Origin: Blastocystis hominis
Taxonomy: Eukaryota; Sar; Bigyra; Opalinata; Blastocystidae
Reading direction: 5' to 3'
Assembly (NCBI RefSeq): GCF_000151665.1
Contig: NW_013171823.1
Location: forward strand, 186,001-250,000
DNA: 64,000 nt
Below are positions 1 through 64,000 of this stretch, piece by piece (positions within the stretch are counted from its first letter, which is position 1; every line of letters begins with the position of its first letter). The notes under the pieces are model-generated. The model worked only from the letters and a program-made list of their open reading frames with translations. It was not told the DNA's origin and ran no database searches. The translations under genes and the position numbers were made by a program.

Positions 1-9
1 AATCCATAG

Positions 10-1241
10 AAGTAGTAGAAGGAATCGTGGATTTGGATCATGGAAGTCGATTTGAAGGCTTGGTATTGACAGAAAACAAGTTGGGAATTCCATTTGGATA
101 TGGTGAAATGTATGATGATGATGGATTCTTGGTGTACAAAGGCATAATGATCAATTGGAAACGATTTGGCTATGGAACGAGTTATCATAATAATGGATGT
201 ATTGAATATGAAGGATATTGGTGTGATGATAATCGATTTGGAATTGGAAAAGTGTATGATCGATATGGTAAATTAGTGAATGAATGTGAATGGTATAATG
301 GAATTGAAAGTGATATCGATTATGAAGGAGATGGCTCAGAACCACTGAATACCGGAATGAAACATTTGAAACTGAGTGACAATTGTGTATTGGTTGATTG
401 GGATGTTTCATTGTTGTATAATTTGGAATCAATCGAAATCGGGAATCATTGTTTTGAATCAGTGCAAACATTCCAAATCGATGGATTGAATCGATTGAAA
501 ACGATCAAAATCGGAATCAATTCATTCACTCAGAATAAATACTGGTATGGAAACAACAAATCGAAATCATTCCATATATTGAATTGTGAATCATTGGAAT
601 CGATAGAAATTGATCGATACAGTTTCAGTGATTTTGCTGGAGACTTTGAATTGAAGAATCTGCCACAATTACAATTCATTCAAATTGGTATACTTGAATA
701 TGGTTCATGCAATTTCTATGGTAGTTCATTTGTGATTCGAGGTATTGATATGATATTGAATATTTGATTGAATGCATAGATCTTCCAAATCTACAATCCA
801 TTACATTAGGTTATTGGACATTCCGTGATTCATTATCAACAATAATCGAAAGTATTGAATGAATTCGAATGAAATGATTGATGTAGATCTGCCATCATTA
901 CAATCCATTACACTCGGTCAAAGTACACTTCGAGGAACGAAAAATGATTCATCATGTTCATTGAGAATGTGCAGTATGAGTGAAATGAATTGAAATGATT
1001 GAGTAATTTAGATCTGCCTAATCTTACATCCATCAATTCTAAAGGAGGCAGTTTCAAATATTGTCGTTGGATAACTTTAGAAAGTAGTTTTCCTTATTGA
1101 ATGGTGTTAGTACTTAGACATTCCTAATCTTCAAATGGTCAAGCTAAATAAAACATCAAAATTTGTTCAATCAATATTAATTTCAAGTATTGATTGGTTG
1201 ATTTGATTTTAGTTGATAGGTGTTTCCTCCATTCTCGCTAA
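10..1241 (+). CDS. MORN-LRR family protein A, 5' end outside window
   Basis: The first exon lies left of the window. Bases 1-9 look like an intron end and coding resumes at 10 with EVVEG, matching the second exon of paralogue B. The N-terminal half has MORN-like units (phenylalanine-glycine-tyrosine-glycine spacing, roughly residues 10-90 of the visible part). Leucine-rich units of the type LxSIxIGxxxFxxV follow. After 742 the gene continues through four LRR exons, each opening with [D/N/E]-LP-x-L, separated by introns of about 35-44 nt that all interrupt the codon after base 1. The last exon and stop (TAA at 1239) are the least certain part. Such repeats usually mediate protein or membrane contacts; the function is unknown. 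Two paralogues lie at 2245-3949 and 39071-41902. Confidence 0.75.
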
Positions 1242-2244
1242 GCATTTCTCAGTGAAAGAGTAACTCTCTGATTTTGATTCAACTCATTTCATAATATAAA
1301 TAGATGACTGATTGTTTCAGACAAATTCGTATACAAGAGTTCATAATTCTATCATATGGGTTGCCCTTTCCTTTGACCATTTTCACCTTTCACTCGATTA
1401 TCGCATATTGACCATTCACAAATGATAAATCCAATTTACCAATAACCAGGAATATTGCATCTGATAGTGACACAATGGAAAGGTTCGAATCGATTGAGAT
1501 TTGGTGACGATTATGTTCCTTTGATGTTTGTAATATCAATTGTTATATATTATCATTCTTTCAGGTTATTGTATGAAACAATAGTATCATTTTGGATATT
1601 CCATTTTCATTCACTTATTGCAATCAATCTTCATTCTAGTATATACGCTTCATGATTCAAATAGCATTATGTTATTTCAATCAAATCAGCTTTCAGAAGG
1701 AAATAGAGTGTTTCTCATTTTACTAGTTGCTACGCTTTGTTTTCGTAAAAGTATTCAATCCAATTCAATCCAATCCAATCTGATTCATCGTTTCTATTTG
1801 TCTTTTGATATCACAATTCCAATCTTCAGAACATTGTATAATATTCCAACCTAAATATCTCTATTTTATCTCAATCGAATTGTTCTGAATCACAACATTA
1901 ATTGTACTTACCAAATCGAATCAATATGGTTTTTCCAATTACATTATCTATATCATGAATACCAATATCTTCATTAATAATGGTTTTTACAAATAGAAAC
2001 GAAAAAAATGAACTCATGACAAAACATTCATCTCCTTGCTTCTTATCTTCTGAGGCAATCCAATGAGAATCACACTCCCTAGGACCGTTTTCAGAGTTTA
2101 TGAATAACAAACATCTTCAAGAATTGAACAGCACTTTACAGAATAAAATAGTTCCATACTATTCAGGCTAAACTACTTTGTAAGCAGGATCAAAATGAGA
2201 ACTACACTTACTACACAACTAGAGAATCAATCATTATAGATTCT
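1242..2244. other. AT-rich interval between convergent genes
   Basis: No gene could be supported here. Short open frames exist (1455-1655 and 1618-1854 plus, 1898-2110 minus) but none has a recognisable domain or joins to a neighbour by a plausible 30-nt intron. The minus-strand TGTTTGTT at 2106-2113 is probably the 3'-end signal of paralogue B, giving it a 3' UTR of about 130 nt. The rest could hold gene relics or a long 3' UTR. Confidence 0.4.
2106..2113 (-). terminator. TGTTTGTT 3'-end motif of MORN-LRR B
   Basis: A perfect minus-strand octamer about 130 nt downstream of the TGA of the MORN-LRR B gene. Confidence 0.5.
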
Positions 2245-3949
2245 TCAATTTCGAACATACTTCGACAAGTTCGGATGAACATCTACAATTCAAAAATCAT
2301 TGGCTCAACCCACTTTCTATTTGTGCAATCATAACACATTCAAACGAATTAGGAAGACTCACATCTTTCAATGCATCCACATCTAGAATCACACTCAAAC
2401 ACAGCAACCAACTCACAAACGCGATCCTTCTAGGATAAGCAAAGCTCCATTTCGTCGACACCAACGTAGTTAGTTTGGGTAAATCTAGCGTGTTTACAAC
2501 GCACACAGGAAAAACCTCTTAGACAAAGCGAACAATTATCCGCATTCACACCATCCAATGCAGCATAGCCCAATTGAACTGACTCGAGATTTGGAAGATC
2601 TACATAACATTCCATTATACTCGAACATACTAACAAACTCTGTAGATAGAGAATAAATAAAGGACCGATCACCCAATATGATTTTCTTCAACTTTGGAAG
2701 ATCTTGAAATTGATGCGATTCCTAATTCTCACCTTTTACACAAAACGAAGCAAAGCAGAAATTCGAAGAATTCACTTTCATTGTTCCAATTTGAAGCGAT
2801 TCGAGGCACTGCAAATCGGACAATTCAAACACACCGCCATAATCACAAAAACTGAACTCACCAATGCAAATCGATTTTAGCTTCTCACATTTTACAATAT
2901 GGAAGCATCGATTCAATTTTCGAGCACTTTCATTATCCCACACATCGCTACTCTTTACATTTGTAAAGGAATTCTTTCCGATCTTCACCTTCTCAAGATT
3001 TCGTAGTCCCTCTAATCTGAATTCATTCACATCACCAAAGCAACAATCTCCAATTTCGAGTGTTCGCAACCACTTAAATGCGCTCAAATCTAAGCTTTTC
3101 ACCACATTACAGCAATCCGAATCGATCACAAGATCGGAGATGCCACAAGATACTTCTTTCCATTCATTTAAATTCGACACGAATTGCTTCGTTGAGCAAT
3201 CGTACCATCCACTCACCAAATCCATTCCATTGATTTCTTTCCCATCTTCCCATTCTCCCTCATGGAACGCCATCCTTGTTCTTTCATCGATCAAACATCC
3301 CTTTCCATCGCGTTTAAACTCCCATTCAGATTCGTCAAAACGATAACCTCCAACATACACAGGAATCTGCTTGCTCAAATTCACATTATTCTCGATTACT
3401 TTCAATTCCGTCATTTCATTTCCATCAAATACACGCAATATCTCCTTCAATCGACCTCTCTCCCACACACCTTCCAGCTTCACATCACCTGTATCTTCAT
3501 CGTACTCGATTCCTCTCCCGTTTCGTTTCAAATTACTATCAAATCCTCCTCGATAGCAAACAACACCATTCTCAATACTTAATATCTCCATCATTACACC
3601 ATTCCTTCTGTTTACAATCCGGTACATATTCGTTTGGTTCAAAATATCCTTCCAGTCTTCTTGAAACTTCACTACTCCCCGTTCATATGCAGTAAACCAT
3701 CCAATTCGCCTTTCATTTATTTCTGTCCATTCCTGCTTCAAAACTCCATTTTGAAACAAGAGTTTTCTTCCATTTCTCCCAGATAACACGTATTCATTGG
3801 AATGCTTCCCTTGATAGAATTGCACATCGTATCTCTCTCCATCATATTCAAGTATTCCCTGATTTCCGGTCGCATAGCCATCCAGCAAGTATTCTGCTCC
3901 TTTCACGAGTTCTACGTCATTATCACGAATTATGTATAATACCCAGCAT
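2245..3949 (-). CDS. MORN-LRR family protein B
   Basis: This is a complete paralogue of protein A on the opposite strand. The start is ATG at 3949, followed after only 7 nt of coding sequence by a 31-nt intron; the next exon begins ELVKGAEYLL, parallel to EVVEG in protein A. A long exon (about 3920-2730) holds MORN-like units (YDGERY, YRGGFD, YVGGYRF patterns) and then LRRs of the form LxxLEIGxxCF. It is followed by LRR exons beginning DLP or NLP, spaced by introns of about 30-34 nt that are again phase 1. The stop is TGA at 2245-2247. A longer reading of the large exon adds a hydrophobic N-terminus, but it has no ATG and runs into the 3' end of the preceding gene, so I rejected it. Function unknown. 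Confidence 0.75.
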
Positions 3950-3967
3950 ATAAAAACGAATTTTGAC

Positions 3968-3975
3968 AACAAACA
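3968..3975 (-). terminator. TGTTTGTT 3'-end motif of BLTP1/Csf1 gene
   Basis: A perfect minus-strand octamer 26 nt beyond the BLTP1 TAG and only 19 nt before the ATG of the next gene. Confidence 0.7.
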
Positions 3976-4001
3976 AAAAAGAGTGGCAAAAAACGATCTC
4001 A

Positions 4002-7000
4002 CTATTCTCTTCTCTCTACTACAGAAAGCATCCCATCCACCGTAGATATGACCTGCGCCAACAGTTCAACAAGATAATCATTTGTTGACTTCATCAACTA
4101 TCCATCAAACTCGCCCGCCTTCTCTACCATCGGAGGGAACGTTTTCCGACTGATCGACGGAGTCATGTCGCCCAAAAAGTCAATCTTGGGCATAAACACG
4201 AAGTTCTCACTATCAGCTACAAATCAGTGTGTTCAAGCAGTTTGACGATATAAATAATCCGCTTCTTCGGCCACTGGCTGCTTCGGTTTTGTGGATCCAT
4301 TGTCCTGGATGGAAAGAGACGACAGAAGCGCAGAGATCGTCTGGTTCCCTTCATTGCTTTCCTTCATCTCTTTCATGATCCTGCCAATCAGCTCGCTCCC
4401 TCTCTCCCACTTATTAAACGTGTCCATCAGATTCATATAGTCCAGAATGTTCGTCGAGATCTTGATCTTATCCCTGAAGTCTGTGATATATCGCTAGCCA
4501 TCAGCCCTCTTCTCCACTCCCACCGTGATTTGCACCGTTTTCCTCTTCTCCATCGAAACCTCCTCCGTCATCTGCAGTTTCACCTTCGGAATCTCCAGAA
4601 TATTCTTCTCCACGTGTCTCTGTCTGTTCTTTTCCAGCTGGTTCAGCACGCAGCTGTCGATCACCACGAACAGGTTTCGGATCTGCAACCCCTTCGACGG
4701 ATTCTGGCTCTGTTCGTACTCCACCCCGATATTCTCAATCACTGCTTGCGACCAAATGTTATCTCGGTAGCTAACCTTCATTCCCTCACACCGATCCCAC
4801 ATGGAGGCGTCCACCGTCTGCACCTGCACCACCAAACTCCCGTTCTGCGAGTCGAAAGCCGCCTTGGATCCTCCGGATTCCAGCGCGGAAGCCGAGTGAA
4901 GGTCGGCTGCGGGCGCGTAGACAGCGCGAGACGGCGTGTCGGTCTGCTGGATGGGCACTAGAGGAGAGAGAGAGAGACCAAAAGCGAACGGAGCGTTTGG
5001 ATTTTGGAGAGCTCTTTCGAGATATAGTCACTACAATAAAGGGATTGGCCGAAGCAAACCGAATCTCTGCGGACACGCGAATCACGGCGTCCACCATCAG
5101 CTGCTCCAAAATCACCTGGGTGTCGCGGATGTCCACGCGGATGCGATGGTTATGCTGAATGGGAGTCACACTGTTGATGATCTGATGATTAAGCTGTGGA
5201 AACGAGGATACGTCCTCGATGATGAGAGTGATTCCATTGTTCAGCAGACACAACGCGGGACGCGGGTCGCTCTCATTTCCGGTGGAAAATCCTCGAATCT
5301 GCTCATGACAAAAATAGTGGGGAAAACTGTCAAGAAAACGCTGGGCAAAGGAATCAGCGACGATCCTCCCTGGTACTGCGTGTACTGCAGCCAGAACCTG
5401 CAGTTGGTGTCGTTAATGGCGATGGACCAATTCATTCGCTTGTCTCTGCGGCGATCTTCGCGCCGGTAGGAGAAATCATCGCTGATGTTTTCGTTGCGGA
5501 ACGACACGACGATGTCTTGAATGTCGAGCTCGCTATCGATGAGCGAGCTGCCGTTGTAGAGAAGATTGAGGAAGTAGCAGCAGAAGCGGTCTGCGAGTGA
5601 GTAGAGAAAGAGCTAAAGAGGACTGTCGAAGGTTTGTGTGAAGCTGAGATTGTGAACAGAGAGAATGAGATTGCTCGAAATCGCCACCTTTTCTGAGCGA
5701 GTCGCTTTCATTCCTACCGAGAGATCCAGCTTGCATTCCGCCTGGTCGATCGCCAAATAGAAAGAATACTGCGTTAGATCGTAGTCCAGAATCGACAAGG
5801 GCTTCGATGGCTGCTTGGCTTCTTGCGGAATCGACATATGCGAACACGCGTTGATCGCAGAAGTCCACATTTTGAAGAATCGATACCCCACCGCCAGCTG
5901 ACTCAGCACGATCTCCCCCGCGATTTTACCCACCTACAGAAAAGGGGAATCGGGGAAACTACATGAAGATAGCCGGAGGAGAAGGACCAGTTGCTTAGAG
6001 GATGGGAGAACGGGATCTAGATGGAAACGTGGAAACGGAGGTACGAAGTAGAGAGAGCATTCGATTGGCGCGATGGAAAGCGAGAAGAGGGAATTGGAGG
6101 GATTCAAAGCGACGGAGAGCGAGTCCACTGCACGTGAATGAAGGAAAGGAGAAAAACGGGAAACGTGGAACGAACTGAACGCGCAGTTCTCGTCCTCCAT
6201 CGCGCGAATGAACATCGAATAGGAGCAATTCACCGCTTCTGTGCAATGAATTTAACGAGCCATCAGATTACTCGGAAGGGAAACCTCAAGAATCACCGAA
6301 TCCGACGGCTTTTCGACATCAAAACTGCTCACCAGCTTGATCGACGGGAGAATCATCTGTCCGATACACGTGATTCCCACTACGCCTCACTCCAAAAACC
6401 CGATCACACTTTTATTCGGGCTCACTGGAAGCAGCAGATCGTCCGCGTAAAAAGACGATCGCAGTTGCATTCCTTCGGGCAAATCTTCGTGCGTCAGTGC
6501 GGAATCGGCGATGGAATGAAGCGGAAGATCGGCCGAACTGGACAGCGAGCCGAAGTAAGAGAGGAATTCGATGATTGGCGGAGCGATGGTGACCGAACTA
6601 ATCTCCACGCTGATTGTTGCAGTGAGAAGCGATTCTTTGTGCGACGTGAGGACTGGAGAAAGCAGGGAAATGCGACACACCGGGAAGGAAATCTCCGCCG
6701 CTTTTTTATGTGGTTCTAGTTAGTAGAAGAAAAAAGGATTCTCGAACGGTGAGCGTCTGCGTAGACTTGAATGGAGCCTGGGTTATCGACATGGACGACG
6801 GCTTCGATCATCATCTTGTCGGAGAGTTCGGGAGGCGAATCCACGGACGCTTCGTTGGGGTAGAAGGAAGAAGAGTCGGGATTGTCTTGAGGGGTGGAAG
6901 AGGAAGAGGAGGAAGAGAAAGGAGGAAGACGATAAATGTAGTGAATGAGAGCGAAAACGGATTGGTCGATGCGAAGTTCGGGAGTTGTGATTCCGACTAT

Positions 7001-10000
7001 TCGATCATCATTCAAAGCAGAAAGGAAACGATTCAGCTTGATCTGCGGGTTGTAGGAACTGAACGACTCGCCATTGGTGAGCGTTTTCCAATAACAATTC
7101 AGCAATATGGACTTCAGTCTACCTCTCAATCGCCTTCAGCGACCCATACAAGAACACAGTGGTGGCTTCGTTGATGTAGGACTGCAGATTGATCAGACGA
7201 CTCCACACATCCTCCTCAGCATGCGAGATCACTGCCGCCTTCAATTGCTGAAGCTTCGCAGTCTGCGATCGTCAGACCGATTCAATGCTTACCATGACCA
7301 TGAGGGAATCGTGCTGACGCAGCACTCGCTTCAAGCCAAAACTGATCTCTGAAATATGCAGAACGAGGCTTTGATGCGTGATCGATTCCACGATGGGCTT
7401 CGTCATTAGCACCATATCCAAATCAGTGAGTGCGATCTTACACACAAAGCTACGAATGATTAAAAAAAGCTAGAAGAATGAAGAGTACGATGATTCGATC
7501 GTGTTTTCGAGAGGAACGACGGATTGCTTCGGGGCTGGCTGCTTTGCGATTGGATTGGGAGAGCGGATTTGATCCAGCCAGGACAACAGAACGATTTGGA
7601 AGTTTTCGAGAGCGAAGAAGTAGGGATGGTTGAGTGTCACGCCTAACTTCGACTTGGAATCTTCCTCTTCGTATTGAATGCCGACTTTCAAGAACAGAGA
7701 AGACAGATAATAGGCTATGCAGTAGACGCAAACCAATGCGGATTACTCTTCTTGACGTCTTGAGATCGCGTGTAATTGATTGGCTGAAGCGTGTTATACA
7801 GAGCGATTTGATCGATCAGAATCGACAGCTTCCCGTTATCTCTCCTCCTTCTCTCTCCCTACCTGCTTCGTCATGCTCAAACTGCCGCCCAAATGCAGCC
7901 CCGTGCAGATGAATTGAACCACGTTATTGTTCCCATCCACCGCCGCTTTGACCACCAAATCCACTCCCTTCAGCAGCACTTTGCACGTGTACGGCTTCAC
8001 CGTCTTCGGCTCCAGCTTCTCGTCGCGATGCTCCGCGTTGAGGAATCCTGACGGCCCGCTCGAAGCCATCGCGGACTGGAACGGATTGGAACTCGACGTC
8101 GCTGAGGGATTGGAATGGAAGGACACAAGCGTCGCGGAATAGTTCAGATTTCCGTCATTGGCAGGCTGCGGATCCGTGTAGACGGGAGTCTGCAGCTGCT
8201 TCACTTTCTCCATGATGTTGAACCACTTATGATAATGCTCGGTCTCCTTCACCATCTCCAGCTGCAAAATCAGTTTGTCCTACCCGTAAATTCCTTCCAT
8301 AAGCCTTACCGTAATGTCCATCATCATACTCACTTGTCGACTTGTCAATTCCAGCTTCAGCAGATCCACTTCCAGCTGCACGGCCGTTACATCTTCGCTT
8401 ACCGACACCCCGCCATCGCTGGTGTACACCGACGGAGCGTGCGATGTGCGGCCCGAGATGAGCGGCAGTGTCGCGGAAGAAGGGAAGCGCGTGTGCATTC
8501 GCTGCCGCGAACTGTTGAGCGATTGCTGCGAGACTTTGATCAGCAAATTCACTTCGGGGAGCTTGGAAGCGGGGAGAAGTCGCTCCGATCCGCCCGAAAT
8601 CGGCTTGCTCAGCTCGATTTCGTGTTCGAGAATAAGCAGGAATATGGACTGCATGGTGTAGGAGGCCGTGAAGTCGTGAAGCGTGTACGTGACGTAGAAA
8701 TCCGGAATGAATTGGATCTGAAGCGAGCAGTCGCGGACCGTCATCGTTATACAAACGTCTCGCTTCCGACCATCGCCCATTTTCACATCGTTCCCCGCGG
8801 CTCCCGTCGATCCCACCAGGGTCACGTTCTTCTTCACCGTATTCGCCATGCGCTTCATCTTCGTCGCGCCTTTCTGGAGGATGTTCTGATGCGTTCCGCC
8901 TATGAGATCCGCGGAATTGCTCATTCCCATCTGCCCCATCGTGGTAAACGAAGACGAAGATCGATGGTGCCCCGCGATTTGCGTTTTAAACTGGTTGTAT
9001 TTGGAGTAGGCCGCCACGCCCTCGTTCACGTAATCGATCAGCAAGTCCTGCAGTCCGGAGAACTTTTTCAGATAGAGCGGAAGGGTGAACAAAACGGACT
9101 CGACCGAGATGTTGGGACACATCGCGCTTTTGCTGATCGGAATGTACACGTTCGCGTTCTCAATCGATACGAGAAGCTTGTCGCCAAAGCTCTCTTTGCG
9201 GTGTCGATTGTGCATCACGGCGTCTTCCACGACGATCATGCTTTGAGAGAGCTAGGCATAACATAATAACCTCGTTTCCAACATCGATCATCAATGCCTG
9301 GAACGCCTTTCCGGAATCGTAGTTCTCGCGAACGGGATCGTACACACCAGGAGAAGAGTGATAGGACAGGAAAACGGCTTGGTTTTTGAGGCAGAGAGTG
9401 TGAGCGATCTCTTTGGAATCGGGCAGGAAGGAGAACGAGGAATCGCGAAGGGCGAATTGGAACACGACCGCCGACTTGATCCGCAGCCGCTTCTTGCTTC
9501 GCTTTGTGTCCTCTCTGGAGGTGATTCCCTAAGATCACACGCTTTTCTCGTGTCTACATAGAAGGAAGCGAAGGGCGAAGTGGGCGCGGGATCGATGTTA
9601 TACACCATGGACTGATCGGAGTCGCTGTCCTGACTGATCTCGTCCGGATTCTCCTCTAACTGCTGATGAATGTTGCGACGTTTCTCTTTGCGATTGGGCG
9701 ACGGCTCCATGAATTGGTGATAGAACAGCTCGCCCAGAAGGGAAGAATCGAAGATTACTGGACGTTACAATAACACAAGAAAAGCAAACGGAAGATTCCA
9801 GTGCGATGGCGTCGATAGGAAAAGCCGTACGTCTGGCAGAGTCGGTATTTTCGCATCTCACAATGCGAATTGAAAACAGGAATTTCGGTACTGTTCGACT
9901 TCAACAACTGCTGCAACGTCTCCTGTTTCTGCAATTCTAAGAAGGCCTCGACGAGTTGATATCCTTCTTGAATGAGTCGCGGGGAAATCTTCACTAATCG

Positions 10001-13000
10001 TCACACCGTTCCTCTCAAAAATACCGTCGAAATGGTTGTTTCGCACACTGGCATTCACGTCTTTGACCTACGCATCAGTCTTTCCTTTCCATAATCGACT
10101 CCGTCGACGACGTTGAATGACTCGCTGAGATCGATGTTGAACTGATGGTTGACCAATTCGAAAATGTTTCCAGTGCTTTTTGTGCTGTGTGGATCGTGGA
10201 GCTTCAAGGAAGGATTGATGATCAGATTGCAGTTCAGAAGCTGGAACGACAAATCGATCAAAGTATCGGATTGGCCTACGCAATGAATGGATGAAAATAG
10301 AGAAATACGCTTCTGTGTGTTGATCGTATTCTCCGAATATTCGCTTAACAGCATCACCGACATCATGCTCTTTGTATTCGGCGATGTTATCGACTCCAAT
10401 AAATGCTCATAGTCCGTCGGAAGCGGCAGACGCGACCCCAGAAGCGTCGAATAATCCACGTCCCACTCCTTCTTCTTGATACACCCGGAAATCAGACGGT
10501 TCACTTCCTGCACGGCATCCGAAATCTCGCGGCTCGACGTGCCATTGCACAGCATGTACAGCTGATAGGACGCCACAACCGTCGGCCATCCATACACTAC
10601 GATCGATCCAATCCGCAGTCCAAACGCATAGGCGAAAGCAACGTCGGGTAGATATCGTACTCGTTCACCGAGTCTTCGTTTCGCCGCAGTCCTCCTTTTT
10701 CTTCGGTGAGTCGAGGAAGCTATCCATCATCTCTCCATCCCACAATCACGTTTTGAAGCAGTCCGTACTGAAGGAAGGACTGCTGATAGCGCTCGCACGC
10801 GCTGGTCATCCGGAGCTTCATCACGATCTCTTCGATCGCCTGCACAACGCCCATTCGCATCACCACATCCGACGTTTCCTGCCTCAACTCCAAGAGCTGC
10901 ATGCATTGAATCAGCATGTCGCAGCTGAACTTGAGCGTCACGTTCTCCATCTGGATGTTGAACTTCTCGTTCTTCACCACCGCCGTGTCGTTATTTGCAC
11001 GCGATTTCATTTCCAGGCTCAACGACGACTTCGAGTTCAGATTGATCAGCCCGATATTCAGAATCATCGGACTCAATCGCAGCGGTTTCAAGTTCGTTTC
11101 CTTCAGGTAATGCGGTGCAACGAGCTGGTAGTTGCAGCACACTTTCACGTTGCTCACTTTCACAACCTGCGAGCCCAAATTTCCCTCGTGAAGTTCCGGC
11201 GATTTCTGCACGTTCACGCCGCGCTGCGAGCTCTGCGTGTTGTTGATGCGCGAGATCTCCTTCATGAAGTCCTCGTCGAGCGTTCGGTTGATGTAGATGA
11301 TGTTCTCGATCTCCAGACCCATGATGAGCAAGTGCATGCCGCTTCGAGAGAGCTGCTGCGATTTGGGAGGCGCGAAGGAAGGGTTGTAGGGAGAGCAGGA
11401 AGGTCGTTCTTCGGTTCGGAACAGTGCGTCCATGTTGATTTTGCTGCCCGTTACGATGAGATTCGTTTTCTTCGCGGCGGAAAGCGGATGTTGCCCGCCT
11501 GGATTCGATTTCATTTCTCAAAAATTTACTCGTCACGTTGTACTGGAATTGATAATCCTCGCTTGCGGGCAGCGGCATCTGCGATCGGAGATAGCGCTTG
11601 CTCCATCGACTCAGCACCGAAATCGAGGAAACTGGCTCGTTCATTGGAATGTCCGCCAGGTCGCTCAGCACGTCCAGCAAATCTTCGGAGACGGTGATTC
11701 GCGTGTTGTCGTCGAAGTTCACTAGAATCGTCTAGCGCTCACTTCTCTTCTGGAGGCGTACCGTCGACGGATAGAAGCTCGTGTCCGTCACAGAGCGAGG
11801 CTTGTTCGTCGGTCGTTCCATCGCATCGTTTTCGGTCAGCAAAACGTGAGAGAGATTGTAGAGCTGGTCGAATAGGTTGGGATTCACCGTGTTGTTGGGG
11901 ATCTTGCTGGTGTTTCCTCCGATCCAATACACTACAAATTCACTCGGATGCGTTCGTTCTACTTCGAGGAATGTCGTGAACGCATTTGCATACGATCGAA
12001 GGTCGTGAAGGCTTTCTATGCGTCACACACAGCACACTCGCCGACTGCACGCCACAACGCGGCATGTAGGAAACCGACCATTCGCACAGCACGTCGCTGA
12101 GGATCGATTCGTCCATTTCCTCCTCTTGCTCCTGTCGCTCCACCGGGAGATCTACCGATCATTAGTCCTCCCAGTCTCCCACCGCTTTCGCTGGACTCGT
12201 CGATGCTCTCAAACGTGACGGTGCGTTCCTCCTCACTGCTGTCTCTAATGCTTTCGAACTCGTCCTCCGACGTGCTCAGAATCGACTCCATTTCATCGCT
12301 AATCGCATCGAATTCACCCGTCTGCGACAAACTCAGCGGCTCGCCCGCCTTCTTCAGCGACTCAAACAGCGCGCGCTGATCCTCCTCCGATCCGAAATTC
12401 TGCGACAAACGCTGCGAATGCGCGCGAACCAATGGCACTTGGCTGGACTCGTTGTTGCTGAACTGCATAATAAACTGCTGGCGAAGCTGGATGTTCGCTG
12501 CGGAGTGGATTCCGCCCACGGCTTCTTTGATTCGGCGCGCGAGATCGTTGCAGAGATTGTAGTGATTGCTGTATTCGTTGTAATGACAGTCCAGCGCCAT
12601 GCCGCGGTTTCGCTGCGTGAGCAATCGGCAGCGATCGACGGCCTGAATAAACGCTTTCTGGAGCGAAGACTCGCGCATTTCGACGCCACTGCTGTATCTA
12701 CGATCGATCGGGGAAATGGAGAAGGCAGTACATCGCGATTCGCATCGTGCAGAGCACTTCGCCGATCCCTAAGAAGCGTTGATGGCTGAAGCTATCGAGA
12801 AGAGTTTGCTCGTTTTCGGATGGGGAAGTGATAGAATCTTTTAATGAGGACGTCGGTCCCGAGACGTAGTCGACGCCTTTCAATACGCGCAGAACGAGCG
12901 TGGGAACGTTGACGATGAGGCGAGATCGCGAAGAGAGCGTGATGATGGTATCGAATTTGACGGAAATGGGGTTGGGGATGGAGAGTAAAAACACGTTGCT

Positions 13001-16000
13001 CAGCGAGGAATAGCGAATCAGCTTCATTGGGATGGATTTGCAAATGGAGTTCGGATAACTGACCAAGACAGTCACCGAAGGAATGCCGACTTTGATGTCC
13101 GAAATCATAAAGCGGAACATGTAATGCATCGCCAAGTCATAATTCTCGTTCATTCGATCCATCGAGATCATCGATTCCGGCGTGGACACATAGCCGAACG
13201 TTTTGCTCCGCGTTCCCAAATTGTCGAATTCGTCGATCGCAGCATTCAGCGACTCCACGATATTCGGCGAGCCCTCGCCTTCCTTCTCGTTGTTCATATC
13301 GATCTTCACCGAGTTCCCGTCATCCTCGTCCAAATGAATCACGCACGATCCAGACCGAATCCCATATTCGCGATACTGTCTCATGGGAACCGTCGGAACG
13401 GGCAGTACTTTCGGAAGCTGCTGGTCAATCCACGCATGCAGAAGCCTACTTTCGGCTTGTAATCGTAGTTAATGTCCGCAGCAGCGATCGGACTGCTCGA
13501 TCGTGTGTCGTATCCACAATTCGGGAAGAACAAGATGGACTGCGTCTCCTGCTTTTTCATCACGGCGAGGAGCGCGAGATTGTCCACCTTCCCGATTCCG
13601 ATGCATTTGCGGAAGGAGGATCGCGTGATGATGAAGAGATAGACGTAGAAGACGCGGTCGAGAGTGTAGACATTGAACGAATGCTCGGCGTGGAGGTCGC
13701 AGACCAGCTCGGACGTTCCCTTCTTTTTTAGCTTGACTCCTTCGGCTTGCTTCGAATACGTGCAGTAGAATTGCTCATCGAAAACCATGGTGACGTACAC
13801 AGACACCACTTCATCGGTCGACGGAATAAACGGAGTGAAAAGCCGCAGCGAATTCAGCGAGACGCTCAAATACCCCAGCTATACGTTCATTCGCTTGAAC
13901 CAGGCGTACAAACTGCGATTGGACGCGATCTGCATTCATCGCAGCGTCAAAAGAGAAGAGCCAGTTATCGATCTGATTTATAGCGTGATTCAGCGATTGG
14001 GCACTCAGCGATCCATTCAATTGGCCGATATCCGCATCGCATTTTCGATAGTACGTGATGATTGGATAGAACGCATAGGCGTTATTTCTATCATAATAAC
14101 ACAATTAAAAACACAAAATCGTACAGCTGCTTTAGATGGATGTGAATCGGATCGAGAGTGAGAAGATTCTGATTGGGAGTGGAAAAGGGAGTGTTCTCAA
14201 CGCATGGAATAATAATATTGATGGGCGTGGTCGATAGATTCATATCCAAAACCGAAGGATTCGTTGCGAACTCCACGCTACACGACGAAAGCGAGCACAA
14301 AATCGAGTTGTCTTTGCTGGGCTCGCGAATCATCGGGTTCGACAAATCGCCGTGATGCGAAGGCGCGAACTGCAGAGCCGAAGGAATGAATAACTCGCCC
14401 GGCAGCTCGATGCGGACTTCTGTTAACGTGATCGTTGTGAACGAGGTGAGCTGGATCAAAACCCGATCCCAAAGAGTACAATATTCACCTTATGCTTCCG
14501 GAAATCGTTCAGATACTTCAGATAGAACGCCATTCGGTTGTTGTTCTGCATGGCCGCGTACTCTTCTTCCGTGATGACGTACTGATTCACACCCAAAATA
14601 TTATTGATCAGATTGAACAGATGCGAATAGACCTCGCCGTAGAAGATTAACCGCGGGGAATCGATCCCAATCGACATATAAATCGAATCCGAAACGTCAT
14701 CGGAGACCTCCGGATGCGCGTTGTATTCGCCTTGAATCTGAATGTACTGGCAGCCCAAGAAATCCGTCGTGTGCTCGCCGTCTCCATTTCGAATCTGCCC
14801 CACGGGATTGCGTCGATGCGGCCTGAATGACACCACGATCGGGTATTTGCCCTGGTCATTCGACATGTCGCCGAGCAGAATGGAGAACGCAAAGGTGGTC
14901 AGCGCGTTGTAGTGAAGCTGCGGAGCCGAGATGGTGACGGCGAAGGAGGAGAGGGTGAATTGGAGATAGTCGTATTGATCAGTGAGCGTAACGTCGTTCA
15001 CGACGTTGTCTTCCACTGTGGGAATGATGAGGCTGACATCGGAGACGGACACGGAATAACTGAACGTTACAAAAAGGGAATTGGAAATCAAACATGTTTT
15101 CGCTTTTGCAAAAATACTCGTAGGCGTGATTGGCGTACATGCCGAACCCAGCGAGCAGGTCGATCACCATGTTCACGAACGTGTAATAGAACGTCATTTT
15201 GAACCCATCGATCTTCACGATGATCTGCGTTTTGTACAGCCCGGTGAAGGAGAGCGGGTATTCCATTAGATAATCGATGTCCATCGACTTGATTTGAATC
15301 ACAGAGTCGATGTATTGCGGGTCTTTCACCGTCACGTTCTGGCTTCGCACGCGGAACGCCGTGACGTTGTCCGATTCCTTCAATAGAATATTCGGGATCG
15401 TCACTTCGATCACCGTTCCCTTCCGAAACTCCAAAAACAGCGATCTAGCCACTAGCATTCGTCCCTTCTCTCCTACTTCGATTCAAATCCGTGCTGATTG
15501 CTCTCGCTGATCGGTCCCTCCACCGACCGCACTTCCTCTTTCGCTCGTTTCAAATCGAACAGCGGGTTATCTGGCGTCACCACAACGCCTACACGTCAAT
15601 TTTCATCGTTGCTTCCACTCGTCGACGCCTGGAATGGGACTCGCAGCAGCAAATTCGACTGCAACGTGATCGTGCAGCGCGTCTCGAACGGCTCGCGCGT
15701 AGCTCCCACTTTGGGCTTGTACAGCTTCACATCGCCGTAATACACGGGCAGAAAGTAGTGAACCAGGTTGAGCAGAATGCTGTTGATGTACGGACCGTAC
15801 GTCAAAATCGCGCTGTAATTGGAGTACTTCGCGTCATTCATTCAAACACAAACAGAGTACATAGGTGTTCTGACCCTCGATCGAGATCTCCAACGCAAAC
15901 TGGGGAAACGTGGAAATCGTGGTCGAGGTGATGGTCCCAGGAGCATCCATGAGGAACGTCAGAACGACATGTCTACATCGAATTCGATCGAATCGACGCA

Positions 16001-17427
16001 CTCTCCAATGAACACGGCCGGTTCCGATGAACCCGAGCCCGATCCCCCCGATTCTTCGCTTCGCTGCTTCGCCTTCCCGCGCCTTTCCCCGTTCTCGTCC
16101 TGTCCCTCCGTTTCTCCGTTCTCTCCCATCTCCTCAGTTTCCCCGGTTTCCCCATTTTCATGGGTCTCTCGCTCCGGTTGTTCCGTTGTGTACAATCTTC
16201 GCGTCAACTCTGAGTAAAGAAAAAAGCGCACCGGCTTCCTTCGCGCCACGTGTGCACGTCCTGATCGATGCCGTTCTTCAGCTCCACGAGCGAGTCTTTC
16301 ATCTGCCGGAAGGCCAGTTTGATCCAGGTGAGCGAGTTCATCAGGTTCACGTGCTGCGCCGCGTTGGCTCCGTTGCTTTCGCCGTAATATCCGGGGTGTT
16401 TCAAGCACCGAATCTCCACGCCCGTGCAGTCCGCGCCCGTGATGATTCGGTAGAGATCGAACCCGCGGTTTTCCTAAATTGGAAGCGGAGAGGAGAGCGA
16501 CTTTGATGCAGTTGCCGCAGAGGTTGTTGAGGATGCAGCGATTGGAGTGGACGGTGATGAGATACGGTTCCACGGGGGTGCCCGCGTAGATGTTCAGACT
16601 GTGGACGACGACTTGGAAGGAGTGAAAGAGTCGGTAGATCAGAGGAAGCGGGGCGGAGGACATCTGAGTGTGAGAAACATAAAGGAGAGAGAGATGAAAC
16701 GTTAATGGGAGGAGGTTGCCGCTTCAGGTTCTGCTTCTCGAGTTTTCGGAGCCGCTTTTGCTTTTCTCGGTAGTCTTCGGCTTTCTTTTCGGCGGGGATG
16801 GGCGTTTCGCCGGGCTTCTTCTTCTTTTCTTTTTCTTGCTGAGGGGATGAGCAGGAAAAACAAGAAAACCTACCTCGTCGTTCTTTTCGTCAAGGAACTC
16901 TTTCATCATTTTGTGCTACTTCTGAGAGACGCTTCCAATCACTACCACTTGCTTGTACTTCTCCTCGTTGCCATAAGCAAAGATTTCGAGTCCCTTGGCT
17001 TGGATAGACAGACACTTGTCAATCCCTCCCCATACATGAAACATGATACTCACATCGAACAATTCGACTAGGAAATCCTGCGTACAATACCTGCATATTA
17101 GCTTTTATGAACGTTTCACTCACTTTACACGCGTAAAACGAAGAACGCCATTCAGAGGATAGAAGTAAATGCTATGAATACTGAGCTCTTGGTCTTTCAA
17201 AAAGAGATTTATCAATTTAATTATGATCCAAGTTATTACGATAGGTAGCTGGCAATTAAGGAGAGTAAACCCGATTATGCAAAGGATATGATATACACGG
17301 TCGCTATGATTGCGAGACCATACAAAATGCACCAAATGCCGACGCCATAGGGGATCTCTTTATTGAAGTAGAACTCTTCGAAAACAATCCACCATGGAAT
17401 AGGCTCTGGTGTTGCTGTTACGTTCAT
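4002..17427 (-). CDS. BLTP1: Csf1/BLTP1-family bridge-like lipid transfer protein
   Basis: A giant multi-exon gene encoding roughly 4,000 residues. BLTP1 proteins (Csf1, Tweek, KIAA1109) form long hydrophobic grooves that carry lipids between ER and other membranes. The N-terminus (ATG 17427) has a short luminal piece, a TM segment (IWCILYGLAIIA) and the family order of blocks: IHSIYFYPLNGVLRF, KYCTQDF, then GLEIFAYGNEEKY near 16970. Further in, near 15800, comes YGPY..YFLP..LLLRVPF, the counterpart of the GPWADRQR..FFP..LRIPFRE block, then a VITEEEY block near 14580. The C-terminus has FLGDMTPS and YLVELLAQV and ends at TAG 4002. An acidic Gly-Glu-Asn-rich linker lies near 16100. Introns are mostly 30-33 nt; one near 9245 seems to be only 19 nt. 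Not every exon junction was resolved. VPS13 was considered, but the N-terminal blocks fit Csf1/BLTP1 better. Confidence 0.75.
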
Positions 17428-17463
17428 TCTATAGAATCCAATAGATCAGTAAAGAATTCCTTT

Positions 17464-17471
17464 AACAAACA
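17464..17471 (-). terminator. TGTTTGTT 3'-end motif of Myb-like gene
   Basis: A perfect minus-strand octamer directly after AATAAAAT, about 125 nt beyond the stop of the Myb/SANT-like gene and 37 nt before the BLTP1 start. Confidence 0.6.
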
Positions 17472-17595
17472 ATTTTATTGACATACCATGCAGTATTACA
17501 TCCCAAAAATAAAAAACAAAATTAACCAGTGCATTTCCCCTACCATCACACAAAATTCAACTCCACACCAACACCCTCGCCATCTCCCCATCCCG

Positions 17596-18816
17596 TTATT
17601 CTTGCGTCCTCTCCTGCTTCTGCTTCTGCATCTCCTCCCCGCTTGCAGCCGCCTTGTTCTCTGCGCCTAGAGTACTCCCAGTCTTCTCTCCCTGCTTTGC
17701 ATTTCCAGTTTTTTCCGCTTCCATCTGCTTTGTTTGCCTCTCTTTTCCCTCGCTCCCCCCTTGTTCGCGCTCTTTCTGCGTCCTTCTCGGCTCCCTTTCA
17801 TTCGATGCCGACAAATCCTGCCGTTGCAACCTTAATTGCAGTGGCTCGGGCAATTGCAGCTGGATCGGCGTTGCCGACACCAATTCGTATAGAGGGACGC
17901 TTACAAATCCGCAACAACGCAGCTGCGCCGTTTCAACCGGCGTTTGGACGAAGCTGAGAGGCACAATGCCCATCGGGGTGTTCAGGAGGGGGTAATCGAA
18001 TCTCCGTTTGGTAGACGAATTGCCGATGGGCTTCGAGATGTGGATAACGCGGTTTTGAAGGTGACGTTTGGCATTAAAATGGGGCGTGTGTGAAAATGCG
18101 CTATCTGGAGAGGGACGCTTGAGGTAGAGCGAGTGGAGAAGACGCTGGTAGTCTTGCATGGTTAATACTTTGATGTTGCTAGGGAAGGGACTGTTCTGCT
18201 CGAAGGACATAGTTCCATCGATTGCATCGATAATGCTGGAGTCGATGAGTTCGCTAAATGGGAAATGGTGGATAAACGTACACGGCGGCATTGAAGTGCT
18301 GTGAAACTTGCCGAAGATTGGAAGGCGATAAATTGTCGCTGTTGTTTTCGTCATCAAGGTAGTTGCTAATATACTAAATGTGATCACCAGAAATGAAAAG
18401 GGTACATATGACACGTTTTCAAACTCAATATCCGTCATCGACTCCTTCCCAAATATTTTCTACGCCTCGAATATATTAATTTCACCTACAAATCTTCTGT
18501 ATAGCTTAATCATCAATTGTTTCCACAACATTCCAGATTCGGTCTCTAGAAATACTTCAAAATTGGCATCCTTTCCAGATCCATCTTTTACATAAAGTTT
18601 TGCCTCACTGTACAGCTTTTCAGCCAAAGATCGTTCAATCAACCCGATATTTTTGTGTTCTGCGCATAATTTGTCATATCTACACAAAGATAATCGAAGA
18701 ATACCATACCTTGAACAGTAATATTCATCACTCTTGTTTCCAATTCGGGGCGATATATATTTCCATCCTCCAGACCCGAAATTCAATGCCCACTGTATAA
18801 TCACTTCGTCCTCCAT
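17596..18816 (-). CDS. Myb/SANT-like domain protein
   Basis: The first exon reads MEDEVIIQWALNFGSGGW and runs through a 30-nt intron into YYCSRYDKL. The pattern W-x2-N-x-G-x2-GW-x2-I-x9-YYCSRY matches a Myb/SANT helix-turn-helix with its spaced tryptophans and terminal C-x-RY. A second 30-nt intron near 18460-18490 joins a longer C-terminal part rich in Glu, Lys and Gln, ending in TAA at 17596. One or two further introns between 18430 and 18270 are likely but not resolved, because two reading frames look plausible there. The family suggests DNA or chromatin binding. I could not decide between a transcription factor and a chromatin-complex subunit. Confidence 0.5.
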
Positions 18817-18879
18817 TTATAAACTGATTGTATATCCGCTGCAGACCGTTTGATTCCATTTTCGTTTTATTTCGTATTC

Positions 18880-18887
18880 AACAAACA
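18880..18887 (-). terminator. TGTTTGTT 3'-end motif of NAK-type kinase gene
   Basis: A perfect minus-strand octamer 54 nt beyond the kinase TAA. Confidence 0.6.
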
Positions 18888-18940
18888 GATCAGCAGCAAT
18901 CGCGGCAGTAGCAGTGGTAGCAGCAGCGGCAGGGCTAGGT

Positions 18941-20581
18941 TTACCAGCTGAGGAAGTCCTCCTCGATGGGGGTTCCGGCCTGGAGTTCCTCGGCCTCTTC
19001 TCCGAAGTCTTCTTCTTCTTCTTCTTCTTCCTGCACGGCCTTCTTGGCGGGCTTCTTCGCCGCCTTCTTCTTCGGACGCTCCTCCTCTTCCTCCTCTTCC
19101 TCTTCTTCCACCACCTTGCGAGCCGCCTTCTTCACGGGCTTCTTCTTCTTGGGTCGCTCTTCTTCCTCTTCCTCTTCCTCGTCGTCGTCATAGCGCGACG
19201 CCTTCTTCGCGGGCTTCTTCTTCGGACGCGGACGCTCCTCTTCCTCCTCGTCCTCCTCGTCATCATAGCGTGAAGCCTTCTTCTTTCTCGGTCTGTAATC
19301 GTCGTCATCGTCGTCATCGTCATAGCGCGACGCCTTCTTCTTTCTCGGTCTGTAATCATCGTCATCGCTGCTCTCGCGGAATCGCATCCGATCGGGCTGC
19401 GACCGATTGCCCATCACGCCTCTCCGCTTCGGTCTCTACGCCTCACCCGTGCTTCCTTCTCTCCCTACTCCCACCTCCGTGATCACTTCATCGTCGAACT
19501 CCGACTCCGACTCTTCCTCCTCCTCCGACACCGCGTCGTCGTGGAAGTTGCTCGCCACCATCTGCACGCGCCGCGGCACGCGCTTCCCCACCTTCGCCTT
19601 GATTATTTTGAACAGCTCCACCGCCGACGCGCGCTTCTCCGGCTCCGGCGTCAGCATTCGCTTCAGCAGATCCACCAGCTCGGCGGAGTAGCGATGGCGC
19701 GGCGGGATCGTGTACTTGGCGCCCAGAATGGCCAGCTTGCTCGCGTTGAGGAACGGCTGCTTGAGGAACATCAGCGTGTACAGAATGCAGCCCAGCGCCC
19801 AGATGTCCGTCTTCGGCGTGATCTCGCTCACTCCGAAGAAGTCCACCATCTCGGGCGCGCGGTACATCTGCGTCGTGTACTTCTCGATCTGCTCTTCCTC
19901 GCGGTCCACGTCGTCCTTCGTCGCCAGCTTCACCGTGCCGAACACCACCGACCCGAAATCGATCAGCTTCCAACGACCGTCCTTCCCCTGCATCACGTTC
20001 TCCAGCTTCAGATCGCGGTGCACCAGAGGAGGGTTCTGCTTGTGCATGAAGCCGATCGCGTTCACCAGATCGTACATCATCTCCCAAATGTCCTGCTCGG
20101 GAAGGTACTTCTTGTCCTTCTCCAGCACCTTCAGGTAGTCGAACAGACCGATCGGACACAGCTCCATCAGCTCACGAGCCTCCCAGCCGCCGGGAGCCTT
20201 GCGCTTCTGCAGAGCGTAGATCTTCGCAATGTTCGGGTGGTCGCGCACAATACGCAGCACCTTGAACTCCTTATCCAACAGCTTCTCCATCTCGGGGGTC
20301 TACCATCACACCAAACACGCTCCTCTTACCTTGCAATCCATTCTCTTGAGCACGTACTCCTTGTACGTGTCCTCGTCCATCGCCTGGTACACAATAGCGT
20401 AACCTCCCTGTCCCAACTTCTTTTTCAACTGAATCACACGGTGACCCATCTTTAATCTTCCCAAAATCTGGGGCTGAGCAGTTTGCTTATTCTCGGTGGC
20501 CGGAGCGGGTTTACTCACGTAAGCCCTTCTTGCGGGCTTCTGGTCCTTGTTTCCCAAAATTCCTTCCTTCAAACGGAGCAT
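18941..20581 (-). CDS. NAK-family Ser/Thr kinase (AAK1/GAK/Ark1 type) with repetitive charged tail
   Basis: The glycine loop GQGGYAIVYQA, lysine in VLKRM, HRDLKLENV, LIDFGSVV and the APE-like RAPEMVD block mark an active protein kinase. The short GxxD-type activation segment and the sequence around YTTQMYRAPE resemble the NAK/AAK1 family, which phosphorylates clathrin adaptors. A 30-nt intron lies inside the N lobe (20306-20335). A 39-nt intron at 19437-19475 joins the kinase in frame to a tail of about 160 residues made of ASRYDD, acidic runs and RPKKK/PAKKA blocks, ending in DFLSW. The start chosen is the ATG at 20581 because the longer frame lacks support. GC content is higher than in the MORN-LRR genes. 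Confidence 0.8.
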
Positions 20582-20676
20582 TCTAGCTAATACCCTTTCG
20601 AAAACAAACCAAAATGAATAAGAAGAACATCTTCCCACTATTTGGGACCAATCCACTCAAAAGGCCCCAATTCTGA

Positions 20677-20684
20677 AACAAACA
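20677..20684 (-). terminator. TGTTTGTT 3'-end motif of Qb-SNARE gene
   Basis: A perfect minus-strand octamer about 105 nt beyond the SNARE TAG, close to the kinase start. Confidence 0.5.
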
Positions 20685-20787
20685 CAGAAAAACCACTATT
20701 CTCTAAGATACATCAACGCTGACTGTCCTGTTTTCTTCAAAGCGATCTTGACGAACGATGGAACGATCGGAAGCGCTGTCGGGGCTG

Positions 20788-21606
20788 CTACAACTCATGA
20801 AACCCTTTCTGTTTCTCACTGGTTGTTTCATTTTTCTTTCCAAAAAGCGAATAGAAGACGATGGCGACGACGATCAGCACAACGAGAATAAAAACGAGGC
20901 CCATGATAATCTTGTCCGTCATCATTCGAACCAGATAGGTGCGAATCAGCTAAACATATTAGTAGAGTGCAGAACGATGCAAACCTGCTCCGATCGTTTT
21001 AGTTGATTATCAATATCCTGCACATTCCCCTTCATTCCTCCAATCTGGTCAGTTTGGTTCGCTAAAGTTTCTGTTGTCTCCAACGCCACTTGCTTTGTTT
21101 CGTGGAGCAATAGGAGCGTGTTCTTAGCTGCATCAATCGTCTTTCCTTGGGTCTATTCCTTGTCATTATACAGTATTGCGTACCTGCAATGCATGCTGAA
21201 TCAGCATATCTCCTCCTTCGACACCATCGGTCTTCCCTTCGCCAAATAGATCCTTGCGTTCCATCGATTGGAATTGGAATTTCAGGTCCGACTGCAGCAC
21301 TTTGATTCGCTCAGAAAATGCAGTCTTTTTCTAGCAATCATACAAACGCTGTATTTGCACATTTAGATAATTAAATTGAGACTCTCGCGGAAGCTTCTTG
21401 ATTTGTACAGCCAAAGCATCCAAATTATCTTTTGCTTCGTTCATCTACAACTCAGCGCAAAACAATGCAAATACAAGTTTTCTTGACTCGACCAACAGCG
21501 TTCTCTTGTCGTCGAGCGATGTATCCTGTGTGATTTGCCGATAGGCACTTTCGGCTTTGGAAAGCACATCTTCGACGTCATTGACCCATCCATCAACTGC
21601 TGCCAT
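20788..21606 (-). CDS. Qb-SNARE, NPSN/VTI1-like
   Basis: Five or more exons are joined by introns of about 30 nt. The N-terminal half is helical (VEDVLSKAESAYRQI), as in Qb-SNARE Habc domains. The SNARE motif spans TLLLLHETKQVALETTETLANQ-TDQIGGM..DIDNQLKRSEQ with a glutamine at the zero layer. It is followed directly by RMMTDK and one TM anchor (IIMGLVFILVVLIVVAIVFY) with a short tail. MTDK just before the anchor resembles novel plant SNAREs, but VTI1 or GOSR types cannot be excluded. Such proteins act in Golgi, endosome or cell-plate membrane fusion. Confidence 0.8.
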
Positions 21607-21927
21607 GATTTATTGATTGATTATGAATGAGATAATGGAGATATTGAATGATTTGGATCTGGAGAGATAGTCGCCCAATTTTCCGGAATTCCCAAAAGAT
21701 GAATGAACTGGAAATCGTTGCAGAATTTTATCACTTATGAGTTAAATCCCTATTCTATAGAGATGAAATTTTGTGAATCATTCGCTTGATTGATTGTTGA
21801 GAAATGTGAGTTGCTCCATTTTCATCGTCCAATTCGTTTGTGTTTTGCTTTCCACGGTTCCTTGTAAACTTTGTAAAACTACTACTATCACTCTATTTAT
21901 TATCATTATCATCTTTGTGCGTAGTTA

Positions 21928-21935
21928 AACAAACA
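21928..21935 (-). terminator. TGTTTGTT motif that sets the eIF3i stop
   Basis: A perfect minus-strand octamer 4 nt after the in-frame T at 21940. Cleavage after that T would turn codon TGG into UAA. Confidence 0.75.
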
Positions 21936-21939
21936 CGCC

Positions 21940-23149
21940 ATTGCTTCTTGCTTAATTCTTCCAATTCCCTGAGATTCTGTTCATTTGTCTCGTCCATGGT
22001 GAAATACTCGGGATCGAAGAAGCACAATCGCACATAGCCATCCTCTCCTCCCGTAATAAAGCTACGCATCACGCCTTCTCTTCGCCCTCCACCTCTTTCC
22101 ATCCGGATTGAACGCCACCGCGTTCATCGTTCCGAACGATCCCTTCACGCGTCCGATCTCCTCGCGCGTCGCGATATTAAAGAACAGACTCTACTCTTCA
22201 CTCCGTCCTCGCTCGCTCGCTCACCTCCATCTTCTCCGAGTGCGTCGTCGTCACATCGCGCGCCTCCACGCCTCCCACCGCCACCAAATGCTCGCGGATC
22301 GGCGACAGCGCCACGCTGTTCAGCGCGCGGTCCGTCGTGAACACCATCAGCTCCTCCAGCGTCGTGGCGTCGAACACCTTCGCCTTCGCGTCCTTGCTCG
22401 ACGTCGCCAGCAGCGCGCCGTCCGCCGACTGCACCAGCGAGGTGATCTCCGCGCCGTGCGCGCTGATCGTCTGCGTGATCTCGCCCGTCTCCGTGCTCAG
22501 CACGCGGAGCTTGCCGTCCGTGCAGCTGCGGGTGAGGAGGGGAGAGGAGAGCTACGCGAGGATGATCTCGCGGTCGTTGGCGCGCCAGAGCGCAGAGAAA
22601 ACGTTTATGGGGGCGGGGCAGACGTTGAGGAAGACCGTGTCCTTGCCCTCGAGGTTCTCCACGCCGTTTGAAATGTCGAAGATGTGGACGGAAGGCTGGG
22701 AGTGAGAAAGGGACCGCAAGAATACTCCTTGTTTCGACCAGCACTGGCTAATCAAACAGAGGCGCTTGTCGTCGTTGCTCACCAACACACAACGAATGGG
22801 TCTGCCCAGATTAATGCAGCTCAAAGCTTTGCCCGTGTTCACCTCCCAAATATGGCTTGACCAGTCTGCGGAAGCAGAAAAAAGGTACTTTGTGTCACCT
22901 ACAAGAGTGACGCAAAATGACACACTTCCATACTAGTAACATCAAGCTGGTAGACAGCTCCTGTATGTCCGTGGAAAATGCCGATTCTTTCTCCGGTATT
23001 TGCTCTCCACATCGTCGGAGTGTTATCTTTAGCGGCGCTGAATAAAACATCGCCATCGGGACTGTATTTCACATACGTGACAGCTCTTTCGTGGCCGTGT
23101 AACAGAATGGGTCTCTAGCAGTTAAAGAGCGATTCTATCATAATACCAT
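21940..23149 (-). CDS. eIF3i: Translation initiation factor eIF3 subunit I, WD40 protein
   Basis: The protein opens M-RPILLHGHERAVT..GHTGAVYQLDV and carries the family order: SASADWSSHIWEV, TSSKDAKAKVFD, RALNSVALSP, GGVEARDVTTT and GGEDGYVR..FFDPEYF, so it is a seven-blade eIF3i/TIF34 propeller of the 43S initiation machinery. The ATG at 23149 is followed at once by a 32-nt intron, so exon 1 is just the start codon. After the propeller there is a short charged tail (DETNEQNLRELEEL). No stop codon lies at the family's usual end. In-frame T 21940, four bases, then TGTTTGTT, predicts a poly(A)-completed UAA after ..SKKQ. Without it the frame runs 15 more codons. Confidence 0.9.
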
Positions 23150-23270
23150 GAGAATAGAATGGACGAAAGTGTAAAAAACAAGCAAAAAGTGCGAATGAAA
23201 CTGCCACCTTCCTAGAATGAACGATTTTTGCACAAACAAATTGCAAACAAAGGTAATAAGTTGATTACCA

Positions 23271-24220
23271 TTATTTCGAACCACCTAAAAGACTATCCAC
23301 TAACCAGCTGGTCATTGTTCTATTTATCTCCTACACATCACGCACACCCTCCACTCTTACGTGCGTCACTTCCTCAGGCAGCATCTCCATATCAATTTCC
23401 TTATATTTCTTAGACAATTTCACCCAATATCTCGCGATGAAGGTCAATTGGAAGTCATGGAAAAACTGCGCCAAATAGGATTCGGAGCTTCCGTTTTGGC
23501 ATTCGCGAGAGAAATCGTCCACGATATGCGTCACAAAGTTATATCGCGCCATCAGATAGCTCGTGGCGTCCGTAAAGGAGATGGACTTATCATACGAAGA
23601 ATGATCTCTCCATAAAAAGTCTCCACACTCGCGAATCGATTGAGGGGATTTCCGCTGCAGCATGCTGAGACCCATATAGCGCATCACCTCTTGACTATCG
23701 CAGAGAGCATACTTTGGATCGAATTCGTTGAGAGCGAGCTTTACAATGCCGGTATTCTCGGCAATATTGACAGTGTCATTCATTTCATCCAGAGAAAAGC
23801 GAGTAGGCAGGGAATAGTTCGACAGAGCAACACAGATCTTCCCCTTTCTCTTGAGATCTTCCAATAGACTGCTTAAATGCTGGTATAAGGAAGCGAGGTC
23901 CATACCTTGTTGTGACCTGTCCTTACTCTCCGATTCCCGTACTTTGATTGGATATACAGAGCATTGATCTCCTAAAAAATAAAAGCATTGTAGAAAATCA
24001 TACCAATACTATCGAGTTTAGAAACAGAAACATAATTCTTTGCTGTAGCTATTCCAATATATTGCTGATCACTGTTTCTCTCTTTGATATACTTCCGAAG
24101 AGTGTTGTCCACATTTATCCGACAAGTCCACTGTCTACTTGCATGGACTAAATGGTTCACAGAATTAAACCCGTTTCGAATGACTAGAGATGCCCCATTC
24201 TTGGCAACTGTGATGGACAT
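23271..24220 (-). CDS. Unknown conserved-looking protein of about 300 residues
   Basis: The start is ATG 24220, eight bases after the 3'-end motif of the upstream gene. A 31-nt intron at about 23958-23990 and a 30-nt intron at 23332-23361 keep one frame from MSITVAKNGASL to the TAA at 23271. The protein has hydrophobic and charged segments (LASLYQHLSSLLEDLKRK, YLAQFFHDFQLTFIARYWV) but no signal peptide, clear TM segment or motif that I recognise. A variant motif (TGTTTGTG, 23231-23238) follows the stop. I assign no function. Confidence 0.6.
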
Positions 24221-24228
24221 GAAAATCG

Positions 24229-24236
24229 AACAAACA
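24229..24236 (-). terminator. TGTTTGTT 3'-end motif of ZC3HC1-like gene
   Basis: A perfect minus-strand octamer about 50 nt beyond the ZC3HC1-like TAG; the next gene's ATG lies 8 nt further on. Confidence 0.65.
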
Positions 24237-24287
24237 ATGATAATTTGTTGATACTACAATCCTTAATTCCGTGAGAAGCAGCTACAA

Positions 24288-27200
24288 CTAAGACCCCCGT
24301 GGCTCCACTACCCCAATCAGCTTCCTCACTGCGGAATTTTTATGATCGTGCCATGGACACCAGACACGATGTTCTGTGGACAAATTAAACAACTACGCAT
24401 CACCCTTCGCCCTCAACTCGACTTTATCGGGCCCAGAACTTGCCGCGGTTCGAACTCGTTTCATGGTCTCAAAAGAAGATTCTAAAGATCGTTTGTGTGA
24501 TGATTCGTCGTCCTGTGCGTCTCCCTGAGGAATCAAAGGCACAGACGAATCTCTCTGTGCGTCTTCTACCTGACTGTCGACTTGTGTTGCCTCTTGTTCT
24601 TGCGACGAACCACTTACCTGGGCACTTACCTGCACGCTCGCTGACTCCACTTCGAGGACTGGCGGATCGTTTTCTGGGAGAGAAGGCTGTGAAGTGTGAA
24701 CCTGCGGAGGGGCCGAGTCATCATAATCTAGAGGAGCGAACGGATCTTCGTCCGGTGGATTGGTGGAAGGGAAGGCCGCGATTGGCTCTTCCGAAGAGAG
24801 AGAAGGAGAGGACGGCCTTGCTGCGTCCGCTGGCGAGGCTGACTCCAGATCTTCGATCAATGGTTGTTTCTGAGCGAACTCCTCTTCCATGGCATCGCCA
24901 TTGATTGATTCCTTGGAGCAGTGGTCCAGTACTGCGTCTTCTTCGGGTTCATCCTCCAGTCCATCGTTTGACGAGATTCCAGTGGGCTCCACAGAGCGAG
25001 AATGAGATTCCTTTGCGAGAGGCGATTCGTCATTCTGTGCTGGATCGTTGTGTGGCTCGTTTTCATCGTGTTCGATATCCTTTACACCTACTTCAATCGG
25101 ATCTATGTCGTTTGTTTCTTCTCCTTCTTCTTCTTCTTCTTCTTCTTCTTCGTTATGAATATCATTATCATTTTCATTTTCATTTTCGTCATTCTTTTCG
25201 ATCGTTAAATCTTCAATAGACGCATTGTCGGAATCGTTCTTTTCCATCACTTCATCAAGATTTGGATAAGATTCGTTCGAACTAGCATCATTCGATGATA
25301 TTTCAATGGCTTCTTCCTTATCATCATCTTCCTCTTCTTCTTCTTCTTCTTCTTCTTCTTCTTCCTCATCATCATCATTATCATCATCATCTTCTTCTTC
25401 TTCTTCTTCCTCGTCTTCATCTTCCTCGTCTTCTTCTGTTCCATTATCAATATCCATATCAATATCAGGAGAATCAGAATCATCCACATCAACTTCTTCG
25501 ATTTGCATTTGACCATTTTCATCATTTTCATCGTTTTCATCGTTTGTGGATTCATTTTCGGTACTTTTAGCTTCGATATCGATCAATTCATTAGAAAGAT
25601 AGCCATAACTCGAGTTGTCATCCATATCTTCAATGTCCTCTTCATTTTGAGATGAGGATTCAACTTCGTCATCATCACCATCAACACCTTCCTCTTCTTC
25701 TTCTTCTTCATCCATATCATTTTCAATTTCATTTTCATTTTCATTTTCATTACTGTTTTCTTCTTCATTCTCCACTTCACTATGGATTTCATTATCATCA
25801 TCCACATATTGATCTTCTTCATTATCATTCATATATTCCTCCTCATTCCCAATTACAATTCCATTTTCATCATCATCATGAGGCTCATTTTCTTGATTAT
25901 CCACATTATCAATTTCAATTTCATGATCCATTTCCTCCTCGTTATCAATATCATTTTTATCTTCCTCATTCTCATTCTCATTCTCATTCTTATTTTCCAC
26001 ATGATCATTTTCACTCTTTTCGCTCTCTTCCTTGTTTTCTATATCATGCTCATTCTCAATTTCCTCTTCATTTTCGCTCTCCAGCTGTCTAAAGTAATAA
26101 ACTTCCTCCAACTGCTGGCCTGGCAATTCGCCATTGTTATCCCAAGCACTCAAATCATCGCCACCAAGAACCTCAGAAAAACGAAACACTCCTTCGTTTT
26201 CACCATTCTCATCATTTCTTGCTTCCTTTTCAATTTGGTTTTCGTCGTTCACATGTTCGGTTTCATTATGAAGTATGCTGCTATCCTCTACATTCATATG
26301 GCCATCCATTTCAGTTCCATTCTCCACAATCTGCGTGTTCTTCGTTTCCTGAACACTCGCAATTTCATTATGAGCGACTCTATTTTCATTTTCATTCATT
26401 GGCAACTCTTCATTTTCCACTCCTCTCACTTCTTCTTCTTCTTCTTCTTCTTCCATCTTTGCTGATTCATTCACATTCTCCTTCTCTTTATTCCATGAAT
26501 CCATTTTCGGTTCTTCCTTCAAAACTGACTTTTCGAGTCCAACTCCACTGAACGAAAAAGGATACATTTCATTCACAGACTTTTCCATTTCCTTCTTCGG
26601 TTCAGATTCTTTTTCCTGGACATTTGGCACAACCTTCAAATCCTCATCACTCTTTGCCTCCAATTCCAACACATTTGCATTTCCAATCTCATTTTCCAAT
26701 CCCTCTTTTTCTTTTTCTTTTTCTTCTTGTTCTTCTTCGCTTTTCTCCTTCTCCTTTTCATGCTCTTCAGGATTCGAAGCTTCCTCCTCCTCCTCCTCCT
26801 CCTCCATCACATATCGATCAATCGCCGAAGCAGACAGCAACTGCTCCTTCGACATGTCATCCGCATAGCTCACTTCGCGTCGCAACAGTCCCTATTCATT
26901 AGAAACACACAAAAGAAGAGTGTTCTTACAAAGGAATGCAGAGAGGACGAATAGTTCCACATGCCGGCTCGACGACCGCATTCGCGACATTCCAATTCGT
27001 TCGGATTGGATTGCTCCCATCCGAATAAAGCGAGCAGAATGTGAGTAATGATACGGTCGCGCGATTCCTGGCTCTCGGTTTCGGAAACGCCCATTTCTTG
27101 CATGTAGGCCTCGATGAATAAAGATAAAACGCCAGAAGTATCGAGAGCAGCAAGATCGATATCCACTCCGATATCCTATCCGTTAGAACAAAAAATCCAA

Positions 27201-27780
27201 AAGGAACTACAGAAGAAGTTTCGAATGACGCCAATCTGCTTTCAAAATCAGTAAGCAATTGAGAACGAGGAAGGAGAAGAGGATTCGTTAGATTTTCACT
27301 TCCGTGGATATTGTACCACGGACAAAGTTCTTGATGACGTAACAACAAATCGCTGTGGTATTGCTTTACACAATTATCGACTGCCGCCCTACTCAGTGAC
27401 TTGTCGATTTGAATAATGATTCTCGATTTGCAACTACGTTCAACCATTGCAATTAATCTTACATTGGGCACTCCAAAGTGTTGTTTGCTACATTTACCCA
27501 TCCATGGGAAGCACATTCAATCGGACTCAGTTCTTCTGGCTTTCCGAACCAGGTAAATACCGAATAGGACTCTACAATAACAACGAGCCAAATACACTTT
27601 ACTCAAACGATCTAAGTATTGCTTTCTATCTAGTGGGTTAAATGTAAGCTGAGAACCTAAATAACATCCTTTGCCTTTAAGAGTACTCGAATCTCCAGTG
27701 ACAATACCCCCGTTTGGATTTTGGACGAATAAATTATTCCAACTATCAAGTAATTCTGATATTCGTTTGATGTGCTCCAT
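24288..27780 (-). CDS. ZC3HC1: ZC3HC1/NIPA (NuBaID) homologue with giant acidic insertion
   Basis: The first BIR-like domain shows FNPLDRKQYLDRL, SYSVFTWFGKPEELSP, CASHGWVNV, a C..C pair and HQELCPW, the signature of ZC3HC1/NIPA and yeast Pml39, which bind the nuclear-pore basket. The second domain begins LALFGW..LECRECGRRAGMWN near 27000. Its zinc ligands are completed only about 800 residues later: a 30-nt intron (GTGATGCG..CCACAG) joins VELRAK to EHRVWCPWHD, followed by a TAG at 24288. Between them lies a long Glu/Asp/Asn tract (about 26840-24600) with runs of 10 or more acidic residues. Introns are about 28-35 nt. The start ATG 27780 is the first in frame with the domain; a short upstream exon cannot be excluded. 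Confidence 0.8.
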
Positions 27781-28082
27781 ACTATAAACACTTTTTGATA
27801 CTACAATGAGTGAACACGTTTTTAAAATGGGTCCTTTCCACAAGACTGTTTCTGTATTTATCTATCTATCTATTCTCACACACTTCTTTCCTAAACGTTT
27901 CTTTTGTACTCACAAAGGTGCTATTCATTGTCTCGTTTGCTCAAAGGTGTATTCAATCTGGTCGATTGACGATTGTCCGTTGATATTTCCATAAAACCAA
28001 AAGTTCCCCGTTTCCCTACTTTCGATTCTAGAACATTCGTCTTTTTCTTACTAAAAACAAAGTTATCGTTGAGGTTATCACT
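27781..28082. promoter_or_regulatory. Divergent promoter region between ZC3HC1-like and Cpn10 genes
   Basis: About 300 bp between two divergently transcribed genes. It contains a short (TCTA)n run near 27857-27878. I see no clear TATA box or other element. Confidence 0.4.
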
Positions 28083-28510
28083 ATGGTAATCGTCTCTACG
28101 TTGTTTTAATTCGTTTAGTCTGCCGTGTCGAGATTTATTCCCTTCGCTGATCGTGTTTTGTTAAAGAAGGTCATTCCTGTTGCTAAAGTACACAGCACAT
28201 TCTCCTAGTCATGTTTAGTCCGTGGGTGGTATTCTTCTTCCCGAAGATTCTGTGCCCACTCGTAATGAGTGTGAGGTTTGCGATTGACATATCTCGGGTG
28301 AGTTTTAGGTGATTGCTGTTGGTCCTGGCAAGTACGCTGAAAACGGTAACCTCATTCCCTGCAGCGTGAAGAAGGGAGACAGGTAGTTTGCCTCAAGTTG
28401 GTGTAATGCACAGAGTGCTTGTTCCTGGATTCGGAGGCGACCACATCAAGATCAACAATGAGGATTACTTGGTCTTCAACAACAATGATATTATTGGTAT
28501 TTTCCAGTAA
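28083..28510 (+). CDS. CPN10: Chaperonin 10 (GroES family)
   Basis: Four introns of 31-33 nt separate the blocks SAVSRFIPFADRVLLKKV, GGILLPEDS, VIAVGPGKY..IPCSVKKGDR and VLVPGFGGDHIKI..YLVFNNNDIIGIFQ, giving a full-length Cpn10 of about 100 residues. It caps the Cpn60 chaperonin in the mitochondrion or mitochondrion-related organelle. The start codon ATG (28083) is immediately followed by a 33-nt intron, so exon 1 is three bases. The stop is TAA at 28508. The N-terminus has no obvious long cleavable presequence, as is common for Cpn10. Confidence 0.95.
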
Positions 28511-28534
28511 GTTCTGTCTAATATTGGGTCATTC

Positions 28535-28542
28535 TGTTTGTT
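28535..28542 (+). terminator. TGTTTGTT 3'-end motif of Cpn10 gene
   Basis: A perfect octamer 24 nt beyond the Cpn10 TAA and 45 nt before the TONSL start. Confidence 0.7.
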
Positions 28543-28587
28543 TTCACATATTTCCGCCAAGACGAGTCAAATCTTGTCGATCCCTTT

Positions 28588-31500
28588 ATGTCGAAGCGAG
28601 AAATAGAGTCGTTACGCCAAAGTCTGAAAACTGCGAAGGAGAAGGGAAATCAGCAGGAGATTGTTTAATGTCGATTTACGTTGAATAATGTATTAGATAG
28701 TGTGCTGCAATGCTCTAGCGGAGGAATATCACAAGCGTGGCGATGAAGAGAGCTTAGAGAGCGCTATGCAATATCACAATATGGAATTGGAAACTTGTAG
28801 GACGATTAACAATGTGCGCAGCGCCATAACGGCTTTACGCTGTCTCGGAGATTGTTCTCGAGAATTGGGTGATATCCAGAATGCAAAGCGCTATTACGAA
28901 CAAGCTCTATATCTGAGTCGTGAGAACTGCAGAACTGTTGATGATGTGAAACAAGAACATATTTGTTCATCAAAAAGTGGATACCGATGGCATTGCTAAT
29001 AGGTAGCGGCGAAGGCAGAGCGTTCATTTTTATCGACTTGTCAAGATGTGCCAAAGTTAATGGAATACTATCGGTCTTTGTGTAATTTGGGATTAACCTA
29101 TTTGAACGAAGTATTTTTAAGCGAATCTCTGAATGTAGTCTGTTAAAGATACAGAAAGGGACGATAATGGTGTGTCCGATTTCCATATCATGTATCGCTC
29201 CATTCCCATTTTGCGCAGATCGCTCACCTGCATTCGTGTTGCTGAGGTAACCATTCCGATTTCCTATCCAACTATCTAGAAAATTCATCGACATCAGCAG
29301 CAGAGCTACGCAGAAGAAGAGAGAGAATCGGAATGGAAGCGAACTCTCTCCGAAATCCTCACGTTTCGCTGCGACGCGCTAGCGAATCTCGGGTTGGCTT
29401 ACGAAGACGCGGGCGATTTGCGTCAGAGCACGCAATATCTCTTTCAATGTGTGTACATGAAGGAAAGCTTCGAAGAGCTTCCAGAAGAATACCGCGGGCA
29501 ATACGCGTTGACGTGCAGTCGAGCCAAGCATTCGCTGGGTGTGTGCTACATGAAGATGCGAATGAACGACGAGGCTGAGAAGTATCTGCTGGAGGATTTG
29601 CGATTTTGTGAGAAGCGAAGATTGCAATCGCCTCCTTCGACTGAGTAGCGAAATGAATGGAAAGCGCTGAGAAATAGTCAGTTTAACAAGGCGTGTGTTG
29701 CGGAGGGACAGACGCATCTTACGTTGGGAACGCTGCAGCTGCATCTGCACACGACGAATTCGTATCAGCAGGCACAGCGCCATTATGAATCCGCGGTGAA
29801 TTTGTTTAAAATGGTGGGAGAACACATTCCGAAATCGTATGTGGCGGACGCAGAGCAAAACCTGAAAGTGTTGCGGAGTACTCGCGAGGAAATGAGCAAG
29901 CTGAAGAAGAGAATGGAGGAAGCGGAGGTTTGTGAGGATGCGAAGCAGCGCTGGGAAGAATGGAAATCGATTTGCGAAAGTGTGATGCGATTTGAGCAGT
30001 ATGACAACGAAACTCCGTTTATGAAATATCGGGATTGTAGTGATATTCTGTTTGGGAAAAAGAGTTCGGAGTATGGAGACTCGATCCTTCTCTATGCGGA
30101 GTATTTGTATTACTTGTACAGTGCGGACGAGGAGCCGGTAAAACTGAATGTGGCGAAGGAATCGTGCGAAAGTGCGATTGGTAGGATGTTTGTTGGTGTG
30201 AAGTTATGAAAAGAGATTTTTCGTTCAGATTCGAACGCAGACGTGGTTTCCAATTTCGATTCCAATTCCAATTTCAATTCCAATTTCAATTCCAATTCCA
30301 ATTCGCTTCGCTTGGCTTCGGCTCTGGAATTGTATGGATCGGTTCTTTCCGCCATTCGAAATACTGCAAATGATCAAGTAGACAATGCAATGAATGGAGT
30401 TGAAACTAGTTGGAAATGGATAGTTATTTGGAAGCGGCTTCCATTTTTGCAAAGTTTTTACCCGAACAACTCACGGCCTATTTGACAAATCTTGAAAATT
30501 TGCTAATTACCTTTAATCGAGTGGGATTGCGAAATCGTGCTCGATCGTTAAAGGAGCGAATCGATGAGTTTGGTTCATTTCATTCATTAAAGGAATAGAG
30601 TTCGAGAAAGCCACAGAGCAACAGAAATCGAAGCTGCTAATCCAAGGTGCGATCAGCAAGGTAGTCGTATTGAATGTGAATGGATGAATGATAGAAGATT
30701 CGCTCAAAGAGTCTTTGAATAACGATGGTAGAATTTGAGAATTAGAGTGAATTGCAGAATTGGAAACGAGCGGAGATTTCAACGATCAGCTTTCTGTATT
30801 TTCGGAGCCTTTGGGAGAGGAAGAAGAACTCTTTACCCAAGAAGAGGATTCATGTCGTGTTGTTACACGTCCATCCAAAATGATTGTGAATGATGATGAT
30901 GATAATGAAGACGAGAATAATAATGATGAAAGTGTTGGAGAAGGAGAAACGGATGAATCCTTGTTTGAAGAAGAGGCTGGAACAAGTCATTCCATAGAAG
31001 AATCGATGCTTCTGTCTCAAATAGAAGCGACCAATCGAAACCCAATCAAACAAGCAAAGTTGATATTTAAACTCGGGAGTTTTTACCAGGAGAATGCGGA
31101 ATACGAGAAAGCGGTTCCGCTGTTTTATCAGATCCAGCGGATTCTGCGTCCGTTTCCTTCGCACGAAGATATCAGTCATGTAGCAGTTCGATGTTTGTCG
31201 GTGTGTCTTCGCGAGTTGGGCGATTCGGATAAAGCGGTCGATGTTCTCAACAAAGATATCGATTTGCTCGTCTACCGAAAGTCTCGGATAGCCGGAGAGA
31301 GCGAATATAACGATTACTACGAATCGGAATTATTGCGATCATACGAAGAATTGGGGAATTGCTACATCACGTATTTTGACTCTACAAGTCACTCCATATA
31401 GATTATTCGATCGAACAAAGAAGCAGGCGTTACTGTCCAGCGCTGCGGAGTGTTATAATCGGTCGGTCCGCGCCGCTCGCCATTTGCATCCTTCTTCGGT

Positions 31501-34132
31501 GACAGGAGTTTTGGTGAATTTGGCAACCGTGTTGGAGGAGCAACAGAAGCCAGACGAAGCCGAGAAGATCTATAAGCAGGCGATCACGCAATGGAAGGCT
31601 CCTTCGTCTGGGTCGAATGAGGCCTCGTTGATCTATTCGAATCTCGCGCGAGGGTGGTATGACTACGCGCGTCTTCAAATCAAGCGGGGTTTGTATTCTG
31701 TCGCTCTGGAGTATTTACAGAAGGCATTTGTGAATGATTGCTTGTCGAGAAGGGTGGATGATATGGTACGAACAAGCTCGCTAATCGGTGATGTGATGCT
31801 GGAAATGGCAGGACGCGGCTCGCTAAGCGAAGAGAAATGGAATGTAGAAATGAAGAAGATGGTAAGCGAGTTGAGCGAAAGAGAACGAAACGGCTCTCCG
31901 CATGAAAAGAAAATGATTCAAGACACGAGCGAGTATCTGCGTCATTTGTCCTCCATTTTTGAGTTATGGACTCGTTGGAACCAGACTTGGAAGTCCAAAA
32001 CTCCAACGGAATTATGCGAATTTGTGATTGAGTCGCTCGAACTTCCTCCCTATCCTTATTCGTTATTACACTTTATTCTGCCAGTGATTGCGCAGACCCA
32101 ATCCAATCTTTCTCTGTCTGTAAACGACTCTGTAATCAGCGTTTCTCCTATGAGACTCGCAGAGTGGCTCACAGTCGTCACGATTGCAGTGTTGGTGGAA
32201 GAGCAGCGCTTTAACCAAGCGATTTCCTTGCTTCAAAAGAACGTAACGTTTTTATCTTTGTCTCCTGTGTTGCCTGCTCCTTCGCCTAGTTCGATATTGA
32301 ACTCGTTGAAGCAGAAATTGCGTCAGCGACTAGTTTTCTGTTCAGAAACTTCGACACACTCTGCAGATGTGTCAATGTCATTTTCTGAAGCAAAAAGTTG
32401 CTATGATGCGTTACTGCGGACTTTTCCTGAATTGGCAAAAGAACGAAACGGAATGGAACACAATGAAAATGAGGAGGAGGATGAAGACTTGTCTCTTTTG
32501 CGAAAGATTCGATGGAACCGGAATTTTTTACCCGCAAATGGGAATGCTGACAACATGAGTCTCGCGTTTTTACAATCGGTGAATCGTGGAAACTCGCGGT
32601 TTTCACACATTCGGAAAAAATCAAACGAAGCTTTTCGAATCCAATACGAAGATCCCGTTCTTGTCGTTCCCAAGAGACGAGTTAGAATCGAGAGAAGTCC
32701 TTCAAAACGAGCGAGACTCGAGGATTCGCCCCTATTTGATCAACCAGCGCAGCAAATACAACCAGAGAAATCGAATCAGCCAAATCTTCCCATGGAATCT
32801 TTTCCGCTGAATCAGCCAATCCAGTCCGCGCAATCGGCTCAATCCGTGAATTCCAATACATCCATTCGAATTGATTCCACGATCTTTTTCTGTGGAAATC
32901 AGGATCGTTTCGAAGACTCGATTCCAGTGGCATTTACTGAAGACTACGATTACATTTGCAAGCGTTTAACGGATCATATCAAGTCGCAATACGTAATCCA
33001 TTGGAATGAGTTGTGTTATTTCTAGGGAGTAACCGTGGAAGTTTTGCGAGTACTGAAGAACAATCAGATTATATGCGATCAGTCCATTCAGTTGGAGTCA
33101 GGCGATCAGATCGATATGTATTGTTCTCTTTCTTCGGACAGTTCCATTGTGGAAGCGTATCAAGAGATTATGAAAACGTACCAATACCGAACAGCCGGCA
33201 TGTATCACATTCTCGAATCGATCGCGCAAACTCCGACCTATTCCACAGTCACACACATCAAACTGTCGCAATGCGGTCTTGTCGACGGAGATATCTATCA
33301 CTTCCTTCTTCCTCTGCAGATTCCGCTGAGCTCGCTCACGAAACTTGATTTAAGTGACAATCAGTTAACAGATATGGCAGGTACACTTCTTGCATTGTGG
33401 ATTTTGAAAGGAAACTGTCCGCAGCTTCGAGAGATACGACTTGGAGGAAATTGCTGGCATGATCGAGGATTATCGCATCTGTTTTTCGCTTTGAAGGATC
33501 AAATAAGAATCGATTCGATCGATGTGACTCGATTGAGAATTGATAATGAAGCCATGGTGATGTTAACATCTCTCATCAAATCGTTTACGCCTGTGATTCT
33601 TCCAGAATCTGGGTCCATGCAGGGTCTTTCTCTTTGTTTTGTTTTTCTTTTCTTTGTTTATGCATAGCTGCAAAGTATATGGCGATGTCTCCGATTGCAA
33701 GAAAGTCTTTTTTGTCGTCTTTTAGTGATGTTGCTCTTGAGAATTTGGAACTTGATGGTGTTTCCATTCCGGATACTATCGAGTTTGTAAGTGCTGAGGA
33801 AGTGGATGAAGGGTAGCAAGTGATCAGCAGTCTACGCGATCAGAAATTGCTAAAGCACTTGTCTCTCACGCATTGCAGTCTGGTGAGTGTTTTGGAGTTG
33901 AATGATTCATAGAATCCTCATGTTTTTTATACTCTTTTTGCTCCTGAGTCTCTTCCTTCTATCCAATACATGAATCTGAGTAGTAATCAGAAAGGAGATG
34001 TCGCTGTTCAAACGAAGCTGCTGGAAGTGGCTATCGCCTTTGTTCAGTCTCGTGAAGTTACTGTAGAGATGAAGGAGATGAACTTTTACACTGTGCTACC
34101 AGATTCAGTAGCTTGTAAATTATTATTATTGT
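28588..34132 (+). CDS. TONSL: Tonsoku-like protein (TONSL/TSK/BRU1), TPR plus C-terminal LRR
   Basis: The N-terminus MSKREIESLRQSLKTAKEKG and CCNALAEEYHKRGD..AMQYHNMELE match the start of TONSL, a TPR scaffold for post-replicative chromatin and fork repair. TPR-like helical pairs fill about 28700-32300, interrupted by an acidic stretch near 30890-30960. A basic cluster (KRRVRIERSPSKRAR, near 32670) looks like a nuclear signal. A ubiquitin-like region follows near 32870-33110, then LRRs (LTKLDLSDNQLTDMA, LREIRLGGN) to the end. I see no ankyrin block, as in plant TSK and unlike animal TONSL. There are many introns, one of 48 nt at 30181-30228. The last codon is TAG at 34132-34134, with its T four bases before TGTTTGTT. 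Confidence 0.8.
30243..30303 (+). repeat. Short tandem repeat inside TONSL
   Basis: An imperfect TTCCAA/TTTCAA hexamer array coding for repeated FNSN/SNSN residues between two TPR segments. Confidence 0.7.
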
Positions 34133-34136
34133 AGTG

Positions 34137-34144
34137 TGTTTGTT
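34137..34144 (+). terminator. TGTTTGTT motif at the TONSL stop
   Basis: A perfect octamer exactly 4 nt after the T of the TONSL TAG; cleavage there would replace TAG by UAA. Confidence 0.75.
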
Positions 34145-34411
34145 GTTTAACAATGTATTGTGAACGATTAGAATTGCTTATTCATGATATTGAAAGGGCT
34201 GTTGTCTGCGTCGAAAAATAAAACCAATATATACAAATAGTGATTAGTGAAACAAGTCATGAGTGTCGCTTTATTTCCAACAACCAAATCACCACCAAAA
34301 GCATGCCTATCCAATCCATATCACATACACTCTCTCCAGCAATACGTTTCTCTGAGTTCACATAGAAATAAAAGAAGATCGAATGCATATATAAATATAC
34401 ATATCTTCGTC

Positions 34412-35095
34412 ATGATATCAAGTACATTGACAAGTGTAACGAATCTGCCCTTAGAAACCGAAACGGAAATGAATCAAGCAGAGGACTTCTTCAATAAGAT
34501 TCGAAATAGCCAAATAGAAAGAATGCTGTTCCGTCCATTCTACCTACGCCTCGTTTCTGTGATTGAAATTGTACCATTTTGAAATGGATGCTGATGTAGA
34601 CATTACTAGTTGTTTCATTTATCGGATGGCCCCTCCTAGGATTTGCATTGCTTCCACTCACCACAGATCTCGTTGAAAACAAAAAGGCATTGTGCATTGT
34701 ACCTGTTGATTTCCGATTTCATTTCTATTAGTACCAAAAATGGAGAATGGTGATTTTAATTGTATCATTCGTACTATTTTTCTATCGTACTCCCTACATC
34801 CAGTTCGTCACCAGCAATATGAAAACATACCGAATGGACGACGGTGGACTTGAATCCTATTTCAGACCTTCTTTTGTGATTAATAGCAATGTCCTATGGA
34901 TGTGGGGACTGCTGCTCTTTCAAGTACGCTAAGTCTTCCAATGCTTATTAGGCATGGGTGTACATGTTGACGATCAATGCAAGCCTGCAGGTGCCTCGAA
35001 GAAAACAGTACAACATAGAAGAGACTGCTTCAGAATCTGAGCAAGATGATCAATTCCTTGTTTTTTACATCACCTCACATCAGAAAGTTGTCTAG
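34412..35095 (+). CDS. Small multi-pass membrane protein, unknown
   Basis: Introns of 47, 33 and 28 nt join MISSTLTS..RPFYLRL, TLLVVSFIGWPLLGFALLPL, YQKWRMVILIVSFVLFFYRTPY and NVLWMWGLLLFQ-AWVYML, giving about four TM segments and a short polar tail (NIEETASESEQDDQF) ending in TAG at 35093. Several Met codons precede the first TM segment, so the start is uncertain. I do not recognise the family. No TGTTTGTT motif was found at its end. Confidence 0.55.
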
Positions 35096-35310
35096 CACTC
35101 CATGAGTGTTCTCCACAGTGAACCACAGATTATGCTGATCCTTGAACTATCATAAAACTGGTTGCCACCTCACAACTTTCCACAAAGAGTAGGTCATAAT
35201 GTGCACATTCTACTGGCGAACTACCACAAGATTCAACTAGGATGAAACTCCCAAAAAGAAGAGTTGTGCACGTGAAATGATTGGTCAGAATGATTTAGAA
35301 TGAAACTCCG

Positions 35311-35331
35311 GTACCACGAATTTTGTGGTAC
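35311..35331. promoter_or_regulatory. Perfect 7-bp hairpin just upstream of the Ca2+-ATPase start
   Basis: GTACCAC, a 7-nt loop and GTGGTAC form a perfect inverted repeat ending 12 nt before ATG 35344. It could be a binding site or a 5'-UTR hairpin. Confidence 0.35.
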
Positions 35332-35343
35332 TTCATAATTTTT

Positions 35344-38300
35344 ATGGAAATCAAAGAGAAGAATGTTGAGCTTGTGAATTTGAGCGTTGTTTCTCCTGCT
35401 GGAGACGTAGAGGTTGTAGAGTGTGTTGATTCGTAGAATGCCGAGCTTTATGCCTACCCGCCAGAGGACCTTGAGGCTCCCTCTGCTGGTAAGACAGATT
35501 GCCTTTTTGACTGGCAGTTCGAGAATGACGGTGCCAAGTCCATTAATCGCTTCGGCGGTATTGAGCATTTGATGAAGACCTTGGGAACCGATCCCAAGAA
35601 GGTAGGCTGTGTGTCTGTTGCGTAATTTGTTTAGGGTCTGACCACTGAGCAAGCCGAAGATCCGAAGCGAGTTGAAGTTTACGGCAGCAATCGCCGTGCT
35701 GAGGTTAAGGGAGTGTCATACTGGCACCTGATCTGGGTGGGTATGCATGATATTACGATGATTCTTCTGACCTTTTCCGCAATCATTTCCATATCTCTGG
35801 GAGTATACACCGAGGGATGGGAGACTGGTTGGTTCGATGGGTCCGCTATTATTGCTGCTATTCTAGTTTGCTTGAATGTGTCAGCTATCAACGATCTGCA
35901 GAAAGACAGACAGTTCCGTATTTTGAATGCTGCTAATAACCGCATGATGGTTACGACGATCCGAAATGGAGAGAAGTGCCTGATTTCGACGGATGATTTA
36001 GTTGTGGGTGATATCATTCAGGTTTCTGGTGGAGACACTGTGCCCGCAGACTGCTACTATTTGAATGGTAGCAACGTGAAGATGGACGAATCCAAACTGA
36101 CTGGAGAGTCCGATCAGGTGGATAAGAACGAAGTGAAGAATCCTTTCCTTGTGTCCTCTACGGAGTGCCACGAAGGTTCTTGCACGGCGCTTATCGTGGC
36201 TGTGGGTCAGCACAGTGTGTTCGGACACATGCGAGCCATGATCGAGTCTGAGGGTGAAACCTATACTCCTCTTCAAGTAAAGTTGGCTAAGTTGGCTAAA
36301 CAGTTATCTCTGATGGGTTGCTTTATGGGTGTTATTACTATGATTTTCATTATTGCTATGCACTTGTGGCATTTCTTCAGCGGCGAAGGTACTGTTGATG
36401 TGAATGGAAATCCCTATTGGGACAGCAGTAACTGGACCGCCTTGGTGGATGCTTTCACCACTGGTGTGGCGATTATGGTGCTGGCCATTCCCGAGGGTCT
36501 GCCCTTGGCCGTCACGATCGCTCTCGCCTATTCGGTGAAGCGTATGATGAAGGATAACAACTTGGTGCGTCACTTGAACGCTTGCGAGACCATGGGAGGA
36601 GCGAACACGATTTGCTCGGATAAGACGGGAACGCTGACGCAGAACCAGATGACCGTGGTGCAGGGATGGGTCTACAACGATAAGAACCAGACTGCCTTGC
36701 TGAACACGCTGAAGTGTGGAGACGAGGCTGAGTACAACGCTTTCATTGCCAAGTGCGCTGAGATTAATGAGCAGGTGAAGCAGCTGCTCATGGACAATGC
36801 TTTGCTGAACAACGAGGCCTATTTGACGAGCAACGAGCAAGGAAAGGAGCGCGGTGTTGGATCGGCTCTGGATATCGCTCTGCTGCGTTGGGCTCGACTT
36901 CTGAAGGTGGATTACAGTGCCGTGCGCGAGAAGTACCCTCTGCTGAACGCGGAGTCGGCTGCCGATGCTACGGGAATCGTGCGTCGCTTCCCCTTCCACT
37001 CCAACCGCAAGCGAGCCTCGGTGCTGGTGCGATTGGCCAATGGCAAGTATCGTTTGTATGTGAAGGGAGCGCCCGAGATGGTGATTCGTCTCTGCGATGC
37101 CGTGGCTCTGCAGGACGGAAGCGTGAAGCAGCTCACTGGAACCTTCCAGGAAGATAGTTCCGGCAACGTGACGGGCACGGGCTCGCGCTGCAAGCTGGTG
37201 AAGCACTGCATCTACCCGATGGCTAGACAGGCGCTGCGTGTGCTGGCGTTCGCCTACCGTGACTTTGATTCGATCGAGGACATCGACAAGACTGTGCAGT
37301 ACCCCACGGAGGATCAGAAGGGAGTGGGCGAATGCCCGGTGATGGAGAACTTCCTCACGCTGGTGGCGTTCCTGGGCTTCCAGGACCCCGTGCGTCCCGA
37401 AGTGCCTGAAGCCGTGCTGTCTTGCCAGAAGGCCGGTATCTTCGTGCGCATGGTGACGGGAGACAACATGGAAACCGCCAAGGCCATCGCTCGTCAGTGC
37501 AACATCTACCACCACGACACTTGGAAGGACCCGAACGGAAGAGAGTGGCCTGCTGGTCGCGCGATCCTGGGTTCGCAGTTCCGAGAGATCGTGGGAGGAC
37601 TGACTCTGCCGCCTCACTTCTATCATGAGTGCCACTGCAAGGACTGCTCGAACGACGAGTACTTCGTTCCCGACTACAAGACTCCCGATTACCCCGTGCA
37701 CTTCGGCTATCCCTCGATTGTGGGTCACAAGGATCACCACTGCGCCGATTGGACCGAGGAGGCGAAGAAGAAGCGCGGCAGCGATCCCAAGAGCCAGTGC
37801 ACCGAGGAGTGCAAGCAGCGTGGCTGCATGTGCCAGGTGAAGAACCCCAAGGACGAGCGCCAGCTGCAGCAGTTCTATGTGGTGAAGAACCAGGGACAGT
37901 TCGATCAGTTCGTGGACACGCTGCAGGTGATGGCGCGTTCGGCTCCTACCGATAAGCACTTGCTGGTAACGGGTCTGATGGAGCGTCATCAGGTGGTGGC
38001 CGTGACGGGTGATGGAACCAACGATGGTCCTGCTCTTTCCAAGTCCAACGTGGGTTTCGCTATGGGAATCACGGGTACCAGCGTGGCCAAGGACGCTTCG
38101 GATATCGTGCTGATGGATGATAACTTCATCTCTATCGTGAAGGCCGTGATGTGGGGACGGAACGTGTACGACTCCATCCGCAAGTTCCTGCAGTTCCAGC
38201 TGACCGTGTCCTTCGTGGCTTGCAGTGTGTCGTTCATTTCCGCTATCACCCTGGAGGAGTCGCCTATGACGGCTGTGCAGGTGTTGTGGATCAACTTGGC

Positions 38301-38988
38301 TATGGATACGATGGCTGCTCTGGCTCTGGCCACCGAAAGCCCGACTCCCAAGCTGCTGGACCGTTTGCCTTACAGCAAGACCGAGTCGCTGATTTCCCAG
38401 ACCATTATTCGTAACATTATCGTTCAGACCCTTTGCCATGTGATCATTTTGCTCCCGATCGTGTACAATGGTCATCGCATGTTCAACATCCCGATTGGCT
38501 CGATGCTGGGAGTGGGTCATACGCCTACTGTTCATTATACCCTGGTGTTCAACGTGTTTGTAGCTCTGCAGATTTTCAACGAGCTGAACTCACGTCGAAT
38601 CAACAACGAGTGCAACGTGATGGAGCACATGGCCACGAACACGCTGTTCTGGGGCGTTCTCATCCTTTCTATTGTACTTCAGGTTCTGCTTGTGCAGTTT
38701 GCCAATACCTTCTTTACCACGCATCCTCTGACTTGGCAGGAGCATCTTTTCTGTATTTGCGTGGGTTTCCTGTCGATTCCTCTGTACCAGTTGGCTCGTA
38801 CGGTGCCTACTACTTGGTTCCGCAGTTTCGGAGGTGGTAAGGAAGTCAAGTTTGATACTAGCTCGCGTGACTACTTGATGAGAAGAAACGATCTGTCGAA
38901 TGCTTCTCTTCGTAGTGTTACTTCAGCCCAGTTTATGAATACTCCTTCGACTATTCCTAACTTGTTCTCTAGTATTCGCAGAGTATAA
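35344..38988 (+). CDS. P-type Ca2+-ATPase, plasma-membrane (PMCA, IIB) type
   Basis: The start is ATG 35344, with one or two short introns before 35640 (one of about 33 nt after DPKK) and then a 3.3 kb exon. All P-type motifs are present: TGES-type LTGESDQV, PEGLP in TM4, CSDKTGTLTQNQM with the phosphorylated Asp, VKGAPE, MVTGDN, and GDGTNDGPALSKSNVGFAMG. TM5-TM6 and TM8 residues resemble Ca2+ pumps (VLWINLAMDT). It exports Ca2+ from the cytosol or into a vacuole. Unusual for the family is an insertion of about 100 residues, rich in Cys and His, just before MARSAPTDKH. The C-tail is short (about 50 residues after the last TM) with no obvious calmodulin-binding domain. The stop is TAA at 38986. 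Confidence 0.92.
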
Positions 38989-39007
38989 CTGTTGTTTATG
39001 CCAAGCT

Positions 39008-39015
39008 TGTTTGTT
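39008..39015 (+). terminator. TGTTTGTT 3'-end motif of Ca2+-ATPase gene
   Basis: A perfect octamer 19 nt beyond the TAA; a looser TGTTGTTT lies 3 nt after the stop T. Confidence 0.7.
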
Positions 39016-39070
39016 TGAGACCTGTTGTTGTTATGTGTCGGAGTGGGTAATGTGTCAAACATTGTTTTGG

Positions 39071-41902
39071 ATGAAATCGTTATCTCTCTTGTTTCCTAAT
39101 TTGGACCTGAATCAATACGTTGTGAGCGATTCTAGGATCACTTTGCTTGAGTCACAAGATCGCAAGGAAGTCTTTCACTTCTTCGCACCTCATCAAAATG
39201 AAGTCCTCACTGTGGTCTACGAGAAGGGGACAGAAAATGGGAAGGCTGTTCTGGCTATTAACTCGCTCTATCAGATAAGGTGGAAAGTTGTCGACGGAAA
39301 GCCGGAAGGTGAGTATGAAGTGCTTAAGTTTTGTGTTTGTCGCTGTATCGGCTTCATAAATGAAGATGGTTCTTTTGACAGACAATGTTATATAGAATGC
39401 AGTTCCAAATCAACGATGGCTGTTCACTGTGATCCGACTACGGGTAATATCATATATCGAGGAGGAATGGGAAGAACACGTTTTGAACGTGAGGGCTTTG
39501 GTGCTGTGTATGATGGTGTGAGTGGGAATCCTTTGTATTTTGGCATCTTTTATCATAACAGATTGTATCGCATCTATCAGAAGTTCATCAATGGCGAGTT
39601 TATGGTTGAATATGCATACGAAGATGACAATACGCTGTTACATTCAAGTCAAGAAGGGATTGCTCGCTATATAGAGTCTCATCCCGCTCAGCCAGAGGGA
39701 ACGATTGTATATCGTGGTGGATTCAGACCTCAGCCGTGCTTGTTCTTCATGCGAAGTGGGGAAGGGTGTGAGATTCGCAACGGTGTGACACGCTATGGAA
39801 TTTGGAGAGGAGATAGATGTATTGAGCAGTGGAGTACCAATATGGAGAATGTGGTGTTTGATTGTTTAAAGGGATATGTGGCGAGATCCGCAAAAGACGA
39901 GACTCCAAGAGTGAAAGATGAAACGGATGTGGTTCGTGGAATAGATGATGGACCTATACAACTTCAAAAAGTACCACCCTATGCTGAAAAATTAATTAAG
40001 AAAGCTGATACAATGTTAGACGAAGTAGAATCTCCGTCTCCTTCAAACACGATTCATCCTGGTCCTAATTCTGATGTCAAATCGAAGCCGGAATCGACTC
40101 GTAGTGCAAATCCTAAGCCAGCACCTACTTCGAATAACGTTCCTAAGATTGTTTCCTCTTTTATTCCTGGTTCTTCTCACTTTACTCCAAGTGCTTCTTC
40201 ATCTTCTTTGGCTCCTGCTCCCACGAGTGCTCCCACGAGTGCTCCCACGAGTGCTCCCATGAGTGTTTCTGCTTCCATGAGTGCTCCCACGAGTGTTTCT
40301 GCTTCCATGAGTGCTCCTACGCCTACGCCTACGCCTATGCCTATGCCTATGCCTATGCCTATGCCTACACCTACTCCCACTCCCACTCCCACTCCCACTC
40401 CTAAACCTGCCCCCATAAGTGCCCCTACACCTGCTACCATTGTAAAACCCTCGACTCCTCCTCCTCCTCCTCCTCCTTTCTCGAATTCTGTACCTTTTGG
40501 ATCCATAAATCATCAGTTTGTACCTTCAAACTCGGCTTCTTCGATTCTTCCTCCAAAACCAAATACCAACAGTACCTTTTTCCCCTTCACTACAAAAACG
40601 GAAGTTGTCACACCTGAAGAGATGAATCAACCTCCCCAAAGCGCAAATACTGTCATGAAGAAATCGCATGAGCAAGTTTCACCATCACCATTTGTAAATG
40701 GATCAACGGTGCTTTCGGAATCATCTCTTAATAGTTATTTCTCGAATTCGAATCAACAAAACGTTTCTCCTAATGCTTCGGTTGATCCCTTCATTCCGAA
40801 TAGTCGTTCGAGTGGAGGTCAGTCATTGAGTAAAAGCAATAGCCAAAGTTCGATTAGATCATTCGAGAGTGTGGACAAAAGTCAATCCAAGGCAGCGATA
40901 AAACCTTTTATGAATGGTGAGAACCCTATGGCTAGTCCGTTCATTCCAGGGTCCTCTCATACATCGCCTTTTGGATCTTTCATTCCCTCTCTACGAAATA
41001 AACAATCTTCTTCTCCAATGAACGAACAAACGCAGACCCCAGTGAATGAGTCTACAGACGAGAAAGACGTTGTCATTTCGAGTTTCAGAGGATTTCAACA
41101 AATTCGCAACATGATCGTTTCTCTTACAGTGACTGGAAACTGCTGTAATGAACCGGAATGCAATCGCTTTGATTTATCAATGTGTGCGAATTTGAAAACC
41201 ATTCGGATTGAAGACAATTGCTTCAGGTATGTGACGGAGGTGAGTCTAAAGAAAATGGAATGTTTGGAAGAATTGTCTATTGGAATGAATTGCTTCCAAG
41301 GCATTCAAAACGGAATTGCGTCGAAACAATTTTGCTTGGAGGAAAATGATTCTCTTCTGACGCTTAAGATTGGAGCCAACTCTTTCGTCGATTACGATGA
41401 GTTCATTCTAAGAGGTAGTTGATACATGCATTCATTGAGACAAAGATATGGAGGAACTTTCTCAAATCGAGTTAGGTGAGAATTGCTTTCAATCGATTCG
41501 TAATGTCGTTTTGGAGAGTAGTGGTGCATTCCTGTGTGTGACTGTAGATCTCAGCTCGCTTTCTTCAATCAGTTTGAATAAAAACACTCTGTTAGGAGAT
41601 GAAACGAACAAAATTGCTAATCAAAATCAGGTTAGATACGCGAATCAACTTTGGTTTAAGAGTTGTTGAAAGTCATGACAAGTAAAATGTAGACTTGCAA
41701 TCGTTGGAACATCTTTGTAACCTCTCAGGTCCCTCACTTGTGTATTTTGGACGGATCGTTTGCCGAAACGTCACCAAATTAACCGAGAACGGGATCCAGC
41801 TCGGCGATTATGGCAGCTTCAAGTACATTCAAGATACAGATTTCAAGAATGCGAATGCTCTCAAGTCTTTCATTTTGCATCGCACTCAGCAGCATTCGAA
41901 TT
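39071..41902 (+). CDS. MORN-LRR family protein C with Pro/Thr/Met repeat linker
   Basis: The third paralogue of the family. MORN-like units ([26 protein letters not shown]) lie at about 39440-39850. A low-complexity linker follows with [20 protein letters not shown] and polyproline runs (40210-40480), then FIPGSSH repeats. C-terminal LRRs ([33 protein letters not shown]) continue into exons opening DMEEL, NLSSL and DLQSL after phase-1 introns. In-frame T 41902, four bases and TGTTTTCT predict a poly(A)-completed stop after ..QQHSN; otherwise the frame continues to about 41965 across the end of TRM10. The start at 39071 is the first good ATG; an earlier mini-exon is possible. Confidence 0.7.
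40210..40480 (+). repeat. Coding low-complexity repeats in MORN-LRR C
   Basis: Tandem GCTCCCACGAGT, CCTATG/CCTACG, ACTCCC and CCTCCT units encode PTSA, PM, PT and polyproline runs. Confidence 0.85.
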
Positions 41903-41906
41903 GTCT

Positions 41907-41921
41907 TGTTTTCTACAAACA
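41907..41921. terminator. Shared bidirectional 3'-end element, MORN-LRR C / TRM10
   Basis: TGTTTTCTACAAACA. The left half reads TGTTTTCT on plus, 4 nt after T 41902. The right half reads TGTTTGTA on minus, 4 nt after the minus-strand T at 41926. Both Ts are first codon positions of their genes. Confidence 0.7.
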
Positions 41922-41925
41922 CACA

Positions 41926-42921
41926 AGGAAGAATCGATTTTTCGAACAGGAACGCTCTCTTGAATGACCTGCTTCCAATCGGCCGATGTATTGAACCGTA
42001 CCAGCAATTCGATCACTACGAATGAACCCTTCTTTCGCTCTCGAATACCGTTGTTCACTGTCAAAACGCGTGACCCATGGAACTTTACGAGCTCCAACGG
42101 AAGCTTCGCACATCGAAATCCGAGTCGTTTGGCCTTTTCGAGAGTTAGGAATTTGTAACGATTGCGATCTACAATGCCCCCGATGATGTAAATCTCGTCT
42201 TTCTTTAAATCTTCCAAGGTTTCATCGCCATCAGCACTCAAGTAAACTATTTTGTCATGAGGATAGTGGAATCCGTCTTCCTGTTCCACCACTTTATCAA
42301 TATCAGACTCAAATCGCTCGGCCTATGAGTCAGAAAGAAACAGCCAAACCCACTAGCCAACTATCAAACCCCTTAATTTTCTCCAGTTTTGTTTTAACCT
42401 CGTCCTTCACGCTAGTGAGGACCAGACGAAGAGGCTTTTCGGCACGACGAATACAACCGTAAGAGTACATTACCTGCTGAACAAGACTACTCACCTCATT
42501 GGGACGCATCAACTCTTGGAAGTCCAAATCTATCACAATACGAGGACTTGTTTTCAAATCCTCCAACCACTGTTCCTTTCTCTTTCGGTGCTCCTCCTTC
42601 AGCCTTGCACGCTCTTCTTGTGATAAATCATCTATGAAATAATGAACATTATTCGAAATGACCTTGGACAGGCTGTTTTACCTGATTCTTTGCCTTTTCC
42701 TTCTTTTGTTGCTTCTTGATCCGTTTCTTCTCCTCCCAGTGCTTTTTCAGCTTTTCAAACTTGAGACGCTTTTTTTGCTGACTTTTACTAAGCTGCTCCG
42801 ATTGCTCCTTCTCTGGATCATCCAAAACTTCGTTCGTCTTGTCGTTTTCTTGGGTAGGTGGGACATCACCTTCTATGTTGTCACTCCTACACGATGAGAC
42901 TACACTAGAGACTCTTTACAT
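41926..42921 (-). CDS. TRM10: tRNA (guanine-9-N1)-methyltransferase, TRM10
   Basis: The N-terminus is Lys/Glu-rich (KKRLKFEKLKKHWEEKKR). The SPOUT domain shows RIVIDLDFQELM, VQQVMYSYGCIRRA, LVLTSV, IVYLSADGDETL, IIGGIVDRNRYK, AKRLGFRCAKLPL, SRVLTVNN and ADWKQVIQESVPVRK, all in TRM10 order; it methylates G9 of tRNAs using SAM. A 33-nt intron splits the start codon itself: AT at 42921-42920, then G after the intron, giving MSDNIEGD. Unspliced RNA would read ATG TAA. The end is T 41926, four bases before TGTTTGTA, so the stop is predicted to come from poly(A) after ..KIDSS. It is divergent from mL54, with 95 bp between starts. Confidence 0.9.
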
Positions 42922-43016
42922 TCCAATAGACTCAAAAAGGACGTGCTTCACAAAACTTTGGTATTCCACAATTCTGGACTTCTCTGACTCACAAGCAATA
43001 TTCAAGGAACCGAAAC

Positions 43017-43520
43017 ATGATTCGAGTCTCGAAGTTTCTTTCGTCTTCTGCCGCACTCCTCTGCCGATCGAATGCTTCTGTAACGAGAACAACTTCTTTG
43101 CTGTTTCAAACCCCTGTTTCTTCGGTTTTTGTTCGTGGATTCGCTGGAGAAAAGAAGAAAGGAAAGAAGCAGGCAGCAGCACCTGCTCAGGAGACTGTAA
43201 AGAGCGATAGTTTGATTCCTATAAATATTTATGTTGGTATGCACTTCTTTGAAGTTCTGACTGAAAGATGGAAAGGATCCCGAAGTGTTACCCGATGATC
43301 AGTATCCCGAGTGGTTATGGCATATGCTTGTGATTTCAAGTGATAGTGGTGACGTATAGGACCCTAAAGTGACTCCTGATGAATGGGAAACGCGTAACTA
43401 TGAGGGAATCACCGAAAAAGATATGCAAGCGTACTGGAAGCGTTTTGTATTTATTGTAGGGTGATTCGTGTGCGAGCGGCAATTCGTATCAAGGAGTTCA
43501 ATATGTCCAAATCAAAGTAA
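43017..43520 (+). CDS. mL54: Mitochondrial ribosomal protein mL54
   Basis: The N-terminus MIRVSKFLSSSAALLCRS with basic, Ser-rich residues is a good mitochondrial presequence. The conserved mL54 core follows across 30-31 nt introns: DGKDPEVLPDDQYPEWLWHML, DPKVTPDEWETRNYEGIT, then an AYWK motif. The last exon encodes IRIKEFNMSKSK and ends in TAA at 43518; the final intron boundary (near 43450-43485) is ambiguous. It is a component of the large subunit of the organellar ribosome, which implies an organelle that still translates. Confidence 0.88.
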
Positions 43521-43575
43521 ACTGGCAAATGAGTGGTGAAAAGGCAAGGTTATTTAGTAGAAAATATGGTTGTGA

Positions 43576-43583
43576 TGTTTGTT
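43576..43583 (+). terminator. TGTTTGTT 3'-end motif of mL54 gene
   Basis: A perfect octamer 55 nt beyond the mL54 TAA. Confidence 0.65.
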
Positions 43584-43617
43584 TGAAAGGAGTGATTGAT
43601 TTTTTGGTGAGATATTG

Positions 43618-43620
43618 CAT

Positions 43621-43655
<35 letters not shown>

Positions 43656-43656
43656 A
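43618..43656. repeat. (TAC)n microsatellite
   Basis: About twelve tandem TAC/ACT units between mL54 and the tRNA gene. Confidence 0.9.
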
Positions 43657-43675
43657 AAAAAGAAAAAAGAAAATT

Positions 43676-43747
43676 GGAGGAGAGGGGCATCGATCCCCTT
43701 ACCTCTCGCATGCTAAGCGAGCGCTCTACCATCTGAGCTACACCCCC
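43676..43747 (-). tRNA. tRNA-Ala: tRNA-Ala (anticodon AGC)
   Basis: On the minus strand the sequence folds as a cloverleaf: acceptor GGGGGTG with CTCCTCC (one mismatch), D arm GCTC..GAGC, anticodon arm CTCGC-TTAGCAT-GCGAG with AGC anticodon, and T arm AGGGG-ATCGATG-CCCCT. There is no intron and CCA is not encoded. Box A (TAGCTCAGATGG) and a box B-like segment are visible. Confidence 0.92.
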
Positions 43748-43969
43748 TACAAACTGTTTCCTTTATGCTACCTACTTATAGAACTAATCACATTACACAT
43801 TCAATTCTAAAACCATCGCTCGGTATGAGTATCTGATGGATATAAAGTCCTATTCGTGCCTGCAATATAATGGTAAGATCGACTTTTGTAGAAATGGGGA
43901 AACTCGTAATAGATTTGGAGTATATTTTGTGTTTTTTGCTACAGTTGACTTCGATTTGTATTTTATCGA

Positions 43970-46343
43970 ATGGGACAAAACGCAAGCTCAGAAGAGAAGG
44001 TTGATACCCCAGGTGTCAGTGGGGGCAGCCCTAAACCACAAGTCAAGCATCGAAACCATGAGTTCTTCATTTCGAACGGAGACCTTGAAACAGTTGGAGA
44101 CCTGGATTCCGTTCTGCAGGCTATTAATGTTTCCCCAACTCCGGAGGGTACGTTTCTTTCCTTGTCTATTATCATTTAAGATGATAGCCCCTTCAGTCCA
44201 GAGGTGATTGAAGTGAGCGGAATTCAGTCCCAGCGAGAAGCAATAAAGAATGTCGTGAAGGCTCGTTCTAACCATTTCATTCGAAGACTTTCGGCAGCTT
44301 ACCCTGTACAAGAAGATGACATTTTTACCTATGTGCGTGTTTCAACGATGATGAAAGTAGTTGAGTACTGCGACACTGGAACTCAACTGACGTTAACCAT
44401 GGTGAACAAATACTTTAGTTCCCTTATTGCCACCACTCGAACGGAAGCGGACATCGTGTGCCAACCTGGCTGGGTCGACGCCATCAACCGCAGTCCCTTC
44501 CTGCGAACGATCGTGCTGCGTCGAGAGAGCGCTCCTGACGACATTCGTCGCTTCTGCCGCATTATAAAGAATGACGGTTTCCCCGAGCTCACCGATCTGA
44601 AACTTGTGTATGTGGGCGAGGAAAATCTCCACAGCATCCTCAACGCGTTTCAGCAAAAAATCTCCCGGTCGATCCGTCTGAACATTATTTCAAAGGATTT
44701 CACCGCGGGAGTGACCATCGCCGTCTACGATTTGACCCAGCGCGTCTGCTACTCGTTCGCCGAGGCCGCGCAGGAGAGTCTCTACTTCGTCCTGGGCCGT
44801 CTCCGCCTGATAACGGACGACGTGGAAGGCATCGAGCATTTCTTCAAAACCGTGGACTTCTCCTCGTTCTCGCGTCTGCAGGAAATCACGCTCTCGTCGT
44901 GCCCGCTGCAGAAGCGCGGGTTCGAGCTGTTCATTCGCTCGATGTGGCCGGAAGGCGCGTCCTCGAGCGACGTGCCGCCGGTGCGCGTGCTGCGCTTGGA
45001 CGAAGTGCAGCTTCACAACACGGCGATGCTGTCGATGGCGTCCGTGATGAACCGAGGACTCTTCGCCAACCTGGAGGAGCTGGATTTGTCGTCGAATAAG
45101 ATCTCGGAGAAGGGGATCCGCCTGCTGGCGGACGCTTTGTCGAACTTCGCGTGTCCCAACCTCAAGAAACTGCTGCTCACAGACAATTTCGTGTCGGTCG
45201 GGAACATGGTCTGCCTGTTCTCCGCGCTGAAGGACGGCTGCTGCCCTCTGCTGAGCGAGCTGGAGTTCGGACACACCGGCATCGGGCAGGAGGATCTGGA
45301 AGCGTTCGCGGAGTATCTGACGACGCCGTACGCGGAGAATCTCTCGCGTCTGAACCTGAGCAACAACCCGCAGGTGACGGCCGCGCTGCCGGGACTGTTC
45401 GAGGCGATGGAGAACGGGTCGAGCGAGAGCATGAAGACGCTTCTGATGGAGGGCGTGTCGCTGGCGCGCAAGGAGATCGAGGGACTCGCGCGATGGCTGC
45501 TCTGCGGGAAGGCTGCGAAGCTGCGCGCGCTGATTCTGCGGTGCAATCTGCTGGACGAGGGCGCGTTCCGCGTGCTGCTGGAGACGATGATCGATGCGCG
45601 CTGCCCGCGACTCAACGCGCTGGATTTCAGCTCGAATCTGATCGGAAGCTTCACGGAGGCGGACTGGCTGCCGCTGCTGTCGAAGGACGGCGAGGAAATC
45701 GTGTTCGAGCAGGTGGATTTCTCGTTCAACCCGCTCTCGGACAACGACATGCGGCTGCTGCTCATGTTCTTATCGCGCTTCTCGCATCTGGAGAAGACGC
45801 GTCGCATGGCGTTCGCGGGGAATCAAATCACCGCGGAGACGTTCAACTTCCTCTTCAAAGCGATCCCGGAAGACGTCAGCTCGCTCTCCTTCCTTTCAAT
45901 CGACTCCTGCTCGCTCCAAGGCGTCGGACCCTACTTCGCAGACTTCCTCGCGAGCCGCGCCGCCTCGCAGCTGACCTCTCTGTCGCTCCGCGATTGCGGA
46001 TTGACGAAGCGGGACGTGCTGCAGATTCTGGATGGGCTGGATCAGGGAGCCTGCGCCATGCTGAGCACGCTGCGGCTGGACGGAAACCCCGAGATCGATA
46101 ACCAGTTCGTACAGAGGATTCTGCAGAGTATCGGGGAGAAACAGTCGCTTCCGAGCTTGACGAGGCTGGAGGCCGGATACACGCAGATTAATGGGGAGGG
46201 AGTGGAGATGTTTTTGAAATTCTTTAAGGAGCACGCGACACGCTTGCAGTCGCTGGATCTGTCGAGTATTAATATTAGCTCGGAAGAGAAGGATCTCTAT
46301 AAGCAGCAGATGAAGGAGTTTTTCTCTGGTCATTGTAGTTTCT
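43970..46343 (+). CDS. LRR (ribonuclease-inhibitor-like) protein with N-myristoylation motif
   Basis: It begins MGQNASSEEK: Gly2 with Ser6 and a basic residue is a typical N-myristoylation signal, suggesting membrane attachment. A 33-nt intron follows residue 60 or so (PE|DDSPF). The main exon encodes a long array of RI-type LRRs (LEELDLSSNKISEKGI, LKKLLLTDNFVS, LSRLNLSNNPQVT, LSLRDCGLTKRD), about 700 residues. GC content rises sharply in 44750-46200. The C-terminus fits the poly(A)-stop rule: in-frame T 46343, four bases, TGTTTTCT, ending ..FFSGHCSF. Reading on would overlap the RAE1 start at 46377. Function unknown; a scaffold or signalling role is a guess. Confidence 0.8.
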
Positions 46344-46347
46344 ATTT

Positions 46348-46355
46348 TGTTTTCT
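46348..46355 (+). terminator. TGTTTTCT motif that sets the LRR-gene stop
   Basis: A variant of the octamer, 4 nt after in-frame T 46343 and 21 nt before the RAE1 ATG. Confidence 0.6.
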
Positions 46356-46376
46356 TAAATACATTTTCAAGGAAGA

Positions 46377-47737
46377 ATGAATAGACAGTTTAAGGATATT
46401 CCATCCTACCAGGAATCAGTAAGGTTGGCGAGGATTAAACATCTAGGCCGTTCCTGCGGATACAATTAGCTGCATTCATACTTCATGGAATAGTAGTCAC
46501 TTTGCTCTGACTTCTTGGAACGGAGAGGTGCTTTTCGCTGAATTGATGTTTGACACATAGGTGCGTTGTTACCAGGTGAATACGGCAAATGGAGGGATTC
46601 GTTCGCAAGGAGTTAGCTCGATATCTCTGGGAGTTCCGGCTACTTCCTGTTATTGGAACACGGTTTCGGCGTTTCTTATGCATCGAATGTAGAATAATTC
46701 ACAAGTTTTCGTTGGAAGTGGAGACGGAAAAGTTTTCCTTTGGAATTTGGAGTCTGGCTCTTCGAGTCCCCAGCAAATTGGTCAGGTATTCTATTTCGTA
46801 ATTTCTTTATCGTTTCCAGCACCAAGATGGAATCATTGCAATTTCAATCAACACAAAGACAAATCTGCTGACGGTCGGAAGTATTGATGGCGACGTTGGT
46901 GTATATGATATTCGTTCTCCCAACTCTGTTGTATGGCAAGTCCCTCTCGTTCTTTACACACTAGATTCATCTAAACGCCAAGCGCTCCTTAACAGCCTTG
47001 TGTAATGGGTACCGCATCCCCTCCTCTTTTCTATTCTTTTAGTGTGGACACCTCTCAATTCGCCTTCACAAACGGAAAAGACATCTTCATATACGATCTC
47101 TGCAACCCATCGCAAGCTTTTAAAGTGCATGTTCCGCCATCCTGCTCTCTAGACCTACTCCGTGGATGATAAAGATGCCTTTGCCACCTCGCTCGCCTTC
47201 TCGCCTACCAAGTATTTCGCGTATGGCATGATGAGCGGATTGGTGGTCGTGGAGTTTTTGTAGGCTCGGTGTTGCGAAGGTCACACGCAGAAATATCCCG
47301 TACAACGGTACAAAGAACGACACGCTTCGATTCCGCGTGGGGAAGCAGAATAATGTGCAGCATACCGTCTCGGGGTCAGGAAGGAGGAGTGTTTTGACGG
47401 CGTAGCATTTGCTTCCACAATCCGAGCGAGTATATTTTGACAGCGTCGGGAAACGGCTCGCTGGTGTTGTGGGACTGCGTGAGTCGCAATCGCGTGCAGG
47501 ACTTCGAAAAGGCGTAGAAATAGAGGAGAGGGATCGAGACAAGACAATCCAATGTGACGCATGGAATCACGGCGTGCTGCTGCTCGTATGATGGATCGCT
47601 GCTGGTGTATGCGAAGGGGTATGGATGGGATTTGGTAGAGCAGAGAAGGGGGCGTGAAGGGTAGGGAGCGCCGTCGACTGTTCCCTCATCGTATCCGATC
47701 AATCAAAACGTGGAGTTGTTCTGCAAACGATTAAATT
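46377..47737 (+). CDS. RAE1: mRNA export factor RAE1/GLE2, WD40 protein
   Basis: Exons joined by introns of 28-33 nt give MNRQFKDIPSYQES, AVPADTISCIHTSW..FALTSWNGE and VRCYQVNTANGG, matching the RAE1 block with GSWDNQVRCYEV. Later blades read VGSGDGKVFLWN, VGSIDGDVGVYDIRSP, FTNGKDIFIYDL, LAFSPTKYFAYGMMSGLVVVEF, then LTASGNGSLVLWD, ITACCCSYDGSLLVYAKGYGWDL and NQNVELFCKRLN. BUB3 is the close alternative; VRCYQV and the long C-terminus favour RAE1. Its role is mRNA export at the pore and spindle assembly. No genomic stop lies at the end: T 47737, four bases, TGTTTGTT predicts a poly(A)-made UAA after ..KRLN. Confidence 0.82.
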
Positions 47738-47741
47738 GGAG

Positions 47742-47757
47742 TGTTTGTTAGAAAAAA
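47742..47757. terminator. Shared 3'-end element, RAE1 / phosphoserine phosphatase
   Basis: TGTTTGTTAGAAAAAA. The plus half is a perfect octamer 4 nt after T 47737. The minus half reads TTTTTTCT, 4 nt after the minus T at 47762. The minus half is weak. Confidence 0.5.
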
Positions 47758-47761
47758 GGAG

Positions 47762-48512
47762 AAAGGAGGAGGAGGAGGGATAATAGATCGTGGAAGGATG
47801 CGATCACTAAGTCGCCCTGGCTTGAAACTGAAGGACGATCTTTTACTCCTGTAAAACAGATAAAGGCGTCCACTACGTCTTTTGTTTCCAGATCCGTTGC
47901 TCCGTCACCGATCATTACGCTCTCTTTCTCTCCAATATGGGCGAAAACCTCTTCAATTTCAAGGCATTTGCCCCTGGGATTGTTTATAAGCCGAGAACGA
48001 TCAAAGCCACTGTATAAACCATTCGAAAAGTAGATTTCATTACACAAAACATGATCGTGTGGAATACCTAGCTTGTCGCTCACTGGAAATACAAGCTGAT
48101 TATGACACTGAATACAATCATACATGTGATATGCCTCCGCTCACAAGATACACCAATTTCCGGTTGTTCTGCAAATAGGAAATAAACTCTTTCACGCCAG
48201 ATGTGAGGGTCGGATTCCAGTTTCTTAAAAATGAAGTCATCTGCTCGATTGTGGGATGCAGCAAGTTCATTCGCTTTTCAAAACCTTCTACATAGGATAT
48301 TTCGCCCGCCATTGCCCTTGGTTTGAAACGATATCCATTCTATACTGGTTAGTTATGGAGCAGACCTCCTTATACTTGCCCAAATACCGTGCGAACTCAT
48401 CGAGCCCTTCTTCATGTATAAGGGTACTGTCTACATCCAAAAAGAAGCATTGCGCATTTCGCAAAACTTGGATGGCCTTTTGTGGGTGAAGTCCTTTCAA
48501 ATGTGTTATCAT
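47762..48512 (-). CDS. SerB: Phosphoserine phosphatase
   Basis: HAD-superfamily motifs are in the expected order: FLDVDSTLIHEEGLDEFAR (catalytic Asp pair), EISYVEGFEKRMNLLHP, LVYLVSGGI (motif II Ser), LCNEIYFSNGLYSGFD, GKCLEIEEV (motif III Lys) and VMIGDGATDLET (motif IV Asp pair), with FICFTGVKDRPSV at the end. It removes the phosphate in the last step of serine synthesis. Three or so introns of about 30 nt occur. The end is either T 47762 (poly(A)-completed) or the TAA at 47748, which would add SPFF. The start is ATG 48512, divergent from the SelT-like gene. Confidence 0.93.
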
Positions 48513-48628
48513 GCTCTATATTTGGAGTGCTGAGGCTATCTCGAACCACTGATCTTTCTCCCTTTTAAAAACTATAGTCAAAAACAATAGAACAGTTCGC
48601 ATTTCCATTCATTTTGTTATTATTTCGA

Positions 48629-49239
48629 ATGGAAGAAAGTATGCTCTATGTGTTGTTTCCTATATAGCATTCAATAGACAGCCAACGCAGGAACAGAAAG
48701 CAAAAAAGGACAACATTCTTGTCAAAACCTGCATTGATCCTGTTGCCGTGAAAACATACGAAGATTTAAAGGCTCTGCTTGAAACCAAGTATCCTGGTAG
48801 ATTCACCTATACACATGAGATCTATCCGCTCCCATTCTGGAGGGATGTACTATCTTTGAGTCATTTATTTAGTATAGATCGTAAGCCGTATGTGCAATGC
48901 TATTTTTGCGCTCTTCTGCTTGATTTTAGTAGCCATCCTGATTGTTCCATTTTTTCTGTGTGTCCATCCTAGATTCCCAAAACCCCTTACTCCTATCTGA
49001 TCTCTAAGGAGTTCTTGACCATGTTCCGGGAAAAGAAGTTCTACATCATGGGAGTTGTGGCTGTTTTGAACTATCTCTGTGAGTATCTTCAGAAGTCGGG
49101 CGCTTTCGAAATTTATTTTAACGGTATTAGCTAGATAATGTGTGTGTAACGCCTAGATAAGCTGGTGAGCAGCAAACTGGCCAGTGGCGATTACCCTGAA
49201 GAGGAAACCATTACGAACTTCATTGACAAACAAGAGTGA
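48629..49239 (+). CDS. SelT-like (Rdx/selenoprotein T family) protein without redox motif
   Basis: ATG 48629 plus 10 nt, a 29-nt intron, then a segment containing NILVKTCIDPVAVKTYEDL and ETKYPGRFTYTHEIYPLP aligns with the SelT thioredoxin-like fold (KFQICVSUGY..F..Y..YP.I...NYP). It continues with a TM segment (MCNAIFALFCLIL), KKFYIMGVVAVLNYL and KSGAFEIYFN-DKLVSSKLASGDYP, which matches the SelT C-terminus closely. SelT proteins are ER oxidoreductases. Here CxxU is replaced by CIDP, so the second redox residue is proline. The stop is TGA at 49237, its T four bases before TGTTTCTT. Confidence 0.78.
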
Positions 49240-49241
49240 TT

Positions 49242-49256
49242 TGTTTCTTCCAAACA
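49242..49256. terminator. Shared bidirectional 3'-end element, SelT-like / NSP1
   Basis: TGTTTCTTCCAAACA. Plus half TGTTTCTT is 4 nt after T 49237. Minus half TGTTTGGA is 4 nt after the minus T at 49261. Confidence 0.65.
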
Positions 49257-49258
49257 CG

Positions 49259-52200
49259 TTATTCCAATCCTCTCAATTCTGACAGTCGCTTGTTTATCTC
49301 TGTAACGTTCCGCTCGATCCACCGCAGCGAGTTGTAGTGGGCATCCACGATCGTGGAGAGATTGTCCTGACGACCTGTCGCTCCGTGTTCTCCCAGCCGA
49401 TCCACGCGATCCTCGATCTCCTGCACGCCCTTCTCCACCTTCTTCACATCGGAGTAGAGCTGCGAAATCTGGGTATGGACAGACTGTGACTTGTCGGTAG
49501 ACTGATGCGACGCATGATCCGAGTCCAGCTCCTTCTCCATTTTCTACGAATCAGCACAGAATAAAAAGACGCACAGTCAGAGAGTCTTCAAGTTGGTCTT
49601 GGTGGCGCTTGATGTTCATGAGAACTTCTTTGTATGTGCTCTGACGATGCTATTTGTAAGGAACGCAAGCTGGAATGACCTGGATGCTGGAAATGCTGGC
49701 TTCGAGCTTTTGCAAAAGTGTGAAGTAGTTCTGGATCTTCAGATCGGTATCTCGGACTTGTCTGCACATCGATACAAACTGGCCTGCCTGTTTCTCTAAA
49801 GAAGTGTTCCAGCCTTCTAAGACCTCGCGCAATGTGCTCGTTTTCATGTCTACTAATAATATCTATTGCATCCAAATGTACCATCGGAACTGAAATCAGG
49901 AGTAGGGGAAACAGATTTGGGCGTTTCTTCAGACTTTGGAGCTTCTCCTGGCTTCGCAGCATCCGCAGGCTTCGCTCCGAAACTAAAAGCGGGCTTCGAG
50001 GCATCTCCAGGTTTGGCAGCATCACCCGCACCTCCGAAACTAAAAGCAGGCTTTGAGGCATCGGCAGGCTTCGAGGCATCAGCAGGCTTTGAAGCGTCAG
50101 CCGCACCTCCGAAACTAAATGTGGACTTAGGGGCATCAGCAGGCTTCGCAGCATCAGCAGGCTTCGCTCCGAAACTGAAAGCGGGCTTCGCAGCATCAGC
50201 AGGTTTGGCAGCATCAGCAGGCTTTGCTCCAAAACTGAAAGCGGGCTTCGAGGCATCTCCAGGTTTGGCAGTGTCGGCAGGCTTCGCTCCGAAACTAAAA
50301 GCAGGCTTGGCACCATCAGCAGGCTTTGAAGCGTCAGCCGCACCTCCAAAACTAAATGTGGACTTAGGGGCGTCAGCAGGCTTTGAAGCATCAGTCGCAC
50401 CTCCGAAACTAAAAGCGGGCTTCGAGGCATCGCCTGATTTTGCAGCATCTCCAGGCTTTGCTCCAAAACTAAAGGCAGGTTTGGCAGCATCGCCTGGTTT
50501 TGTAGCATCTCCAGGCTTCGCTCCGAAACTGAAAGCGGGCTTGGCACCATCAGCAGGCTTTGAAGCATCAGTCGCACCTCCAAAACTAAAAGCAGGCTTT
50601 GAGGCATCAGCAGGCTTTGAAGCATCAGCAGGCTTCGCTCCGAAACTAAATGTGGACTTAGGGGCGTCAGCAGGCTTTGAAGCATCAGCAGGCTTCGCTC
50701 CGAAACTGAAAGCGGGCTTCGAGGCATCTCCAGGTTTGGCAGTGTCGGCAGGCTTTGCTCCGAAACTAAAGGCAGGTTTGGCAGCATCGCCTGGTTTTGA
50801 AGCATCAGCCGCACCTCCAAAACTAAAAGCGGGCTTGGCACCATCAGCAGGCTTTGAAGCGTCAGCCGCACCTCCGAAACTAAAAGCAGGCTTTGGAGCG
50901 TCAGCAGGCTTTGCAGCATCGGTAGGTTTCGCGGGATCAGCAGGCTTTGCTCCGAAACTAAAAGCGGGCTTTGTAGCATCAGCAGGCTTTGAAGCATCGC
51001 CAGGTTTGGCAGGGTCTACAGGCTTCGCTCCGAAACTAAAAGCAGGTTTGGCAGCGTCGGCAGGTTTCGTAGCATCAGCAGGCTTTGAAGCATCACTTAT
51101 ACCTCCAAAACCAAAAGCAGGCTTCGCTGTATCTCCAGGCTTTGAAGCGTCAGCAGGCTTTGAAGCATCTCCAGGCTTCGTTCCAAAACTAAAAGCAGGC
51201 TTCGCAGCATCGGCAGGTTTCGCGGGATCAGCAGGCTTTGCTCCGAAACTAAAAGCGGGCTTCGAGGCATCAGCGGGCTTTGAAGCATCCGTATTAGGAG
51301 TAGTTTGCGTAGTACTATTATTGCTGGTATTTGTACCAACTGGATTGTTAACACTGTTCATTTGACCAAAGCTAAATCCGCCTCCAGTATTAGTATTGTT
51401 TTGACCAAAACCACTTCCAGAGTTCGTATTGGTATTAGGTTGGTTCGCACCAGCAGCTTGACTATTATTGTTTTGACCAAAGCTAAATCCGCCTCCAGTA
51501 TTAGTATTGTTTTGACCAAAACCACCTCCAGTATTAGTATTGTTTTGACCAAAACCAAAGCCACCTCCAGTATTAGTATTGTTTTGACCAAAGCCGCCTC
51601 CGTTATTGGCATTGTTTTGACCAAAGCCGCCTCCAGTATTAGTATTGTTTTGACCAAATCCACCTCCATTATTATTACTATTGTTTTGACCAAAACCAAA
51701 GCCGCCTCCATTATTGGTGTTGTTTTGACCAAAGCCGCCTCCGTTATTGGTGTTGTTTTGGCCAAAGCCACCTCCATTATTGGCATTGTTTTGACCAAAG
51801 CCAAAGCCACCTCCATTGTTATTATTGTTCTGGCCAAATCCAAAGCCACCTCCGTTATTATTACTATTGTTTTGACCAAATCCAAAGCCACCTCCAGTAT
51901 TAGTGTTGTTTTGACCAAATCCACCTCCATTGTTGTTTTGACCAAAGCCGCCTCCATTATTGTTCTGGCCAAATCCAAAACCACCTCCGTTATTGGTGTT
52001 GTTTTGACCAAAGCCGCCTCCATTGTTGTTTTGACCAAAGCCACCTCCATTATTGTTCTGGCCAAATCCAAAGCCACCTCCGTTGTTATTATTGTTCTGG
52101 CCAAATCCAAATCCGCCTCCATTGTTATTACTATTGTATTGACCAAGGTTCGTTTACTGTTAGAGCTACTTGTAGATGAAAGGNNNNNNNNNNNNNNNNN

Positions 52201-52937
52201 NNNNNNNNNNNNNNNNNNNNNNNNNNNNNNNNNNNNNNNNNNNNNNNNNNNNNNNNNNNNNNNNGTGGGACATACCCGGGTCTGGAATCGTGAGGGTTAT
52301 TATTGTTCTGGCCAAAACCAAAGCCACCTCCGTTGTTATTGTTGTTTTGACCAAAACCGCCTCCATTGTTATTATTATTGTTTTGTCCAAAACCAAATCC
52401 ACCTCCGTTATTGTTGTTGTTCTGGCCAAAGCCAAATCCGCCTCCATTATTGTTATTTTGACCAAATCCAAAGCCACCTCCATTGTTATTATTTTGACCA
52501 AAACCAAAACCGCCTCCATTATTGTTATTTTGGCCAAAACCGCCTCCATTGTTGTTTTGGCCAAATCCACCTCCAGTATTGTTTTTCTGACCAAATCCAA
52601 AGCCACCTCCATTATTATTATTTTGACCAAAACCACCTGCGTTGTTTCCATTCATACCGAAGCCACCTCCCCTATTAAATCCCATTCCACCGTTATTTTG
52701 ACCAAAGCCACCATTATTCTGGCCAAAACCACCATTATTCTGGCCAAAACCACCATTGTTTTGACCAAAGCCACCATTGTTGTTCTGTCCGAATCCACCA
52801 TTGTTGTTCTGTCCGAATCCACCATTATTTTGTCCAAAGTTGTTTCCGCCTCCAAATAAGCTATTGCCGTTATTTCCAGCCCCGGAAAAGTTAGATCCTC
52901 CAAAGCCAGTTCTGGAATTTCCAAAAGAACCCAACAT
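49259..52937 (-). CDS. NSP1: FG nucleoporin NSP1/NUP62
   Basis: The N-terminal part (52937-51370) is built of GFGFGQNNNN and GGFGQNN repeats. The central part (51300-49950) has regular KPAFSFGAKPADA units, strikingly like the FSFG spacers of yeast Nsp1. The C-terminal coiled coil, joined by 30-32 nt introns, reads DMKTSTLREVLEGWNTSLE, QVRDTDLKIQNYF, HRQSTYKEVLMNIKRHQ and KKVEKGVQEIEDRVDRLGE, as in the NUP62 domain that pairs with NUP54/NUP58. It forms the central permeability barrier of the pore. The stop is TAA at 49259. An 81-base N gap (52184-52264) lies in the FG region; bases next to it do not fit the repeat, so this part of the frame is unreliable. Confidence 0.88.
49950..51300 (-). repeat. 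KPAFSFGAKPADA tandem coding repeats
   Basis: More than 30 near-identical units of about 36-48 bp with scattered silent changes. The opposite strand stays open for 499 codons because of the repeat and is not a gene. Confidence 0.9.
52184..52264. other. Assembly gap (N run) inside NSP1
   Basis: 81 Ns. About 40-45 bp on the left and 30 bp on the right break the FGQNN repeat. Confidence 0.99.
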
Positions 52938-53138
52938 GGTTTATTACTTGTAAAGTGACAACAAGAATAATGATCGGGGTTTGATTCTTTGTTGTTAATA
53001 TAGATTTTGAAAAAAGATCAACGTGTAGATCCCTATTTTGTCCTTTTGCTTTTTATCTCAATTCCTGAACAAAGAATCGTAGGCAGCTTAATGAACTCTA
53101 TCATCAAGCTTTTAGGCATTATTTAGATTAGACTTTGC

Positions 53139-54214
53139 ATGGATTTTAAGTTATATACAGCCGCTCAAGGGGTAGCTCATGGATTCGACAAGTTTGTGTG
53201 CATTAGCTGTCTCTTTCTGTTTGGGGATATCTGCTTGATAGCGGGATTTATAATGCTTTTTTCTCCTGATACCAGGCAGTATAATATTCAAAAGTATTGT
53301 GTTTTATTGTCTTTTTACTAGATATAATGACGCTGTAGTAACATGGAATAATAGCCATTTTAGCGAATTTAGCGGATCGAGCTTTTTCTGTAGAATACAA
53401 AACAATAATCATTCAATTCTCCCCGTATCATCTTCCTATGGGACCTATTATCCATACCGTGATACTTGCGATCTAAAAGGAGATCAGTCATGTCTTTCGT
53501 ATCCAATTCTATACCATTCCGCTGTGATTCCTGTTTCAAGCTCAGAATTCCATAGTATCACTCTTTTTAGCCAGAAGAATAATTCGGCTGTTTCATCATT
53601 TTTCGATATAACAATTCCGAATTCTCAGGAATTTATAGTGTCTAGAAACAATATTGGCTGTTCAGAAGGCAGTCAGTAGGATATTTGTGTCGGAATTGAA
53701 CATAGAGCGACTTGTAGCTCTCTGTGCTCTGCAAAAGGAGGCACGTGGAACCAAACCGATCACTCTTGTCATATTGTTGGCTATCTTAGTAATCTGTGTG
53801 TTCGGATCAAGCGAAACGAAGCGAATTGGGTAGTAGATGATCCTCCGTCAATTCTTTCGCTTCCAATTGATTTTTAGTTTATTTGAACTCAACTCAGATA
53901 AGACGGATACCGGTTGTTGGTATGATTTTGGTGCCAATATCCAGTCCTTGGCCACTTCTCAAAAGTGGTTAACATCTGTGTATGTTTCTGCCCCCACACA
54001 GAATCTCACGGTCGAGATTCGCCATGCTGCCGATCCGGAGGTGCGAGTGAGTGCAATCACTTATGGCTGCAGCTCTCAGAACCAAGAAAGCACGCAATGT
54101 CTTGGACTTCCAAAGTCTAGTTCCTATGATACCATAACAATTCTTTTGTGTGTTGGATTTCTATCTGTGTGTTGTGAAATTGGAGTAAGCGATCTGCTGG
54201 AAATTGAATCATAG
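53139..54214 (+). CDS. Two-TM Cys-rich membrane protein, unknown
   Basis: The first exon encodes a cytosolic start and a TM segment (FVCISCLFLFGDICLIAGFIML). After a 45-nt intron comes a long presumed luminal or extracellular domain (ILPVSSSYGTYYPYRDTCD, CSSLCSAKGGTWNQTDHSC, CWYDFG) with paired cysteines and N-glycosylation sites. A second TM (TITILLCVGFLSVCC) lies before the TAG at 54212. An intron of about 42 nt near 53640 and another near 53830-53880 are needed; the second is unresolved. The layout suggests a receptor-like or assembly protein; I cannot name the family. It is divergent from NSP1 (about 200 bp). Confidence 0.55.
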
Positions 54215-54241
54215 AGTTATTTCTTATACAAAAAGTCCACC

Positions 54242-54707
54242 ATGTCTTCTTCTTCTTCTTCTTCTTCTTCTTCTTCTTCTTCTTCTTCTTCTTCTTCTTC
54301 TTCTTCTTCCTGCATTACTGAGCCCCCTGTCCAAGCATCGTCTTGTTTTGGCTTCTTGTAGGGGTTGATCCGTAGCAACAGAGCCAGCTCAGTCTGCCCA
54401 TGCGCTTCAACTCGCGGTGAATTTTGCAACAGAAGTGCCAGCGGAGGCTCCGATCGAAATCCCATTGGACTCTCCCATGAAAAAAACGGAGAATCTTCCG
54501 ATCCTGGAACAGAGGGAAGCCGTTCAGGAGAATGATGCTCTGTTTTACGATCGATCTCCTTGCGCAGAAGCTTTGGTGCACATTTCATACACTGAAGCAC
54601 AGAATGACTTGGATATGGAGGGAAATTGCTCATTGCAGCATGCAGAAAGTAATTATTCGAGCCACTATGGAGGAAATGCGTATGAAGGATACGAAGAGGG
54701 AATATAG
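54242..54707 (+). CDS. Possible small acidic protein, strand uncertain
   Basis: A plus-strand frame (visible from about 54380 as EPAQSAHALQLAVNFATEVP) runs to TAG 54705 and is followed by TGTTTGTT at 54729-54736, the expected gene-end signal. An upstream ATG at 54242 would give a poly-Ser start from the TTC repeat, but I could not find an intron that joins it in frame. The minus strand is also open for 185 codons (54774-54217), ending in poly-Glu. The plus-strand motif makes plus the better guess. Confidence 0.35.
54244..54309. repeat. (TTC)n microsatellite
   Basis: About 22 tandem TTC/CTT units, poly-Glu if read on the minus strand. Confidence 0.95.
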
Positions 54708-54728
54708 AAAAGTCCTTTTCTATCTGCT

Positions 54729-54736
54729 TGTTTGTT
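54729..54736 (+). terminator. TGTTTGTT 3'-end motif before SLX1
   Basis: A perfect plus-strand octamer 22 nt beyond a TAG and 30 nt before the SLX1 ATG. Confidence 0.5.
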
Positions 54737-54765
54737 TCACTAAATGAAGTGGTTCGAGTGGAGGG

Positions 54766-55532
54766 ATGCCTCACTACTGCTATTTGCTACGTTCGTTAAA
54801 CGAGAAGTATAGAAACTCAACATATATCGGATATACTGTTAATCCTAAAAGAAGGATTAGGCAGCATAATCGAGAGGTTTTTAAGGCAGAGGGTTGGATA
54901 ATAAATAGATTAAGAATGGAGCTTTCAAGACTCATCGAGCCATGCCTTGGGAAATGATTTGTGTCGTCTGCGGATTTCCAGACAAGAGGGAAGGCCTGCG
55001 ATTTGAATGGGCGTGTCGACTTTTATAAGATTTTCGATTTTCTAGGGCAACATCCTGTTCATAGCAAAATCTGTCGTGAATTTATATCTGCAACGCTAGA
55101 GAGACGTCGAAAGTACATCTCGAAGCTGGAGATTGCTCTACGGATGGTTTCGGTGTATTTCTTCTATGACCTAGTTATCTCATTCCCCTTGGAGTGAAAT
55201 GGATCTTTCCATGATAATAACAAACTATACAGTATTCAATGAAGCCCAACTGCTGTATAGTAGTTTCCTTTCGTCCTTACAAGTGTTAAATCAGCCTCTG
55301 CAGTACTTATATGAGGACGATAAGATGGAGGACGATGAGATGGAGGACGATGACACGGAGGACGATGAAATGGAGGATAATGAGATGGAGGACGATGACA
55401 CGGAGGACGTAGAGCAAATCACAGAACAGGTGAAAGACTTCTCCAAATCTACAGCGATTCAAAACTCTAACTTTAATCCATATTTGGATCTGTACATTCC
55501 GAACAACTACTGCCCGTCATTTACTGTAAAAT
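54766..55532 (+). CDS. SLX1: Structure-specific endonuclease SLX1 (GIY-YIG), RING-less
   Basis: The GIY-YIG domain shows YLLRSLNEKYRNSTYIGYTV, NPKRRIRQHNREV, then across a 29-nt intron FKTHRAMPWEMICVVCGFP and GLRFEWAWQHP with introns of 28-31 nt. These are SLX1 signatures, including the catalytic Arg and the FEWAWQ helix. SLX1 with SLX4 cuts branched DNA such as Holliday junctions. The family's C-terminal RING/PHD-type zinc finger is missing; instead there is an acidic repeat (MEDDEMEDDDTED, about 55330-55410) and a tail ending ..SFTVK at T 55532, 4 nt before TGTTTATT. A genomic TGA occurs three codons later. Confidence 0.85.
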
Positions 55533-55536
55533 GGAA

Positions 55537-55544
55537 TGTTTATT
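55537..55544 (+). terminator. TGTTTATT motif at SLX1 end
   Basis: A one-mismatch octamer 4 nt after in-frame T 55532. Confidence 0.5.
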
Positions 55545-55562
55545 GAACAAAGAGGGGTGCAA

Positions 55563-56392
55563 TTATGTGCGAATCGAAAAAATAAGATCCACAAATTTAT
55601 CATAAGACATATTGACTCTTCCAGATTCATCTCTATCTAGCTCCATATATCGAATTTGAGAGAGCTGTAACTCAGTTACTAGCTACACGATAGTGCGACC
55701 ACACAAGACCATTACCTTAATGAACTCATCCATTGATATTGATCCAGAACGATCTGTATCGGAGGAAAAGAATACAGTTTGATATGTAGTAGGAGATAAG
55801 TTGATACTAGGTGTTACCTACCTCGCTGAATTATACCCTATCATAATAAGAGCCTGTTGGAGCTCGCCGAAATCAATAGATCCGCTTTTGTCTGTGTCAA
55901 AGTAATCAAAAGCTTCCTTCCACCTCCAAACTTCATCGATTAAAGACTTGAACTCTTCAAATTCTAGCTGACCACTAGTGTCAAATAGGGACTCCATACA
56001 TACTTCCGATTTCTATCATGCTTAGCAAGCAGAATATTTACAGTAGGAAGAGAAAACTGGAGGCCTCCAACACTCAAAGCACTTTGTAATTCTTTACAAT
56101 CAAGTTTTCCGCTACATCTTATGAACTCCCAGCAGACACACTTTTTATTTAAATCGACCATGTTGTATATAAAATATGCACTGCGTTCAGCAGTATCCGA
56201 TTCTTCTGACTTGGGAGGTTCACCTACAATGGGAATCCACAACGGATAATACTCTCCCCAAGTCGGCAATGACAGTGAGGACACTATAATTAAAAGCAGA
56301 GGAAAACTTCCTACCAAATCTATAATAGTATCATTAACCGAAGTAACCATGCCTCCACAGTTGCTACAGGTTACCATCCATGGTTTGCTCAT
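55563..56392 (-). CDS. Penta-EF-hand-like calcium-binding protein
   Basis: After an N-terminal segment with a CSNCGG motif come EF-hand units: YNMVDLNKK, SGKLDCKELQSAL, LLAKHDRNRS..LEFEEF, YFDTDKSGSIDFGELQQAL, SSDTDRSGSISMDEF and MELDRDESGRVNMSYDKF. Alternating helices and loops with Asp-x-Asp-x-Ser-Gly calcium ligands fit the PEF family (sorcin, peflin, calpain small subunit). Introns are about 30-50 nt and some junctions (55800-55830) are approximate. The stop is TAA at 55563. Probably a Ca2+ sensor that moves to membranes. Confidence 0.75.
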
Positions 56393-56657
56393 TCAAAGAG
56401 GAAAGAACCAAGATCACCAAAGAGAAAATAAAAAAGTACTTTCTGTACGAGATAAGAATAGTCTTTCACCTAATCAAGGGATTTAGAGAGAATTATTATT
56501 GAGAGAGTAGAAAATATGCATGACGATGAAGCACTGAAAAAGGGATATCAACAAATAGGGATAAAAGGAAGTGATTAGAAAGATAGAAAAAGTACAAAAA
56601 ACAGGGAAATAACGGCTACTCAATCGAACTGGGTTGTATTCTTCATATTATATTTTA

Positions 56658-57388
56658 ATGGTTACTGTTACTATCACTGTGATTGAGGCAAGGAAACTGC
56701 GTGATGTCCAGATTCTTGGCATCCAGGATCCGTTTGTGATCATCTCTACGGATAAAGAGTCCCGTCAAACGAAAACCGACAATAATGGGGGGACTCGCCC
56801 ATGTTTGGATTTTGAATTTTATTGAATTTAGACTGGAATGACGTAAAGACTCTCAATTGTCGTAATTATGAGGGTGTGCTGGTTTTTAAAATGTGATTGT
56901 TGTTTTCGATAGTTATTCTATAGTATGAACAAGAACATTATTAAAGATAGCGAGATTGATAGTGGTACATTATCTATGCCCAAGATTGCTTCCTATGGTG
57001 GGTACATCGATACTTGGGTACCTCTTGCGAGTGGAGGTGAACTCCATGTCATTGTGAAACTAGATAATTGTAAGAATGTGGTTGGTGTGTTATATTTTAG
57101 TTGCGGGAGTTAACAAGGCCGGATATGCTCCTCAACCTGGATATGCTCCTCAGCCCGGATATGCTCCTCAACCCGGATATGTTCCTCAGCCTGGCTACCC
57201 GCCACAGCCTGGATATCCTCCTCAGCCTGGATATCCGCCACAGCCTGGCTACCCGCCACAACCTGGTTATCCTCCACAACCTGGATATCCTCCTCAGCCT
57301 GGCTACCCGCCACAACCTGGCTACCCTCCTCAGCCTGGATATCCTCCTCAGCCTGGATATCCTCCTCAGCCTGGTTATCCTCCTATGT
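56658..57388 (+). CDS. C2-domain protein with PQPGY repeat tail
   Basis: A compact C2 domain: [28 protein letters not shown] (the DPF calcium-loop motif), [42 protein letters not shown]. Introns of 29-31 nt occur. It is followed by 15 or more tandem PQPGY[AP]P units from 57118. C2 plus Pro/Gly/Tyr-rich tails are known in plant SRC2-like proteins, which bind membranes with Ca2+. The predicted end is after ..GYPPM at T 57388, five bases before TGTTTTCT; reading through adds about 11 residues to TAG 57424. Confidence 0.75.
57118..57384 (+). repeat. PQPGYPP coding repeat
   Basis: 18-bp units (CCTCAGCCTGGATATCCT type) repeated 15 or so times with silent variation. Confidence 0.92.
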
Positions 57389-57393
57389 ATCTT

Positions 57394-57407
57394 TGTTTTC
57401 TCAAACA
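57394..57407. terminator. Shared bidirectional 3'-end element, C2 gene / G3P dehydrogenase
   Basis: TGTTTTCTCAAACA. Plus half TGTTTTCT is 5 nt after T 57388. Minus half TGTTTGAG is 4 nt after the minus T at 57412. Confidence 0.65.
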
Positions 57408-57411
57408 CAGT

Positions 57412-59554
57412 AGTTTATGTTCATAGAATCGATAACGACATTTACATCATACTTCTTGAGCGAGCACTTGTTAATTTGGCAGACGGTGTCTTCCAATTCC
57501 TACAAAAATACTTTCACATTCCTATCTACTACCTCATAGCAGCGGTTTCTGTCCCAGCCCAATTCATTCTTCATCAAAACAGTACATTTCGGTAAACACT
57601 GCATAGTCAGCCACGTATCTGTCACTCCGATACGTAACCTTCTCATAATCACATCACTCAGTCGCACAGCCATCTCCTGTTGCACGCAATACGGAACTTC
57701 AGCTTCTAGATAGGGTAAGCTTTCGTGAAGTCGGGCTGTGCCTCGTTTTTTCGCCAGTTCAGCGACCTCAAAAGCGCGATAGCCATAGAAATGACTCAGA
57801 TGCTCCGCGATATCCGTAGGCATCTGATAGAACTCTTCCAAATCACGTTGCACATCGATCTGCTGCTCGAAATAGCGTGCGCGTTTCGAACCGTGCTCCT
57901 GCGGACCTACCAACTCGTTCGCGCCGACATACTTGAAGTTTTTGGTCCGACACTTTCCGATCTGAAGGTGAATGGGGAATCGAGAAACGGACTGGGAGGG
58001 ACGTGGAACGCTCGATTGAATCGCAGAGATCTTCGGCCATGTTCCGAACGGTGGTCCACTTTCCTCCTGCAATGGTGATGAAACCATCTCCTTTCTGCCA
58101 GATTTCATGGGTTCGCGAGATTCGCTTCGTATCCACAGTTCCTTTCTTTGATCGAAAGCACCACCCTGATTTTACGTTCATTTCGCGAACGAGCGGCCGA
58201 ATTCCACTCCAAACGGCTAAAATATCGTCCTTCGTGATTGGCTTATGCATGAACTTGTTGATTTCGGCGAAGATGAGTTCGATGTCTTCGTCGGTTACAT
58301 CGGGTTGGTCTTCTATGGTACAGGGAGTGTCGGTAGTTCCGACAAGCGTGCTAGATTAAAGTGACAATAGCAAACCAACTAGTTCTGCCATGGAAGCATA
58401 AACATAACGCGATTATCCGAAGTCGTGGTGATAATGCCTGCCTGTCGAGGGCAAAGCGATCCTTGGAGCAGGAGATGAACTCCTTTTGATGGTACAATAC
58501 AGTCCACATGGCGCACAGGACTGGGAGAAAGCGCTTCGTACATCTTGATAATCGAATCGGCAAAGGGTCCTGTTGCGTTCACTGTCACTTTTCCACGAAT
58601 ATCAATCTCGTTTCCGGTTAGAGTATCTCGCACATGCACGCCTGTCACAATTTCGTGAGGCGATTGTGTGTGATTGGGACAGGGACTGTGCAACAAACTC
58701 ATTACCTCCATGTAATTCACAGAGACAGCGCCATTCTCGACAGCTGTTCGGTTGATAATGTTGTTAAGTCGGCTGTCATTCGACTGACCGTCGTAGTACC
58801 TACACGGTAGAGAAGGAGCGCAAAGATTACACCAATCCCCCTTTCGCCCAATCAAAATTCATTCTAGGAAACACATACTCCATTTCTTTCCACTTTATCG
58901 CATGACTAGCGAATGAGTAGGACCGATGGGAGTGTACCTCCTGGGAAGTCCGCCTCTCAAGGCAATGATATCGTACATGAGCAGACCCATTCGAACATAT
59001 TGCATTTGAAACCAGGAGTTTACGGGGATGACAGTGGCTATGGGACGGGTTAGATATGGAGCATTTTGCAACATAAACTTCCTTTCATGCAAAGCTTCCT
59101 ATTTGTGATTTGGATTCAATAGGGCTACAAAAACTAACATAAATTCCTTCCAGTTTAGATGTTTTACGGCATCTTCAAGATACCGAACTCCTCCATGGAG
59201 GAGATTCGTAGAACGGCTTGACGTTCCAGAGGAGAAATCGTATCTCTCAACAAGCGCAACCTTGTATCCTCGGAGAGTAGCGTCTAAAGCTATCATGGAT
59301 CCAGTACTTCCTCCCCCAACAACGATGACGTCAAATTCATTTTTGCACAAATTATTAATCAACTGCAATAAAGGAATCCTATCTCACAGGTTGAGGATAT
59401 ACTCTCTCGTGGTGGAGGCTTACTGAATCGATACGTTTTGTTCCCCACCTAATAATCAGAATGTTTAAACACAGTAAACAATAATATTTTCTGCAAGGGT
59501 AGAGAACGCACGCGTGGCAATAGGTAAAAAAGCTTTTCGGATCACAGATAACAT
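57412..59554 (-). CDS. GPD2: FAD-dependent glycerol-3-phosphate dehydrogenase, mitochondrial type
   Basis: The likely start [17 protein letters not shown] is an amphipathic, basic mitochondrial presequence, followed by one or two introns whose phases I could not fully settle. The catalytic body has [19 protein letters not shown] (FAD dinucleotide fold), [92 protein letters not shown] and [14 protein letters not shown], then the C-terminal GPD2/GlpD helical domain ([25 protein letters not shown]). It oxidises glycerol-3-phosphate to DHAP and passes electrons to quinone. There is no EF-hand extension as in animal GPD2. The end at T 57412 precedes TGTTTGAG by 4 nt, predicting ..SMNIN then UAA. 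Confidence 0.9.
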
Positions 59555-59593
59555 TTCAATAAAACAATATATGGACCAGTGGAAGTGTCTTCG

Positions 59594-60083
59594 TTAAAAT
59601 ACTTCGTTCTTCCTCTTCTTACATTTGTAATCTAATGTATTCAGCTCATCACCCAGATTGAGCAAATCGTGTTGCTGGGGAGAAATCCCAGATATCTTGT
59701 AAGTTTTGCAAATCTCCCTTAAGGCGGAAAACCTCTCGGTATATTTCTAACAAACACATAAGATTTAACACAGAATATCAGAAGCGCATTAATAATGTGG
59801 TTCAGTAAAACGAGCATTGTTCTATCCCTAAAAGAAGGAAATAATAATTTACATCATAGTATGGCTCATAATGGAAGCTATTCTCATCCATAAACATCAG
59901 ATCGCAAACATGCAACAACAACGCAATAATGCAGAAAGTAGCCTAAATATTGGTTAATATCGCCATGCATGATCAAATAAATCCACTTACCCAGATCATC
60001 CAAGTGTCTCCAGCAAAACAGGAAATGAGCATCAGAAAGATGATGATCGTTAATGTAATTTTCTGGCGAGCATTGTCATACAT
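59594..60083 (-). CDS. Small two- to three-TM membrane protein, unknown
   Basis: ATG 60083 starts MYDNARQKITLTIIIFLMLISCF (TM1). A 48-nt intron leads to ATFCIIALLLHVCDLMF (TM2), then a third hydrophobic stretch (TMLVLLNHIINALLIFC) and a charged tail (KYTERFSALREICKTYK..CKKRKNEVF) ending in TAA at 59594. The join between the second and third exon near 59830-59850 does not keep frame with any GT..AG pair I tried, so there may be a sequencing error or an atypical intron. A TGTTTGTT at 59749-59756 falls inside the last intron. Function unknown. Confidence 0.45.
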
Positions 60084-60815
60084 GGTTACCAAGTTAACTC
60101 TCTTAAACGCCTCTTCTTTATAGAGAATTGAATGGTGGAAACTGGAGTTTCTACTCTATCGATCGTGTTGATTTATATTTTCATAATCTAAATATATGCA
60201 ATTGAACAAAAAAGACTTTGGTGACTGTGATAACACATATCACGTTCGAGAAGTGCTTTCTTGGAAATTGCAAAGATTTCCAATTGAATCCTTTCTAATA
60301 GATAACATTATGATACGGGTCCAGAATAAACACTTTACAAACTTAGATTACACCAAGTGTTTGAAAATGACTAGCTAATTCGAAAATTCGTAGTAGAATA
60401 ATTAATGAGGACACTAAGAGAATGATTGCTCGATTTTACTATGTGAGCGGAAATCAACGTGTATTTCAATACTGCTGCTGCTACTACTCTACTACTACTA
60501 ATAATAATAGCTTATATTCTATTTTATAATCAAATGGTAATGCAGCAGATTAAGTTTATGCCAATTGTTCAATGTTAGTTTGTACCTAACAAGACTAGGT
60601 ATCTAAAACGGATCAGAGTCGTCTCCACCACAAGGCATTTACTTTTTCTGTTCAATAGAAAACGATTTAACAAGAACAAAAAAGTACCATATTATTGGAA
60701 TCGTCTGAAGCTTCAGAATAATTTGATTGTACAACTATTTCCATTGCAGAGTGAATATTACTCTACCTTCTTGCTAGAGCATATTGATTCCAAAAGAGAA
60801 ATTGAGTAGACAGAG
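60084..60815. other. AT-rich intergenic region
   Basis: No supported gene. A short plus frame (60196-60378) has no domain or splice partner. A (CTG/CTA)n microsatellite lies at about 60472-60510. This probably includes the promoter of the downstream kinase. Confidence 0.5.
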
Positions 60816-62391
60816 ATGGATACCAATTATATTCATAAAAGAGGGTCCTCAGATCTTAATGAAAATTATGAAGGCAGGTGTTTTTTGAGATCAGTAATGG
60901 AGTAGAAAAGAAAATAGCGAAACGACCAAAATCGTTTCTGGAATTATGTATTTGAAGTGAAAAGTGATGACTTTTAGATAATTCGACTCAATCGTGGAGG
61001 CGAGATTGGAAGATTGGAAGCCGATACTCAATCGAAAAGATTGTGGGTAATGGGAGTTATGGAGAAGTGGCAAAGGCTTACGACCATCAGACAAAGGAAT
61101 ATGTGGTGATACAAAGAAGAACTTAGGTATAGGTAGCAATCAAGCGAATACCCAACTTATTTATGGATAATCAGGACACAAAACGGATCCTTCGCGAAAT
61201 CTATATTCTTCGTCATCTTGATAGTTCCTTTGTTGTGGGTTTGAAGAATGTATTTCCATCGCCCAACTTTAATACGGATAAAACAATGTACGTGCTGTTC
61301 AGCTCTTTCTCTCGTAGATATGTCGTAATGGATTATATGATAACAGATCTCTATAAGGTGATTTCCAGTCCCCAATTTTTTGAGATCGATCATGTTCGCT
61401 ATATATTGTATCAAATTCTTTGTGGCATGCTTTATATCCACTCGGCTGGTGTGATCCATCGCGACATAAAGCCCGCAAACATCCTTCTAAACGAGGTGAG
61501 AGCCGTGTAATACAGATGTGATGGATGTAGGATGTCTCAGTGAAGATCTGCGACTTTGGCTTGGCACGGGAGATTGTTTCCCTTCCGCATACGCATCCCA
61601 AGGCCCCCTCTACTGGACGAGAGTCTTCCAGTAGCTTCCAATCATCTCGTTGTAACCTAAGTTTAAGTACAGTGAATACTGAAAGTCATGGAGATGCTCC
61701 ATCTCCGGTTTCAATCAAACGAACAATGACAAGGCATGTCGTGACACGCTATTATCGATCTCCCGAGCTATTGGTCATTGGGGACTACACGAAGAGTGTG
61801 GATATTTGGTCAGTTGGTTGCATTACTGCTGAACTTCTTCAGATGCTTCAAGAAAACGAGCCTGATTATCGGAATCGCCATCCTTTGTTTCCTGGAAAGT
61901 ATTCTTCGTTGAGTCCTCGATGGAGCAAGTCGCCTCTCTCCTATCAGGACAATCTCAATATCGAATTAAAAGAAGACGATCAGATTTGTGTGGTCTGCGA
62001 CGCGCTGGGAAGGCCGCCGCGGCGTTTTCTAGATCGCATTCCGTATGAGCATGTTCGGGAGCAGTTGGAGAAGTACAAGGAGAAGAAAATCGACTGGAAC
62101 CAGTACTTCCGATTTATCCCGAGTGAGCTTTCCGATCTACTGAATCATATGCTGGTAGGGGAGAGGAATGGAGTAGACATGTAGGAATATAACGATGAAG
62201 AAAGGATCGATGTGAAGAAGGCTCTGGAACATCCTTTCTTCGAGTCTGTTCGCGATGTCGGCTTAGAGGTTGAGTGTGAGAGTCCTGTGGATCTTTCGAA
62301 GCTGAATACGATCGCGACGATGAATATGGACGAGATGAATCATTTCCTAGAAGAGGAATTATCTTTTTGGGAAGGCAAACAATCTCTTTAG
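60816..62391 (+). CDS. MAPK-like (CMGC) protein kinase with altered activation motif
   Basis: After one or two short 5' exons (start and first junctions approximate), the kinase domain begins near 61005: [117 protein letters not shown] and ALEHPFFES. Introns of 27, 30, 35 and 30 nt are well defined. The MAPK signature TxY is TRH here (61729-61737). About 45 Ser/Thr/Pro-rich residues are inserted between DFG and that motif. The C-terminus is acidic ([14 protein letters not shown]). The stop is TAG at 62389. Probably a divergent ERK-type kinase. Confidence 0.85.
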
Positions 62392-62840
62392 GGTGCTTAT
62401 AAGCAGGAATGCGTTTTTATAAGTGAGCTCTTCTTTAGAATTTGTTTGAGAAAGAGAAAATAACGTGCTGCAGAGTTATAGGCGTGATGTGCAGTGATCA
62501 CATATTCACCAACAGTATTCTTTGGGCAAAAGCTGCAAGCACACCAGTGAAAGGCAAAACAATACAATCATAAAATGAAAATAGTCTCTTTCGTGTTCCA
62601 TTTGTAGTTCTTACCAATATAAACGCATAAAAACGTATCTGGCAAATATTCATCGAAGAGTAAAAACTATTCTAGCAGGCACCGCTCGAAAAACAAAAAT
62701 ATCATACAGAAATCAATCGAAAAATGGAAAAGCAAAAGAAAAGGCATGGTTTCAGCGTATTCATTTATTATTCTCTTGAATTCTTCTGTTTTTGGGGGTT
62801 GAATTGTGTAACAATGGAAGGAAACGTGTGTGGTTCATCA
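62392..62840. other. Intergenic region upstream of PDI-like gene
   Basis: AT-rich; no gene supported. A frame from 62724 runs into the PDI-like start but its extra N-terminus would bury the signal peptide. Confidence 0.45.
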
Positions 62841-64000
62841 ATGGTGAATAGGATGAAGAAACTATTGTGTTTGGTGTTTTTCCTTGTTTTTGTGAATGTA
62901 AGCTGTGTCATGGACTGTTTACGTTAGAGTAAGCCTGTTTTTGAAATGGAGAAAGAAGACGTCACATATTATACATCTCACAATAAGACTCTTATTCTGA
63001 AGATGTATATGAACGTAGTTATTGAGTGCGTGCGGCTCAGTATTAGTGGTGCCCTTATTGTAAACGTTTTGCTCCAGTGTTTCAGCAATTGGCTAATTCC
63101 TTTGATGATAAGTACACATCATTATGGAATTTGATTTAGACCTGAAGTTGTTCTGGGTCAAGTGGATTGCCAGCTCAATAAAAGACTGTGCAGTGATTAT
63201 GTCGTGTATGAATATCCCTCAGTTCGACTAGTCAAGCCAGGCGGAGAAATGCTTGCCTATATGGATAAGCTGAATGCTACCCAAATTATGAGTTTCGTGT
63301 ATGGAATGACAGGTTTGTTTTTCATCTGCTATCTTCCTCTCAGGAATCGGTTCTCCTGTAGCTCCTCCTGTCGACCTTCTCACATACCTGTCTCCCGCGG
63401 AGATTCCGGATAAGATAAAGGACAATGGCCATATCAGTGTTATCTATGTGTGGCGTAACGGCGACGACAACACGCAAGGAGCCGAGATCGCGCGTCACTT
63501 AGCGTGGAACTTCCTGGTAGATCCTTTGGTGCAATTCTACCAAACTCCGATGTCGAGCGATCTCCCCAGCTCCGTTCTGAAGGTGATGTCCACTAACTTC
63601 CCTCAATATCTGGTACCATTGCCTGGGCTTTCTTCTCATTTGTAGGTGATTTTCCATGGGAAGGTCAGACGGTACGACGTGGATCCGAGCGACAGCAAGG
63701 AGGATCAGGAAGAAATGCTGCTGGATGTGCTGAATATGTATGCGGGCACCTTCCTGACCATCGACGGAAGCCAGTACTACCCGTCAGGAAGAGACCAGAA
63801 GATGGAGAGCGCGTTGAAGCGAATCAAGACATGGGACAGCAATGGACTGGCGATGATTCGAAGAGCGGTGGAGGAATTGCTGCGGACGAAGACTGAGTTG
63901 AAGGAGAGGTACAACAAGGCGCTGGATCTGCTGGAGAAGGACGGAATGAAAGCGATCTGGAAGAAATGGCACCAGAACCGAAGATTGGTGGAGCAGTTGG
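62841..64000 (+). CDS. PDI/ERp29-type ER thioredoxin-fold protein, 3' end outside window
   Basis: MVNRMKKLLCLVFFLVFVN is a signal peptide; ATG 62841 and 62853 are both usable. A thioredoxin domain follows across introns of 28-32 nt: FEMEKEDVTYYTSHNKTLIL, active site WCPYC-KRFAPVFQQLA, PEVVLGQVDCQLNKRLCSDY, YEYPSVRLVKPGG. A second thioredoxin-like domain without CxxC begins PVDLLTYLSPAEIPDKIK and continues SVIYVWRNGDDN. The last part is a helical ERp29-like C-domain (GTFLTIDGS, ALKRIKTWDSNGLAMIRRAVEELL, YNKALDLLEKDG). It would be an ER disulfide isomerase or chaperone. No KDEL can be seen because the gene leaves the window. Confidence 0.8.

Follow-up and report, generated by a model that had tools for sequence, protein, structure and literature searches.

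Convergent gene ends in the window

The window, a 64,000-nucleotide stretch of contig NW_013171823.1 of Blastocystis hominis, contains five identified convergent junctions at which the predicted ends of the two genes lie 23–26 nt apart. The function of the polyadenylation motif found at these ends, and its offset, are taken from the literature, where cleavage 4 nt upstream of the motif was established by EST mapping (PMC4159000). A core was counted as a match to the motif if it differed from TGTTTGTT by no more than two bases; the window has 15 copies of TGTTTGTT itself, where 2.9 would be expected.

At the first junction the plus-strand gene, which owes its LRR/MORN-type name to the initial annotation, has its predicted last templated base at T41902, 4 nt ahead of TGTTT at 41907, and poly(A) would convert TGT to UAA. 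Frame 0 is open for 72 codons upstream, and the ORF at 38939–41419 of this gene has no Pfam match. The fused signal, TGTTT-N5-AAACA, occupies 41907..41921 (TGTTTTCTACAAACA); its plus half, TGTTTTCT, agrees with TGTTTGTT at 6/8 positions and its minus half, TGTTTGTA, at 7/8. On the minus strand a TRM10-like gene (tRNA_m1G_MT, PF01746, E 2.8e-14), open in frame 0 for 132 codons, has its predicted last templated base at T41926, with TTG becoming UAA by poly(A). No relatives of the TRM10-like protein were found in viral contigs.

The second junction joins a RAE1-like (WD40) gene on the plus strand, predicted to end at 47737 (TGG to UAA, frame 0 open for 24 codons), to a HAD-like gene on the minus strand whose end probably falls at 47762. 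Both assignments lie below the curated cut-off of 27 bits, one RAE1-like exon matching WD40 at 20.5 bits and the minus-strand gene scoring 23. The fused signal spans 47742..47757, with a perfect plus half (TGTTTGTT, 8/8, at 47742) and a weak minus half (TTTTTTCT, 5/8) that falls outside the motif definition; the 25-nt distance and the weak half of this RAE1/SPP pair are as first described.

A SelT-like gene, named from a reading of its sequence and with no Pfam match in its exons, forms the plus side of the third junction. Its predicted last base, 49237, is the T of an encoded TGA, so that UGA would become UAA. The fused signal, again TGTTT-N5-AAACA, lies at 49242..49256 (TGTTTCTTCCAAACA) and has a plus half, TGTTTCTT, at 7/8 and a minus half, TGTTTGGA, at 6/8. 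The opposing NSP1-like nucleoporin gene, whose name also comes from the initial annotation, is predicted to end on the minus strand at 49261, the T of an encoded TAA; frame 0 is open for 94 codons and the last exon has only sub-threshold coiled-coil matches.

A further convergent junction, absent from the initial annotation, has ends at 55532 and 55558, 26 nt apart (TGTTTATTGAACAAAGA). A GIY-YIG (SLX1-like) gene on the plus strand (PF01541, 31.7 bits against a cut-off of 22.6; frame 0 open for 119 codons) has its predicted last base at T55532, where TGG would become UAA. The fused signal, 55537..55553, has 7/8 agreement in both its plus half (TGTTTATT) and its minus half (TCTTTGTT), and the predicted last templated base of the minus-strand EF-hand gene (PF00036, 43.5 bits) is 55558, 5 nt past an encoded TAA (55565–55563).

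At the remaining junction a C2-domain gene on the plus strand (PF00168, 25.2 bits against a cut-off of 22) is predicted to end at 57389, the A of a TA, with TAT becoming UAA. It faces a minus-strand gene for a glycerol-3-phosphate dehydrogenase-like, FAD-dependent oxidoreductase (three exons match DAO, PF01266, one of them above cut-off), with its predicted last base at T57412 (TAC to UAA). The fused signal here is TGTTT-N4-AAACA at 57394..57407 (TGTTTTCTCAAACA), both halves of which (TGTTTTCT on the plus and TGTTTGAG on the minus strand) agree at 6/8.

The sequences and coordinates of the three pairs on which the initial annotation was founded are correct on re-reading of the window, and 24 nt separates the two stop Ts of each pair (41902/41926, 49237/49261, 57388/57412), as it had stated. 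At N5 this distance is the arithmetic of the parts, 4+15+4+1. In the third pair T57388 is followed by A57389, and by the published 4-nt rule cleavage is therefore predicted at 57389 and 57412, so that 24 nt is there the distance between stop Ts and the predicted cleavage distance is 23 nt. All six halves of the three pairs, at 6/8 or 7/8, count as matches to the motif. The window holds two matches to TGTTT-N5-AAACA against a mean of 0.13 in shuffled sequence (a number reached in 2/100 shuffles) and one to TGTTT-N4-AAACA against 0.10 (reached in 8/100); together with the counts in the whole genome these matches place signals for both strands in the same short region.

Abundance, spacing and coding context in the genome

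Genome-wide counts were made in the organism's own Blastocystis assembly (18.7 Mb), with k denoting the spacer length between TGTTT and AAACA and the reversed pattern serving as control. The inverted repeat occurs far more often than its control. Among spacers N4–N8, N5 has the most sites, 350 against 49 for the reversed pattern, and the others follow at 129/37 (N4), 206/47 (N6), 168/58 (N7) and 272/62 (N8). Wide spacers, N20–32, average 86 sites each (1120 over 13). Doubly anchored sites, T-N4-TGTTT-N5-AAACA-N4-A, in which T and A stand exactly 5 nt outside, number 122 against four in the control. The initial annotation had made 24 nt the defining distance. Genome-wide the distances do peak there, at the same 122 doubly anchored sites, but 24 nt is not the sole peak, as 25 nt (64 sites) and 27 nt (120 sites) are also populated, and the third founding pair is itself at 23 nt when measured by cleavage. 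A sample of 55 distinct consensus-like elements, taken from the first 100 of 768 places listed (all on contig C1) and counted after removal of three TGTT arrays, has k of 4–9 in 38 elements and 10–31 in 17 among the matches listed.

A T stands exactly 5 nt ahead of the core on 408 of the 700 sides of the N5 sites, and in B. hominis poly(A) is reported to be attached mainly at a U (PMC4360255). The reading frame behind such Ts was followed in 20 elements, namely the 14 loci L002–L015, C1:97027 and the five window junctions, the minus side at 47742 being placed one base off (k=5) and scored as not T. On the T-anchored sides, the frame in which the T yields a stop is open for longest in 16/24 (p 0.0009). 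A greater use of created stops at fused than at single ends was rejected, since neither comparison is significant: an encoded stop is present at the T in 3/24 fused and 12/44 single ends (p 0.23), and frame 0 is longest in 16/24 and 23/44, respectively (p 0.31). A codon-usage strand test is weak: the median in frame is 3.5, whereas the 95th percentile of the other frames is 4.4. It missed one side in each of the three window pairs. By this weak test, among 17 N5 sites, convergent coding is supported on both sides in one, on one side in 10 and on neither in six, and 9/10 exact-core sites with k=4–8 in C1:1–200000 lack two-sided coding support.

A probable pair of polyadenylation signals back to back

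The best explanation overall, with a probability of roughly 0.86, is that two known poly(A) downstream signals stand back to back at packed convergent gene ends. The element would consist of two copies of UGUUUGUU on opposite strands, one per convergent gene, so near each other that the final three bases of the two copies overlap or adjoin. RNA polymerase would transcribe each gene beyond the element, and the UGUUU core in the RNA would direct cleavage 4 nt upstream of itself, followed by addition of poly(A) at that point; a T in the right frame at the cleavage site would become UAA through the poly(A). Given the fixed offset on both sides, the cleavage sites would lie 19+k nt apart, 23 for N4 and 24 for N5. 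Convergent genes would be packed almost as tightly as the function of both signals allows, at about k=5, and their cleaved mRNAs would not overlap. The proposal that sense transcripts overlap by almost nothing thus agrees with the two predicted mRNAs, and a 3′-end signal on each strand of the inverted repeat is likewise supported. In the legumain 3′ UTR, changing the motif and two upstream Ts cut reporter output 324-fold (PMC6395660). At the window junctions, the arrangement suggests that both halves are used and that the poly(A) sites lie where predicted.

The element had also been proposed to define both the cleavage sites and the stop codons. It would set cleavage, but the second of the founding pairs encodes TGA and TAA. 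Read in frame, the site holds TGT, TTG, TAT or TAC in place of an encoded stop at four of the six ends of the three pairs, and an encoded stop at the other two; poly(A) completes a stop only where an in-frame T (or TA, TG) sits at the cleavage site.

Tight packing probably accounts for the close spacing, though not for the whole distribution of k. At k=5 the two 8-base consensuses inevitably conflict in one place and at k=6 and k=7 in none, yet k=5 outnumbers both and k=8 also exceeds them. Simple packing would give a smooth fall from a floor, and the excess at k=5 and k=8 therefore counts against it. A downstream extension of the motif was rejected as the cause of the preference; one-sided sites are A-rich from +10 to +15, which does not single out k=5 or k=8. 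An unlikely but not negligible alternative is that convergent stops completed by poly(A) are held at multiples of three (24, 27), with the antisense frames in one register. If true, this would suggest that the junctions derive from coding ends that overlapped, or that the translation of read-through mRNA, which a stop-rich antisense phase would limit, is under selection. The doubly anchored counts at 24, 25 and 27 nt fit such a register (chi-square p 2e-5), as do the unanchored counts at k=5–8 (350, 206, 168 and 272), and antisense stops are most frequent with codon position 1 opposite position 1 (4.0% against 3.6% and 2.2%). That difference in stop density is small, however, the two-sided counts cover only the distances 24, 25 and 27 nt, the 55-element sample is only weakly periodic (14, 9, 4 and 7 at k=5–8 among the matches listed), and 7/50 listed k=8 sites also count as k=4 sites. 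In favour of the register, far-spaced sites (N20–32) have no clear bias of this kind (44/30/26 against 38.5/30.8/30.8). Periodicity of coding sequence was rejected as an explanation of the 24/27 excess, since it is not clearly present in the k=20–32 sample.

The initial annotation had taken the inverted repeat for one new element, and a palindromic DNA site recognised by a single symmetric factor, which stops the polymerase and brings about cleavage on both strands at a fixed 24-nt geometry, could account for the strong enrichment of the repeat and for N5 as its commonest form from N4 to N8. It is nonetheless improbable. Either half is the poly(A) signal already described for Blastocystis, at the offset reported with it (PMC4159000). 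That signal is also found alone, for instance in tandem minus-strand genes of the window, and T stands at −5 in 44/72 one-sided TGTTTGTT sites. The two sides vary independently, 122 N5 sites having T on both where independence predicts 119, and spacers 4, 6, 7 and 8 are enriched over the reversed control as well, a pattern that a rigid single site would not give. Least probable of all is an RNA hairpin, formed in each transcript by pairing of TGTTT with AAACA and serving as signal or terminator, which was rejected on stem extension and folding: the two cores are complementary by construction and a 35-nt stretch at 49242 folds into a stem (−7.7 kcal/mol), but spacer ends are complementary in 22/50 N5 sites against 20.6 expected and the first outer pair in 1/18 against 2.8, the lowest-energy fold at 41907 leaves the two cores unpaired, one-sided sites lack AAACA, and pairing would presumably mask UGUUU from an RNA-binding protein.

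Known bidirectional gene ends and possible consequences for the genome

The back-to-back signals share their core, the 4-nt offset and completion of the stop at T or TA with the Blastocystis UGUUUGUU signal (Klimes 2014, PMC4159000; Gentekaki 2017, PMC5608401). Gene ends are treated singly in the accounts given there, whereas here two motifs overlap on opposite strands, an arrangement of which the available text of PMC5608401 gives no account; it describes 95 overlapping pairs of ST4 gene models, most of which the motifs there would separate. Bidirectional cleavage sites at convergent genes have been published for yeast (PMC3875857). They resemble the Blastocystis junctions in having a short region common to both genes, signals in both orientations and symmetric features. 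In yeast, the signals are described as Hrp1 sites plus base composition, their offsets peaking at about 90 bp, unlike the two copies of a downstream element found here, with their fixed 4-nt offset, predicted ends separated by 23–27 nt and, in some cases, no 3′ UTR. In Arabidopsis convergent pairs, sense and antisense transcripts are also polyadenylated in one region, and palindromic sequence is expected of shared signals (PMC3032780). There, the transcripts overlap and, as far as the source describes, no consensus element was identified, whereas the Blastocystis element is explicit. Bidirectional cleavage at convergent genes is thus a known kind of gene end, and a literature search found no description of the fixed, overlapping form.

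After correction for background, strict-core sites with k=4–8 number 695–880. Convergent junctions are estimated at about 1,505 from the 6,020 genes of ST7 (PMC5608401), the subtype and random orientation being assumed. Provided that both halves function, about one half of the genome's convergent junctions would end both genes within about 24 bp, an extreme case of gene-end packing. Older gene models are known to overrun 3′ ends, and the arrangement, if true, would let gene finders place both by a simple rule. It would also provide a defined test bed for two polymerases converging with almost no spacer between their genes.

Probably two opposed copies of a known signal

The mechanism of each half of the fused element, TGTTT-Nk-AAACA (very probably two opposite-strand copies of the Blastocystis poly(A) downstream signal, one per convergent gene, with spacer k), is already published. 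The motif, its 4-nt offset and stops completed by the poly(A) tail are described in PMC4159000; PMC4360255 gives the identical motif and offset, with attachment mainly at U and a mean 3′ UTR of 31 bp, and PMC6395660 reports that altering the motif plus two upstream Ts lowered reporter output 324-fold. As a general idea, cleavage signals common to convergent genes are known in yeast, and they have been discussed for Arabidopsis. In open-licence PubMed Central, no paper was found that describes Blastocystis poly(A) signals as overlapping or bidirectional, nor anything on Blastocystis with convergent genes or with bidirectional polyadenylation.

The motif TGTTTGTT is present in 15 copies in the window, against 2.9 expected. 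Since the offset is fixed on both sides, the predicted distance between cleavage sites is 19+k. At 74 one-sided TGTTTGTT sites, those without an opposite-strand partner (from the window, C1:1-200000 of the whole-genome assembly, and loci), positions +10 to +15 from the motif start are 42-58% A. This A-rich stretch is possibly an overlooked piece of the signal or, alternatively, degenerate copies from the opposite strand.

Convergent junctions in the window

The initial annotation described three pairs with stop-Ts 24 nt apart and one shared element that appeared to set both 3′ ends and both stop codons. The three inverted repeats and flanking Ts lie where it placed them, and all six halves satisfy the core rule of the published motif. 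In the MORN-LRR/TRM10-like pair (41902/41926, plus/minus), the predicted cleavage sites fall on the first base of TGT (plus) and of TTG (minus), codons that would turn into UAA. In the SelT-like/NSP1 pair (49237/49261, plus/minus), both stops are encoded, TGA on the plus strand and TAA on the minus strand, and cleavage is predicted at the T of each. In the C2/glycerol-3-phosphate dehydrogenase-like pair the Ts are indeed 24 nt apart (57388/57412), but the predicted cleavage sites are separated by 23 nt, the plus gene being predicted to end as TA^A at 57389 and its minus-strand partner as T^AA at 57412.

Five convergent junctions were identified in the window, all with predicted ends 23-26 nt apart. 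The other two are RAE1/SPP (47737/47762, plus/minus, with a weak minus half) and GIY-YIG (SLX1-like) versus EF-hand (55532/55558, 26 nt, TGTTTATTGAACAAAGA), which was absent from the initial annotation and whose two genes are Pfam-supported. A candidate sixth junction near 54215 is ambiguous. Among the proposed gene names, Pfam supported TRM10-like, FAD oxidoreductase and C2; RAE1 (WD40), SPP (HAD) and NSP1 were sub-threshold, and nothing matched the MORN-LRR ORF (38939-41419) or the SelT-like exons, so these five names rest on the earlier reading and the sequence. Minus-strand ORFs resembling FG-repeat nucleoporins, with a short masked (N) stretch, lie at 49853-52940.

Spacing across the genome

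Throughout the 18.7-Mb assembly (40 contigs), with the reversed pattern as control, the element occurs 129 times versus 37 at k=4, 350 versus 49 at k=5, 206 versus 47 at k=6, 168 versus 58 at k=7 and 272 versus 62 at k=8. Pooled counts are 1953 versus 691 for k=0-12 and 1120 (~86 per spacer) versus 863 for k=20-32. Near-identical 21-mers TGTTTTGNATCAGTGNAAACA at G000:C1 103816, 162449, 200224, 550401, 551351 and 604708 are a repeat family inflating the k=11 count. Packing was sampled among elements with consensus G and C adjoining the cores and a T on one or both sides. Once arrays are dropped, the matches listed contain 55 distinct elements; k is 4-9 in 38 of them and 10-31 in 17.

Genome-wide, scored one side at a time at k=5, a T at -5 was found 207 times on one strand and 201 on the other (control 16). 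Sites with both Ts, at distances of 24, 25 and 27 nt, number 122, 64 and 120, against control counts of 4, 3 and 9. At k=5, the 122 sites with both Ts match the 119 predicted under independence, which argues that each T belongs to its own cleavage site. The 24- and 27-nt classes are each about twice the 25-nt class (p 2e-5, from two-sided counts at 24, 25 and 27 only), an excess beyond what packing alone explains. A phase-lock, holding stop-T distances to multiples of three, is retained as an unlikely explanation of this excess. Duplicated sequence was rejected as the source of the k=8 count, 48 of the 50 sites listed being mutually different; seven of the 50 double as k=4.

Stop codons, gene models and extent

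A T stands at -5 in 44 of 72 one-sided TGTTTGTT sites. Its stop-making frame is the longest open frame at 16 of 24 T-anchored sides of the fused set (p 0.0009) and at 23 of the 44 one-sided sites (p 0.007). These shares do not differ significantly, which indicates that the predicted poly(A)-created stops are common to both kinds of end and not special to fused ones.

The closest named relatives of one window protein are from Blastocystis isolates. Eight of 67 relatives of the TRM10-like protein were examined; the C-terminus was reached in three, two of them with a ...FVC... tail. Such tails were noted for P0009 and P0002. As ...FVC... is the translation of TTTGTTTGY, these gene models appear to run through the poly(A) signal, about one codon from the end predicted here, and may be overlong. 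P0009 goes on T-N-M, compatible with TGTTTGTACAAACATG; as a trace of that sequence it is only a lead, taken from protein alone.

Of 17 N5 sites put to a weak codon-usage test, one had support for convergent coding on both sides, 10 on a single side and six on no side. The test missed one side of every founding pair and is thus given little weight; the convergent context of the 14 C1 loci is putative. In C1:1-200000, nine of the 10 exact-core k=4-8 sites were not supported as coding on both sides, and these nine may be background. After correction for background, 695-880 strict-core sites at k=4-8 remain genome-wide. By this estimate from site numbers, fused sites would make up about half of the convergent junctions, of which some 1,505 are expected with 6,020 genes.
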